Shown piece after piece: positions 1 to 53,376 of a DNA stretch of 53,376 nucleotides. The number at the start of each line of letters is the position of its first letter. Positions within the stretch are counted from its first letter, which is position 1. Origin of the DNA: an uncultured Alphaproteobacteria bacterium (lineage in GTDB: Bacteria > Pseudomonadota > Alphaproteobacteria > Rhizobiales > Ancalomicrobiaceae); NCBI GenBank assembly GCA_937864925.1, contig CALMFH010000240.1, positions 1 to 53,376 of the forward strand. Reading direction: 5' to 3'. The translations under genes were made by a program, and so were the position numbers. The notes beneath the pieces were generated by a model. It worked only from the letters and a program-made list of their open reading frames with translations. It was not told where the DNA came from and ran no database searches.

Positions 1-1
1 G

Positions 2-829
2 CTCGGCGAGGCCTTCGAGGTCGAGGGCTATCCCGTCACCCGCGAGGAGACGGTGGCCTATTCGGAAGTGTGGTCGGTCGACGTCCTGATCTTCGACGCC
101 GAGAGCGAGGAGGGCGCCGCGACCCTCGTACGCGACGCCCTCGGGTCGGATGCCTTCGGCGCCGAGATGACGACGACCGTGCTCGATCTCGACGCCAACT
201 GGATCGCCATGAGCGAAGAGATCCGCCATCCGGTCTCGGCCGGACGCTTCTTCGTCCACGGCAGCCACGATCGCCATCGCCGGCCGCCCTCGGGCGTGTC
301 GATCGAGATCGACGCGGAGATGGCCTTCGGCACCGGCCACCACGCCACCACCTGGTGCTGCCTGATGGCACTCGATCGGCTCTTGAAAACACGCCGCTAC
401 GAGCGACCGCTCGACCTCGGTACCGGCACCGGCGTGCTCGCCATCGCCGTCGCCCGCGTCCTGCGCGTGCCGGTGCTGGCCACCGACATCGATCGCGTCG
501 CCGTCGACATCGCCATCCGCAACGCGGCGCTCAACGGTGTCGCGTCGGACTTCCGCTGCATCGTCGCCGACGGCATGAAGGCGGATCTGCTGATCCGCGA
601 GGGGCCCTACGATCTGGTGGTGGCCAACATCCTCGCGCGGCCGCTGACCAGGCTCGCCTATCCGGTGGCGGCGCAGTTGGCGCGGCGTTCGACGGTGGTG
701 CTGTCGGGGCTCAGAACGGTCGAGCGCCAGCTCGTGCTCTCCGCCTGGTTCGCCCAGGGCCTGCGCCTCGCCTTCGAGGTCGAGCGCGACGGCTGGCTGG
801 CACTGGTACTGGAAACGGGAAATCGCTGA
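2..829 (+). CDS. prmA: Ribosomal protein L11 methyltransferase, 5' end cut off
   Basis: SAM-dependent enzyme that methylates ribosomal protein L11 in the cytoplasm. The frame is open from the first bases of the window (reading LGEAFEVEGYPVTREE), so the true start lies upstream; the GTG at 53 is internal. What is seen: the AdoMet-binding motif DLGTGTGVLAIAVAR, the preceding FGTGHHATT segment characteristic of PrmA, an acidic residue after the second strand (ATDIDRVAVD), and the VANILARPL motif corresponding to the NPPY-like position of this family. The C-terminus is complete and ends in WLALVLETGNR. A stand-alone gene; the next gene starts about 125 bases downstream on the same strand. Identification is strong because the FGTG and ANIL motifs together are diagnostic. 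Confidence 0.93.
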   Translation, partial: LGEAFEVEGYPVTREETVAYSEVWSVDVLIFDAESEEGAATLVRDALGSDAFGAEMTTTVLDLDANWIAMSEEIRHPVSAGRFFVHGSHDRHRRPPSGVSIEIDAEMAFGTGHHATTWCCLMALDRLLKTRRYERPLDLGTGTGVLAIAVARVLRVPVLATDIDRVAVDIAIRNAALNGVASDFRCIVADGMKADLLIREGPYDLVVANILARPLTRLAYPVAAQLARRSTVVLSGLRTVERQLVLSAWFAQGLRLAFEVERDGWLALVLETGNR

Positions 830-954
830 CGGTTCGTCGCCGACCGTTCACCACACTTCGGCATTTCCGTCGATCCTTGCGCCCGATCAAGGACGGATCG
901 ACCGTTCGGGTGTCTGATGCTTCTCGTGGATCGCAAGATCAGGGGAGCAAGACG

Positions 955-1407
955 ATGCCCCGTATGAAGATCGCCAACGGAACCTGGATCCTGGTCGGTG
1001 ACGGCCGGAAAGCCCTGTTCCTTCGCAACGATGGTCTGGCCGAGCAACCCAATCTCCACTGCATCGCCACGCGCGAGCAGGAGAACCCCGCGACACGCGA
1101 ACAAGGGTCGGATGCTCCGGGCCGCGCCTTCGCCAGCGTAGGCGGCATGCGTTCGTCGATGGAAACGACCGACTGGCACGAGGAAGAAGCCCGCCGCTTC
1201 GCCGCCGGCCTCGCCGCCGAGCTCAACGCGGCCGCCCATGACGGGCGCTACAAACACCTCATCCTCGTCGCCCCGCCGCGCATCCTCGCCGAACTGCGCC
1301 AGGATCTGAGCAAGGAGGCGAAATCCTGTGTCAGGGCCGAGATCGACAAGGATCTGACCCGGCATACGATCGCTGACATCGAGACGATTCTTCTCGCTGC
1401 GGGCTAG
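955..1407 (+). CDS. Host attachment protein family (Host_attach / baeRF-like)
   Basis: A 150-residue cytoplasmic protein of the family first linked to plant-host attachment in Agrobacterium. The N-terminal WILVGDGRKALFLRN strand-loop and the C-terminal LILVAPPRILAELRQ and VRAEIDKDLT segments are typical of this fold, which is related to archaeal release-factor-1-like (baeRF) domains. The start at 955 is chosen because of a good ribosome site (aggggag) eight bases upstream and because MPRMKIANGTWILV matches the family N-terminus; the longer reading frame upstream is a shadow of prmA. The molecular function is not established for the family. A strong hairpin follows the gene at 1482-1511. Confidence 0.85.
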   Translation: MPRMKIANGTWILVGDGRKALFLRNDGLAEQPNLHCIATREQENPATREQGSDAPGRAFASVGGMRSSMETTDWHEEEARRFAAGLAAELNAAAHDGRYKHLILVAPPRILAELRQDLSKEAKSCVRAEIDKDLTRHTIADIETILLAAG

Positions 1408-1481
1408 AACCTCGCGGGCTGGCCGGTCCCCGATCCACTCGGCCGCCGCCCGCCGTTGATCGCATATGGAACATCGGACGA

Positions 1482-1511
1482 AACGGGGAGAGCCGTGGGG
1501 CTCTCCCCGTT
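1482..1511 (+). terminator. 13-bp perfect hairpin, probable terminator
   Basis: The arm AACGGGGAGAGCC (1482-1494) is followed by a four-base loop GTGG and its exact complement (1499-1511). There is no T-tract afterwards, as is common for terminators in GC-rich alphaproteobacteria. It lies between the Host_attach gene and the aminopeptidase gene, 34 bases before the latter's start, so it could also act in the 5' leader of that gene. Confidence 0.6.
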
Positions 1512-1544
1512 GTCACATGACGGGGAGCCGTTACAGTCGGCTCC

Positions 1545-3356
1545 ATGTTCCAGAGCTTCGACACCCATGCCGACCCCTCGGTCGGCGCCCCTCGCGCGGC
1601 GCTGCTTCGTGCCGAACTCGCCCGGCGTGGCCTCACCGGTTTTCTGGTGCCGCGCGCCGATGAGTTCCAGGCCGAATACGTACCGCCCTCGGCCGAACGC
1701 CTGCGCTGGCTGACCGGCTTCTCCGGCTCGGCCGGCGCGGCCGTCGTGCTCGCGACCGAGGCGGTGATCCTGGTCGACGGTCGCTACACCCTACAGGTCG
1801 ACGACGAGGTCGACACCACCGTCTTCCCCCGCGGCGACATCGTCGCCGTCCCGCCCCACGTCTGGCTCGCCGGCCGGGTGAAGCCGGGCGACCGCATCGG
1901 CTACGACCCCTGGCTCCACACCGTCGCCGGCGTCCGCAAACTCCGCAGCGCGGTCGAACCGGCCGGTGGCGAACTGGTGCCGGTGGCCAGCAACCCACTC
2001 GATGCGGTGTGGGCCGATCGTCCTGCTCCGCCCAAGGGCCGTCTCGTCGTCCAGCCGACGGCGTTCGCCGGCGACGATGCGGGCACCAAAGTCGCCCGTA
2101 TCAGCGCGGCGATCGGTGAGGCAGATGCCGACCATCTGCTGATCGTCCAGCCCGATTCGGTCGCCTGGATCCTCAACATCCGCGGCCGCGACGTGCCGCA
2201 CAACCCGGTGCCGCTCGCCCACGCCCTGGTGTCGCGCGAAGGTCGTGCGACCCTCTTCGTCGACCCGGCCAAGGTCGACGACGCGATGCGCACCCATCTC
2301 GCTCCGGTCGCCGATCTCGCGGCCCCCGCCGATCTTCTTCCGGCGCTCGCGGCCCTCGGCGCCGAGAAGGCGAAGGTGCTGCTCGATCCGGCCTGGACGT
2401 CGGAGATCCTCGCGCGCCGCCTGACCCAGGCCGGTGCCTCGGTGATCGAGGCCGACGACCCGGTGACGTTGCCGAAGGCGCGCAAGAACCCCGCCGAGAT
2501 CGTCGGTGCCCGCGCCGCCCATGTCCGCGACGGCGCGGCGCTCGCCCGCTTCCTGGCGTGGTTCGACGCCGAGGGGCATGAGACCGACGAGATCACCTGT
2601 TGCGAGAAGCTCGAAGCCTGCCGCGCCGCCGGCGGCGACCTCGTCGATCTCTCCTTCCCGACCATCTCGGGAGCGGGGCCGAACGGCGCCATCGTTCATT
2701 ACCACTCGACCCGCGCCACCAACCGCAAGCTCGATCGCGACAGCCTGTTCCTGCTCGACAGCGGCGCCCAGTATCGCGACGGCACCACCGACGTCACCCG
2801 CACGCTGGCGGTCGGCACACCGAGCGCCGCGATGACGCGCGCCTTCACCCTGGTGCTCAAGGGCCACATCGCCATTGCGAACGCCCGTTTCCCGATCGGA
2901 ACCAACGGGGCGGCGCTCGACACCCTCGCCCGCATCGCCCTGTGGAAGGCCGGCCTCGACTACGACCACGGCACCGGCCACGGGGTCGGCAGCCACCTCT
3001 CGGTCCACGAGGGGCCGCAGCGCATCGCCAAGACCGGCACCGTGGCGCTCGAGCCCGGCATGATCCTGTCGAACGAGCCCGGCTACTACCGGACCGGCGC
3101 CTTCGGCATCCGCATCGAGAACCTCGAGCTGGTGCACGAGGCGCGTCTGGTCGAGGGCGGGGAACGGCCGATGCTCGGCTTCGAGACGCTGACGCTGGTG
3201 CCGATCGACACCCGCCTCGTCGACACCTCGCTGATGACCCGCGACGAGATCCGTTGGCTCGACGCCTATCACGCCCGTGTCGCCGCGGTGATCGGACCGC
3301 TCCTCGACGAGGCGACCCGCGCCTGGCTCGACCGCGCCTGTGCGCCGGTCGCCTGA
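1545..3356 (+). CDS. Xaa-Pro aminopeptidase, M24B family, long three-domain form
   Basis: A cytoplasmic metallopeptidase that removes an N-terminal residue preceding proline. At 603 residues it is the long form (two creatinase-like N-terminal domains plus a pita-bread catalytic domain), like eukaryotic XPNPEP1 rather than the approximately 440-residue E. coli PepP. The dinuclear metal ligands are all visible in order: two Asp in FLLDSGAQYRDGTTDVTRT, His in the GTGHGVGSHLSVHEG segment, Glu in LSNEPGYY and Glu in IRIENLELV. The start ATG at 1545 sits close after a hairpin and has a weak upstream ribosome site. A GST-like gene follows after 26 bases, so the two may be co-transcribed. Confidence 0.93.
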   Translation: MFQSFDTHADPSVGAPRAALLRAELARRGLTGFLVPRADEFQAEYVPPSAERLRWLTGFSGSAGAAVVLATEAVILVDGRYTLQVDDEVDTTVFPRGDIVAVPPHVWLAGRVKPGDRIGYDPWLHTVAGVRKLRSAVEPAGGELVPVASNPLDAVWADRPAPPKGRLVVQPTAFAGDDAGTKVARISAAIGEADADHLLIVQPDSVAWILNIRGRDVPHNPVPLAHALVSREGRATLFVDPAKVDDAMRTHLAPVADLAAPADLLPALAALGAEKAKVLLDPAWTSEILARRLTQAGASVIEADDPVTLPKARKNPAEIVGARAAHVRDGAALARFLAWFDAEGHETDEITCCEKLEACRAAGGDLVDLSFPTISGAGPNGAIVHYHSTRATNRKLDRDSLFLLDSGAQYRDGTTDVTRTLAVGTPSAAMTRAFTLVLKGHIAIANARFPIGTNGAALDTLARIALWKAGLDYDHGTGHGVGSHLSVHEGPQRIAKTGTVALEPGMILSNEPGYYRTGAFGIRIENLELVHEARLVEGGERPMLGFETLTLVPIDTRLVDTSLMTRDEIRWLDAYHARVAAVIGPLLDEATRAWLDRACAPVA

Positions 3357-3382
3357 CCCTTCTCGATCCCCTGGAGATCCCG

Positions 3383-4015
3383 ATGAGCGATTTCGTCCTG
3401 CACTGCTTCGGCGAGAGCGGCAACTCCTACAAGGCGGCGCTGATGCTGGAACTCGCCGGCTGTGATTGGCGGCCGAAGTGGGTGCCCTTCTTCGAGGGCG
3501 CCACCCGTGCGCCGGAATGGCGCGAGGGCGTCAACGAGATGGGCGAGGCACCGGTGCTCGAACACGGCGACCTCGTCCTCACCCAGTCGGGCGTCATCCT
3601 CGACCACCTCGCCGAGGTGACGGGAAAGTTCGGCGGCACGACGCCGGCCGAGAAGCGCGAGATCTGGCGCTGGATCCTCTTCGACAATCACAAGTTCACC
3701 AGCTACTTCGCCACCCTGCGCTTCCTCGTCGGGATCAAGAAGCTCCCCGAGAGCCCGGTCACCGAGTTCCTGCGCGGCCGCGTCGTCGACGCCTACAAAG
3801 TGGTGGAGAAGCACCTGAAGGATCGCGACTTCATGGTCGCAGATCGCCCGACCATCGCCGACTTCTCGCTCGCCGGCTACGTCTACTATACCGAGGAGAC
3901 CGGCCTCGACCGTTGGGAGAAGTTCCCGGCGATCAAGGCCTGGGCCGACCGCCTCGCGGCGCTGCCGGGGTGGAAGGGGCCGTGGGAGCTGATGCCGGTG
4001 GCGGCGGACTCATGA
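3383..4015 (+). CDS. Glutathione S-transferase family protein
   Basis: A 210-residue cytoplasmic GST-fold protein: an N-terminal thioredoxin-like domain (residues 1-80, with GESGNSYKAALMLELAG, the cis-Pro segment MGEAPVLEHGDLVLTQSGVILDHLAE) and a C-terminal helical domain containing the N-capping motif region PTIADFSLAGYVYY. The expected glutathione-activating Ser/Tyr lies in the SGNSYK region. The substrate cannot be deduced. The start at 3383 is preceded by ctggagatccc, giving a GGAG ribosome site at suitable distance. Its stop overlaps the ATG of the next gene (ATGA), so the two are translationally coupled. Confidence 0.88.
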   Translation: MSDFVLHCFGESGNSYKAALMLELAGCDWRPKWVPFFEGATRAPEWREGVNEMGEAPVLEHGDLVLTQSGVILDHLAEVTGKFGGTTPAEKREIWRWILFDNHKFTSYFATLRFLVGIKKLPESPVTEFLRGRVVDAYKVVEKHLKDRDFMVADRPTIADFSLAGYVYYTEETGLDRWEKFPAIKAWADRLAALPGWKGPWELMPVAADS

Positions 4016-4323
4016 CCATCCTCGGCATCGCCGTCTCCGTCCTGTGGCTCGTTCTCTGTCTCGTCTGGGCCGTCCTCTCGATTCCGGGCGGCCTGATGGC
4101 CAACGACTCGGGTGCCTTCTCGATCCGTGCCCAGATGTGGATGCTCGCCGGCCTCGGCCTCGGCCAACTGACCGTCGCCGCCGCCGGCGTGCCGCTCGGC
4201 ATGGCGATCTCCTGGACAGAGGATCGCGGAAGCCTCTCGTGGACCTTCGGCTGGCTCCTCGTCGGCGGCATCGCGTTGCAGGTCGGATCGGTGCTTTGGT
4301 TCTTCGCGTTCGGGCGGAAGTGA
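4012..4323 (+). CDS. Small membrane protein, unknown function
   Basis: A 103-residue protein with three likely membrane segments: residues 3-27 (start of the protein, IAVSVLWLVLCLVWAVLSI), about 43-68 (MLAGLGLGQLTVAAAGVPLGMAI) and about 78-100 (WTFGWLLVGGIALQVGSVLWFFAF). No enzymatic motif is seen. It begins inside the stop codon of the GST-like gene (ATGA overlap), which argues that it is real and co-translated with that gene. Not recognised as a named family. Confidence 0.72.
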   Translation: MTILGIAVSVLWLVLCLVWAVLSIPGGLMANDSGAFSIRAQMWMLAGLGLGQLTVAAAGVPLGMAISWTEDRGSLSWTFGWLLVGGIALQVGSVLWFFAFGRK

Positions 4324-4534
4324 GGGGCGGGACTCGTCGGACGAACGGGGGGCGGTGCAGGACAGCGGAAGGTCTGCGACCGCCGGTATGGCTCGGTGCC
4401 TTCGGGTGAGATAGGTGTCGACGGCGACGAAGGCCATTTCACCTGTTCGTCGAGCTATCGAAGCGTCGCGACCGATCATCGGGGGCGAGCGTATCGACAC
4501 GGGCAGAGCCGATGAGCTCGAAACCGAGGACATG

Positions 4535-5758
4535 ATGTCTCGTAGCGATGGACGGACCGACGGCGAGGGCGCGATGCCGGCACCCTCCGGTAATGCCGAT
4601 GTGCTGCGGCTCGCCATCGCCCAGGCGTTGGCCGGCGGCAATGCCGCCGTCGTCTACGCCACCGGTGCCATCGTCGGCAACGTCCTGGCGCCCCACAACG
4701 CGCTCGCCACGCTGCCGCTCTCGATCTTCGTCGTCGGCATGGCCGCCTGCACCCTGCCGGTCGGCGCCATCGCCCGCCGTCACGGCCGGCGCGCCGCGTT
4801 CCTCATCGGGACCGGGGCCGGCGTCCTCGCCGGCCTCCTCGCCGCGTTCGCTTCCGTCACCGGCTCGTTCTGGCTGTTCTGCGTCGCGACCTTCCTCGGC
4901 GGCGCCTATGCCGCGGTCGTGCTGTCGTTCCGCTTCGCCGCCGCCGATTGCGTCCCCGCCGCGCGACGCCACCGCGCCATGTCGCTGGTCATGGCCGGCG
5001 GCGTCTTCGCCGGGGTCATCGGCCCGCAACTCGTCACCCACACGATGGATCTCTGGCAACCCCACCTGTTCGCCGCGACCTATCTCGCCCAGGCCGCCGT
5101 CGCCGCCGTCGCCGCGCTCGTCCTCTTCGGCGTCAGCATCCCGATGCCGAGCAAGGCGGAGGTCGCCGGCGGCCGGCCGTTGGGTGTCATCGCCCGTCAG
5201 CCGCTCTTCGTCACCGCGGTCGTCTGCGGCGTCGTCTCCTATCTGCTGATGAACTTCCTGATGACCGCCGCGCCGCTCGCCATGCGACTGTGCGGCCTGT
5301 CGCAGGAGGATTCCAACCTCGGGCTGCAGTGGCACATCATCGCCATGTACGCGCCGGGCTTCGTCACCGGAACGCTGATCACTCGCTTCGGCGCCGCACG
5401 GATCGTCGCCGTCGGACTGGCGCTGATCGCGGCCTCCGCCGCCGTCGGCCTGCTCGGCGTCGACGTCGCCCATTTCTGGGCGACGCTGATCCTGCTCGGT
5501 CTCGGCTGGAACTTCGGCTTCGTCGGCGCCTCCGCCCTGGTGCTCGAGAGCCATCGCCCGGAGGAGCGCACCCGCGTCCAGTCGCTCAACGACTTCCTGG
5601 TCTTCGGCACGATGGCGATCGGTTCCTTCGCTTCGGGCGGTCTCTTGACCGTCGCCGGCTGGAACACCGTGCTGATGGTCTCCTTCGCGCCGCTGGTTCT
5701 GGCGGTCCTCACCCTGATCGCGATGGCGTCACCACGATTTCGCCGTTCGCAGAGCTGA
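4535..5758 (+). CDS. Major facilitator superfamily transporter
   Basis: An inner-membrane transporter of about 407 residues with 12 predicted hydrophobic segments. The MFS loop 2-3 signature appears as GAIARRHGRRAAFLIGTGAG, and the related basic loop in the second half as TRFGAARIVAVG. The substrate is unknown; drug or metabolite efflux is typical for this size. The frame stays open upstream to 4415, but the residues before 4532 are polar and non-conserved in look; the ATGATG at 4532-4537 follows GAGG, so the second ATG (4535) is taken as the start. A further ATG at 4574 (after cgaggg) is a plausible alternative. Confidence 0.85.
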   Translation: MSRSDGRTDGEGAMPAPSGNADVLRLAIAQALAGGNAAVVYATGAIVGNVLAPHNALATLPLSIFVVGMAACTLPVGAIARRHGRRAAFLIGTGAGVLAGLLAAFASVTGSFWLFCVATFLGGAYAAVVLSFRFAAADCVPAARRHRAMSLVMAGGVFAGVIGPQLVTHTMDLWQPHLFAATYLAQAAVAAVAALVLFGVSIPMPSKAEVAGGRPLGVIARQPLFVTAVVCGVVSYLLMNFLMTAAPLAMRLCGLSQEDSNLGLQWHIIAMYAPGFVTGTLITRFGAARIVAVGLALIAASAAVGLLGVDVAHFWATLILLGLGWNFGFVGASALVLESHRPEERTRVQSLNDFLVFGTMAIGSFASGGLLTVAGWNTVLMVSFAPLVLAVLTLIAMASPRFRRSQS

Positions 5759-5837
5759 ACGGCCCGGTCCCAGGACGCCCGAACCCCGCGCGGCGATCGC
5801 CTGCGCGATCCGGCCGCGTCCCGCCACCCTGGTGCCT

Positions 5838-6998
5838 TCAACTCGCCCGCGCCAGACGCATCGCCGTCACCTCGTCGGCGAGGCCGGCGCGCTGGCGGAA
5901 CTCGAAGCGGGTGAGCAGGCCCGAGCGCGGGTCGTAACCGTAGGTGCGACGGGCCGCGCCCGCGTGCAGCGAGAAACTCACCGTCCCGCTCTGCTCTCCG
6001 AGTGCGATCGCTTCGACACCGGTCAGGGAGTCGGTGTCGAGACGTGACCCGCGGCCGGAGGACGTGAGCGTCGCGGGGTCCATCCACAGCGAGCCGATCA
6101 CCCCCGGCACCACCACCCGCTCCAGGTCGCCGGCGCCGGGGAGCACCAGACCGGCGGTGAGATGGGTCGGCCGGGCCGAGCGGATGGTGAAGGTCGCGTC
6201 GATCGGGAGGGTCAGCGGCGACGACCCGGCGGCGCCGGCCGAGCGCGTCCCGGAATAACGCACGGTTCGCAGGCTCATCACCGCGCCGGGGAAGCGAGCG
6301 CCGGGGCCGGGCAGCGAGGTGCGGCGCAGGCCGGCGATCCTCAGCCAGCTGATCGAGGTGCTGCCGGCGCCGCGGCCCGTCATGTTCCCGGTATCGCGAA
6401 CGAGCGGGGCGGCGCCGACCACGGTGGTGCCCGAGGCGAGACAGACGCCGGACTTCAGATCGTAGGTGTGCTGGCTCCATCCGCCGCCGCTCTGCGATTG
6501 GATGCGCACGACGTCGTAGGTCTTGCCGCCGGCCGTATAGGGTCCGCGGATCACCCGCGGCGAACCGGTGGCGCGCGGCGCCAGTTCGGCGAGTTTCTCC
6601 GGCGAGATCCAGTAGTCGGCGACCGAGCGGGTGCCGACGAGGCCGTTGGCGTCGATGAACCCGCTTGCGCGGCTGCCCTGCGCCAGGAGCAGCGTCATCC
6701 ACAGCACCAGTTCGCCGCCCTCGGTCGATTCGAGGTCGAGGGTGACGAAACCCGCGGCCGCCGCGCCGGGGGTCGGGAATTCGGTGTAGCGCTCGCCGGT
6801 GCGCTGATCGATCCATTCGCCGTCGGCGTCGGGTGCCAACTGGTTGTAGGTGCCGGGGATCGAGGCCGTCTGGCCGTACCAGGTCAGGCGGGCGCCGGGA
6901 CCCGGCCGTTCCTCGGCGCCGGCATCGCGGATGAAGGCCGCCACCGCCGCGGCGGCAGCGCCGCTCGCCAGGAAGGTGCGTCTGGTCGGGAACATCAT
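5838..6998 (-). CDS. Tat-signal secreted protein of unknown function
   Basis: A 386-residue protein beginning with a twin-arginine signal (FPTRRTFLASGAAAAAVAAF) and a probable cleavage site after RDAGA, so it is likely exported folded to the periplasm. The mature part is rich in Gly, Thr and Ser with alternating hydrophobic residues, suggesting a mostly beta-strand fold. No catalytic motif was recognised. The start at 6998 (first of two consecutive ATGs) is chosen because agagggg lies seven bases upstream; the track allows a longer N-terminus but that would bury the signal. It has no obvious functional neighbours. Confidence 0.75.
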   Translation of the reverse strand: MMFPTRRTFLASGAAAAAVAAFIRDAGAEERPGPGARLTWYGQTASIPGTYNQLAPDADGEWIDQRTGERYTEFPTPGAAAAGFVTLDLESTEGGELVLWMTLLLAQGSRASGFIDANGLVGTRSVADYWISPEKLAELAPRATGSPRVIRGPYTAGGKTYDVVRIQSQSGGGWSQHTYDLKSGVCLASGTTVVGAAPLVRDTGNMTGRGAGSTSISWLRIAGLRRTSLPGPGARFPGAVMSLRTVRYSGTRSAGAAGSSPLTLPIDATFTIRSARPTHLTAGLVLPGAGDLERVVVPGVIGSLWMDPATLTSSGRGSRLDTDSLTGVEAIALGEQSGTVSFSLHAGAARRTYGYDPRSGLLTRFEFRQRAGLADEVTAMRLARAS

Positions 6999-7106
6999 CA
7001 CGGCCCCCTCTTCGAATGGCGCCGCCGGTGGATCGAGTTGCGGAACGAGGAGCGGGAAGCCCGCGTCGAGGCTGTTCGATCCGCCCACCCGGTACCGCCC
7101 GCCGTT

Positions 7107-7391
7107 TCAGACGTGCGGGCCGAGGTAGTGGCGCTGAATGCGCTTGGCGACGATGCCGAGCGGCACCGCGCCGACGAGAACCGCGGCGACGATCGCCGCG
7201 GTGGCGATGGCGGGATCCGGTCCCCAGGCGATCGTCGCGACGACGATCGCGGCGACGAGGCCGACGTAGACGAGGATCAGACCCAGCGTCCAGAAGAACG
7301 CCGGCCACGACCATTCGCCGCGCAGCTTCGCGGCGCGGTAGGTCACGAGAGCCAGTCCGAGGAAGAGGACGACGGAGACGATCCACGACAT
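7107..7391 (-). CDS. Small inner-membrane protein, unknown function
   Basis: A 94-residue protein with three hydrophobic segments (WIVSVVLFLGLALVTY, the AFFWTLGLILVYVGLVAAIVV region, and AIATAAIVAAVLVGAVPLGI) and a basic C-terminus (AKRIQRHYLGPHV). The start at 7391 is supported by a GGAGGA site eight bases upstream. No family is recognised. It lies upstream of, and in the same direction as, the Tat-signal protein but with a gap of about 108 bases. Confidence 0.68.
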   Translation of the reverse strand: MSWIVSVVLFLGLALVTYRAAKLRGEWSWPAFFWTLGLILVYVGLVAAIVVATIAWGPDPAIATAAIVAAVLVGAVPLGIVAKRIQRHYLGPHV

Positions 7392-7554
7392 GGTCGTGTC
7401 CTCCGCTTCGCGGCCATGGCCGGGAGGCCGCATCGCTGCGGCACCCCGGCCGCCGGATTGGATTCTACTCCCGGTTCCCTCCGGGTGATCTGCGGCGTGT
7501 GGGCGCGGCGACGGCATCGATCCCGTACGGGCGGCGGCGGGTTTCGATCGGAAC

Positions 7555-8034
7555 CTACCCCAGAGATGAACGGTTCACCGACCGTCGGACTCTCGGTCGG
7601 ACGGAGCGCGATCGTTTCCGGACGGCGCCGGCACCTCGGCCGGGATGAAGCGCGAGGTGCCGGCCCGGCGCGCCGATGTCGCTGGTGTGGGCGACGCCGT
7701 CGATGACCGGCACCTCGGTAAAATCGAACGGGTTCACCCCGTCCAGGTAGGCGACGTTGACGCCGAAGAGATCGGGGTCGGACCGCCGGCGACGGTGGGT
7801 GTAGATGCCGCAGCGCCAGCAGAAGAAGTGCTCCACCGTACGGGTGTCGAAGCGGTAGCTGGTCGGCACCCCTTCACCCCGGAGGAAGGTGATCTCCTCC
7901 CTTTCCAGCGAGGCGGCGACGGCGCCACGCATCCGGCAGAAGGAACAGGTGCAGCGGCGAACCGTCTCGAAACCGTCGACGAGCGTCCCCTCGAAACACA
8001 CCTCGCCGCAATGGCACCCAACGGCCCGAACCAA
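7555..8034 (-). CDS. GFA family (CENP-V/GFA domain) zinc protein
   Basis: A member of the glutathione-dependent formaldehyde-activating enzyme-like family, 159 residues. The zinc-binding cysteines are visible as GCHCGEV, CTCSFCRM and FFCWRCGIYTH, in the usual order and spacing. Many members are not genuine formaldehyde-activating enzymes, so the function is left open. The only in-frame start near the conserved N-terminus is a TTG at 8034, since an in-frame TAG lies not far upstream; the purine-rich ggcgggcggcagg precedes it. The Arg-rich last 30 residues (after ALHPGRG) look non-conserved. Confidence 0.8.
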   Translation of the reverse strand: MVRAVGCHCGEVCFEGTLVDGFETVRRCTCSFCRMRGAVAASLEREEITFLRGEGVPTSYRFDTRTVEHFFCWRCGIYTHRRRRSDPDLFGVNVAYLDGVNPFDFTEVPVIDGVAHTSDIGAPGRHLALHPGRGAGAVRKRSRSVRPRVRRSVNRSSLG

Positions 8035-8151
8035 CCTGCCGCCCGCCCTGTCGTCCGTCCTATTCTACGGGTTCGAATCAGCGCCCGGTCCGCGCGCCGC
8101 ACAAGACGCTCCGGCTGAATCGATGTACCGGAATCGGTCGGGGTGCGACCG

Positions 8152-9000
8152 TCACTTCTTCTTGGCCTTCTTGGCGAACTTGCGTCGGTATTTGGCTTCG
8201 AATTCGTAGGCGCGCGGCGGCGTCGGCACCGGCACCGCGACGACCGAGGTGGTCGAGGCCCCCATCGCCGATGCATCTTCCGTACGATGTGCCAGGGCGC
8301 GTTCGGCCGCGAGTTGGGCGTTGTTCCGCACCTTCGTCCAGCCGAGGGTGAGGCGGTCGACCCAGATGTCTCCTTCGGGCAGCAATTGCAGGGGCAGGTC
8401 CATCTTGCGCATCTGATCGAAGGGCCGCTCCCTCCACCGCCAGTGGTTCTCGAACCATGCCGGATGGACGAAATCGGCGACCATGATGCCGTCGATAGGG
8501 TAGCCGGCCGCGCCGCACGGGTCGCAGACCTCGCGCCAGATCATGAGTCGTCCGTCGGCCGTACCGTAGTCGCCGAAACGTACCCCCGCGTTGAGCCACG
8601 GATTGGCGAGCATCTCGAGCAGTTCGTGCGAGGCGGTGAGGCTCCAGGGCGTCGCGGCGGCGATCGCCTTGCGTATGAAGACGCGGCCGAACGGCCGACC
8701 GAAGCTGCGGGAATCGTGAAAACCATTGGACCCGGCATAGGTGACATTCAGCGGATGGCTCGGACCGAGCAACGCGTCGTGATCGTCGAACAGCGCCAGG
8801 GTCCAACCCGTATCCGCCACGACCCGCGGGTCGGTGACGCCCCGGTAATCGGCGGGATCGACCCACAACTCGGCGTCCATCCCCCAGGCCAGCGCGAATT
8901 CCCCACTGACCTGCTGTTGCAACGCGTCGGCCACCGGCCTCAGGTCCTCCGTGGTGACCAGAGTGCTGAAGTTCATGATCGTGATTTTGACCCGCGCCAT
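8152..9000 (-). CDS. Unknown protein with HExxE motif and lysine-rich tail
   Basis: A 282-residue protein, no signal peptide. A central segment reads SLTASHELLEMLANPWLN, i.e. an HELLE sequence in a helix that resembles the zincin HExxH helix but with Glu as the last residue; it is preceded by acidic beta-strand segments. A WREVCDPCGAAGYP segment with two cysteines follows. The C-terminus ends in KYRRKFAKKAKKK. The start at 9000 is chosen for gggag eight bases upstream; the longer frame to 9132 adds a low-complexity stretch. A metallopeptidase or capsid/toxin-like role is only a guess; I do not recognise a named family. Confidence 0.72.
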   Translation of the reverse strand: MARVKITIMNFSTLVTTEDLRPVADALQQQVSGEFALAWGMDAELWVDPADYRGVTDPRVVADTGWTLALFDDHDALLGPSHPLNVTYAGSNGFHDSRSFGRPFGRVFIRKAIAAATPWSLTASHELLEMLANPWLNAGVRFGDYGTADGRLMIWREVCDPCGAAGYPIDGIMVADFVHPAWFENHWRWRERPFDQMRKMDLPLQLLPEGDIWVDRLTLGWTKVRNNAQLAAERALAHRTEDASAMGASTTSVVAVPVPTPPRAYEFEAKYRRKFAKKAKKK

Positions 9001-9128
9001 GGTCCGTTCTCCCGTCGCCGCGGCCGCAGCCGCGTGCGGGCGATCATGACGCCGAGGGCGGGGGTATCGCAACCGTGGAATGTCGTTGCCGAGCGACCTC
9101 GCGTCGCCACCGATGCGCGTCGCGGCCG

Positions 9129-9512
9129 TCACTCCTCCGGCAGCACTCGCGCCTTTCGGTCCTCGCCGATCGCCACGAAGGTGAAGACGGCGCTCGTCAC
9201 CTTCTCCATGGCGTCGACTTCGCGCGGCCGGCGCCAGGCTTCGATGAGGATCTTCACCGAGGTACGACCGGTTCCGACGATGGTGCCGTAGAAGCTCACC
9301 TCGTCGCCGACCAGCACCGGCCGATGGAAGGCCATCGCCTCAACCGCGACGGTGGCGGCGCGCCCGCGGGCGCGGCGAGTGGCGACGTTGCCGGCGGCGA
9401 GGTCCATGTGGGCCATCAACCAGCCGCCGAAGATGTCGCCGGCCGGATTGGTGTCGCCGGGCATGGCGATGGTGCGGATGACCGGGGAACCGGCCGGCGG
9501 CTGTTCGGACAC
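9129..9512 (-). CDS. Acyl-CoA thioesterase, YciA-like hot-dog fold
   Basis: A cytoplasmic thioesterase of 127 residues, close to the usual YciA length. The hot-dog signature is clear: the MPGDTNPAGDIFGGWLMAHMDLA segment (catalytic Asp in NPAGDIFGG), then VEAMAFHRPVLVGDEVSFYG and TSVKILIEAWRR. It hydrolyses acyl-CoAs, probably with broad specificity. The frame is open to 9653, but the GTG at 9512 has GAGGG seven bases upstream and gives the expected N-terminus (SEQPPAGSPVIRTIAMPG), so it is preferred. Confidence 0.87.
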   Translation of the reverse strand: MSEQPPAGSPVIRTIAMPGDTNPAGDIFGGWLMAHMDLAAGNVATRRARGRAATVAVEAMAFHRPVLVGDEVSFYGTIVGTGRTSVKILIEAWRRPREVDAMEKVTSAVFTFVAIGEDRKARVLPEE

Positions 9513-11576
<2,064 letters not shown>

Positions 11577-11943
11577 GGGGCGCCATCACCCGAGGGGCGC
11601 CGGGCACGGTGGGTCGCGCCGCCCGACCGGGGAGTGCACCGACCGCTCGATCGGTACCCGCCCGATCGGAGCAGGCTTCGGCCCGCGTCGATCGGACGAG
11701 CATCGGCGCATTCCCGGGAACGCCACCACACGGCGCCGGTCGGTCCCGACACACCGCACACACCGCACACACCGCAAGTCGGTGCGGAAAGACCCCGATG
11801 ATCGTGTTCGCGAGCCGATCCGAAGGAGGTGCCGACACGGGCGGATCGCGCACGAACTCGGCTCGAGCGGCCATCGTGTCGGCGGGCCGCGACGGATCGG
11901 TCCCGGTGGCGCCATTCGCGACGTCGTCGCCGGGGCCCGTCCC
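11577..11943. other. Non-coding gap with a short tandem repeat
   Basis: 367 bases between the convergent ends of pgm and the OmpW-like gene. Apart from three tandem copies of a 9-base unit at 11750-11776, no gene, hairpin or family-like frame is seen. Overlapping open frames are Arg-rich and judged spurious. Confidence 0.4.
11750..11776. repeat. Three tandem copies of CACACCGCA
   Basis: The 9-base unit CACACCGCA occurs three times head to tail with no mismatch. It lies in the gap between two convergent genes and has no assigned role; short direct repeats like this can be polymorphic by slippage. Confidence 0.85.
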
Positions 11944-12648
11944 TCACCAGCGATAGGCGATGCCGGTGCTGACGATCACCGGATCCAAGCGGATGTGGGC
12001 CGTGACCGGCGCGGCGAGGGCGGTACCGCGCGCATCGACCCCGAGGAAGAGCTTCTTGGCGTCGAAGAAGACCGACCAGTTCTTGTCGATGGAATAGTCG
12101 AACCCGGCCTGGACCAGGGCTCCGGGAGCACCGTCGACCTCGAGACCGGTCACCGCGCCGTCCTTGGTCGAAAAGATGATGGCGTAGAGCGCACCGGCCC
12201 CGACATAGGGCTCGAAGGCCCCGAAATCGGTGAAGTGGTAGCTGGCGGAGAGCGCCGCCGGCCCGTAGGTGGCCTTGCCGAGGGTTCCCAGCGCGGCGAT
12301 CGACCCCTTGCCGGTGAGGCTCGTGGTCGGCGGGAAGCCGCCGGTGAACCGGAGCGAGACATTGCGGTCGAGATAGTACCCGACCTCGAACATCGCGGTG
12401 ACGTTGTCGGCGGCCTTTGCCGAGGCGCCCGGCACGGGCGCGCCGGCCAACTTGAGCGTAGCGCTCGAGTCGAAGAGGACGCCGGCGGCACCGAGGCGGA
12501 AGAACCAGGGTGACGTCACCGCGAGTGTCTCGGCGATGGGGCTCTTCGCGACCGGAACCTCGCCCGCTCGTGCCGAACCGGCAGCCGCGACGATCGCGAG
12601 GACCAGGCCGCAATGGGCGGACGCATGGGTACGTCGGACGCGTGTCAT
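11944..12648 (-). CDS. OmpW-family outer-membrane protein
   Basis: A 234-residue protein with a cleavable signal peptide (about residues 1-29, hydrophobic core CGLVLAIVAAAG, site after ARA). The mature part shows OmpW features: SPWFFRLGAAGVLF, NVTAMFEVGYYLDRNVSLRFTGG (split here by polar turns), YGPAALSASYHF, FEPYVGAGALYAII and a final beta-strand ending in the aromatic residue Trp (VSTGIAYRW) as required for BAM insertion. OmpW proteins form small eight-stranded barrels with a hydrophobic channel and are thought to pass small hydrophobic compounds. It sits next to the hydrophobic-substrate degradation island, which may or may not be meaningful. Start at 12648 has gaggag upstream. Confidence 0.85.
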   Translation of the reverse strand: MTRVRRTHASAHCGLVLAIVAAAGSARAGEVPVAKSPIAETLAVTSPWFFRLGAAGVLFDSSATLKLAGAPVPGASAKAADNVTAMFEVGYYLDRNVSLRFTGGFPPTTSLTGKGSIAALGTLGKATYGPAALSASYHFTDFGAFEPYVGAGALYAIIFSTKDGAVTGLEVDGAPGALVQAGFDYSIDKNWSVFFDAKKLFLGVDARGTALAAPVTAHIRLDPVIVSTGIAYRW

Positions 12649-12784
12649 TCCAGTCTCCTCCTGGTGAGTTCGGGGCAATCTGCTCGATTCCGACGGAGCG
12701 ATGACCCATCCAAAGATAGGCCGGCCCGGCCGGACCGGTGGCCGGGAACGGTGCGGCGGAACGTGGTTCGAGGTGCGGCCGGGC

Positions 12785-13111
12785 TCAGGCGAACATCGAC
12801 ATGAACTTCGGCGCGAAGCTCAGGCCTCGCTTCAGGTCGCCCTTGAACTTGACCCGGCCGGTCATCACGGCGGCATAGGGCACCGTCCGACGTGCCCGTA
12901 GATCCAACCAGACCTTGAACGGTCCGATCACCGTGAAGTCGGCGTCGGTCTCGTCGTTGCGGCTCAGGATCGGCAGATCGTGTCGCGCGTCGATGAAGAG
13001 ATTGCCCATCCCTTCGAGGACGAACTTGACCGTGACGCCGAGGTTGCCGAGCGCCCGCAGGCGCCCCTCGAGATCGTCCGCGTATTCCTCGAAAGTCGTC
13101 GGTTCCGACAT
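12785..13111 (-). CDS. Stand-alone SCP2 sterol-carrier domain protein
   Basis: A 108-residue cytoplasmic protein made of a single SCP2-like domain: a helix (EEYADDLEGRLRAL), beta strands (VTVKFVLEG, NLFIDARHD, DADFTVIGPFKVWLDL) and the terminal segment VMTGRVKFKGDLKRGLSFAPKFMSMF, which closely matches the G-x-hydrophobic-K-x-x-G-D motif of SCP2 domains. Such domains bind fatty acyl-CoAs, sterols or other lipids. A thiolase of the SCPx type lies in the operon at 21883, so this protein may supply the carrier half that is fused to the thiolase in animal SCPx. Start chosen at 13111 (aggga site). A candidate operator lies about 115 bases upstream. Confidence 0.8.
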   Translation of the reverse strand: MSEPTTFEEYADDLEGRLRALGNLGVTVKFVLEGMGNLFIDARHDLPILSRNDETDADFTVIGPFKVWLDLRARRTVPYAAVMTGRVKFKGDLKRGLSFAPKFMSMFA

Positions 13112-13617
13112 GCCCGTTCTCCCTGTCGTTCGCGCCGAGACCTCGCGGGACTCGGTGGCGGTCACCGCCCTCGGAAAAGGGCTCGGCCGCGGCGGGGAAA
13201 AGGAAATTCGTATTCGAGGACGGGGCACCCAACCTTGGTATGGTGTCGATCGACCGCGGTCGGCCAGAATGCCCGGCAGAGACTGCTCGAGGGGCGGCGA
13301 GTATCGCGTGCGGGGGGAAGAAGGCGTGATCGAACCGGTGCGGCGAGGGTGAAGCTGCGCCATGCGCCGGTGCTGCGATCGCGTCTTTCGAAGCCGTCGC
13401 ATCGGGTTATGATCCGCCGGGTCTGTGCACGTCGCGGGGCGATCGGTGCGGCTCGGACCGGATGGGCGAGGCGGGCGACGTCGCCGAGGCGCGATGCCGG
13501 CCCGGATTCCGTCGGCCGAGGCTCGACGTCGCTCGACGATCCGCTCATCGGTCCGGATCGGCCGAAGCAAACGCCGGTGTCGCCGACCATCGATCGCAAG
13601 TGACGAGAAGAGTGCAG
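13112..13617. other. Intergenic region between SCP2 gene and LAL regulator
   Basis: 506 bases between the divergent SCP2 gene and the regulator gene. It holds the motif at 13227-13239 (listed separately). Frames running through it are Arg/Pro-rich and not protein-like. Nothing else is recognised. Confidence 0.45.
13227..13239 (-). promoter_or_regulatory. Candidate LAL-regulator box upstream of SCP2 gene
   Basis: On the minus strand this reads ACCAAGGTTGGGT. Its first nine bases are identical to bases 26588-26596 in the divergent promoter of the island, and GGGT follows in both, after one extra T at 26583-26601. It lies 115 bases upstream of the SCP2 gene and points toward it, and about 380 bases upstream of the regulator gene. 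Seen by eye; function inferred. Confidence 0.4.
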
Positions 13618-16260
13618 ATGCAGATCGTGAGGTTGGTTCAGAACACGCGTGATCGTCCCCCGAACACCCTGACACGCGTCAGACCGCCGCGTGAGCGTTC
13701 CGGAATGTTGCCGCGCCGTTCACTGGTCGACCGGGTGTTCGAAGCGGCCGATGCGAAGCGCATCACCCTGGTCACCGCACCGTCGGGCTATGGCAAGACG
13801 ACGCTTCTCGCCGCCACGTTCCGCCGCTTCGACGATCTCGGCATCCCGCACGTCTGGCTCGGCGTCAACGAAGCCGACCGCGACCCCCTGTGGATCGATC
13901 GCATCCTCCTCGGTCTGACGGCCGAACAACTCGGCATCGACAAGGAGGCCGACGAAGACTTCGTCGACTTCGTCCACCGCGCCTGTACGCAGCGGCCGAT
14001 CGTCGTCCTGATCGACAATTGGAATCACATCGAGAGCGAGGCGATCAACAGCTACTTCAACGGGATCCTGCGCGAGACGGCCGGTTCCGTCCACTTCGTC
14101 GTCTCCTCGCAGAAGACGCCGGGCTTCTTGCACGAGATCTACAAGCTCGAGGACGATTTCGCCTCGTTCAACGTGCGCGACCTGGCGTTCACGACGGCCG
14201 AAGCGATCGACTACCTGGCCTCGTCGGTCCCCGATGCCGACCCCGAAGCCTTGAGGGGACTGGTCGAGAAGACCGAGGGATGGCCCGCCGGGGTTCAACT
14301 GTTGCGCCTGGCGCTCAATCAGCTCGGCCAGCGCGCCGTCGACGAGCTGCAGTTCTCTGGCACTCGCGCCGACGTGGCCGACTACCTGAACAAGACGCTC
14401 TTCCGCCAATACTCCGGATCGCAGCGGCGCCTGCTGTGCAATCTTTCTGTCGTCGACTTCCTGAACGAGGAACTCGTCGTCTTCATCACCGGCGACCTTC
14501 GCGCCGCGGCGGAATACGCCGATCTGACCCGAGAGAACGTCTTTCTCATCGAGACCCGTGACGGATCGGCGGTCCATCGCTTCCATTCGCTGTTCCGCGA
14601 TTTCCTCCTGTCACAGCGGGTCAACGAGGAGACACTGCCGCCCGACGAGATCCTCCGGCGTGCCGCCGCCTGGCACGAGGGACGCGGTGAGACTTCGCAG
14701 GCGATCGTCTATTCGCTGCGCGCGGCCGATGGTCCGGCATCGAAGCGATTGCTCGAGCGCTATGCCGAGCTGCGTCTGGTCGGTGACGGCAATCTGATGC
14801 TGTTCTGCGAGTGGATCGCCTCGCTGTTGCGGCTCGGCGAGGCGCTGAGCCCGATCCTCGAACACTGGTACCGCTGGAGCCTCGTCTTCAGTGGCCGCTG
14901 GGCGGCGGCGCGCAACGTCCAGACGACCGATTCCAACGCGCGGACCGCCCTCGTCGATGCGGTCATCGCCGTCTTCGCCGACGATCAGGAGGCGCTCGTC
15001 GGCGCACTGGAGCGGTCCGCTGCGGGCGCCAACGCCAGCGACCCGTTCAATTTCGCCAGTACCCGGGCGCTCTCGGCGATCGCCGGCACCGCCCGTGGCG
15101 ACCTCAACGCCGCGTTCCAACACGTCATTCGCGCCAAGTTCTCGATCGAACAGACCGAGAGCGCCTTCGGCCGGACCTGGGCGCTGATCCTGATGGCGCT
15201 GGTCTGCCTCTTGCGTGGGCGCACCGACGAGGCGGAGACGGCGATCGCCGAAGCGGCCGATCTGGTGTCGAAACACTCCGGCTTCACCTCTCAGGTCGGA
15301 TGGGTGACGCAGACGGTCCGGGCGATCATCGCCCATCAGCGCGGCGACGATCGGGAGACCGCCGCCATCCTGTCGTCGCTGCGCCTGATCGAGGGCGAGC
15401 GCAATCTCCCCTTCGTCGCGGTGTGGACCGCCGCGATCGCCCGTTCACTCGGGCTCGATTGGGTCGGTCTCGGCGCGGAGAACCCTCCCAATTCGCCGGC
15501 GATCGCTCTCCTCGCCGAAGGGTTCGAGGTCGAAGCGGCCATGCAGCGCAGCACCGACGCCACCACGATCGGTCGTCTCCACGAGAAGTTCGAGATCCGG
15601 CTGGCCTCCTTCGCCGCGGACAATCCGAACCTGCAGGCCCATGGTTGGTGCCTGCGCGATCTCTCCGTGGCGCTCGGCTGCCGAGCGCTGATCTGGCGTG
15701 GCGAGTGCGATGTCGCCGTTCGCCGCCTCAATCAGGCGATCGGCGAGTGCCAACGGCAGGGGCGGGGCCTGATGCAGCAGAAGCTCACGCTGCTCAAAGT
15801 CGCCGCGATCCTCAGGCAGGGCAAGCAGGCGGCCGCCCTGCGCCTCCTCATCCAGACCGCCGAGACCGCGGTGCGTTCGAAACTCTTCCGCTTCTTCAAG
15901 GACGAGGAGAAGTTCGTCGGCGACCTCTTCCCGGCGCTCTTCGACGCCGGCGAAAGGGCGCCGCTCGGCAACGATCCCATCGGGTGGCGCCGGTTCGTCG
16001 CCTTCTTGCGCAACACCGATCCGGACGCTCAGGCGATCGACCGCAAGACCACCGAGGCGCTCGAGCACTTCACGCCCTCGGCCCGGGAAGCCGACATGTT
16101 GCAGTTCCTCGACGCCGGGCTGAGCAACAAGGAGATCGGCGAGCGCCTCGGCATCTCGGTGCCCACCGTCAAGTGGTATCTGCACAACCTGTTCTCGCGG
16201 ATGGGGGTGAAGAACCGCTCCAGCGCGGTGCGCACCGCCCGCGATCACCGGATGATCTGA
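13618..16260 (+). CDS. LuxR-family large ATP-binding (MalT/AlkS-type) activator
   Basis: An 880-residue transcription activator of the LAL class. Domains in order: N-terminal STAND-type ATPase with Walker A APSGYGKTT (about residues 54-62) and Walker B VVLIDNWN (about 129-136); a winged-helix/linker region with YSGSQRRLLCNLSVVDFL; a long TPR-like helical repeat region (about 400-800) likely to sense the inducer; and a C-terminal LuxR helix-turn-helix (LSNKEIGERLGISVPTVKWYLHNLF, KNRSSAVRTAR). Length and layout match MalT, AcoK and AlkS. The start at 13618 gives the usual short N-terminus before the LPRRSLVDRV segment; the frame is open further up but Arg-rich. Convergent with the catabolic operon, so it is the obvious candidate to control it. 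Confidence 0.92.
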   Translation: MQIVRLVQNTRDRPPNTLTRVRPPRERSGMLPRRSLVDRVFEAADAKRITLVTAPSGYGKTTLLAATFRRFDDLGIPHVWLGVNEADRDPLWIDRILLGLTAEQLGIDKEADEDFVDFVHRACTQRPIVVLIDNWNHIESEAINSYFNGILRETAGSVHFVVSSQKTPGFLHEIYKLEDDFASFNVRDLAFTTAEAIDYLASSVPDADPEALRGLVEKTEGWPAGVQLLRLALNQLGQRAVDELQFSGTRADVADYLNKTLFRQYSGSQRRLLCNLSVVDFLNEELVVFITGDLRAAAEYADLTRENVFLIETRDGSAVHRFHSLFRDFLLSQRVNEETLPPDEILRRAAAWHEGRGETSQAIVYSLRAADGPASKRLLERYAELRLVGDGNLMLFCEWIASLLRLGEALSPILEHWYRWSLVFSGRWAAARNVQTTDSNARTALVDAVIAVFADDQEALVGALERSAAGANASDPFNFASTRALSAIAGTARGDLNAAFQHVIRAKFSIEQTESAFGRTWALILMALVCLLRGRTDEAETAIAEAADLVSKHSGFTSQVGWVTQTVRAIIAHQRGDDRETAAILSSLRLIEGERNLPFVAVWTAAIARSLGLDWVGLGAENPPNSPAIALLAEGFEVEAAMQRSTDATTIGRLHEKFEIRLASFAADNPNLQAHGWCLRDLSVALGCRALIWRGECDVAVRRLNQAIGECQRQGRGLMQQKLTLLKVAAILRQGKQAAALRLLIQTAETAVRSKLFRFFKDEEKFVGDLFPALFDAGERAPLGNDPIGWRRFVAFLRNTDPDAQAIDRKTTEALEHFTPSAREADMLQFLDAGLSNKEIGERLGISVPTVKWYLHNLFSRMGVKNRSSAVRTARDHRMI

Positions 16261-16305
16261 CGGGGGGGCGCGCCCACCGCGAGCGAGGACCCGCGCCGCC
16301 GCGCC

Positions 16306-17451
16306 TCACAGCGCCCGGCCGATGATCTCCTTCATCACCTCGTTGGCGCCGCCGTAGATCTTCTGGATGCGGGCGTCGGCGTAGAGGCGGGCGATCGGGT
16401 ATTCGGCCATGTAGCCGTAGCCGCCGAAGAGCTGCAGGCACTTGTCCATCACCACGCACTGCTGCTCGGAACACCACCATTTGGCCATGTAGGCGGCCTG
16501 GGCGTCGAGGGTTCCGTCGAGCAGGCGCTGGATGCAGTCGTTGACGAAGCTACGCACCACGTGGGCGATGGTCGCCACCTCGGCCAATTCGAAGCGGGTG
16601 TTCTGCATCTCGAAGAGCGTCGTCCCGAACATTTTGCGCCCCTTGGTGTGTTCGAGCGTGAGGTCCAGCGCCAGGTCGATCGCCGCGGCGGCCGAGACGC
16701 CGAGCAGCATGCGCTCGTAGGGGAGCTGACTCATCAACTGGGCGAAGCCGGTGCCCTCGGTCTCACCGATCAGATGGTCGGCCGGCACCCGGACACCGTC
16801 GAAGAACAGCTCGGCGGTGTCGGAGGCGTGCTGGCCGAGCTTCTTCAAGAGGCGGCCGACGCGGAAGCCGGGAAGGTCCTCGGTCTCGAGCACGATCAAC
16901 GAGATGCCCTTGGCGCCGGCATCGCCGGTGCGCACCGCGACGACCAGCAGGTTCGCCGTCCGACCGTTGGTGATGAAGGTCTTGGCGCCGTCGATGACCC
17001 ACTCATCGCCGTCGCGGCGGGCGCGGGTGCGCAGTGCCTTCAGGTCCGACCCGCCGCTCGGCTCGGTCAGGGCGATGCCGGCGAGATAGTGCCCGCTCGC
17101 CAGCCCCGGTAGCCAACGCCGCTTCTGCTCTTCGGTGCCGTAATCGAGGATGTAGTGCGCGGCGATGGAATGGACGCCGGTGATCGCGGGCATCTCGATG
17201 CGGCCGAGTTCGTCCTGCACCACCAACTGGTAGGCGAGATCGGCACCGGAACCACCGTATTCGATCGGCATCTCGGGCAGCAGGAAGCCCAGTTCGCCGA
17301 AGGGGCGCCAGACCCCGCGGGGTACGTATCCCTGGCGCCGCCATTCTTCGAGCTTCGGCGCCATCTCCTTCTCGATCCAGCGACGGACCTCGCGGCGAAA
17401 GGCTTCGATGTCTTCGTCCATCCAGGGATGGCGATGGAGGCGGGGCATCAT
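16306..17451 (-). CDS. Acyl-CoA dehydrogenase
   Basis: An FAD flavoprotein that introduces an alpha,beta double bond into an acyl-CoA, passing electrons to ETF. 381 residues, usual length. Seen: ITEPSGGSD-like signature (IALTEPSGGSDLKALRTRA), WVIDGAKTFITNG, the KLGQHASDTAELFFDGVRVP segment, and a C-terminal IYGGANEVMKEIIGRAL. The position that carries the catalytic Glu in short/medium-chain enzymes is Gly here (YGG), while a Glu is present in LPYERMLLG, the location used by isovaleryl-CoA and long-chain enzymes. This fits branched or bulky substrates. Last gene of the minus-strand operon; start at 17451 (ATGATG), with a longer but less likely frame to 17490. Confidence 0.92.
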   Translation of the reverse strand: MMPRLHRHPWMDEDIEAFRREVRRWIEKEMAPKLEEWRRQGYVPRGVWRPFGELGFLLPEMPIEYGGSGADLAYQLVVQDELGRIEMPAITGVHSIAAHYILDYGTEEQKRRWLPGLASGHYLAGIALTEPSGGSDLKALRTRARRDGDEWVIDGAKTFITNGRTANLLVVAVRTGDAGAKGISLIVLETEDLPGFRVGRLLKKLGQHASDTAELFFDGVRVPADHLIGETEGTGFAQLMSQLPYERMLLGVSAAAAIDLALDLTLEHTKGRKMFGTTLFEMQNTRFELAEVATIAHVVRSFVNDCIQRLLDGTLDAQAAYMAKWWCSEQQCVVMDKCLQLFGGYGYMAEYPIARLYADARIQKIYGGANEVMKEIIGRAL

Positions 17452-17521
17452 GCGGCGGTTCCTCGTCAGGATATCGGGAGGGGGACGCACATGGGTTCCG
17501 GTCGACCGGCAGGGAAACGGG

Positions 17522-19081
<1,560 letters not shown>

Positions 19082-19099
19082 GGGTCGTCCTTCCTGGCG

Positions 19100-20143
19100 T
19101 CAGTCGGCGTCGAGGGGGAGGAAGCGCGGCGCGATCGCGCCGTAGCGGGCGCCGTCGGCGGTCGCCTCGAAGGTGCGGCGGGCGACGTTGTGGGGATGGT
19201 CGGGCGCCTCGGCGAGGCCGAGCACCGGGGCGAAACAGACGTCGGTGCCCTCGAGCAGGCGGCACCACGCGTCGCGGCTCTTCGAGCGGAAGACCGCCCG
19301 GAACCGTTCCTTCAGCGCCGGCCAGTCCGCGACCACGTGCTGGCGACGCGGATCGACGTCGGTCAGGCCGAGCCGCTGCAAGAGATCGGCCCAGAACTGC
19401 GGCTCGATCGCGCCGATGGTGACGAAGCGACCGTCGGCGCATTCGTAGACGTCGTAGAAGGGCGAGTCGTGGAACGGCGACGGCGTTTCACCGGCGAGTT
19501 GCCCGGCGGCATGGACCCACTGAGCCAGATTGCCGAGCATGGCGGCGACGTCGACGATCGCCGCGTCGACCACCCGCCCGCGCCCGGTCGTCCGAGCGTC
19601 GAGCAGAGCGCAGACGATGCCGAAGGCGAGGCCGAGTGCGCCGGGGGCGTCGCCCTGCGCCGTCGGTGGCACCACCGGGAGCCCGCCGGGGCGAGCGCCG
19701 AGCGACAACAGGCCGCTCAGCGCCACGTAGTTGAGGTCGTGACCGGCGGCGGCGGCCAGTGGTCCGCTCTGGCCCCAGCCGGTCATCCGGCCGTAGACCA
19801 GTTTCGGATTGCGGCGGGCGCAGTCGGTCGGACCGAGCCCCAACCGCTCCATGACACCTGGCCGCAAACCTTCGATCAGCACGTCGGCACCGGCGACGAG
19901 GTCCATCGCCGTCGCGCGGTCGGCGTCGGAGCGCTTGAGGTCGAGCATCACCCGGCGCTTGCCCCGCTCCAAGACGTCCGCTGCCCCCGAGCCGAGGAGC
20001 TCGGTGACGGTGCTCGCCTGGGGCCGGGCGATCAGCACCACCTCGGCCCCCATGCCGGCGAGCATGCGCCCGGCGAGCGGGCCGGGGCCGATGCTCTCGA
20101 ACTCGACGACGCGGACGCCGGCGAGAGGGGGAGCGAGGGCCAT
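19100..20143 (-). CDS. Alpha-methylacyl-CoA racemase-like class III CoA-transferase family
   Basis: 347 residues. The sequence follows alpha-methylacyl-CoA racemase (AMACR/Mcr) more closely than CoA-transferases: N-terminal LAGVRVVEFESIGPGPLAGRML, the AGHDLNYVALSGLL segment (catalytic His), an Asp in AQGDAPGALG, ARTTGRGRVVDAAIVD, and a FVTIGAIEPQFWADLL segment containing the third active-site acid. The enzyme would epimerise the alpha-methyl centre of a branched acyl-CoA so that the acyl-CoA dehydrogenase can act. A CoA-transferase function cannot be excluded from sequence alone. It is separated from the SDR gene by three bases, firmly in the operon. Confidence 0.85.
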   Translation of the reverse strand: MALAPPLAGVRVVEFESIGPGPLAGRMLAGMGAEVVLIARPQASTVTELLGSGAADVLERGKRRVMLDLKRSDADRATAMDLVAGADVLIEGLRPGVMERLGLGPTDCARRNPKLVYGRMTGWGQSGPLAAAAGHDLNYVALSGLLSLGARPGGLPVVPPTAQGDAPGALGLAFGIVCALLDARTTGRGRVVDAAIVDVAAMLGNLAQWVHAAGQLAGETPSPFHDSPFYDVYECADGRFVTIGAIEPQFWADLLQRLGLTDVDPRRQHVVADWPALKERFRAVFRSKSRDAWCRLLEGTDVCFAPVLGLAEAPDHPHNVARRTFEATADGARYGAIAPRFLPLDAD

Positions 20144-20146
20144 CGC

Positions 20147-20974
20147 TCAGATCCCCGTCAGACCGCCGGAGCAGATCAGCGTCTGGCCGCTGACGTAGTC
20201 GCTCTCGGGGATGCAGAACATGTAGACGGCGCCGGCCGCCTCGTCGGGGGTGCCGCCGCGGCCGAGCGGGATGGTCTTCTCGATCATCGCCATCAGGTCG
20301 GGGTTGACGCCGACCTTGATGTCGCGACCGTCGATGCTGGCGGTGGCGGCGGCATCGGCCGTCACCTCGGTCAGGCGGGTCTTGATGAAGCCGTAGGCGA
20401 CGCAGTTCACCGTGGTGGCGAGGCGGCCCCATTCCTTGGCCAGCGTCATGGTCATGCCGACGATGCCGGCCTTGGCGGTCGAGTAGTTGGTCTGGCCGGC
20501 GTTGCCGAAGAGGCCGGCGACCGAGGAGATGTTGACCACCTTGCGGACGACGCGGCGGCCGGCGTCGGCATCGGCCTTGGCCTGGGCTCGGATCACCGGC
20601 TGGGCGGCGCGCAGGATGCGGAACGGGGCGGTGAGATGGACGTCGAGCATGGCGTACCACTGCTCGTCGGTCATCTTCTGGATGACGTTGTCCCAGGTGT
20701 AGCCGGCGTTGTTGACGACGATGTCGAGGCCCTTGAAGGTCTCCACCGCGGTGCCGACGAAGCGTTCGGCGAAATCGGTCGCGGCGACCGAACCGAGACA
20801 GGCGACGGCTTCGCCGCCGGCGGCGCGGATCGCCTCGACCACTTCCATCGCCGGATCGGCGTCGAGATCGTTGACGACGACGCGCGCTCCTTCGGAGGCC
20901 AGTTTCAGGGCGATGGCGCGACCGATGCCGCGACCCGAACCACTGACGAGCGCCACTCTTCCTTCGAGTTTCAT
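20147..20974 (-). CDS. Short-chain dehydrogenase/reductase (3-hydroxyacyl-CoA dehydrogenase-like)
   Basis: 275 residues, classical SDR. Cofactor loop SGSGRGIGRAIALKLA, adenine-pocket NDLD acidic residue (favouring NAD), NNAG motif, and catalytic Ser/Tyr/Lys in VNISSVAG and TNYSTAKAG. The insertion ADADAGRRVVRK before the catalytic Ser is common in SDRs of steroid and branched-chain acyl-CoA degradation. In this operon it most likely oxidises the 3-hydroxyacyl-CoA produced by the MaoC hydratase. Start ATG at 20974, with aaggcaatccc upstream. Confidence 0.9.
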   Translation of the reverse strand: MKLEGRVALVSGSGRGIGRAIALKLASEGARVVVNDLDADPAMEVVEAIRAAGGEAVACLGSVAATDFAERFVGTAVETFKGLDIVVNNAGYTWDNVIQKMTDEQWYAMLDVHLTAPFRILRAAQPVIRAQAKADADAGRRVVRKVVNISSVAGLFGNAGQTNYSTAKAGIVGMTMTLAKEWGRLATTVNCVAYGFIKTRLTEVTADAAATASIDGRDIKVGVNPDLMAMIEKTIPLGRGGTPDEAAGAVYMFCIPESDYVSGQTLICSGGLTGI

Positions 20975-21003
20975 GGGATTGCCTTCGTTGTTCAGGGGTG
21001 AGG

Positions 21004-21417
21004 TCAGGCGAGCGCGACGGTCGCTTCGCCGACGATCTTCGACTGACCGAACTGATTGGTGTTGGAGAGCGCGATCCGCGCCCGGCGCTCGCCGTCCTCG
21101 ACGACGATGTCGGTGACCTTGCCGGTCACGGTGATCGCGTTGCCGAGATGGGTGATGCCGAGGAAGCGGACGTCGATCTTGCGCAACCGGCTCTGCGGGA
21201 CCCAGCCCGTCAACATGCGGGTCATCCAGGCCATGCCGAGCATGCCGTGAGCGAAGACGTCCGGCATACCGGCGCGACGGGCGAAGTCGATGTCGACGTG
21301 GATCGGATTGTGGTCGCCCGAGGCGCCGCCGAAGAGGAAGAGCGTGGTGCGGTCGACCGGCGGCAGCGTGAGCGGCGGCAGGTCCTGACCGATGCGGATG
21401 TCGGCGTCGATGGTCAT
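21004..21417 (-). CDS. MaoC-like hydratase subunit (hot-dog 2, catalytic)
   Basis: A 137-residue MaoC dehydratase-domain protein. The hydratase-2 motif is visible as FGGASGDHNPIHVDIDFAR (Asp and His catalytic pair), followed by DVFAHGMLGMAWM. With the adjacent gene it likely forms a heteromeric 2-enoyl-CoA hydratase, as in ChsH1/ChsH2 of steroid side-chain degradation or HadAB/HadBC of mycobacteria. The start at 21417 has a gaggta site; a longer frame to 21474 would run into the upstream gene. Eight bases separate it from the partner gene. Confidence 0.87.
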   Translation of the reverse strand: MTIDADIRIGQDLPPLTLPPVDRTTLFLFGGASGDHNPIHVDIDFARRAGMPDVFAHGMLGMAWMTRMLTGWVPQSRLRKIDVRFLGITHLGNAITVTGKVTDIVVEDGERRARIALSNTNQFGQSKIVGEATVALA

Positions 21418-21424
21418 GGCTACC

Positions 21425-21868
21425 TCACGCGTTCCGGCAGACGAGAGACGTGCGCAGTTCGGCGACGAGATCACCGTCCTGATTGCGCGCTTCGGAGACC
21501 TTGACGACGAACTCCAGCGCGCCGTTCTTCTTGTCGTAGATGTCGGTGATGCGGGAGGTCACCGTGATCGTGTCGCCTGCGCAGGCCGGCCGGAAGTAGC
21601 TGAAGCCCTGCTCGCCATGGAGCAGCTTCGACAACGGCACCTTCATCTCCTCCAACATCTTGACCACCGCGCCGCTGTCGAGCTCGGCGGCGAAGAGGAA
21701 GGTCGGCGGCGCCGGCAGGTCCGCATATCCGGCCGCGCGGGCCGCCTCGACGTCGGTGTAGATCGGGTTCGTCTCCCCGATGGCGCGCGCGAAGAAGCGC
21801 AAGCGGCCGCGCTCCAGGTCCAGCCGGGATTCCGGCAGGGTTCGTCCGATCCAAGTGTGATCGATCAC
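21425..21868 (-). CDS. MaoC-like N-terminal hot-dog subunit (FAS1-like dehydratase)
   Basis: 147 residues; the non-catalytic-type hot-dog half (MaoC_dehydrat_N). Seen: ERGRLRFFARAIGETNPIYTD, AGYADLPAPPTFLFAAEL and the GEQGFSYFRPACAGDTITVTS segment. The pairing of this type with a short MaoC protein downstream is the arrangement of two-subunit enoyl-CoA hydratases. It starts with GTG at 21868, preceded by aagggagatc; the thiolase stop lies 15 bases upstream. Confidence 0.86.
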   Translation of the reverse strand: MIDHTWIGRTLPESRLDLERGRLRFFARAIGETNPIYTDVEAARAAGYADLPAPPTFLFAAELDSGAVVKMLEEMKVPLSKLLHGEQGFSYFRPACAGDTITVTSRITDIYDKKNGALEFVVKVSEARNQDGDLVAELRTSLVCRNA

Positions 21869-21882
21869 GTCGAGATCTCCCT

Positions 21883-23067
21883 TCAGGCGGCGCGTTCGTA
21901 GAGCGTGACGACGCAGGCGCCGCCGAGGCCGAGGTTGTGCTGGAGTCCGAGACGGGCGCCCTCGACCTGCCGGCGGTCGGCCTCACCGCGCAGCTGCTGC
22001 ACCAGCTCGGTGCACTGGGCGAGGCCGGTGGCGCCGAGCGGGTGGCCCTTGGAGAGCAGGCCGCCGGAGGGATTGGTCACCACCCGGCCGCCGTAGGTGT
22101 TGTCGCCGTCGGCGACGAACTTCGCCGCGCCACCCGGCGGGCAGAGGCCGAGGGCCTCGTAGCTGAGCAGCTCGTTGTGGGCGAAGCAGTCGTGCAGCTC
22201 GACCACGTCGACGTCGTCGGCGCCGATGCCGGCGGCTTCGTAGACCTGGTTCGCTGCGTCTCGAGCCATCGAGAAGCCGACGATCTCGCGCATGTCGCGT
22301 GCCTCGAAGGTCACCGGCGTGTCGGTGGTCATCGCCTGGGCGCGGATCCGCACCTCGGTCCCGAGCCCGTGTTTGCGGGCGAATGCCTCGGAGACCAGGA
22401 TGGCGGCAGCGGCGCCGCAGGTCGGCGGGCAGGCCATCAGGCGGGTCATCACCCCCGGCCACATCACCGGTGAGGCGAGCACGTCTTCGGCGGTGACGAC
22501 GTTGCGGAACAGCGCCACCGGATTGTTCGCGGCGTGGCGGCTGGCCTTGGCGCGGATCTCGGCGAAAGCCGAGAGCGGCGTGCCGTACTGCTGCATGTGG
22601 GCGAGGCCGGCGCCGCCGAAGTAGCGCAGGGCGAAGGGGATCTCGGTGTTGGCGACGAGCGCGTCGGTGACGGTGCCGAAATGCTCGAACGGGTCGGGCC
22701 GGTCGTGGAACTGGGTGCCGAGAGCGCCCGGGTTCATCTGTTCGAAGCCGAGGGCCAGGGCGCAGTCGACGGCTCCCGATTCCACCGCCTGACGGGCGAG
22801 GAACAGGGCGGAGGAGCCGGTGGCGCAGTTGTTGTTGACGTTGAGGATCGGGATGCCGGTCATGCCGTGGTCGTAGAGAGCCCGCTGACCGGCGGTACTG
22901 TCGCCGTAGACGTAGCCGACGTAGGCCTGCTGGACGGCGCGATAGTCGACCCCGGCGTCGGCGAGCGCCGTCTTCAGGGCGGCGACCGCCATTTCCGGAT
23001 AGGTCGCGCCCGTCCCGGGCTTGACGAAGGGAACCATGCCGACACCGGCGACGACGACTGCGCTCAC
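21883..23067 (-). CDS. SCPx-type thiolase (lipid-transfer protein family)
   Basis: A 394-residue thiolase of the SCP2/SCPx class that would cleave a 3-ketoacyl-CoA. The nucleophilic Cys81 is in NVNNNCATGSSALFLARQAV, the conserved DVVELHDCFAHNELLSYEALGL segment is the class marker, and the active-site His lies in LLSKGHPLGATGLAQ. A second conserved Cys/Gly region GLGGACVVTLYE closes the protein. This class acts on branched and cyclic acyl-CoAs such as steroid and bile-acid side chains. GTG start at 23067 with aggag upstream. The fused SCP2 domain of animal SCPx is absent; a separate SCP2 gene lies at 12785. Confidence 0.91.
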   Translation of the reverse strand: MSAVVVAGVGMVPFVKPGTGATYPEMAVAALKTALADAGVDYRAVQQAYVGYVYGDSTAGQRALYDHGMTGIPILNVNNNCATGSSALFLARQAVESGAVDCALALGFEQMNPGALGTQFHDRPDPFEHFGTVTDALVANTEIPFALRYFGGAGLAHMQQYGTPLSAFAEIRAKASRHAANNPVALFRNVVTAEDVLASPVMWPGVMTRLMACPPTCGAAAAILVSEAFARKHGLGTEVRIRAQAMTTDTPVTFEARDMREIVGFSMARDAANQVYEAAGIGADDVDVVELHDCFAHNELLSYEALGLCPPGGAAKFVADGDNTYGGRVVTNPSGGLLSKGHPLGATGLAQCTELVQQLRGEADRRQVEGARLGLQHNLGLGGACVVTLYERAA

Positions 23068-23128
23068 GGGATTGCTCCTGGGTTGAAGAGATCGGGATAC
23101 CGGCCTCTCGCGAGGCCCGGCCGAGGCG

Positions 23129-24619
23129 TCATTTCCGACGCCCGAGGAAGAGCGAGACGCTCAGCTTCTGGACGACGTTGCCGTAAGGCGGGTGGAACAG
23201 GCCGATCGGGAACCACGGCCGCTCGCGGAAGACGGCGCGCGAGTGCGACAACGAGCGGAAGCCCTCGACGCCGTGGTAGCTGCCGGTGCCGGCGTTGCCG
23301 ATGCCGCCGAAGGGCAGGTCGCTCTGCATGGCGTGCCAACCCCAATCGTTGAGGGTGACGCCACCGGAATGGGTGGCGTCGAGGACGCGGCGGCATTCGC
23401 CGTCGTCGTGGCCGAACCAGTAGAGCGCCAACGGCCGATCGCGCTCGACGACGTGGGTGATCGCCTCGTCGATGGTGTCGTAGGCGACGACCGGTAGGAC
23501 CGGACCGAAGATCTCCTCCTGCATCACCGCCATGTCGGGGGTCGGGGCCAGGACGAGATGGAGGGGAATGCGTGGACCGCTCGCCCCCTCTTCGCAGGCG
23601 ATCACCGTCGCGCCCTTGTCGCGGGCGTCCCGGATCAGGCGGTGGATCCGCGCCGCGTGGCTCGGGGTCACCACGCTGGTGTATTCGGCGTTCCCGACGC
23701 AGCCGGTCGGGTACATCCGCCGAAAATGGGCGCGGACCGCCTCGACGAAGGCGCCGACCATCTCCCGTGGTACCAGGGCATAGTCGGGGGCGATGCAGAT
23801 CTGACCGCAGTTGAAGCTCTTGCCGTGGGTGATCCGTGCCGCCGCATCGGTGATCTTGGCGCTGCGCGAGACGATCGCCGGCGACTTGCCCCCCAGTTCC
23901 AGCGTCACCGGCGTCAGGTTCTTCGCCGCCGCCGCCATCACCCGGCGACCGACGCCGGGCGAACCGGTGAAGATCAGATGGTCGAAAGCCAGCCCGGAGA
24001 AGGCCTCGGCCACCGTGACGTCGCCGCCGAAGACCGCGACCTCGTCCGTGGCGAAGGCCTCGGCCAGCATCGTCCGTAACGCCGCGGTCGTCGCCGGGGT
24101 GTATTCCGACATCTTGATCATCGCCCTGTTGCCGGCGGCGAGCGCCGCGACCAGCGGCCCGAGCGACAGGTAGGCCGGGAAATTCCATGGCACGACGATG
24201 CCGACGACGCCTTTCGGCTGGTGTTCGACCCGCGCCGTGTTGGGCAGGAACAGGAGCTCGACGCCGCGCCGCTCCGGCTTCATCCAGCGCTTCACGTGCG
24301 AAATGGCGTGGCGGATGTTGAGTACCACGCCGAGTACGTCGGCGATCCGGCTCTCGGTCGGCGATCGACCGCCGAAGTCGGCCGAGGTCGCGGCGCAGAT
24401 CGCATCCTGATGGGCGAGCAGCGCCTTCAACAGCCGACGCAGGCGGTCACGACGTTCCGCCGCGCTCGGCAGCGGCGCGGCGCGATAGGTCGCCCGTTGG
24501 CGACGCAGCACGTCGGTCAGGAGCTCGGCCGACGGCTGGTCGAAGCCGAAACCGGACGGGAGATCCGCCGGCGCCGCCGTCGTCGCGGCGGGGGTGAGAT
24601 CGAGGGCGATGCCGTTCAT
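23129..24619 (-). CDS. Aldehyde dehydrogenase, coniferyl-aldehyde-dehydrogenase-like
   Basis: A 496-residue NAD(P)-dependent aldehyde dehydrogenase. Catalytic Glu241 in LELGGKSPAIV and Cys275 in NCGQICIAPDY; oxyanion Asn in VPWNFPAYLSLGPLVAALAAGN; EEIFGPVLPVV near residue 380. The SFNCGQICIAPDYALVP arrangement and a hydrophobic, basic C-terminal tail (FHPPYGNVVQKLSVSLFLGRRK, here split for length) are typical of the CalB/ALDH3 branch that oxidises bulky, allylic or aromatic aldehydes. It would convert the aldehyde made by the GMC enzyme to the acid for the acyl-CoA ligase. Confidence 0.91.
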   Translation of the reverse strand: MNGIALDLTPAATTAAPADLPSGFGFDQPSAELLTDVLRRQRATYRAAPLPSAAERRDRLRRLLKALLAHQDAICAATSADFGGRSPTESRIADVLGVVLNIRHAISHVKRWMKPERRGVELLFLPNTARVEHQPKGVVGIVVPWNFPAYLSLGPLVAALAAGNRAMIKMSEYTPATTAALRTMLAEAFATDEVAVFGGDVTVAEAFSGLAFDHLIFTGSPGVGRRVMAAAAKNLTPVTLELGGKSPAIVSRSAKITDAAARITHGKSFNCGQICIAPDYALVPREMVGAFVEAVRAHFRRMYPTGCVGNAEYTSVVTPSHAARIHRLIRDARDKGATVIACEEGASGPRIPLHLVLAPTPDMAVMQEEIFGPVLPVVAYDTIDEAITHVVERDRPLALYWFGHDDGECRRVLDATHSGGVTLNDWGWHAMQSDLPFGGIGNAGTGSYHGVEGFRSLSHSRAVFRERPWFPIGLFHPPYGNVVQKLSVSLFLGRRK

Positions 24620-24704
24620 CCTGTTGTCTCTCCGAGGCCTGGTTCGATGACCATCGTCCGTATTCGCCGGCGCACCGGCGGGGCTTTCCTCGCCGACGTC
24701 CGAT

Positions 24705-26330
24705 TCACGACGCCCGGTCCAGGGCCGCGGGTGCGAGCGGCGCCCGGCCGAGGATGTGATCGGCGATCTTCTCGGCGATCATGATGGTGGGGGCGTTGGT
24801 GTTGCCGCCGACCAGCGTCGGCATGACCGAGGCGTCGACGACACGCAGACCGGTCACCCCGCGGACGCGGCAGTCGCCGTCGACCACCGCGGCGGGGTCG
24901 TCGTCGGTGCCCATCTTGGCGGTGCCGACCGGGTGGTAGATCGACTCCGCCGTGGCTCGGATCCAGGCGTCGATCTCGTCGTCGCCGACGACCTTCGGAC
25001 CCGGTTCGATCTCGGTGTCGAAATAGGGCTCCATCGCCGTCTGACGGAAGATGCGGCGGGCAGCGCGAACCGCGTCGCGCAGGACGATGCGGTCGGATGC
25101 GGCCGAGAGATAGTTCGGCTGGATGACCGCATGATCGCGCGGGTCACGGGACTTCAGGCCGATCCAGCCCCGGCTCTCGGGCCGCAACTGGCAGGCATGG
25201 AGCGCGAATCCGTGGCCCGGGTGCTTGCGCCGGGCGTGGTCGGAGAGGGCCGCCGCCATGAAGTGGAACTGGACGTCGGGCGCCTCGAGTTCCGGCCGGG
25301 TGCGGATGAAGCCGCCGGCTTCGACGCCGTTGGAGGCGCCGAGCCCGCCGCGGGTGGCGAAGTAGCGCAGGCCGTTGAGCGCCATCGACCAGGGGTTGAG
25401 CTGGCCGTTGAGGGTGATCGGCCGGCGGCAGGTCGCCATCACCAGACAGTCGAGATGGTCCTGGAGGTTCCGCCCGACGCCGGGCCGATGGGCGACGACG
25501 GGGATGCCGAAGCGCCCGAGCGCCTCGCCGTCGCCGACCCCGGACAGCTGCAGGAGCTGTGGCGTGTTGATGGTGCCGCCGCAGAGCAGGATTTCGCGCC
25601 GCGCCCGCACCTCATGGGTCCGGCCGCCCTGGATGTATTCGACCGCGACGGCCTTCGTCCCCTCGAAGACGACGCGGGAGACCAGCGCCTCGGTCTCGAC
25701 CCTGAGGTTCGGCCGCTTCGCCGCCGGGCGCAGATATGCCCGCGAAGCGCTGGAACGAACGCCGTCCTTCACGGTGAACTGATAGAAGCCGACGCCTTCC
25801 TGGCTCACGCCGTTGAAGTCGGCGGTGCGCGGGTATCCCGCCTCGACACCGGCCGCGACGAAGGCGTCGAACAGCGGATTGCCGGAGACCGGATCGGAGA
25901 CGCCGAGCGGACCGTCGCCGCCGTGGAAGGTGTCGGCGCCGCGGACGTTGCCCTCGGAGCGCCGGAAGTAGGGAAGGACGTCGGCGAAGCTCCAGCCCGT
26001 CAGTCCGAGCTGGCGCCAGTGGTCGTAGTCGCTCGCATGACCGCGGATGTAGATCATGCCGTTGATCGACGACGACCCGCCGAGGACCTTGCCACGCGGC
26101 CAGTAGAGGTTGCGGCCGTTCAGGTGTTCCTGGGGAGCGGTGTGATAGTACCAGTTGGCGAACCTACCGGAGATCAGTTGGATCACGGCGCCCGGCATCA
26201 TGAAGAGCGGGCTACGGTCTCGGCCGCCGGCTTCGAGCAGCAGGACGCGATGGGACGGATCGGCGGAGAGGCGGTCGGCGAGGACGGAGCCCGCGCTGCC
26301 CGCGCCGACGATGACGAAGTCGAAGTCCAT
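24705..26330 (-). CDS. GMC-family FAD alcohol dehydrogenase (AlkJ/choline-dehydrogenase-like)
   Basis: A 541-residue flavoprotein of the GMC family. FAD-binding VIVGAGSAGSVLADRL at residues 5-20, the PRGKVLGGSSSINGMIYIRG motif (GMC signature 1), LCGGTINTPQLLQLSG (signature 2), and the catalytic IYHPVGTAKMG His plus the GGNTNAPTIMIAEKIAD Asn. It would oxidise the primary alcohol formed by the P450 to an aldehyde, as AlkJ does in alkane pathways. First gene of the minus-strand operon. Start at 26330 chosen for gggagga nine bases upstream; the frame is open to 26408 but those residues precede the FAD motif without family likeness. Confidence 0.92.
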   Translation of the reverse strand: MDFDFVIVGAGSAGSVLADRLSADPSHRVLLLEAGGRDRSPLFMMPGAVIQLISGRFANWYYHTAPQEHLNGRNLYWPRGKVLGGSSSINGMIYIRGHASDYDHWRQLGLTGWSFADVLPYFRRSEGNVRGADTFHGGDGPLGVSDPVSGNPLFDAFVAAGVEAGYPRTADFNGVSQEGVGFYQFTVKDGVRSSASRAYLRPAAKRPNLRVETEALVSRVVFEGTKAVAVEYIQGGRTHEVRARREILLCGGTINTPQLLQLSGVGDGEALGRFGIPVVAHRPGVGRNLQDHLDCLVMATCRRPITLNGQLNPWSMALNGLRYFATRGGLGASNGVEAGGFIRTRPELEAPDVQFHFMAAALSDHARRKHPGHGFALHACQLRPESRGWIGLKSRDPRDHAVIQPNYLSAASDRIVLRDAVRAARRIFRQTAMEPYFDTEIEPGPKVVGDDEIDAWIRATAESIYHPVGTAKMGTDDDPAAVVDGDCRVRGVTGLRVVDASVMPTLVGGNTNAPTIMIAEKIADHILGRAPLAPAALDRAS

Positions 26331-26452
26331 CGAAACATTTCCTCCCGCCGCCGAATTCGATCGGCCTCGCATCCGCGCTTCACCGTCGGGCCTGCCGCGT
26401 CGGTTCATCGCCGGCAGACTTCAATCGATCGCCACCGACGAATGACCCGTCG

Positions 26453-26465
26453 AAAGTTTGGGCGG
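26453..26465 (+). promoter_or_regulatory. Second, weaker candidate box (AAAGTTTGGGCGG)
   Basis: Shares AAG-TTTGGG with the palindrome at 26583-26601, 130 bases away, and lies 123 bases upstream of the GMC dehydrogenase start. Could serve the minus-strand operon. Similarity is short, so this is tentative. Confidence 0.25.
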
Positions 26466-26582
26466 TGGAGCGATCGTTTCGGACGGTGGTCGGCGACCGA
26501 TCGGTCGCGACCGGTCGGCCGAGGGCGTCGCCGCCCGCCCCGTCGTCGGCAACGGGGCCGGACCATCCGATCCGAGAAAGAA

Positions 26583-26601
26583 ACCCAACCAAGGTTTGGG
26601 T
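26583..26601. promoter_or_regulatory. Candidate operator: ACCCAA-N7-TTGGGT palindrome
   Basis: The perfect six-base inverted repeat ACCCAA / TTGGGT flanks CCAAGGT. The nine bases ACCAAGGTT recur upstream of the SCP2 gene, and CCAACC-N-A-N4-TGGG recurs (opposite strand) upstream of the P450 gene. It sits 57 bases before the ferredoxin reductase start, a position suitable for an activator. LAL regulators such as MalT bind short asymmetric boxes, often in opposed or tandem pairs, which fits. Confidence 0.5.
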
Positions 26602-26657
26602 CCTCGACGCGTCGGCTCGCTTAAGCAGGGAGGAACGAGGTCGAACGGGAGCCGGGA

Positions 26658-27905
26658 ATGCGGATCGAGGGGACGAGGGGTTCGGTGGTGATCGTCGGGG
26701 CCGGCCATGCCGGCGGGACCGTGGCGATGGAATTGAGGGCGGCCGGTCATGGCGCACCGGTGACCATCGTCGGCGACGAGCCGCACGTTCCCTATCAGCG
26801 GCCGCCGCTGTCCAAGGCCTTCCTCAAGGGCGGCCTGCCCGAGGAGAAGCTCGAGCTCCGGCCGCGCGCGTGGTACGCGACCCACGACGTCGACCTGCGG
26901 CTGGGTGAGCCGGTCTATGCGATCGATCGCGCCGCACGGAGGCTGCGGCTCTGCGGCGGCGAGACGCTCGCCTACGACCACTTGGTACTCGCCACCGGGG
27001 TGCGGCCGGCACGGCTCGCCGTTCCGGGGGCGAACCTCGAAGGTGTCCACCATCTCCGTGGCATCGCCGACGCGCGGCGGCTCGCGACCGATCTCGGCGG
27101 CGCCGGACGGCTGGTGGTGGTCGGTGCCGGCTTCACCGGGCTCGAAGTGGCCGCATCCGCCGCGACGCTCGGTTGCGCCGTGACCCTGGTGGCGCGCGGC
27201 CACAAGGTGCTGAGCCGGGTGGCGAGCGCCCCGGTGGCGACCTTCCTGCGCGCCCGTCACGAGGCCGCTGGCGTCGCCTTCCGCTTCGGCGCGGACGTCG
27301 CGGCCTTCCTCGGCGACGGCGATCGGGTCGCGGGCGTGCGTCTCGGCGACGGCGAGGTGCTTGCCTGCGATCGCGTTCTGGTCGCGGTCGGGGCCGAGGC
27401 CAACGACGACCTCGCGCGCCGTGCCGGCCTCGCCTGCGCCGACGGCGGCATCGTCGTCGACGGGAGCGGCCGCACCTCGGACCCGGCGATCTTCGCCATC
27501 GGTGACGTCTCGGTGCGGCCGCTGCCCTATCTCGGCGGACGTCTCGTCCGACTGGAGAGCGTCCACAATGCGTTGGAACAGGCCCGGATCGCCGCTGCGG
27601 TGATCGCCGAGACACCGCCGCCACGGCTCGAGCCGCCGTGGTTCTGGTCGGATCAGTACGACCTCAAACTACAGACGGTGGGGCTCGTGGCCGAGGCCGA
27701 CGACCTCGTCCTGCGCGGCGACCCGGAGATCGGCCGCTTCGCCGTCTTCCATCTCGCCGGCGATCGGCTCAGGGCGGTCGAGGCGATCAACGCGCCGCTC
27801 GATTTCGCCATCGGCAAGCAAATGGTCGCCAAGGACGCGCCGATCTCGCGCGACGCCCTGGCCGACCCGTCCGTGAACATCCGCGCCGTCGCGACCGCGC
27901 ACTGA
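26658..27905 (+). CDS. FAD-dependent ferredoxin reductase (putidaredoxin-reductase-like)
   Basis: A 415-residue NADH:ferredoxin oxidoreductase that supplies electrons to the ferredoxin-P450 pair. FAD dinucleotide fold VVIVGAGHAGGTVAMELR at residues 10-27, PYQRPPLSK, the ATGVRPARL segment, NAD-binding LVVVGAGFTGLEVAAS, and the second FAD contact DPAIFAIGDVS, then RLESVHNALEQARIAA and WFWSDQYDLKLQTVG, all diagnostic of the putidaredoxin/terpredoxin/rubredoxin reductase group. ATG at 26658 follows gggagccggg. It heads the P450 transcription unit and is 15 bases from the ferredoxin gene. Confidence 0.94.
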   Translation: MRIEGTRGSVVIVGAGHAGGTVAMELRAAGHGAPVTIVGDEPHVPYQRPPLSKAFLKGGLPEEKLELRPRAWYATHDVDLRLGEPVYAIDRAARRLRLCGGETLAYDHLVLATGVRPARLAVPGANLEGVHHLRGIADARRLATDLGGAGRLVVVGAGFTGLEVAASAATLGCAVTLVARGHKVLSRVASAPVATFLRARHEAAGVAFRFGADVAAFLGDGDRVAGVRLGDGEVLACDRVLVAVGAEANDDLARRAGLACADGGIVVDGSGRTSDPAIFAIGDVSVRPLPYLGGRLVRLESVHNALEQARIAAAVIAETPPPRLEPPWFWSDQYDLKLQTVGLVAEADDLVLRGDPEIGRFAVFHLAGDRLRAVEAINAPLDFAIGKQMVAKDAPISRDALADPSVNIRAVATAH

Positions 27906-27920
27906 CCCCGGGGAACGGAA

Positions 27921-28244
27921 ATGGCCAAGATCACATATGTTTCATCCGCGGGTTGCGAACGGATCGTCGAGGTGCCGACCGGCACCAACGTCATGGACGG
28001 CGCATTGCGCAACGACATCGAGGGCATCATCGGCGACTGCGCCGGTGGCTGCACCTGTTCGACCTGCCACGTCTACGTCGAGGAATCCTGGGTCGCGCGG
28101 CTCGCTCCGCCGATCGACATCGAGACCAGTATGCTCGAACTCGCTGCGGCGCCGTTGCGTCCGACGTCGCGGTTGGCATGTCAGATCGTCGTTCGCGACG
28201 ACCTCGACGGCCTGGTGGTCCACATCCCTTCGACCCAGCGCTGA
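27921..28244 (+). CDS. [2Fe-2S] ferredoxin, adrenodoxin/terpredoxin type
   Basis: A 107-residue soluble electron carrier. Cluster ligands are in the adrenodoxin-type spacing C-x5-C-x2-C followed by a distant Cys: DCAGGCTCSTCHVYV around residues 39-49 (an additional Cys is present within the x5 stretch) and LACQIVV near residue 86. It would carry electrons from the adjacent reductase to the P450. Ribosome site ggggaacgga immediately upstream. The close spacing to the reductase and the P450 downstream make the functional assignment firm. Confidence 0.93.
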   Translation: MAKITYVSSAGCERIVEVPTGTNVMDGALRNDIEGIIGDCAGGCTCSTCHVYVEESWVARLAPPIDIETSMLELAAAPLRPTSRLACQIVVRDDLDGLVVHIPSTQR

Positions 28245-28298
28245 TCTCACGGACGGCGCCCTACCTCACGGGTGGGGCCGAATTCGTCGAATCCCATC

Positions 28299-28315
28299 TT
28301 TGGGTTGGTTGCTTT
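28299..28315 (-). promoter_or_regulatory. Candidate box between ferredoxin and P450 genes
   Basis: The plus strand reads TTTGGGTTGGTTGCTTT. Read on the minus strand from 28308 to 28292, CCAACC-N-A-N4-TGGG aligns with the same positions of the palindrome at 26583-26601. It lies about 90-105 bases upstream of the P450 start, in the only sizeable gap (159 bases) of the P450 transcription unit, suggesting an internal regulated promoter. Match is partial. Confidence 0.3.
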
Positions 28316-28403
28316 CGCGCTCCGATAGATACGCTTCCCCACAGCTGAAGCTTCGCGCCGAGGCAGGGAAACGCACGACGGAGATCGTGGAGGAGCATGG
28401 ACC

Positions 28404-29687
28404 ATGGACAATCTGAAGATTCCCGTCGACCTCGTGGCGCCGATCTTCTCGCCGGCAGCTTACGGAAATCGCGACAAGATCCACGAGATATTCACGACGC
28501 TGCGGCGTGACTATCCGCTCTCCATCGCCGAAGTGCCCGGATTCGATCCGCACTGGATCGTCACCAAATACGACGATCTGCGCGAGATCACCCGTCAGGA
28601 CGACAAGTTCCTGAGTTCGGTGCGCTCCAAGACGCTGGTGTCGCAGGCGGCGGAAGCGTTCATCCGCGACTTCACCGGCGGTACCCCGAACGTCTTCAAG
28701 ACGCTCGTCAACATGGACGAGCCGGAGCACACCGACTACCGAAACGTCACCGCCCAGCACTTCATGCCGCAGTCGGTGGCGACGCTGGAGCCGTTGATCC
28801 GCAAGATCGCCAAGCGCTACGCCGACAAGCTGGCGTCGATGGCGCCGGCCTGCGATTTCGCCTGGGATCTCGGGTTCCACTATCCGCTCGAGGTGATCAT
28901 GACGATCATCGGCGTGCCGGAAGAAGACCACGCGATGATGCTGCGGCTCACTCAGTGGGTGTTCAACTACACCGATCCGGAGCTCGGTCGGCCGGGCGCC
29001 GACCCGAGTGATCTCTCCGAGGTCGCCAAGACCTGGATGATCGCATTCCTCGAGTTCAAGGACTACTACGACCGAATGGTCGAGGATCGGCTGGCCTGTC
29101 CGCGCGAAGACATCGCCACGGTGTTGGCGCACGGCAAGGTCAACGGCTGCCCGATGGAGAACGTCGCGCTGATCTCCTATTTCGCCATCGCCTCGACCGC
29201 CGGACACGACACCACCGCCGCCTCGACCTCGATGGCGATGTGGAAGCTCGCCGAGGATCCGACGCTGCTCGAACGTCTCCAGGAGAATCCGAAGCTCATC
29301 CCCGGCTTCGTCGAGGAGGCGATCCGCTGGGCGACGCCGATCCAGATCTTCGTGCGCTCGGCCGCCGAGGACTACGTGCTGCGCGGCCGGCAGATCAAGA
29401 AGGGCGATCTGCTCTACCTCTCCTACGTCTCGGCCAACCGCGACGAGGACATCTTCGACGAGCCTTTCGCCTTCAAGCCGGAGCGCTCGCCCAACCGCCA
29501 CGTCGGATTCGGCTACGGCGGCCACATCTGCCTCGGTCAGCACCTCGGGCGGATGGAGATGCGGATCTTCTGGGAGGAGGTCATTCCGCGGCTGAAGTCG
29601 GTGGAGATGGCGGGCGAGGGACGCATGGCGCAGGCCGAGACGGTGAGCGGTCCCAAACACGTGCCGATCCGCTTCGAGATGACGTGA
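28404..29687 (+). CDS. Cytochrome P450, CYP108 (P450terp)-like
   Basis: A 427-residue soluble class I P450. Haem-binding motif [19 protein letters not shown] with the thiolate Cys at residue 376; I-helix oxygen-activation motif [11 protein letters not shown] near residue 265; ExxR in FVEEAIRW near residue 304. Segments such as [54 protein letters not shown] and [13 protein letters not shown] follow P450terp (CYP108A1, alpha-terpineol hydroxylase) very closely as I remember that sequence, well beyond general P450 similarity. It would hydroxylate a methyl group of a terpenoid or similar alicyclic compound. Ribosome site ggaggag; the ATG at 28397 is out of frame. Confidence 0.92.
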
Positions 29688-29697
29688 GGAGGCGGTG

Positions 29698-29877
29698 ATG
29701 GCTGACGACGGCTGGCGGATCTGGCAGTGCGGGATCTGCGGTGACCTCTACGACGAGGCCGCGGGCATGCCCGACCAGGGGATCCCTCCCGGCACCCGGC
29801 TGGAGGACCTGCCGGACACTTGGATCTGCCCGATGTGCGGCAGTCCGAAGGGCGTCTTCATTCCCTACGAGGGGTGA
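29698..29877 (+). CDS. Rubredoxin
   Basis: A 59-residue iron-sulfur-less (single Fe) electron carrier. Both C-x2-C knuckles are present: [13 protein letters not shown] and [13 protein letters not shown], with the conserved [15 protein letters not shown] between them, length typical. ATG at 29698 has AGGAGG five bases upstream and lies 10 bases after the P450 stop, so it is co-transcribed with the P450. The P450 already has a ferredoxin, so the partner of this rubredoxin is unclear; the reductase upstream belongs to a group that also includes rubredoxin reductases. Confidence 0.93.
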
Positions 29878-29900
29878 CGAGCGACCGGACACGGAGCGAG

Positions 29901-29920
29901 GGCCGATCCGCGGATCGGCC
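29901..29920. terminator. 20-base perfect palindrome, probable bidirectional terminator
   Basis: GGCCGATCCG followed directly by its complement CGGATCGGCC, then TTCGTCGTTC. It lies between the convergent rubredoxin and crotonase genes, where a terminator serving both strands is expected. Confidence 0.6.
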
Positions 29921-29987
29921 TTCGTCGTTCGCGGCGGACCGCTCGCGTCGGACGGGCGCGCCCCGGTGCGGCGTGCCCGCCCGTCTT

Positions 29988-30764
29988 TCACCGCCCGCGG
30001 AAGACCGGCTTGCGGCGTTCGATGTAGGCGGTCGCGCCTTCGCGCAGATCGTCGCTGACGAAGGCGCGGGTCTGCAGAGTCGCCTCGAGGTCGAGGGTGG
30101 CGGCGAGCGGTGCTGCCCAGGCGTCTTCCAACTGGCGTTTGATCATGGCGATGGCGAGCGGCGGGCCGGCGGCGAGGGCTTCGGCGATCGCCATGGCCTC
30201 GTCGAAGAGCATCTCGTCGTCGACGCATTTCCAGATCAGCCCCCACTCCGCCGCGGTCGCGGCCGAGAGGGCCTCGCCGGTGAGCGCCAGGGCGCGGGCC
30301 CGCGTCGCGCCGATGGCGCGCTGGAAGAACAGCGAGGTGCCGCCGTCGAGGACGGCGCCGAGCTTGGCGAAACTCAGGACGAATTTCGCCGACCGCGCCG
30401 CGACGACGATGTCGCCGGCGAGCGCGATGCCACAACCCGCCCCTGCCGCCGGGCCATTGACGGCGACGACGATCGGGATCGGTGCGGCCCGCATCTTCTC
30501 GATCAACGGCGACACCGTTTGCCGCATCGCATCACCCACCTCGGCACCGGCTGCGAACACCGCCGGATCGAACCTCGCCCCGGCGCAGAAGCCCTTGCCG
30601 GCGCCGGTGAGAACGATGGCGCGCACGTCGGGCATGTTCAGGACGCGTTCGAGGGTCTCATCGATCGCGCGGACCTTTTCCCAGTCGAGGGCGTTCAACC
30701 GCTCGGGATCGTCGAGAGTCAGGATCGCGATCGATCCACGGACGTCGTAGCGAATGCCGGTCAT
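29988..30764 (-). CDS. Enoyl-CoA hydratase/isomerase, PaaG-like
   Basis: A 258-residue crotonase-fold protein. Oxyanion-hole segments FCAGARFDP and VNGPAAGAGCGIALAGDIV are present. The hydratase Glu pair is absent: the first site is in a SFAKLGAVLD context and the second position carries Asp140 (LGAVLDGGTS), as in PaaG, the ring-1,2-epoxyphenylacetyl-CoA isomerase that also shifts double bonds. The C-terminal LREGATAYIERRKPVFRGR is standard. An isomerase or ring-opening role in cyclic acyl-CoA degradation fits the neighbouring genes better than simple hydration. It is convergent with the P450 unit, so regulated separately. Confidence 0.88.
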   Translation of the reverse strand: MTGIRYDVRGSIAILTLDDPERLNALDWEKVRAIDETLERVLNMPDVRAIVLTGAGKGFCAGARFDPAVFAAGAEVGDAMRQTVSPLIEKMRAAPIPIVVAVNGPAAGAGCGIALAGDIVVAARSAKFVLSFAKLGAVLDGGTSLFFQRAIGATRARALALTGEALSAATAAEWGLIWKCVDDEMLFDEAMAIAEALAAGPPLAIAMIKRQLEDAWAAPLAATLDLEATLQTRAFVSDDLREGATAYIERRKPVFRGR

Positions 30765-31292
30765 CGTTTTCCCGTCGCCCTGTCACTTCGCCGAACGCGC
30801 CCCGTCGCCCCGACGGGACGCACGCGGATCGCGCGAGGCAGATGTCGGCGGCTGCACGTGGCAGCCCCCTGTCCGGAACCGTCCCGCCGCTCTCGGCGTC
30901 GAATCGGCGTGGCGTTCACGCGACGGACGACCCGATCGCCGATCTTCGGCCCGGCCCGACGTCGATCCGCCCACCGGGGCGGTGTCGTTCCGATCCGGTG
31001 GCGGTGTGCGATGCGGTTCGGAGGATGTGCGCATGACCCCTCCGACCATCGGATCGACGCCGCCATCGGAGGTTCATGTCTCGACGAGACCGGGTGGCGC
31101 TGTAACCAGACTTTCGTTCGGGCATCGGCAGGGGCGGGAGCGATCGTCGACCTCGACGGCTCGATCGCAGCGGTTGCCGAGGGTGGACGCTCCGCGTCGG
31201 TCGCCGAAAGGTGGCGTCTGACGCGGACCGGCGCGGCTTGTCAGCCGCAGCGCGGCGTGGTCTTTCGGAGCGCGAGCGCATGGGGACCCACG
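30765..31292. other. Intergenic region upstream of cobO
   Basis: 528 bases between the divergent crotonase and cobO genes. I looked for a cobalamin riboswitch, whose conserved B12 box and AGCC-type core should be visible, and found none. A small hairpin GGCTGC/GCAGCC lies near 30851-30867. Frames through the region are Arg-rich and not protein-like. Confidence 0.4.
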
Positions 31293-31901
31293 ATGACGAG
31301 CGAGGAAGACGACCGCCACCGGACGAAGATGGCCAAGCGCAAGGCGGTCCAGGACGCCGAGGTCGCGGCGAAATCGATCGCCGAGAAGGGCCTTCTGATC
31401 GTCAACACCGGTCCCGGCAAGGGTAAGTCGACTGCGGCCTTCGGCTTGGTTCTGCGAGCGGTCGGCCACGGCTGGCGAGTGGGTGTGGTGCAGTTCATCA
31501 AGGGCGCGTGGTCGACGGGGGAGCGCACCGCTCTCGAGCGCTTCCCCGAGCTGATCTCCTGGCACACCATGGGCGAGGGCTTCACCTGGGAGACGCAGGA
31601 CCGTGCGCGCGACATCGCCGCGGCGCGCCGCGCCTGGGAGAAGGCGCAGGAGTTGATGGCCGATCCCGCGATCCGTCTCGTCGTCCTCGACGAGTTGAAC
31701 ATCGCGTTGCGCTACGACTATCTGCCGCTCGACGAGGTGGTTGCGACGCTCGGCGCCCGTCGTCCCGATCTCCATGTCGTCGTCACCGGCCGCAACGCCA
31801 AACCGGAGCTGATCGAAGTGGCCGATCTCGTCACCGAGATGGGCGCGGTCAAACATCACTTCGCCGCCGGGGTGAAGGCCCAGGCGGGTATCGAATTCTG
31901 A
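31293..31901 (+). CDS. cobO: Cob(I)yrinic acid a,c-diamide adenosyltransferase
   Basis: Transfers the adenosyl group of ATP to the corrinoid cobalt during B12 synthesis. 202 residues. P-loop [15 protein letters not shown], the [15 protein letters not shown] substrate segment, [13 protein letters not shown] (Walker B) and [25 protein letters not shown], with the family-typical [15 protein letters not shown] end. The frame is open far upstream but everything before [17 protein letters not shown] is unlike the family. Followed after 20 bases by cobQ, forming an operon. Confidence 0.95.
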
Positions 31902-31921
31902 AGCCCGAAAGTTCATACAGA

Positions 31922-33391
31922 ATGTCAGGGAAGTTCGCCAAGGCACTGATGGTTCAAGGAACCGGCTCCGACGTCGGCAAATCGCTGATCGTCGCCGGAC
32001 TGATCCGAGCCTATGCGAACCGCGGTCTCGTCGTCCGCCCGTTCAAGCCACAGAACATGTCCAACAACGCTGCTGTGACCGTCGACGGTGGCGAGATCGG
32101 ACGCGCCCAGGCGTTGCAGGCGCGTGCCGCGCGGGTGGCGCCGAGCGTCCACATGAATCCGGTGCTCCTGAAGCCGCAGTCGGACGTGGGCGCACAGGTG
32201 GTGGTGCAGGGCCGGGTGCGGGGAAATGCCAAGGCGCGCGCCTTCCAGGACTGGAAGCCGGGGCTCGAGGCGGCGGTGCAGGACAGCTTCGAGCGGATGC
32301 GGACCGATGCCGATCTGGTGATCGTCGAGGGCGCCGGCAGCGCGGCGGAGGTCAATCTCCGCGCCGGCGACATCGCCAACATGGGCTTCGCGCGCAAGGC
32401 CGGCGTGCCCGTGGTTCTCCTCGGTGACATCGATCGCGGCGGCGTCATCGCCCAGGTGGTGGGGACCAAGGCGGTGATCGATCCCGCCGACGCGGCGTTG
32501 GTCGTCGGTTTCCTCGTCAACAAGTTCCGCGGCGATGCGAGCCTGTTCGACGCCGGCATGCGGACGATCGAAGAGATGACCGGCTGGCCGGCGCTCGGGC
32601 TCGTGCCGTGGTTCCGGGCCGCCGCGCGGTTGCCGGCGGAGGACGCGGTGGTGCTGGAGAAACGCCGTGTAGCCGGGGAGGGCGGCTTCACCATCGTGGT
32701 GCCGCGCCTGCCGCACATCTCCAATTTCGACGATCTCGACCCGCTGGCGGCGGAGCCGGGGGTGCGGCTCGTCCTGCTCGGCGACGGCGAGCCCATCCCG
32801 GCGACGGCGGATCTGGTGATCCTGCCCGGCTCGAAGGCGACGATCGCAGATCTCGCGGCGCTCAGGGCCGAAGGTTGGGACATCGACATCGCCGCCCACA
32901 TCCGCCGCGGCGGGCGGGTGCTGGGGCTGTGCGGCGGCTATCAGATGCTCGGGCGGACGATCGCCGACCCCGACGGCGTCGAAGGTCCGCCGAGTGTGGT
33001 CGCCGGCCTCGGGCTGCTCGACGTCGAGACGGTGCTCGGCGGCGACAAATGTCTCGAGGCGGTCACCGGCCGGCTCGCCCGGCTCGACGCGACGGTCGCG
33101 GGCTACGAGATGCACGTCGGCCGCACCACCGGGGCGGACTGCGCCGGCCCCTTCGCCATCCTCGCCGACGGCCGGCCGGACGGGGCGATCCGGGCCGACG
33201 GCCGGGTCGCCGGCACCTATCTGCACGGCCTCTTCGCCGACGATCACGCCCGCACCGCCCTCCTCGCCGATCTCGGCGCCACGACCTCGGATCTCGCCTA
33301 CGAGCAGGAGGTCGAGGCGACCCTAGACGCCCTCGCGGTACACCTCGCCGCCCACATCGATCTCGATCGCCTCATCGCCCTGGCGCGGTGA
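31922..33391 (+). CDS. cobQ: Cobyric acid synthase
   Basis: Amidates four carboxylates of adenosylcobyrinic acid a,c-diamide using glutamine and ATP. 489 residues, usual length. N-terminal synthetase domain with [18 protein letters not shown] and [42 protein letters not shown]-terminal class I glutaminase-like domain with the nucleophile in [13 protein letters not shown] and the His in GTYLHGLF. Start ATG at 31922. Paired with cobO; the next cob genes are 1.4 kb away beyond a decayed gene. Confidence 0.96.
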
Positions 33392-33526
33392 GGGGAAGGC
33401 AGGGGAGACCGGGCATCCTCGGTCGCCACGCGATCCCACGGCAGTTGGGCGTCGTGTGGGTATATCCCGCGTCTTCTGCCCGAGCGTCTGCACTCGACCG
33501 ATCATGGGCGGGAGAGGACTTCACCC

Positions 33527-34272
33527 ATGACCCGTTCGCTCATCGATCGAACCGCGAGCATCTTCTCTTCTGCCGCCTCGATCTCGCGGCCGCGGCGTTC
33601 CGACTGCGACTTCGACACCTCGCACACTCGCCGGAGTTGCGTTACGATCCCGCCCAGCCTCGTCATCCGGCAGGGACACCGGAGGGCGGTCGGTGGAGTG
33701 GCGGGAGCGATTCCGGGGCTACGGAAGCCCCTTCGGACGTTTTCGGCCCCGGTGGCGCAGAATCCGACGAGGCTCGCCGTGCCGCCATGGTCCGGGCGAC
33801 CTCATCTGTTCTCACCGACGTCGAAGGGAACGAGGTGAGAAACATAGCTGGTGAGCCCATTCTCTTTCCGCACGAGATGCCGCCGTCCTTCTTCAGCGAA
33901 AAAGGTGAAGCGAGTCGCGCCGGGTCGATCATCTACGATTCGAATGACGTCGAAGCCGAGCAGATCGACTCGAACATACCGGGGATCGAGACGACCGCGT
34001 GGACCGACCTCGCGAAATTCGATCAATGGCGCGAGTGGGACGCACAACGGATCAGAGGCGAGTTCATTCCCGAACACAGAGATTATGCAACGGTCGCCAT
34101 CGGGATCTACGCGGCCTCGTCCGGCCTCGCTTTGGGGGGCATATTGGAAATATCCAACTAGTATACCAAGTATTTTTCTCGATTCAATGAAGAAATGGAT
34201 GATATATACACCTATTTGCCACGACGAAACGTGTATATACGATACTCGGATGGAGCCTCTACTTCAGAATGA
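33527..34272 (+). pseudogene. Decayed gene with RYDPxQPRxPAG motif, frameshift and in-frame stop
   Basis: A good ribosome site (gggagaggac) precedes an ATG at 33527 (MTRSLIDRTASIF), but family-like sequence continues in another frame from about 33570: LDLAAAAFRLRLRHLAHSPE, then RYDPAQPRHPAGTPEGGRW, a motif common near the N-terminus of many Hyphomicrobiales proteins. That frame runs to a TAG at 34159. Beyond it the same frame continues with sensible sequence (YTKYFSRFNEEMDDIYTYLP) to a TGA at 34270. So one apparent frameshift and one premature stop are seen. The last 120 bases are clearly AT-rich. If GTG 33454 were used the frame-1 product would be 235 residues, but no ribosome site precedes it. 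Confidence 0.55.
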
Positions 34273-34759
34273 AGGAGAAGCGGGGTTGGTCGGTGAGAAG
34301 TCGTGGATAGGGCGGTTTCGTGCGGAGTTCGCCGGACCGATCGCTGTTGCCCTGACGTCGATGATCGCCCTGCTGTCGCTGCCGTTCGTCATCCTTTTCT
34401 CGATGTCCTCCGACGTCGACGAGATCCGTTCGTCGAGCCGATCTCCCGACGGACGGCGGGAAATCCAGATCGTCATCCGCGATGGATCCGTCGGTTTGAT
34501 CGGGTCGACACGTTCGGGCCTCGTCAGGCTGCGCCGAACCGCCGGGTGGGGCCCCGGGTGGTGGGAGGACGTGCTGACGGTGTCCGAAGAAGACGTCGCG
34601 GAACTGGCCGCGCCACCGGCCTGGAGCGACGACGGGCATGTCGTCGTCCGGTTCGCGCCCGAGGCCCGGACCCCGCCGCAGCGCCTGACGGCGATGGGCG
34701 TGGAGATCGAGTTCCGCCACGGGATCCGCGGAGCGCCGCCGCCGGCCCCTCCGCCCTGA
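34250..34759 (+). CDS. Hypothetical single-pass membrane protein
   Basis: A 169-residue protein with one clear membrane segment (about residues 29-52, IAVALTSMIALLSLPFVILF) after a short polar N-terminus, then a soluble domain with SPDGRREIQIVIRDGSVG, DVLTVSEEDVAELA and WSDDGHVVVRFAPEA. The C-terminus is Pro-rich. It overlaps the end of the decayed gene by 23 bases. The ribosome site is weak; other starts in this frame are possible. The SPDGR-E-hydrophobic pattern resembles proteins that compare residues exposed outside the membrane, but no family is recognised. Confidence 0.55.
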   Translation: MEPLLQNEGEAGLVGEKSWIGRFRAEFAGPIAVALTSMIALLSLPFVILFSMSSDVDEIRSSSRSPDGRREIQIVIRDGSVGLIGSTRSGLVRLRRTAGWGPGWWEDVLTVSEEDVAELAAPPAWSDDGHVVVRFAPEARTPPQRLTAMGVEIEFRHGIRGAPPPAPPP

Positions 34760-35755
34760 TCACGCCCCTGCGAGGAGGACGACCGCCCCCGCCAGCGCCG
34801 CCGCCTGGATCAGGGCCGCCGCGCGGTACAGGCCCAGCGCTCGGCGGATGTCGGCGGCCATGAGATCGCAGCGGCCGTCGCCCATGGGGGCGGCGTCGAG
34901 ACGAGTGGCGCCGTAGACGCGGGGGCCGGCGAGAGAGAAGCCGAGGGCGCCGGCCACCGCCGCTTCCGGCCAGCCGGCGTTGGGCGAGGTGTGCTTCGCC
35001 GCGTCACGCCGTACCGTCGCGATCGCGCCGCGGGGGGAAGCCCCGGGTGTGACGAGCGCGGCGAGGATCAGCCACAGGGCGGCGAGGCGCGAGGCGGGCA
35101 GGTTGATCAGGTCGTCGAAGCGCGCCGCCGCCCAGCCGAAGGCGAGATGGCGGGGGGTGCGATGGCCGATCATGCTGTCGGCGGTGTTCGCCGCCTTGTA
35201 GAGCGCCGCGCCGGGGAGGCCGGCGATCGCCATCCAGAACAGCGGCGCCACCACCCCGTCGGAGAAGTTCTCGGCGAGGCTCTCGATCGCAGCGCGGGCG
35301 ACGCCGGCCTCGTCGAGGCTGTCGGGATCGCGGCCGACGATCATCGACACCGCCCGGCGGCCGTCGGCGAGGCCGCGCTCCAGCGCTTCGGCGACCGCTG
35401 CGACATGGGTGTGGAGGCTACGGCTCGCCGGCAGGCTCGCGGCGGCGACGGCGAGGACGAAGAGCGCCGGGAGCCCCGGCAACACCGCCTCGATCGCCGC
35501 GGTCAGCGCCCAGGCCACCGCGCCGGTCACCGCGAGGACGATGATCAGCGCCACGACGCCGACGGCGCGGCGGCGGGCGAAGCCGTCGCCGTCGCTATTG
35601 AGCCGGCGGTCGAGTGTGGCGATGAGGCGACCGATCCAGGTGACGGGATGGCCGATCGCGGCGTAGAGAGGGGCGGGCCAGCCGACCGCCGCTTCGATCG
35701 CCGCCGCGAGGAGCGCCAGTTCGGCGGTATGGGCGAGGAACGAGGCGGGCGACAT
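34760..35755 (-). CDS. cobD: Adenosylcobinamide-phosphate synthase
   Basis: The CobD/CbiB membrane protein that joins the aminopropanol arm to adenosylcobyric acid. 331 residues with several membrane segments. Signature pieces: VGWPAPLYAAIGHPVTWIGR, SMIVGRDPDSLDEAGVARAA, ESLAENFSDGVVAPLFW, ALYKAANTADSMIGHR and SPNAGWPEAAVAGALG. Convergent with the hypothetical gene to its left (the two stops are adjacent). Its ATG at 35755 shares two bases with the divergent cobC ATG at 35754; an alternative start is at 35770, further inside cobC. Confidence 0.94.
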   Translation of the reverse strand: MSPASFLAHTAELALLAAAIEAAVGWPAPLYAAIGHPVTWIGRLIATLDRRLNSDGDGFARRRAVGVVALIIVLAVTGAVAWALTAAIEAVLPGLPALFVLAVAAASLPASRSLHTHVAAVAEALERGLADGRRAVSMIVGRDPDSLDEAGVARAAIESLAENFSDGVVAPLFWMAIAGLPGAALYKAANTADSMIGHRTPRHLAFGWAAARFDDLINLPASRLAALWLILAALVTPGASPRGAIATVRRDAAKHTSPNAGWPEAAVAGALGFSLAGPRVYGATRLDAAPMGDGRCDLMAADIRRALGLYRAAALIQAAALAGAVVLLAGA

Positions 35756-36809
35756 GGAACCGAGCGGCAACGAGTGGGCGGGAACGGGCGCGAGCCCCGT
35801 CTATCACGGCGGTGACCTCACGCAAGTTCGCGCCCGCTTTCCGCGAGCGCCCGAGCCGTGGATCGATCTTTCCACAGGCATGAATCCCCATGCCTTTCCG
35901 TTGCCGGACATTCCCGCCGACGCCTGGACGCGCCTGCCGGAGGCCCGCGAGGTCGCCGAGCTCGAGGCGGTGGCGGCCGAGGCGTTCGCCGTCCACGACC
36001 CGGCCTCGGTCGCGGCGACGCCGGGAACCCAGGCACTGATCCAGATGCTGCCGCGACTTCTCACCGGTACCCGGGTCGGCATCCTCGGCTTCACCTATCA
36101 GGAGCACGGCCGCGTCTGGCGCGAGGCGGGTCGCTCGGTCGAGGTCGTCGACCGGCTCGAGCATCTCGCGGACTTCGACATCGGCCTCGTGGTCAACCCC
36201 AACAACCCCGACGGACGGCTCGCCTTGCCGGCGCGCCTCGCCGCGCTCGCTCTCGACATGGCGACGGCCGGGCGACGGCTGATCGTCGACGAGGCCTTCG
36301 TCGAGGTGATGGGGGAGGGGGCGAGCCTGGCACCGCGGCTGCCGCTCGGTGGGGCGGTCCTGCTCCGGTCCTTCGGCAAGACCTGGGGTCTCGCCGGCGT
36401 CCGGCTCGGCTTCGCGGTGGCCGATGCCGCCTTCGCCGCGATGGTGCGTCGGGCTTTCGGGCCGTGGGCGGTGTCGGGGCCTGCGATCGTGGTCGGACGC
36501 GCCGCTCTCGCCGATCGTGCCTGGCTCGCCGCGACGATCCCCCGGCTCCAGGCCGACGCCGCCCGTCTCGACGGCCTTCTGGCTGCGGCCGGCTGTCGCA
36601 TCGTAGGCGGCACGCCGCTGTTCCGGCTGGTCGAGCACGACGCGGGCGAGCGATTCGCCGATCACCTCGCTGCCGCGGGCATCCACATTCGCCGCTTCCC
36701 GCACGACAGGCGGCTGTTTCGGGTCGGCATCAGCGGACCGGAGCCATCGTGGCGGCGACTGGAGGTGGTACTCGCCGGCTACCTGCGACCCGAGGAGGTG
36801 GCCGGATGA
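35754..36809 (+). CDS. cobC: L-threonine-O-3-phosphate decarboxylase / CobC aminotransferase family
   Basis: A 351-residue fold-type I PLP enzyme providing (R)-1-amino-2-propanol phosphate for the cobalamin nucleotide arm. Seen: PWIDLSTGMNPHAFPLP near the start, ATPGTQALIQMLPRLL, VVNPNNPDGRL, LIVDEAFVEV, and the PLP lysine in LLRSFGKTWGLAGVRLGFAV. The C-terminal IHIRRFPHDRRLFRVGISGPE is also family-typical. Divergent from cobD with the two start codons overlapping, so promoters for each must lie within the other's coding sequence unless a downstream start is used. Confidence 0.93.
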   Translation: MEPSGNEWAGTGASPVYHGGDLTQVRARFPRAPEPWIDLSTGMNPHAFPLPDIPADAWTRLPEAREVAELEAVAAEAFAVHDPASVAATPGTQALIQMLPRLLTGTRVGILGFTYQEHGRVWREAGRSVEVVDRLEHLADFDIGLVVNPNNPDGRLALPARLAALALDMATAGRRLIVDEAFVEVMGEGASLAPRLPLGGAVLLRSFGKTWGLAGVRLGFAVADAAFAAMVRRAFGPWAVSGPAIVVGRAALADRAWLAATIPRLQADAARLDGLLAAAGCRIVGGTPLFRLVEHDAGERFADHLAAAGIHIRRFPHDRRLFRVGISGPEPSWRRLEVVLAGYLRPEEVAG

Positions 36810-37210
36810 CGCCGCGTCGCACCACCCGTTTCGACCTTCGATGAACAGCCGTCGAAACTGCCTACCATACCAGTGTAGAAATTCGCGATGGTGACGCAGT
36901 CGGGCGCGAGAATGCAGATGTCGTGTTTTGAAATATCTGTAATGTACTGCTGTAATATGCCTATGAATTAGGCAATAATGCGCGACATTTTTCTGTTTTT
37001 TCGCTTCATCTGATATCGCATCAAGAATACGAGCCGATATACCCGGTTTCATGTTTTGAATCAGAGAAATATATAGTCGGTATGAGTGGTCGCCTTCGTG
37101 GAAGGTCGTGCCGAAACGTTGAGATTCATCGTGTGACCATGGGTAAACGTTATCGAAAAATTCACGATCCCCCTACGACAGTGTGGCGGTCATCTCAGCG
37201 GGAGGAGAGG
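36810..37210. other. AT-rich spacer upstream of the PAS/MCP pair
   Basis: 401 bases, markedly AT-rich from about 36860 to 37160 in contrast to the rest of the window. It contains a hairpin (TGCCTA, loop, TAGGCA at 36958-36974), runs of T near 36990-37002, and two copies of TGTTTTGAA (36924-36932 and 37052-37060). No frame looks like a real protein. It presumably includes the promoter of the PAS gene and may be a remnant of transferred DNA. Confidence 0.55.
36958..36974. other. Small hairpin TGCCTA-N5-TAGGCA
   Basis: Six-base perfect inverted repeat with a five-base loop inside the AT-rich spacer, 150 bases after cobC. Followed about 15 bases later by T-rich sequence (acatttttctgttttttcg), so it could act as a terminator for cobC, or be an operator. 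Confidence 0.35.
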
Positions 37211-37798
37211 ATGCTTCACGGGTTGTGGCGGCAGGGAAACGGTGCCGCGAAAGGGCCGGTTCGCCAGAAGTTCGCGTCGGTGGTCGAGCCGACGGGTGTC
37301 GAGAGGACCTTCCATCGGGACGATGTGATCGTCTCCAAGACCGACACCAAGGGAATCATCACCTACGCCAACGATGTCTTTCTCGAGCTCGCCGGCCTGA
37401 CCGAGGCACAGGCGATCGGGGCTCCCCATTCCGTCATCCGCCATCCCGACATGCCGCGCGCCGTGTTCAAGCTCCTGTGGGACACGCTGTTCAAGGGCGA
37501 CGAGATCTTCGCCTACGTGCTCAACATGTCGTCGAACGGGGATCACTACTGGGTCTTCGCCCACGTCACGCCCACCTTCACCGAGGACGGCGGCATCACC
37601 GGCTTCCATTCCAATCGACGTGTGCCGGAAAAGAGCGCCATCGAGGCGATCACGCCGCTCTATGCCTCACTCAAGGCGATCGAAGATCGAGCGAGCGACC
37701 GTGCCTCCGGCCTCCAGGCCTCGTTCGACGCCGTTCTGAAGCTCCTGCGCGACAAGGGGATGTCCTATGAAGAACTCATCTTCTCTCTCGCGCGCTGA
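37211..37798 (+). CDS. Aer/CetB-type PAS-domain energy sensor
   Basis: A 195-residue soluble protein. Residues about 30-140 form a PAS domain strongly like that of the aerotaxis receptor Aer: [20 protein letters not shown], the hallmark [20 protein letters not shown], and [20 protein letters not shown]. In Aer this domain holds FAD and senses redox state. After it comes a helical tail ([20 protein letters not shown] and onward), which resembles the linker preceding the membrane anchor in Aer. The gene overlaps the downstream MCP gene by 32 bases in a different frame. Start at 37211 has ggaggagagg directly upstream. Confidence 0.88.
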
Positions 37799-39095
37799 AT
37801 GGGTCTTCGGCGGCCTGACGCTGCTGATGATGATCGGCTCGGTGCTGCATGCGACCGTCGACCTCAACTGGCGCAATGCCGGCATGCTGATCTTCATGAC
37901 GACCTTGTCGGTGCTCGGACTGGTGCTGCTGCGCCGAGCTCGTCGGTCGATCGCCGAGATCTCTCAGGTCCTCGTCGAGGCCGCGAAGGGCGACCTCGAA
38001 TCCCGCGTCATTCTCCTCGACGACGCCGGCGACATCCGCACGCTGGCCAAGGACACCAACCGGGTGCTCGACGTCACCGACGCCTTCGTCCGTGAGGCGC
38101 GGGCGACGCTCGGCTGTGTCCGCGACGGCAAGAACCACCGCCGAATAGTCGAGACCGGTATGGTCGGCACCTACGGTATCGCGTCGCGCACCATGAACGA
38201 GGCGGTCTCGGCGATCGAGGGGCGCCTGCGCGGCTTCGGCCGGGTGATGCGGGAGTTCGAGGAGACGATCGGCGGCGTCACCGGATCGCTCGGGCAGGCG
38301 GTGCACGGGCTGTCGCGCTCCGCCGATCAGATGCGCTCCTCGGCCGACGACACCGAGCACCGCACCACCACCATCGGCGCCGCCGCCGAGGAGACGTCCG
38401 TCACCGTCGCCACCGTGGCGGCTGCGACCGAGGAACTGACCGCGGCGGTCGAAGACATCGCCCAGCAGGCGGAACGGGCCCGCGTCGTCTCCGAACATGC
38501 CAATCGACAGGCGAGCGATTCGCGTGAAGCGATCGCCGATCTCACCCATGCGGTCGGCGACATCGTCGGCGTCGTCGATCTCATCCGCCAGGTCGCGGAG
38601 CAGACCAAGCTCCTCGCCCTCAACGCCACCATCGAGGCGGCGCGTGCCGGCGAGGCCGGCAAGGGCTTCGGCGTGGTGGCGATCGAGGTCAAGGCGCTCG
38701 CCGATCAGACCGCCAACGCCACCGAGGCGATCGCCGATCGCATCCGTGCGGTCGAATCCCGTGCCGACCGCTGCATGGAGGCGATCTCCGGCATTTCCGG
38801 TGTCATCGACGAGATCGGCGGGGCATCCGCCGCGATCTCGGCCGCTGTGCAGCAGCAGATCGCGGCGACCCACGAGATCTCGCGCTCGATGCAGATGGCC
38901 TCCAGCGCCACCGACGATGTTTCGGCCAATGTCACCACCGTCGTAGCCGCCGCCGGGGCCACCGGTCGTGCCGCCGCCGATGTCGCGGGTGCCTCCGACG
39001 ATCTCGCCCATCAGACCGAGAAGCTGCAGGATTCGGTCCGCCGCTTCCTGATGAGTGCGCGCGAGGTGGCGCATGGGGCGAGCCGAGCCGCCTGA
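37767..39095 (+). CDS. Membrane-anchored methyl-accepting chemotaxis protein (CetA-like)
   Basis: 442 residues. Two adjacent membrane helices (about 13-31 and 39-57) with almost no periplasmic loop, then a HAMP-like region (about 58-115), and a signalling domain whose hairpin tip is [23 protein letters not shown], followed by [18 protein letters not shown]. The lack of a periplasmic sensor domain means it must receive its signal from a cytoplasmic partner; the overlapping PAS gene upstream is the obvious one. This reproduces the two membrane helices, HAMP and signalling parts of Aer, separated from its PAS part, as in the CetA/CetB pair of Campylobacter. Confidence 0.9.
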
Positions 39096-39264
39096 CCACG
39101 GTCGATGATCGGGCGAAGGCCGCCGTCCGCTTCACACCGGACGGTGGCCTCGTCGTCTGCCCGATCCGACGCTTGGTCGTTTACACCGCGAGGCCGCGTC
39201 GGTATGGTCCGCGCCCGTCGCCGGCGCGCTTCGCGCCGGTCCGAGCCGCCGAAGGTGAAGTCCG

Positions 39265-40396
39265 ATGAAAGCAGAGATCCAGTCCGTCGTGGACGAGATC
39301 CAGCAGGCTCTCAGCCTGCTGAGGAGGCATCTTTGACTGGGATGTCGCGCTGAAACGACTGGACGAGCTCAACGCGCTCTCCGAATCCCCCGACCTGTGG
39401 AACGATCCGACCCGGGCTCAGAAGCTGATGCGCGAACGCGACCAGCTGTCGAAATCGGTCGAGATCGTCCAATCCATCACCCGCGACCTCGACGACAACG
39501 TCGGGCTGCTCGAGCTGGGTGAGATGGAGGGCGACGCCGAGGTGGTGGCCGAGGCGGAAACGGCGCTGAAGCAGCTCGGCGTCGACGTCGCCAAGCGTCA
39601 GGTCGACGCGCTGCTCTCCGGTGAGGCCGACGGCAACGACACCTATCTCGAAATCCACGCCGGTGCCGGCGGTACCGAATCGCAGGACTGGGCCGAGATG
39701 CTGGCGCGCATGTACGTGCGCTGGGCGGAGCGGCGCGGCTACAAGGTCGAGGCGCTGGAAGCTTCCGAGGGCGAAGAGGCGGGGCTCAAGTCCGCCACCT
39801 ATGTCATCAAGGGCCTCAACGCCTACGGTTGGCTCAAGACGGAGTCGGGCGTGCATCGTCTGGTGCGCATCTCGCCCTTCGATTCGGCGGCGCGGCGTCA
39901 CACCTCCTTCGCCTCGTGCTGGGTCTATCCGGTGGTCGACGACAGTATCGACATCGTCATCCCGGAGACCGAGGTGCGGGTCGACACCTACCGTTCGTCC
40001 GGCGCCGGTGGCCAGCACGTCAACACCACCGACTCGGCGGTGCGTCTGACCCACATCCCGACCGGCATCGCGGTCGCCTGTCAGGCGGAGCGCTCGCAGC
40101 ACAAGAACCGGGCCAAGGCCTGGGAGATGCTGAAGTCGCGGCTCTACGAGGCCGAGCTCGAGAAGCGCGAGGCCAAGGCCAATGCCGAGGCCGCCGCCAA
40201 GACCGACATCGGTTGGGGCCATCAGATCCGCTCCTACGTCCTGCAGCCCTATCAGATGGTCAAGGACCTGCGCACGGGCGTGCAGACCACCGATCCGCAG
40301 CGCGTCCTCGACGGCGATCTCGACCCCTTCATGGAGGCCTCGCTCGCCGCCCGGGTGAAGGGCGGCGCGGTCGATGCGGTCGAGGACATCGACTGA
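39265..40396 (+). CDS. prfB: Peptide chain release factor 2, with programmed +1 frameshift
   Basis: Terminates translation at UGA and UAA. The coding sequence is 39265-39333 joined to 39335-40396, giving 376 residues. The first 23 codons ([20 protein letters not shown]...) end at an in-frame TGA; translation continues in the +1 frame with [12 protein letters not shown]. The RF2 domains are clear: the stop-codon-recognition tripeptide SPF in [16 protein letters not shown] and the catalytic GGQ in [17 protein letters not shown]. The frame given by a simple start at 39428 lacks the N-terminal helix. Self-regulation: low RF2 slows UGA reading and raises frameshifting. Confidence 0.96.
39322..39337 (+). 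promoter_or_regulatory. RF2 programmed frameshift site
   Basis: AGGAGG (39322-39327), three bases, CTT (39331-39333), TGA (39334-39336), C. This is the classic arrangement: an internal Shine-Dalgarno sequence three bases before the CUU slippery codon and the poor-context UGA-C stop. Reading resumes at GAC (39335-39337). Confidence 0.95.
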
Positions 40397-40593
40397 GACG
40401 GCGGCGATCGGTCTGGTACCGGACGGATCACCGTCGCCGTCGCGCCGGATCGGGCCGCGATCGCACGAGCGGGTGAGAATTCGACAAACTTTTCCCGTTA
40501 GAAGGGAAGAGACACGGTCGACCCGGCGGGGGCGGCCGATCGGTGGGCCGTCGCCCGCCGCAACGGGGACGCGCGGCGCGTCCAGGGGCTCCC

Positions 40594-41406
40594 ATGGATC
40601 TCACCCATCTGATCAAGGCCTTCGTCCTCGGCATCGTCGAGGGGTTGACCGAATTCCTGCCGGTCTCCTCCACCGGCCACCTCATCCTCGCCGGTGACTG
40701 GCTGTCGTTCGACAGCGGTTCCGGCAAGGTCTTCGAGGTGGTGATCCAGCTCGGCGCCATCCTGGCGGTTTGCTGGCTCTATCGCCAGAAGATCCTCGAG
40801 GTCGTCACCGGCATCTTCCGGCGCGATCCGGCATCGCTGCGCTTCGCCGCCGTGGTGCTCGTCGCCTTCCTGCCCTCGGTGGTGTTCGGCCTCCTGTTCA
40901 TCAAGACGATCAAGCAGGTGCTGTTCAATCCGACGGTGGTGTCGATCGCTCTGGTCGTCGGCGGCGTGATCATCCTGATGGTCGATCGCCGCGAGCGCCC
41001 CGTCGTTTCGGCGCGGATGGAGGACATCGGCTGGCTGCAGGCCGTCGGCATCGGCCTCGCTCAGGTGGTGTCGATGATTCCGGGCGTGTCACGCTCCGGT
41101 GCCACCATCATCGGCGGTATGGTCTTCGGCCTGAGTCGGACCGCGGCGACCGAATTCTCGTTCTTCCTCGCCATGCCGACGATGCTCGGCGCCACCGTGC
41201 TCGACCTCGCCAAGAACGGTGCGGCACTCTCCTTCGGCGACGTGATCGCCATCGCCGTCGGCTTCGTCACCGCCTTCGTCTCGGCGATCGTCGTGGTCAA
41301 GTTCCTGATCCGCTACGTCGCCCATCACACACTCGGCGTCTTCGCCTGGTACCGCATCGCCCTCGGCATGGTGCTGCTGTCGTGGGTGTGGATCGCCAAG
41401 GGCTGA
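40594..41406 (+). CDS. uppP: Undecaprenyl-diphosphatase
   Basis: Inner-membrane enzyme that recycles undecaprenyl pyrophosphate to the monophosphate carrier used for peptidoglycan and polysaccharide export; also known as BacA. 270 residues, about eight membrane segments. Both conserved motifs are present: EGLTEFLPVSSTGHLILAG near residue 16 and MIPGVSRSGATIIGGMVFG near residue 165. Start at 40594 preceded by ccagggg. Monocistronic, about 200 bases after prfB. Confidence 0.96.
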   Translation: MDLTHLIKAFVLGIVEGLTEFLPVSSTGHLILAGDWLSFDSGSGKVFEVVIQLGAILAVCWLYRQKILEVVTGIFRRDPASLRFAAVVLVAFLPSVVFGLLFIKTIKQVLFNPTVVSIALVVGGVIILMVDRRERPVVSARMEDIGWLQAVGIGLAQVVSMIPGVSRSGATIIGGMVFGLSRTAATEFSFFLAMPTMLGATVLDLAKNGAALSFGDVIAIAVGFVTAFVSAIVVVKFLIRYVAHHTLGVFAWYRIALGMVLLSWVWIAKG

Positions 41407-41418
41407 AGGCGGTCGGGA

Positions 41419-41432
41419 CTCGGGGAACCGAG
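41419..41432. terminator. Short hairpin CTCGG-GGAA-CCGAG
   Basis: Five-base stem with a GGAA tetraloop between the convergent uppP and M23 peptidase genes. Small, but its position and loop type make a weak bidirectional terminator plausible. Confidence 0.35.
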
Positions 41433-41442
41433 AGGTCGAGGC

Positions 41443-42753
41443 TCAGAACCCGAGCTCGCGCCCGGCCTCGAGCCAGGGCGCGGGGTCGACCGGGTCGCCG
41501 GAGACGCGGGTCTCGTAGTGCAGGTGCGGCCCGGTGGAGCGGCCGGTCGATCCGGCGAGGCCGAGAGTGGCGCCGGTCTTCACCTGCTGGCCTTTCACCA
41601 CCGACACGCGCGACATGTGGCCGTAGCGGGTGACGACGCCGTTACCGTGGTCGACGTCGACCGACAGGCCGTAGCCGCCCTGCCAACCGGCGGTGATCAC
41701 CGTGCCGGGGCCGGTGACGCGCACCGGATCGCCGGTCTCGGCGCGGAAGTCGACGCCGGTGTGCAGCGCCGGAGCGCCGAGAAACGGATCGATGCGGGTG
41801 CCGTAGCCGGAGGTGGTGGTGTCGCCGGCGATCGGCCGGCCCAGCGGCAGACGGGCGGCGGCACGCCGGATGCGATCGAGGCGGGTGAGGGCGGCATCGG
41901 CCCTCTCGACCGCGCCGATGGCGTCACCGGGCACGAACGGACCGCCGACGCCGCCGACCTCGGTCGGCTTCGATCGCGGTATCGGCGTCTCGGCGACGCG
42001 GAAACCGATGCGGCGCAGCACGCGGTCGGCCTTGCCGGCGTCGGCTTCGGCGAGTGTGACGAGGTCGCCGAGGGTCTTGCTCTGCCGGCTCTCGAAGGCG
42101 TCGAGGGTCTTCTCCACCGCGGCGATACGCTGACCGACGGACGCCGAACGGCGCTCGGTTCCGGCGACGGCGGGGGAAACGAAGGACGGCAGCCACGACG
42201 AGCGTAGCGGCGTGGCGAATTTCTCGAGGTCGAGCGGCGCGGGCGGCGGCGCGGCGGCGTCGCCCTGCGGCGCCACCGGTTGCAGCGGTTCGCCGATCGG
42301 GGCGAGTGTTCCGGTCGCCGGCTTGCTCGGCACGAGACGGATGCCGGCGTCGGCGGCCCGGTCGACAAGGGAACCGATTCGTGCCTGGGCCTCGCCGAGG
42401 GAGGCTTGGCGCTTCAACAGTGTCTCGATCTTGGCTTCGAACGCCTCCTGGTCCATCAACTGACGACCGTTGATCCGGTCGATCTCGGCGCGCAGGCCCG
42501 CCACCCGGTCCTCGTAGGCGCGCGCCTGGCGCACCTGACGGGAGATGGCACCGTTGAGGATGTCGTCTCGGAAGAACAGGTAGCCGGTGGCGGCGACATA
42601 GGCGAGCGAGAAGACCCCGACCACCGCCGCGCCGGCGCTCAACCACCCGAGATCGATCTGGAAGGCGCGGACCCGATCACCGTGGACGATGGTGACCCGA
42701 TGACGTTCGCGACGGCGGCCGAAGGGGCGGGGAGTGTCGTCGGAGGAGGTCAT
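41443..42753 (-). CDS. M23-family peptidase with membrane anchor and coiled coil
   Basis: A 436-residue probable peptidoglycan endopeptidase or amidase activator. N-terminal basic cytoplasmic segment, one membrane helix (about residues 37-61), a coiled-coil region (about 68-140, RAYEDRVAGLRAEIDRING and AKIETLLKRQASLGEAQ), a Pro/Ala-rich linker, and a C-terminal LytM domain. The zinc ligands are present: HTGVDFRAETG and GPHLHYETR, with the GHMSRVSVVKGQQVKTG segment between. The full H-D-H ligand set suggests an active enzyme rather than a degenerate activator. Common in alphaproteobacteria near cell-envelope genes. Confidence 0.91.
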   Translation of the reverse strand: MTSSDDTPRPFGRRRERHRVTIVHGDRVRAFQIDLGWLSAGAAVVGVFSLAYVAATGYLFFRDDILNGAISRQVRQARAYEDRVAGLRAEIDRINGRQLMDQEAFEAKIETLLKRQASLGEAQARIGSLVDRAADAGIRLVPSKPATGTLAPIGEPLQPVAPQGDAAAPPPAPLDLEKFATPLRSSWLPSFVSPAVAGTERRSASVGQRIAAVEKTLDAFESRQSKTLGDLVTLAEADAGKADRVLRRIGFRVAETPIPRSKPTEVGGVGGPFVPGDAIGAVERADAALTRLDRIRRAAARLPLGRPIAGDTTTSGYGTRIDPFLGAPALHTGVDFRAETGDPVRVTGPGTVITAGWQGGYGLSVDVDHGNGVVTRYGHMSRVSVVKGQQVKTGATLGLAGSTGRSTGPHLHYETRVSGDPVDPAPWLEAGRELGF

Positions 42754-42843
42754 CGCGCGGCGGCTCGTCCATGGGTTCGAGACACCCTCGATTACAGTCG
42801 GTTAAGGTTAACATTCCTTTGCCTCGATCGTCGCTGGAGTGGT

Positions 42844-44004
42844 TCACGACGGGACGATGACGTGGGGCAGGAAGCGCGATCGGTCGGTGGTGATGAGGGT
42901 GTGATCCTCACGCACGCCGAGGCCGCAGGCGGCGTCGCCGACCAGCCAACTGCCGAGAACCGGATGGAACCCGTCGAAGGCGGGCAGCGGCCGGGCCGCC
43001 TGGATGACGAAGCCCTCGACACCGTAGAGTCCGCCGGTCCGTTGCACCGGAGCCCCATCCCGGACCAGCTCGACGTTGCCGCCCTCACGCGAATAGAGCG
43101 GTTTGCGGACGTGGTCGCTCGCCAGCCGCTCCGCCCGCGGGTCGTCGGCGAAGAAGGCCGGCAGCAGGTTGGGGTGGCCGGGCGCCATCTCCCACAGGAG
43201 CGGCAGGATGCCCTTGTTGGAGAGGATCGCCTTCCACGGCGGCTCGACGAACCGCGTCGTCGCCATCGCGGCGGAGCGGCCGAACTCTTCGGCGAAGAGC
43301 CATTCCCAGGGGTAGAGCTTGAACAGGCGGTCGATCGGCTGCTCGTCCAGATCGACGAAACGATCCTCCCTGAGGCCGATTTCGGTGATGTCGAGGATCG
43401 TCGCCCGCCGTCCCGCGGCGATGGCGCAGTCGGCGAGATAGGCGATCGTACCGGTGTCCTCGGGGCTCTCGGTCTGGCCGGTGAGATGCAGGTGTTCCTC
43501 CGGGACGACGATCGCCATCCGCTCGATCAACTGCTCGTGCAGCGAGTTGAACTGGTCGGTGGCGGGGGGAAGCGCGCCGCGTTCGATCTGGTCGGTGAGC
43601 CACGACCACTGCACGACGGCCGCCTCGTAGAGGGCGGTCGGGGTGTCGGCGTTGTACTCGAGCAGCTTCGCCGGGCCGTGGCCGTCATAGGCGAAGTCGA
43701 AACGGCCGTAGAGGGTCGGATCGTCACGGCGGCGACTCTCGGCGAGGAGGTCCCAGGCGTGTTCGGGGATGCAGAGCCGTCGCAGCAGCGTCTCGTCGGC
43801 GATCACCCGATCGACCAGACTCTCGCAGAGCTTCGCCAGCGCCGCGGTCGGCGCCTCGATGTCGGTCTCGATCTGGTCGAGGGTGAAGGCGTAGTGCGCC
43901 TCTTCGACCCAGTAGGGTTCACCGCCGATCACGTCGTAAGTGAAATCGATCGCCCGTAGGCGCTGCTTCATGTCCGGCCGGGCCGCCAGAGCGACGCGTC
44001 GCAT
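42844..44004 (-). CDS. Glutathionylspermidine-synthase-like ATP-grasp protein (YgiC/YjfC-like)
   Basis: A 386-residue protein of the GSP-synthase C-terminal family. Seen: FDFAYDGHGPAKLLEYNADTPTALYEAA near residue 100, WLFAEEFG, EPPWKAILSNKGILPLLWEM, PLYSREGGNVEL and a final region GVREDHTLITTDRSRFLPHVI. It should ligate a peptide-like substrate to an amine with ATP; the real substrates of stand-alone YgiC/YjfC proteins are unknown. ATG at 44004 with gggagg; it overlaps the stop of the upstream gene by one base (TGATG), indicating coupling with the DUF1190-like gene. Confidence 0.88.
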   Translation of the reverse strand: MRRVALAARPDMKQRLRAIDFTYDVIGGEPYWVEEAHYAFTLDQIETDIEAPTAALAKLCESLVDRVIADETLLRRLCIPEHAWDLLAESRRRDDPTLYGRFDFAYDGHGPAKLLEYNADTPTALYEAAVVQWSWLTDQIERGALPPATDQFNSLHEQLIERMAIVVPEEHLHLTGQTESPEDTGTIAYLADCAIAAGRRATILDITEIGLREDRFVDLDEQPIDRLFKLYPWEWLFAEEFGRSAAMATTRFVEPPWKAILSNKGILPLLWEMAPGHPNLLPAFFADDPRAERLASDHVRKPLYSREGGNVELVRDGAPVQRTGGLYGVEGFVIQAARPLPAFDGFHPVLGSWLVGDAACGLGVREDHTLITTDRSRFLPHVIVPS

Positions 44005-44534
44005 CACGAGCCTCCCGAGGAATGGCCCGAGGAATGGAAGGATCCGATCGAGCCGAAGCCGCCGCGCGTGGTCGACGAGGAGGAGGCGCGGCCGACCGCG
44101 GCCGACGGTGTGGTGGTCGACGAATGCGAGACGGTCGTCGAATACGAGGACGACGACGACCAGCCGTGCCAGGCGAAGGACCGGCGCGAAGACCCGCTCG
44201 ATCGGCTCTCCCGCTTGCTGCCCGGCGGACAGGGCCGCGCCGTGTCACCTATGCCGCCGTCGGACTTCACCGCGTGCGGCTCGAGTGCCACGCCGGGGAC
44301 CGCCACTGCGGATCCGGGGATCGCCGGCGCCGCGGTCGTGTCGGGGACGCAGTCGTCGCCGCGGCTCCCCTCGAGATGATAGGCCGCCGCCGCGGCGAGA
44401 GCTCCGGCGGCGATCAGGGAGTAACCGAGCGTCCGTTTGCGTCCGCTCGGCGGCGGTTCCGCCGGTCGGTCCTTCGTCCGTTCGGTGACGATGGGCGGCC
44501 CCCGTCGTCCGAACTGTCCCTTCGCGCGGGCCAT
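44004..44534 (-). CDS. DUF1190 (YgiB/YjfM)-like protein with Ser-rich tail
   Basis: 176 residues. A membrane helix at about residues 36-52 (GYSLIAAGALAAAAAYHLEG) after a basic N-terminus; a short soluble part with Cys residues; and a low-complexity C-terminal third rich in Ser/Thr ending STTRGGFGSIGSFHSSGHSS. The terminal TTRGGFG motif is shared with E. coli YgiB. Gene order (DUF350, this, GSP-synthase-like) is that of yjfL-yjfM-yjfC, which strengthens the assignment. Role unknown. Confidence 0.75.
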   Translation of the reverse strand: MARAKGQFGRRGPPIVTERTKDRPAEPPPSGRKRTLGYSLIAAGALAAAAAYHLEGSRGDDCVPDTTAAPAIPGSAVAVPGVALEPHAVKSDGGIGDTARPCPPGSKRESRSSGSSRRSFAWHGWSSSSSYSTTVSHSSTTTPSAAVGRASSSSTTRGGFGSIGSFHSSGHSSGGS

Positions 44535-44542
44535 GGCTCACC

Positions 44543-44947
44543 TCACGCGGTCATCGCCGCCGCCGACAGGAGGCCGGCGGAGAGCGATACGGCACCGAGC
44601 CAGATCGCCGCCGACAGGGTGTTCTGTTCGATCGCCTCGGAGAGGCCGGGGTGAGCGAGGCGCGCGACGTGATAGGCGGCGATCTGCACCACCAGCGCCA
44701 CGATGCCCCAGGCGGCGAACTCCATCATCGACGCGGCCTGCGCCACCGCTTTCGCCATCGGCACGACGAAGCCGACGAGGCTCGCCGCCAACGCCACCGC
44801 GGCGGAGGCGTTGTGGTCGCGCACGATGAGGTCGAATTCGCGGTGGGGCGTCATGCGGATGTAGATCAGGAGATAGACCACCGCGAGGGCGACACCGCCG
44901 CCGAAGTAGCCGATGAATGCGATCAGACCGTCGATGAAATGGGTCAT
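44543..44947 (-). CDS. DUF350 family inner-membrane protein (YjfL-like)
   Basis: 134 residues with four membrane helices (about 8-30, 48-68, 76-97, 112-132). Segments LIAFIGYFGGGVALAVVYLL, NASAAVALAASLVGFVVPMA and EQNTLSAAIWLGAVSLSAGL are typical of DUF350. First gene of a three-gene unit with the DUF1190-like gene 8 bases downstream. Start ATG at 44947, gaggagg upstream. Confidence 0.87.
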   Translation of the reverse strand: MTHFIDGLIAFIGYFGGGVALAVVYLLIYIRMTPHREFDLIVRDHNASAAVALAASLVGFVVPMAKAVAQAASMMEFAAWGIVALVVQIAAYHVARLAHPGLSEAIEQNTLSAAIWLGAVSLSAGLLSAAAMTA

Positions 44948-44978
44948 CGTCGTCCTCCTCGTTCGATCGCCGCCGACG

Positions 44979-45437
44979 TCAGCCGAGGGCCTTCAACACC
45001 GCCGCGGCATGTCCGGTCACCTTCACCTTCGGCCAGATCGCCGCCACCTCGCCGGCGGCATCGACGAGCACCGTGGTGCGCTCGACGCCCATGTAGCGTC
45101 GGCCGTACAACGATTTCTCCACCCATACGCCCCAGGCGGCGAGCACCGACCTGTCCTCGTCGGAGGCGAGGGAGACGGCGAGGCCGTACTTGGCGCGGAA
45201 CTTCTCGTGTGTCTTCGGCCCGTCCGGCGAAATGCCGATCACCGTCACGCCGCGCTGCTCGAATTCCGGGACCAGGGCGGTGAAATCCTGCGCCTCCCTG
45301 GTGCAGCCGGAGGTGTCGTCCTTGGGATAGAAGTAGACGACCACCGGACGCCCGCGCAGCGCCGAGAGCCGAACCCGTCCGCCGCCGTCGGTCGGCAGAT
45401 CGAAGTCGGGAGCAGTGTCGCCGATCTTCAGGGCCAT
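44979..45437 (-). CDS. bcp: Thiol peroxidase / peroxiredoxin, Bcp (PrxQ) family
   Basis: A 152-residue cytoplasmic peroxiredoxin that reduces hydroperoxides. PVVVYFYPKDDTSGCTREAQ contains the peroxidatic Cys (GCT); the residue five positions later, where two-Cys members have the resolving Cys, is Gln, so this is a one-Cys type. VTVIGISPDGPKTHEKFRAKYG and WGVWVEKSLYGRRYMGVERT are also typical. Start at 45437 with aaggaaggc upstream; the open frame to 45677 covers the intergenic region and is not family-like. Confidence 0.92.
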   Translation of the reverse strand: MALKIGDTAPDFDLPTDGGGRVRLSALRGRPVVVYFYPKDDTSGCTREAQDFTALVPEFEQRGVTVIGISPDGPKTHEKFRAKYGLAVSLASDEDRSVLAAWGVWVEKSLYGRRYMGVERTTVLVDAAGEVAAIWPKVKVTGHAAAVLKALG

Positions 45438-45703
45438 GTCGCCTTCCTTTCGTCGCGAAGAGATGATGGAGAGGCGCGGACCGCCGCGCCGTGGCTTCGG
45501 CGACGAGCGTAGTCCGCTCCCGGCGAGCCGGGCAAGCGGTTCGACCGGGGGCAGGGAAACGTGTAGTGGTCGCGACGAGGTGGACGTCCGGCCACCGGCG
45601 ATTCGGCCGGATCCCCTCCGACAAGCGAGAATCCGACCGCCAGGACCGGCGCAAATTGGACGAAACGGAACGAACACGCTCGGCCGACGAAACGACGGAC
45701 ACG

Positions 45704-48700
45704 ATGTCCGGCGAGCGTCGGCGGCGCGCTCTGGGGCGGATCGGCGTCGTCCTTCTGTGGATCGCCGGCCTTGTGTTGAGCCTCACGGCGCTCGCCGTTC
45801 TGGCGCTCGCCGCGCTCGTCGCCCACGGTCCGGTCGAAATCGCCACCGCGGCGCGCACCGCGGAGGCCCTGCTCGGCGAAGCGGCCGGCCCCGGCGGCCG
45901 GGCTCGCGTCGGCAACGCCCACCTCGACTGGTCGTGGGACAAGGGGCTGACCGTCGATCTCGCGGAGATCGTCGTCGACCGCGCCGGCGTACTCGCGATG
46001 ACCGTCCCGCGGGCCGAGGTCCGGCTGCGTGGGTCTCCGATCTTCCTCGGCGAGGTCCGTGCCCATTCCCTGGTGCTGTTCGAGCCGCGCCTGTCGGTGG
46101 AAACGGCCGGGCTGGCGGCGGCCGGGGAAGCGGTCGGCGCGTCGCCGCCCGCCGGCCCGAACACGGCCATCCCCTCGGACAGCTCCATGGTCGCCATGCC
46201 GGCGATGCCGGGGGCGGCCCGCGCGGTCGCCCAGGCGTCGCCGCCGGCCCGGACGATCGCCGAGGCGCGCGAGATCGGTCGGGCGGTCGATCGGGCCGTC
46301 GCCCGCGCCCGCGGCGAGGGTATCGAGAGGATCGGTGTGCGCAACGCCACGATCGAACTGCGTCGCCTCGATCGTGACGGAGCCGCCCGCGTCGTGACCC
46401 TCCCCGAAGCCGAGGTCGAGGCGGTCGTCGACGGACCGGCGGGAGATCTCGACGTCGGCTTCTCGGCGCGCGGCGACGTCGGGCGTTGGTCGATGCGTCT
46501 GACGTCGACCCGCGAAACCGACGGGCGGCGGCGTCTCGCCTTCGTCGCCGACGACGTCACCCACCGCGATCTCTTCGGCCCGGCCGGACCGGCTTTCGAT
46601 CTCGGTATGCCGCTCTATCCGCGCCTGACCGTGCATTACGGGCCGGAGGACCGCTACGACGGCGCCGAGATCGACGTGCGCCTCGGCGCCGGTGAGTTCC
46701 GCTTCGGGCCTATGCCCGAGGATTCGATGCTGGTCGACGAGGGCCAGGTGCAGATCGAGTGGAAGGCGGGATCGGACGCCTTCGAGGTGCGCAATCTCTT
46801 CCTGGCGGTCGGTGAGACCGGTATGGCGCTGCACGGCCGCATCTCCCCGCCACCGAATCGCGACGGCATCTGGGACGTCGTGCTCGAAGCCGACGGTGGC
46901 AACTTCCGGCCGCGTGACGTTCCCGGCAAGGCGCTGGTGGTCGACGGGGGGCGTCTCACCGCACGGGTCGATCCGGTGGCGAAGGTGATCGACGTCACTG
47001 CCGGTGAGGCGACCTTCGGATCGGGATGGGTGAAGGCCAAGGGGCGGATCGATCTCTCCGGCGCCGAGCCGCGGCTCAGGCTCGATCTTTCGTTCTCCGC
47101 CCTCGACGTCGAGCAGGTGAAGCGGATCTGGCCGCACTGGGTCGCCCCCGACACGCGCGACTGGTTCATCGCCAACGTCACCGCGGGGCGGATGCTCGAC
47201 ACGGTGATCAACCTCGACCTGCCGCACTTCGACAAGCCGGAGACCTGGCCGGGGAACGCCTTCCGCATGGCCAGCCGGTTCGACGACGCCCGGTTCCGCG
47301 TCTTCGGCAACCTGCCGTCGGTCGTCGGCGCCCAAGGGCGGATGACCATCGACGAGCGGCGCATGGAACTCGTCGCCGACCGGGCACAGGTGGCGACGAA
47401 ATGGGCGAAACGCCCGGCCCTCGACGGGTTCCGGTTCACGGTCGCCGACGTCTTCACCAAGCCGCCGAAGGCGACGATCCGCCTGCGGAGCGTCGGCGAT
47501 GTACCCGCCCTGGCCGAGGTGATCGATGCCGAACCGCTCGCCCTGCTGGAGGAAGCGGGAATTCGCAGCGAGGGTCTTTCCGGGACCGGCACCGTCACCG
47601 CCCAGATCGACATCCTGTTCGAGAAGCGGGTCCGTGCTTCTTCCATCGATTACAAGGTCGAGGCTGCGCTCGAGCGCTTCTCCAGCCCGCATCCGATCCA
47701 GGGCCGCAAGTTCCAGGACGGTCGCTTCAAGATCGTCGCCGACCCGCGTGGGCTCAAGGTCACCGGCCGATCCCTGATCGACGGCGTGGTCGCCGAGGTC
47801 GACATGTACGACCCGCGAGGAGCCTCGCGGACGCAGGAGAAGCGTGACTTCAAGATGGTGCTCGACGAGGCGGCGCGCCAACGCATCGGCCTCGATCTCG
47901 GTGACATGGTTCGCGGGGCCATCGGTGTCGCGGTCACCCAACCGGCGCAGGCGGAGGCACGACGCAAGGTCGAGGTCGACCTGACCCCGGCGCGGCTGCA
48001 TCTGGCGCCCTTCGGATGGAGCAAGGGGTCGGGAGTTCCGGCCAAAGCGACGCTCGATCTCGTCGAAGACGACAAGGGCGTCCGGCTGGAGAACCTGGCG
48101 ATCGAAGCCGAAGGGCTCGCCATCGCCGGAACCGTGGCGCTAGACAAGGAACACCGCGTCGTCTCCGCCGACTTCAGCCGCTTCGCCCTTCGAAAAGGCG
48201 ATGCGGCCAAGCTGAAGCTCGCGCGCGGCACCGATCAGGCACTGGTCGTCACGTTCGAAGCGCAGAATTTCGATCTGCGCAGCGTCATGCAGGCCGGTCG
48301 TCGGGCGAGTGCGGAGGAGGGCGATCGGCCGGAGCCGGCGAAACCGACGGATCTGGTTCTCCGGTTGCGCGCGGCCCGCCTCGTCGGTTTCAACGACGTG
48401 ACGCTCACCGATGCGACGCTCGACGGGCGGTATCGCGGCGGGGCCTTCTCCACGCTCCAGCTCAGTGCCCGCTCGTCGGGTGGCCGATCACTCTCCGCGT
48501 CGATCCGTCCGGAGGGCGACCGCCGCCTCTTCACCGTCGATGCCGACGATGCCGGTGCGTTGCTGAGTTTCTTCGACTTCTTCGACCGTATCCGCGGTGG
48601 GCGGCTCTCCCTCGACGCGCGTCTGGCGGCGCCCGGGGTCGCCCAGGGTCGGCTCCGGCTCTACGACTTCCATCTGCTCGAACAGCCGAAGGCCGGGCGC

Positions 48701-49171
48701 GCCACGCCGCAGCGGACCGCCGACGGTGTCGAGCAGATCAAGGTCCGGCGGGTGGAGATCAATCCTCAGACCGATTTCTCACGCACCACGGTCACCTTCG
48801 CGATGCGGGAAGGCGTCATCACAGTCACCGAAGGCGTGGCCAAGGGCAATTCCGTCGGTGCCACGGCCTCCGGACAGGTCGACCTCAACAACCAGCGCAT
48901 CGCTCTTTCGGGCACCTACATTCCGGCCTTCGGTCTCAACAACCTCGCCGGCCGCATTCCGCTGTTCGGAGCGATCACCGGGGCGGGGTCGAACGAAGGC
49001 CTGCTCGGCGTCACCTTCCGCGTCTTCGGCGGGCTCGACGATCCGATCCTCGAGATCAATCCGCTGTCGGCGATCGCTCCCGGAATCTTCCGGCGCATCT
49101 TCGAATTCCAGAAGGACGACCAACCCGCCCCGGCCCCGGTCGGCAACGCCCCGACCAGGATCACACCCTGA
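45704..49171 (+). CDS. AsmA/YhdP-like protein with DUF3971
   Basis: A 1155-residue protein with a single N-terminal membrane helix (about residues 11-38) and a very long periplasmic part of repeating beta-strand segments, ending with the AsmA-type C-terminus (GTYIPAFGLNNLAGRIPLFG, then NEGLLGVTFRVFGGLDDPIL and INPLSAIAPGIFRRIFEF). The central WPHWVAPDTRDWFIANVTAGR segment is a marker of DUF3971. AsmA-like proteins are thought to move phospholipids between membranes. ATG at 45704 has a weak ribosome site; an upstream start is possible but those residues are not family-like. Transcribed alone, divergent from bcp. Confidence 0.88.
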   Translation: MSGERRRRALGRIGVVLLWIAGLVLSLTALAVLALAALVAHGPVEIATAARTAEALLGEAAGPGGRARVGNAHLDWSWDKGLTVDLAEIVVDRAGVLAMTVPRAEVRLRGSPIFLGEVRAHSLVLFEPRLSVETAGLAAAGEAVGASPPAGPNTAIPSDSSMVAMPAMPGAARAVAQASPPARTIAEAREIGRAVDRAVARARGEGIERIGVRNATIELRRLDRDGAARVVTLPEAEVEAVVDGPAGDLDVGFSARGDVGRWSMRLTSTRETDGRRRLAFVADDVTHRDLFGPAGPAFDLGMPLYPRLTVHYGPEDRYDGAEIDVRLGAGEFRFGPMPEDSMLVDEGQVQIEWKAGSDAFEVRNLFLAVGETGMALHGRISPPPNRDGIWDVVLEADGGNFRPRDVPGKALVVDGGRLTARVDPVAKVIDVTAGEATFGSGWVKAKGRIDLSGAEPRLRLDLSFSALDVEQVKRIWPHWVAPDTRDWFIANVTAGRMLDTVINLDLPHFDKPETWPGNAFRMASRFDDARFRVFGNLPSVVGAQGRMTIDERRMELVADRAQVATKWAKRPALDGFRFTVADVFTKPPKATIRLRSVGDVPALAEVIDAEPLALLEEAGIRSEGLSGTGTVTAQIDILFEKRVRASSIDYKVEAALERFSSPHPIQGRKFQDGRFKIVADPRGLKVTGRSLIDGVVAEVDMYDPRGASRTQEKRDFKMVLDEAARQRIGLDLGDMVRGAIGVAVTQPAQAEARRKVEVDLTPARLHLAPFGWSKGSGVPAKATLDLVEDDKGVRLENLAIEAEGLAIAGTVALDKEHRVVSADFSRFALRKGDAAKLKLARGTDQALVVTFEAQNFDLRSVMQAGRRASAEEGDRPEPAKPTDLVLRLRAARLVGFNDVTLTDATLDGRYRGGAFSTLQLSARSSGGRSLSASIRPEGDRRLFTVDADDAGALLSFFDFFDRIRGGRLSLDARLAAPGVAQGRLRLYDFHLLEQPKAGRATPQRTADGVEQIKVRRVEINPQTDFSRTTVTFAMREGVITVTEGVAKGNSVGATASGQVDLNNQRIALSGTYIPAFGLNNLAGRIPLFGAITGAGSNEGLLGVTFRVFGGLDDPILEINPLSAIAPGIFRRIFEFQKDDQPAPAPVGNAPTRITP

Positions 49172-49378
49172 TCGGCCGACGACGAGGACCGACCGACCCG
49201 TGCCCGGGCGCCACCGCGTCGCGCAGGAGAGGAGGTCCGTCCGGACGCCCGATGGGCCGGTTCGGCCACGAATCGCGCGTGCGTCCACCCACGCCGTTCA
49301 CTCTCTCCGGTTTCCTCCGCCCGCGCATCGACCACGCACCGTCGCGCCATTCGTCCGCCGGGCGGGGCGATCGGAATT

Positions 49379-49394
49379 TCAATCAAACGATTGA
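49379..49394. promoter_or_regulatory. Probable TetR operator TCAATC-N4-GATTGA
   Basis: A perfect six-base inverted repeat with a four-base spacer, 32 bases before the ATG at 49426. The surrounding region is AT-rich relative to its neighbours. Position and shape suggest autoregulation by the TetR protein immediately downstream, and hence control of the whole efflux operon. Confidence 0.65.
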
Positions 49395-49425
49395 CCCAGC
49401 CGAACTTCGGTCTATGGTGTGGGTC

Positions 49426-50142
49426 ATGACCATGCCCGACCCCTTCGCGTCCGTGACCGATGCCGCGGGCGCCGTCCGCTCCGATGTCGACGGCACGCGT
49501 GCCGCGCTGATCCGCGCCGGTATCGAGCTCTTCGGCCGCCGGGGTTTCGACGGGGCCTCGACGCGCGAGATCGCCCGCACCGCCGGCGTCAACATCGCCG
49601 GTATCGCCTACCACTTCGGCGGCAAGGCGGGCCTGCATCGCGCCTGCGGCGAGACGATCGCGGCGATCGTCAGCGCGAGCGTCGGCCCGCTGACACTGTC
49701 GCCCGAGGTCATCGCCACTCTCGATGCGGAGGCGGCGGCCGATCTCTTCGTCGCCGCGGTGGTCGGGATCGGCCGGTTCATGCTCGGGCGGCCGGAGGCG
49801 GAGACCGTGGCGCGCTTCATGGTGCGCGAGCAGATGGACCCGTCGGACACCTTCGCGGTGCTCTACGAGCGGTTGATCCGGCCGCGGCACGAGGCGATGT
49901 GCCGGCTCTTCGCCCGCGCTACCGGCGAAGACGCCGCCCGCGAGGACGTCATCGTCGCGGTGTCGGCGATGTTCGGTCAGATCATGTTCTTCCGGGTGGG
50001 GCGCGCCACCGCGCTCGCGCGGCTCGGCTGGGCGGCGATCGACGACGACCGGCTCGAGGTCATCCTCGGCGTCGTCACCGCCTCCATTCGCGCCACCCTC
50101 GCGGCCCGACGTGCGGCCGCAGCGAAAGAGACGAAACCATGA
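49426..50142 (+). CDS. TetR-family regulator, CecR (YbiH)-like
   Basis: 238 residues. N-terminal helix-turn-helix: IRAGIELFGRRGFDGASTREIARTAGVN, then IAGIAYHFGGKAGLHRAC, the standard TetR DNA-binding pattern. The C-terminal part (ARFMVREQMDPSDTFAVLYE, PRHEAMCRLFARATG, VSAMFGQIMFFRVGRATALAR) follows the DUF1956/CecR_C family. In E. coli CecR controls ybhGFSR, and here the same types of transporter genes follow directly. Start at 49426; the ATG at 49414 is an alternative. Its stop overlaps the next start (ATGA). Confidence 0.9.
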   Translation: MTMPDPFASVTDAAGAVRSDVDGTRAALIRAGIELFGRRGFDGASTREIARTAGVNIAGIAYHFGGKAGLHRACGETIAAIVSASVGPLTLSPEVIATLDAEAAADLFVAAVVGIGRFMLGRPEAETVARFMVREQMDPSDTFAVLYERLIRPRHEAMCRLFARATGEDAAREDVIVAVSAMFGQIMFFRVGRATALARLGWAAIDDDRLEVILGVVTASIRATLAARRAAAAKETKP

Positions 50143-51092
50143 TGGACTGGGTCTGCTCCCTGGCGCTCGTCGGCTCCTTGTTCAACGGTTGCGCCGTGCC
50201 CACCTTGGCGGTCGGCTACGTCGAGGGCGAATACGTTTCGATGGCGCCGCTCGAGACCGCCCGAATCGCCGCGGTCACGGTCAAGCTGGGTGATCGGGTG
50301 GTGCCGGGCACGCCGATCGCGCGGATGGAGACCAACGACATCGAGATCGTCGTCGCCGACGCCGGCGCCCGGCTCGCCCAGGCGGAAAGCGAACTCGCCG
50401 ATCTGAAACGCGGCCGCCGTCCCGAGGAGATCGAGGTGATCGCCGCAAGCCTCGCTTCGGCCGAGGCCCAGGCGGAGGAGACGGAACGGACCCTCGCGCG
50501 TCGCGTCGATCTGTCGAAACGTGGGTTCTCGCCCCAGGCCGAGCTCGATCAGGCGACGACCGCCCGCGAGGTGGCGGTCGCGCGAGTGCGCGAGCTGAAG
50601 GCCAATCTCGCCGTGGCGAAGCTGCCGGCACGCGAAGACACCATCAAGGCGGCGGAGAACCGCGTCGCCCAGGCGCGTGCCGCCCTCGACACCGCCCGCT
50701 GGCGTCTGTCGGAACGCACCATCACGGCGCGGGCGGAGGGGCGCATCACCGATCTCGTCCGCCGGCCGGGCGAGGTCGCGGGACCGCAGGCGCCGGTCGT
50801 CACCATGCTGCCCGACGGAGCGGTGAAGCTGAAGCTGTGGGTGCCGGAAAAGGGGTTCTCCCGCCTCGCCCTCGGGGCGGTGCTCGCCGTCCACTGCGAC
50901 GGCTGCGGGACCGGCCTGACGGCGCGTGTCTCGCATCTCTCCGCCGAGCCGGAGTTCACCCCGCCGGTGATCTATTCGATCGAGACCCGGCAGAAGCTCG
51001 TCCATCTGGTCGAGGCGCGGCCGGAAGGTGCGGCGAGCCGGCTGCAGCCCGGTCAGATCGTCGACGTGTCGCTGCCGGGAGGTGCGCCGTGA
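50139..51092 (+). CDS. HlyD-family periplasmic adaptor (YbhG-like)
   Basis: 317 residues. N-terminal hydrophobic segment (about 4-24, SLALVGSLFNGC) acting as membrane anchor or signal; the LFNGC ending does not give a canonical lipobox because Asn is at -2. Then the split lipoyl domain (YVSMAPLETARIAAVTVKLGDRV, ITARAEGRITDLVRRPGEV) surrounding a coiled-coil hairpin (about 70-170), and a beta-barrel region VKLKLWVPEKGFSRLALG. It links an inner-membrane pump to an outer-membrane channel. Start ATG at 50139 overlaps the TetR stop. Confidence 0.89.
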   Translation: MMDWVCSLALVGSLFNGCAVPTLAVGYVEGEYVSMAPLETARIAAVTVKLGDRVVPGTPIARMETNDIEIVVADAGARLAQAESELADLKRGRRPEEIEVIAASLASAEAQAEETERTLARRVDLSKRGFSPQAELDQATTAREVAVARVRELKANLAVAKLPAREDTIKAAENRVAQARAALDTARWRLSERTITARAEGRITDLVRRPGEVAGPQAPVVTMLPDGAVKLKLWVPEKGFSRLALGAVLAVHCDGCGTGLTARVSHLSAEPEFTPPVIYSIETRQKLVHLVEARPEGAASRLQPGQIVDVSLPGGAP

Positions 51093-52039
51093 GCGTCGTC
51101 GAGGTCTCCGGCCTGACCAAGCGCTTCGGCGACAAGACCGTCGTCGACCACGTCGACATGACGGTGGAGAAGGGTGAGATCGTCGGCTTCCTCGGGCCGA
51201 ACGGTTCGGGCAAGACGACGACCATCCGCATGATCTGCGGACTTCTGACCCCCGATGCCGGCACCGGTACGGTGCTCGGCTACGACGTCGTCGCCCAGAG
51301 CCGCGAGATCAAGCGCGAGGTCGGCTACATGACCCAGCGCTTCTCCTTCTACGAGGACCTGACGATCGAGGAGAACCTCCAGTTCGTCGCTCGCCTCTAC
51401 GAGTTGAAGCCGGTGGCGCCCTATGTCGATCGTACGCTCGAGCAACTCGGGCTGAGCGCCCGGCGCAAGCAATTGGCCGGTACGCTGTCGGGCGGGTGGA
51501 AACAGCGGTTGGCGCTTGCCGCCTGCATCATGCACGAGCCGAAGCTGTTGTTGCTCGACGAGCCGACCGCCGGTGTCGATCCCAAGGCGCGGCGCGAATT
51601 CTGGGACGAGATCCATCTGCTCGCCGCCGGCGGCCTCACGGTGCTGGTCTCGACCCACTACATGGACGAGGCCGAGCGCTGCCATCGCATCCACTACATC
51701 TCCTACGGCAAGCTCCTGGCGAGCGGCACGGTCGAGGAGGTCGTCGCCGGCGCCGGGCTGACCACCTTCGTCACCCGCGACGGCGAAGCCGGCCACGTCG
51801 CCGAACTGGCGGCGCTGCCGGGGGTCGATCAGGTGGCGCCGTTCGGCAACACGCTGCACATCGTCGGTCACGATCGGGCGCTGCTCGAGGCCTCGCTCGC
51901 CGGCTTCGCAGCGCGATCGGGGCTGGTGTTCGCCCGCGGCGAGACCAGCCTCGAGGACGTGTTCATCCAGTTCATGGTGCGCTCCGGTGCGGACGCGGGC
52001 CAGGCAACCGAACCGGGTTCGTTGAGGGGAGGGAAGTGA
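51089..52039 (+). CDS. ABC transporter ATPase (YbhF-like half)
   Basis: 316 residues with one nucleotide-binding domain: Walker A LGPNGSGKTTTIRMI, Q-loop YMTQRFSFYEDLTIEENL, signature LSGGWKQRLALAA, Walker B LLLLDEPTAGVDP and the H-loop VLVSTHYMDEAERC. The C-terminal extension has the regulatory-type ETSLEDVFIQFM end shared by drug-export ABC-2 ATPases. E. coli YbhF has two such domains; here there is one. GTG start at 51089 overlaps the HlyD-like stop (GTGA). Confidence 0.93.
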   Translation: MSVVEVSGLTKRFGDKTVVDHVDMTVEKGEIVGFLGPNGSGKTTTIRMICGLLTPDAGTGTVLGYDVVAQSREIKREVGYMTQRFSFYEDLTIEENLQFVARLYELKPVAPYVDRTLEQLGLSARRKQLAGTLSGGWKQRLALAACIMHEPKLLLLDEPTAGVDPKARREFWDEIHLLAAGGLTVLVSTHYMDEAERCHRIHYISYGKLLASGTVEEVVAGAGLTTFVTRDGEAGHVAELAALPGVDQVAPFGNTLHIVGHDRALLEASLAGFAARSGLVFARGETSLEDVFIQFMVRSGADAGQATEPGSLRGGK

Positions 52040-53181
52040 TGCGGGTCCATCGCTTCTTCTCGTTCGAACGGCTCGGCGCGATCCTCGCCAAGGAGTTCGT
52101 GCAGATGCGGCGCGACCGCATCACCTTCGCCATGATGCTCGGCGTGCCGATCATGCAGCTGATCCTGTTCGGCTTCGCCATCAACAACGATCCGAAGGGC
52201 CTGCCGTCGGCACTTCTGGCGCTCGGCAACGACCGTTACACGCGCGCGATCGTCTCGGCGCTGGAGGTCACCGGCTACTACCGCTTCGTCGCCCGCCCGA
52301 CGAGCGAGGCAGAGGCGGACCACCTTCTCGAATCGGGGCGCGTCGCCTTCGTCGTCACCATCCCCTCCGATCTCGGCGCGCGGGTCGATCGCGGCGATCG
52401 GCCGGAGATCCTGATCGACGCCGATGCCACCGATCCGGCGGTCGCCTCGGGGGCGATCGGGACGCTCGGAACCGTGGCGCGGCACGCGCTGTCGCGCGAG
52501 AAGGGCGAGGAGGCCGCGGTCTCGGCGGAGGAGGACAAGCGCCTCTCGGTCACCGTCCACCGCCGCTACAACCCGGAAGGCGTGTCGCAGTACAACGTCG
52601 TGCCGGGGCTGCTCGGCGTCATCCTGCAGATGACCATGGTGATGATGACCTCGATGGCGCTGACGCGGGAGACCGAGCGCGGCACCATGGAGAACCTGCT
52701 CGCCATGCCGGCCACGCCGATGGAGATCATGCTGGGCAAGATCCTGCCCTATCTCGGGGTCGGTGCGGTGCAGTTGGCGGTCGTCCTGTCGATGGCCAAG
52801 TTCGTCTTCCACGTGCCCTTCGTCGGCTCGCTGACGTTGCTGATCTTCGCCGTGCTGACCTTCGTGTTGGCGTTGGTGCTGCTCGGCTATTTCATCTCGA
52901 CCTTCGCCGCGACGCAGATGCAGGCGATGCAGCTGACCTTCTTCTTCTTCCTGCCGTCGATCCTGCTCTCCGGCTTCATGTTCCCGTTCTCGGGCATGCC
53001 CGACTGGGCGCAGACGATCGGCGAGATCTTCCCGCTCACGCATTTCCTGCGGGTGATCAGGGCGGTGATGCTGAAGGGGGCGGAGATGCCGGCGATCGCC
53101 TGGGAGATGAGCGTGCTCGGCTTCTTCATCCTGCTCTTCGCCGGCATCGCGCTCGCCCGCTTCCGCCGCACGCTGGATTGA
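52039..53181 (+). CDS. ABC-2 type permease (YbhR/YbhS-like)
   Basis: 380 residues. N-terminal cytoplasmic part and first membrane helix (MMLGVPIMQLILFGFAINND), a large periplasmic domain (about 40-180), then five helices in the C-terminal half. The conserved ABC-2 motif appears as RETERGTMENLLAMPATPMEIMLGK, and LLSGFMFPFSGMPDWAQTIGEIFPLTHFLRVIR is typical of YhiH/YbhR/YbhS. ATG at 52039 overlaps the ATPase stop by one base (TGATG). No second permease follows within 195 bases of the window end. Confidence 0.93.
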   Translation: MRVHRFFSFERLGAILAKEFVQMRRDRITFAMMLGVPIMQLILFGFAINNDPKGLPSALLALGNDRYTRAIVSALEVTGYYRFVARPTSEAEADHLLESGRVAFVVTIPSDLGARVDRGDRPEILIDADATDPAVASGAIGTLGTVARHALSREKGEEAAVSAEEDKRLSVTVHRRYNPEGVSQYNVVPGLLGVILQMTMVMMTSMALTRETERGTMENLLAMPATPMEIMLGKILPYLGVGAVQLAVVLSMAKFVFHVPFVGSLTLLIFAVLTFVLALVLLGYFISTFAATQMQAMQLTFFFFLPSILLSGFMFPFSGMPDWAQTIGEIFPLTHFLRVIRAVMLKGAEMPAIAWEMSVLGFFILLFAGIALARFRRTLD

Positions 53182-53269
53182 AGGCGTTTCGCGCCGGCTC
53201 CCGCCCGTCGTTCGACCGACCCCACACGCGCGGGCCTCTCGGGGCCGGGCGGCGGGCGACGCCTCTCCT

Positions 53270-53315
53270 GCGGAACTCTCCCCCGTCTCTCAGGAGGCCG
53301 CCGGGACAGTTCCGC
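53270..53315 (+). terminator. Inverted repeat after the ABC operon
   Basis: GCGGAACT (53270-53277) is exactly complementary to AGTTCCGC (53308-53315); after a C-C mismatch the pairing continues with TCCC/GGGA, giving a 12-pair stem and a 20-base loop. It lies about 90 bases after the permease stop. Could be a terminator or an operator for the next gene; no T-tract follows. Confidence 0.35.
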
Positions 53316-53376
53316 ATCCTCGCCGATCCTCCACGATCGAAGCCCGGCCCGCGATCCACCCCGACGCTCGGCGATC

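What the first reader, a model, noticed from the sequence alone, without database searches (positions are those of the whole stretch)
12785..30764. CYP108-type P450 island with alk-like regulation and full branched/cyclic acyl-CoA oxidation set
Seen: a P450 with strong CYP108 (P450terp) resemblance, its ferredoxin and reductase, then across a divergent promoter GMC alcohol dehydrogenase, aldehyde dehydrogenase, acyl-CoA ligase, acyl-CoA dehydrogenase, two-subunit MaoC hydratase, SDR, SCPx thiolase and an alpha-methylacyl-CoA racemase, with a LAL regulator at one end. Known: alk systems use a LAL activator (AlkS), AlkJ, AlkH, AlkK and rubredoxin with a membrane hydroxylase. Inference: this is an alk-like circuit in which the hydroxylase is a CYP108 P450, and the substrate is an alicyclic methyl compound such as a terpineol-type monoterpenoid, processed through its CoA ester. 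The racemase and SCPx thiolase suggest an alpha-methyl or side-chain branch step not described for terpineol.
Basis: partly seen in the sequence, partly recalled or inferred. Interest (0 to 1): 0.75.

Follow-up and report, generated by a model that had tools for sequence, protein, structure and literature searches.

The report
P450–rubredoxin island for branched hydrocarbons
A bacterium carries a block of 17 genes that probably oxidises the end of a branched, oily molecule with a cytochrome P450 and then burns it piece by piece; the P450 comes with an unusual electron carrier, a rubredoxin, that many relatives of this P450 also have next door.

Summary
The genes described are there, intact, at the stated coordinates. 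The island is larger, about 11,583-31,300, with no counterpart at this place in the relatives compared. Two genes were missed: an OmpW-family porin (AlkL family) at the left end, and a rubredoxin starting 10 nt after the P450 stop. By domain family the main alk functions are present (LAL regulator, rubredoxin, flavin reductase, GMC alcohol dehydrogenase, aldehyde dehydrogenase, ligase, OmpW), with a P450 in place of AlkB, joined to a full alpha-methylacyl-CoA oxidation set (racemase, dehydrogenase, two-subunit hydratase, SDR, SCP2-thiolase, SCP2). The P450 is P450terp-like (41% identity) but forms its own supported clade. Among related loci 45 of 88 have a rubredoxin beside the P450, 36 of 37 in one alphaproteobacterial clade; relatives of the window's ferredoxin and reductase occur in 2 of 89. 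The terpineol reading is weak: the ferredoxin is not terpredoxin-like, and racemase plus SCP2-thiolase fit an acyclic methyl-branched (isoprenoid or sterol-side-chain) substrate better. Substrate, regulation and use of the rubredoxin are inferred, not tested.

The parts
11583..31300 (.). island with no counterpart at this place in the family relatives compared (left limit after phosphoglucomutase, right limit before cobO)
   Evidence: in the stretches fetched (L169-L186) alignments of 4 relatives stop at 11577-11582 and of 6 relatives start at 31251-31308; only paralogue hits at 69-73% (L171) in between
11944..12648 (-). OmpW-family outer-membrane protein (AlkL family), from the first ATG of the ORF 11944-12678
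   Evidence: PF03922 76.6 bits, cut-off 24
12785..13111 (-). stand-alone SCP2 domain protein
   Evidence: PF02036 43.6 bits
13705..16260 (+). LAL/MalT-type ATP-dependent LuxR regulator (longest ORF starts 13462)
   Evidence: GerE, TPR_MalT, Walker A APSGYGKT; no match at 1e-100 in 356 other genomes of the class sample
16306..17490 (-). acyl-CoA dehydrogenase (called start 17451)
   Evidence: PF00441, PF02771, PF02770
17522..19081 (-). acyl-CoA ligase
   Evidence: PF00501 279.2 bits; NF004837 521.9 bits, cut-off 476
19100..20143 (-). alpha-methylacyl-CoA racemase
   Evidence: MCR 1x74 268.6 bits, GHDLNY / GD / GAIEPQF aligned
20147..20974 (-). SDR, probable 3-hydroxyacyl-CoA dehydrogenase
   Evidence: PF13561 155.6 bits
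21004..21474 (-). MaoC hydratase subunit with GDHNPIH
   Evidence: PF01575 66 bits, motif
21425..21868 (-). FAS1-like dehydratase (MaoC-N) partner subunit
   Evidence: PF13452 146.7 bits
21883..23067 (-). SCP2-thiolase (SCPx-type), SCP2 domain not fused
   Evidence: 6hsj SCP2-thiolase type-1 439.8 bits; NF006102 675.2 bits, cut-off 436
23129..24619 (-). aldehyde dehydrogenase
   Evidence: PF00171 269.4 bits
24705..26408 (-). GMC alcohol dehydrogenase (AlkJ-like role inferred; called start 26330)
   Evidence: PF00732, PF05199; NF002550 765.8 bits, cut-off 605
26658..27905 (+). NADH-dependent flavin reductase of the putidaredoxin-reductase family
   Evidence: 3lxd 289.9, 3fg2 284.9 (labelled putative rubredoxin reductase), putidaredoxin reductase 272.9 bits
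27921..28244 (+). [2Fe-2S] ferredoxin, putidaredoxin-like
   Evidence: 3hui 101.6, putidaredoxin 94.8, terpredoxin 69.1 bits
28404..29687 (+). cytochrome P450, P450terp-like, own clade
   Evidence: 1cpt 381.1 bits; tree; [16 protein letters not shown]
29698..29877 (+). rubredoxin, 10 nt after the P450 stop with GAGGAGG upstream
   Evidence: PF00301 69.5 bits; PDB rubredoxins; pairing in relatives
29988..30764 (-). enoyl-CoA hydratase/isomerase; a 58% homologue follows the thiolase-MaoC-SDR-ACAD block in L157
   Evidence: PF00378 194.8 bits

Best explanation
An acquired catabolic island. An OmpW porin lets a hydrophobic methyl-branched compound in (inferred). The P450 hydroxylates a terminal methyl group of an isoprenoid-like chain (inferred from the downstream genes). 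GMC and aldehyde dehydrogenase take the alcohol to the acid, the ligase makes the 2-methylacyl-CoA, the racemase brings it to the configuration the dehydrogenase accepts, and dehydrogenase, two-subunit hydratase, SDR and SCP2-thiolase remove propionyl-CoA (enzyme families shown by homology; reaction order inferred). The LAL protein is the likely activator (inferred). The P450 comes from a lineage that is often paired with rubredoxin, and here receives electrons from the reductase by rubredoxin, by the ferredoxin, or both (inferred).
For: Gene set complete, motifs present in the 12 proteins checked. Racemase with the MCR residues aligned and SCP2-thiolase type 1 together fit alpha-methyl acyl-CoA. 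The order thiolase, MaoC-N, MaoC, SDR, ACAD recurs in 6 of the 13 thiolase loci fetched from other families of the order (L154, L155, L157, L159, L160 with an extra gene, L161; five of the six from one genus; L156's contig ends after MaoC-N), and in an own paralogue block on G000:C50, L167. One of the best plasmid matches of the thiolase, 78%, lies beside acyclic-terpene-utilisation and biotin-carboxylase genes in Sulfitobacter. Rubredoxin beside the P450 in 45 of 88 loci; 46 of 51 rubredoxin hits in 1.68 Mb within 2 kb of the P450; 36 of 37 rows in one clade, 7 of 10 in the window's clade. A LAL gene diverges from a P450-rubredoxin pair in L024, Novosphingobium. M. tuberculosis RubB passes electrons from FdR or FprA to CYP124, CYP125 and CYP142 (passages seen in PMC11133467, and PMC9430723).
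Against: No relative of the P450 has this gene order; none of the nine nearest rows (L017-L025) shows a comparable cluster, though some lie on short contigs, so kin do not tell the substrate. By sequence the P450 is closer to P450terp, CYP108D1 and P450tol than to the methyl-branched lipid hydroxylase CYP124 or to CYP125. Three of the ten rows of the window's clade have no adjacent rubredoxin, among them L017, the row of highest identity. The window itself has a ferredoxin and a reductase, so the rubredoxin may be unused; a loose cysteine-spacing pattern also found possible ferredoxins within 3 kb in 8 of 89 loci. An operator-like motif failed its control.
Confidence: 0.5

Rival explanations
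1. One reading: a CYP108 P450terp-like system for an alicyclic methyl compound such as terpineol, limonene or p-cymene, hydroxylated on a ring methyl and degraded through a cyclic CoA ester.
For: P450 best solved match is P450terp, 381 bits; 41.1% identity; the enoyl-CoA hydratase at 29988 scores best with the ring isomerase model PaaG, below its cut-off (243 of 345); the ACAD scores with cyclohexanecarboxyl-CoA dehydrogenase models, far below cut-off.
Against: Own clade apart from P450terp/P450tol; ferredoxin not terpredoxin-like; rubredoxin pairing; racemase and SCP2-thiolase have no obvious place in ring opening (general knowledge); no ring hydrolase among the island genes annotated.
Confidence: 0.2
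2. Sterol or other steroid side-chain degradation: the P450 acts as CYP125 does on C26, then the same racemase, hydratase and SCPx-thiolase logic shortens the side chain.
For: SCP2 protein, SCPx thiolase, two-subunit hydratase and racemase are all used there (general knowledge); CYP125 is the next solved family after the CYP108 group.
Against: No steroid ring gene among the genes annotated (most of the window right of 39 kb was not annotated, and the rest of the genome was not searched for such genes); the P450 is far closer to P450terp than to CYP125 (381 bits against 247 for CYP125MRCA, by its name a reconstructed ancestor, and 185 for 5dqn).
Confidence: 0.15
3. The rubredoxin is only a passenger of the P450 gene; the working chain is reductase, ferredoxin, P450, as in ordinary class I systems.
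For: Reductase, ferredoxin and P450 follow each other on one strand; putidaredoxin-like ferredoxin with intact cluster ligands.
Against: Rubredoxin lies next to this P450 in many genera: 45 of 88 loci, against relatives of the window's ferredoxin and reductase in 2 of 89; ligands intact and a good ribosome-binding site here.
Confidence: 0.35

Closest known systems
alk system of Pseudomonas putida GPo1 (alkBFGHJKL, alkST)
   Same: same list of functions by domain family: OmpW (AlkL), LAL regulator (AlkS type), GMC (AlkJ), ALDH (AlkH), ligase (AlkK), rubredoxin (AlkG), flavin reductase (AlkT role). Roles of AlkK, AlkL, AlkS and AlkT: passage in PMC8918992; the rest recalled
   Different: hydroxylase is a soluble P450, not AlkB; a ferredoxin is added; a dedicated alpha-methylacyl-CoA oxidation set follows; one-domain rubredoxin; none of the Alk proteins themselves was compared
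P450terp (CYP108A1) and its terp operon
   Same: nearest solved P450, 41% identity; P450, ferredoxin, reductase and dehydrogenases together (operon content recalled)
   Different: separate clade; ferredoxin not terpredoxin-like; rubredoxin, LAL, OmpW and branched acyl-CoA genes here
Mycobacterial CYP125/CYP124 with RubB
   Same: P450s that oxidise terminal methyl groups (recalled); racemase and SCPx-type chemistry (recalled); rubredoxin feeds P450s in vitro there (PMC11133467, PMC9430723 passages)
   Different: M. tuberculosis rubB lies with alkB and rubA (PMC9430723); here the rubredoxin follows its P450; the P450s are distant relatives
CYP153 alkane hydroxylases
   Same: P450 with ferredoxin and reductase for hydrocarbon attack (PMC8918992 and PMC12472514 passages)
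   Different: different P450 family; no rubredoxin partner or branched acyl-CoA set described in the passages seen

Membership tests
CYP108 | at least about 40% identity to a family member (nomenclature rule, recalled) | tested here: met
   41.1% to P450terp, but 37.1% to CYP108D1 and 36.5% to P450tol: borderline
CYP108 | groups with named CYP108 members to the exclusion of other CYP families | tested here: inconclusive
   own 100/100 clade; P450terp/P450tol in another 100/100 clade; one distant outgroup row only, long-branch warnings
P450terp system | terpredoxin-type ferredoxin partner | tested here: not met
   3hui 101.6, putidaredoxin 94.8, terpredoxin 69.1 bits
alk system | membrane di-iron hydroxylase AlkB in the cluster | tested here: not met
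   none among the island genes called and annotated; an AlkB-like fusion lies elsewhere in the genome
alk system | rubredoxin | tested here: met
   PF00301 69.5 bits
alk system | AlkT-type rubredoxin reductase | tested here: inconclusive
   nearest 3lxd, 3fg2 (labelled putative rubredoxin reductase) and putidaredoxin reductase; AlkT not compared
alk system | OmpW porin, GMC, ALDH and ligase by domain family | tested here: met
   the named Alk proteins themselves were not compared
alk system | AlkS orthology of the LAL regulator | not tested
   architecture only; AlkS sequence not at hand
alpha-methylacyl-CoA racemase | similarity to MCR with catalytic His, Asp, Glu in place (residue roles recalled) | tested here: met
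   268.6 bits; GHDLNY, GD and GAIEPQF aligned
SCPx | SCP2-thiolase domain with its cysteine and GHPLGATG | tested here: met
SCPx | SCP2 domain fused to the thiolase | tested here: not met
   SCP2 is a separate gene, 12785-13111
steroid side-chain degradation | steroid ring-degradation genes in the genome | not tested
   not searched

The most novel reading that the evidence does not exclude
A large group of CYP108-like P450s in Alpha- and Gammaproteobacteria is natively driven by a dedicated rubredoxin, and this island is an alk-like system in which the place of AlkB is taken by such a P450-rubredoxin pair, coupled to branched acyl-CoA oxidation.
Probability: 0.4. Interest if true: 0.68.

Novelty: new variant of a known kind. 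Interest (0 to 1): 0.5.

Why it matters
Native redox partners of many bacterial P450s are unknown, and bacterial P450s usually use a ferredoxin and a reductase (PMC8918992 passage). A P450-rubredoxin gene pair found in many genera gives a cheap, direct test of rubredoxin as a native P450 donor; the only case I saw in print is M. tuberculosis RubB in vitro. The island is also a complete candidate route for methyl-branched hydrocarbons, for which I know of few defined bacterial gene sets.

Tried and rejected
Shared operator: I noticed ACCCAACCWWGGTWTGG at 13227-13243 and 26583-26599 in two divergent intergenic regions; the pattern search gave 4 matches (2 exact, each also read on the other strand with 3 mismatches) against 0.07 expected, but the pattern was made from the two sites. 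A control scoring identity plus dyad symmetry over both regions gave 26 for this pair and 28 for the best pair, which is another one; 150 shuffles gave a mean of 25.0, largest 29, with 3 at 28 or more. Rejected as evidence.

Sigma-70 promoters and terminators: none above chance in 12000-31400 (0 found against 1.0; 7 against 8.0).

Same gene order elsewhere: not found. Apart from P450 and rubredoxin, window cluster proteins at 44% or more near a P450 relative occur in ones or twos: L072 (ferredoxin 50, reductase 51%), L085 (thiolase 66%), L091 (ALDH 45%), L034 (GMC 44%) (88 loci). Plasmid neighbourhoods L009-L011 were unlike; L012 has no annotated feature in the stretch. Of four racemase kin stretches opened, two (L189, L191) show ACAD-racemase-ligase-thiolase-ECH-SDR blocks without an annotated P450, L190 differs, L192 has no annotation.

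Clean empty site: not found. Phosphoglucomutase and cobB lie on different contigs in all six relatives of the cobB search, so the island may also sit at a rearrangement point. G+C of the island is not unusual.

AtuA in the own genome: no match, but no control rang either, so it shows nothing. The first regex for rubredoxin found 36 of 89 loci and missed some; a profile replaced it. An AlkB motif regex was faulty; the motif was read by eye.

The rubredoxin profile was seeded from the same loci. The tree took one P450 per locus (93 rows: 89 loci, 3 typed references, 1 outgroup); a second P450 in L014 was left out. The genome search scores only a few candidates per genome (2-5). Not done: structure prediction, fold searches, Rfam, viral scans, steroid ring genes.

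Full report
What is there. The window is one whole contig (G000:C240) of a 4.15-Mb draft genome in 290 contigs, 97% complete, with two P450 hits. Every gene named in the finding was found with its family and position. By direction the units are: SCP2 then OmpW (-); LAL (+); GMC, ALDH, thiolase, MaoC-N, MaoC, SDR, racemase, ligase, ACAD (-); reductase, ferredoxin, P450, rubredoxin (+); enoyl-CoA hydratase (-): 17 genes. In the 12 proteins checked the motifs are present and no stop interrupts them.

What was missed. A 59-residue rubredoxin (29698-29877) starts 10 nt after the P450 stop, with GAGGAGG in front. An OmpW protein, the family of AlkL (recalled), closes the left end. Both strengthen the alk analogy.

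Extent. In the stretches fetched, DNA of relatives from the same family aligns with the window up to 11577-11582 in four genomes (G004, G008, G010, G014) and again from 31251-31308 in six (G004, G005, G008, G009, G010, G014); in between only paralogue hits at 69-73% appear (L171). The P450 is in 1 of 15 genomes of the family, the own one, at 1e-60, and in 4 of 396 other genomes of the order at 1e-80, best 46%. The LAL protein has no match at 1e-100 in 356 other genomes of the class sample; one at 42% over part of its length lies in L162, an order-level genome, some 5 kb from a 70% thiolase. G+C is not unusual. The nearest P450s are in other families and in Gammaproteobacteria, so acquisition is likely but not shown.

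The P450. Best solved match P450terp (381 bits), then 3tkt (CYP108D1, name recalled; 313) and P450tol (310), then CYP125MRCA (247). A tree of 93 rows puts the window with these nine at 100/100, apart from P450terp, P450tol and L012 (100/100) and from CYP108D1 (with L092, 96/93); it carries long-branch warnings.

The rubredoxin link. A profile seeded from the loci finds 51 rubredoxin hits in 1.68 Mb; 46 lie within 2 kb of the P450. By locus: 45 of 88 (one short locus without a hit left out, five short loci counted because positive; with complete flanks only, 40 of 83). Twenty-seven are downstream on the same strand, 25 of them 5-38 nt from the end of the P450 match to the start of the profile hit; 18 are divergent upstream. 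On the tree: 36 of 37 rows in a Caulobacter/Hyphomonas/Parvibaculum clade, 7 of 10 in the window's clade, 2 elsewhere; the label needs 6 changes against 31.2 in shuffles. Relatives of the window's ferredoxin (1e-5) and reductase (1e-30) occur only in the window and L072, and L072 has no rubredoxin; by that measure the window is the only one of 89 loci with both kinds. A looser cysteine-spacing pattern gave possible ferredoxins within 3 kb in 8 of 89 loci. The own genome has one complete rubredoxin, here, and one fragment that seems cut by a contig end.

Print. Rubredoxin as P450 donor is known from M. tuberculosis RubB in vitro (passages in PMC11133467 and PMC9430723; the original paper, Sushko et al. 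2021, not seen). Nine searches of the library for rubredoxin with P450, CYP or redox terms, or for CYP108 or CYP108G listed no paper that by title or abstract describes this pairing. PMC12472514 holds both 'CYP108' and 'rubredoxin', but those places were not among the passages I was shown; in PMC8197338 rubredoxin does not occur. This is weak evidence of absence.

The acyl-CoA set. The CaiB-family protein is an alpha-methylacyl-CoA racemase (268.6 bits to MCR). The thiolase matches SCP2-thiolase type 1 at 440 bits. The block thiolase, MaoC-N, MaoC, SDR, ACAD recurs in 6 of the 13 thiolase loci fetched from other families of the order, thiolase 71-74% identical, five of the six from one genus; in L157 an enoyl-CoA hydratase 58% identical to the window's follows. 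A paralogous block sits in the own genome (L167). On a Sulfitobacter plasmid the 78% thiolase and an SDR lie beside acyclic-terpene-utilisation and biotin-dependent carboxylase genes. With the racemase in the same unit, the natural reading is removal of propionyl-CoA from a 2-methylacyl-CoA, as made by oxidising the end of an isoprenoid chain (inference).

Judgement. Shown: the genes, their integrity, absence of the island at this place in the relatives compared, P450-rubredoxin linkage. Inferred: substrate class, order of steps, regulation, which carrier feeds the P450. Against: no conserved neighbourhood for this P450, three of ten clade rows without rubredoxin including the row of highest identity (L017), P450 nearer to terpene/aromatic oxidisers than to CYP124 or CYP125, operator motif not significant.

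Noticed in passing
L196 (own genome, contig C36): A long open frame joins a ferredoxin-like part, a flavin reductase-like part and an AlkB-like membrane hydroxylase (HELTH, HVYGHH, NYMEHYG read by eye), resembling the fused AlkB class mentioned in PMC8918992. So the host may have an alkane hydroxylase that needs no rubredoxin.
   Followed up: partly
window 4000-9128: Second stretch largely not aligned with relatives (one 339-base piece at 70% in L169), with an MFS transporter and proteins without Pfam match.
   Followed up: no
L194 (own genome, contig C10): A second rubredoxin, cut off after its first cysteine motif, apparently by the contig end.
   Followed up: no
L024:1-4010: Novosphingobium contig with a LAL regulator divergent from a P450 (59%) and rubredoxin: perhaps a small version of the same circuit.
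   Followed up: partly
L162:16210-18819: A LAL gene (42% over part of its length) some 5 kb from a thiolase 70% identical to the window's, with acyl-CoA and PhaC-type genes and a phenol-MetA-type protein between and around.
   Followed up: partly
L017, L018: MerR-type regulators diverge from the P450 gene in two close relatives.
   Followed up: no
L009, L010: CYP108-like P450s at 43-44% on plasmids typed conjugative of Cupriavidus taiwanensis and Paraburkholderia phymatum, the latter about 10 kb from nif genes.
   Followed up: no
window 31293-35755: Cobalamin genes (cobO, cobB-type, cbiB) flank the island; methylmalonyl-CoA mutase needs B12 for propionyl-CoA (recalled), but they are backbone genes shared with relatives, so the neighbourhood is probably chance.
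   Followed up: partly
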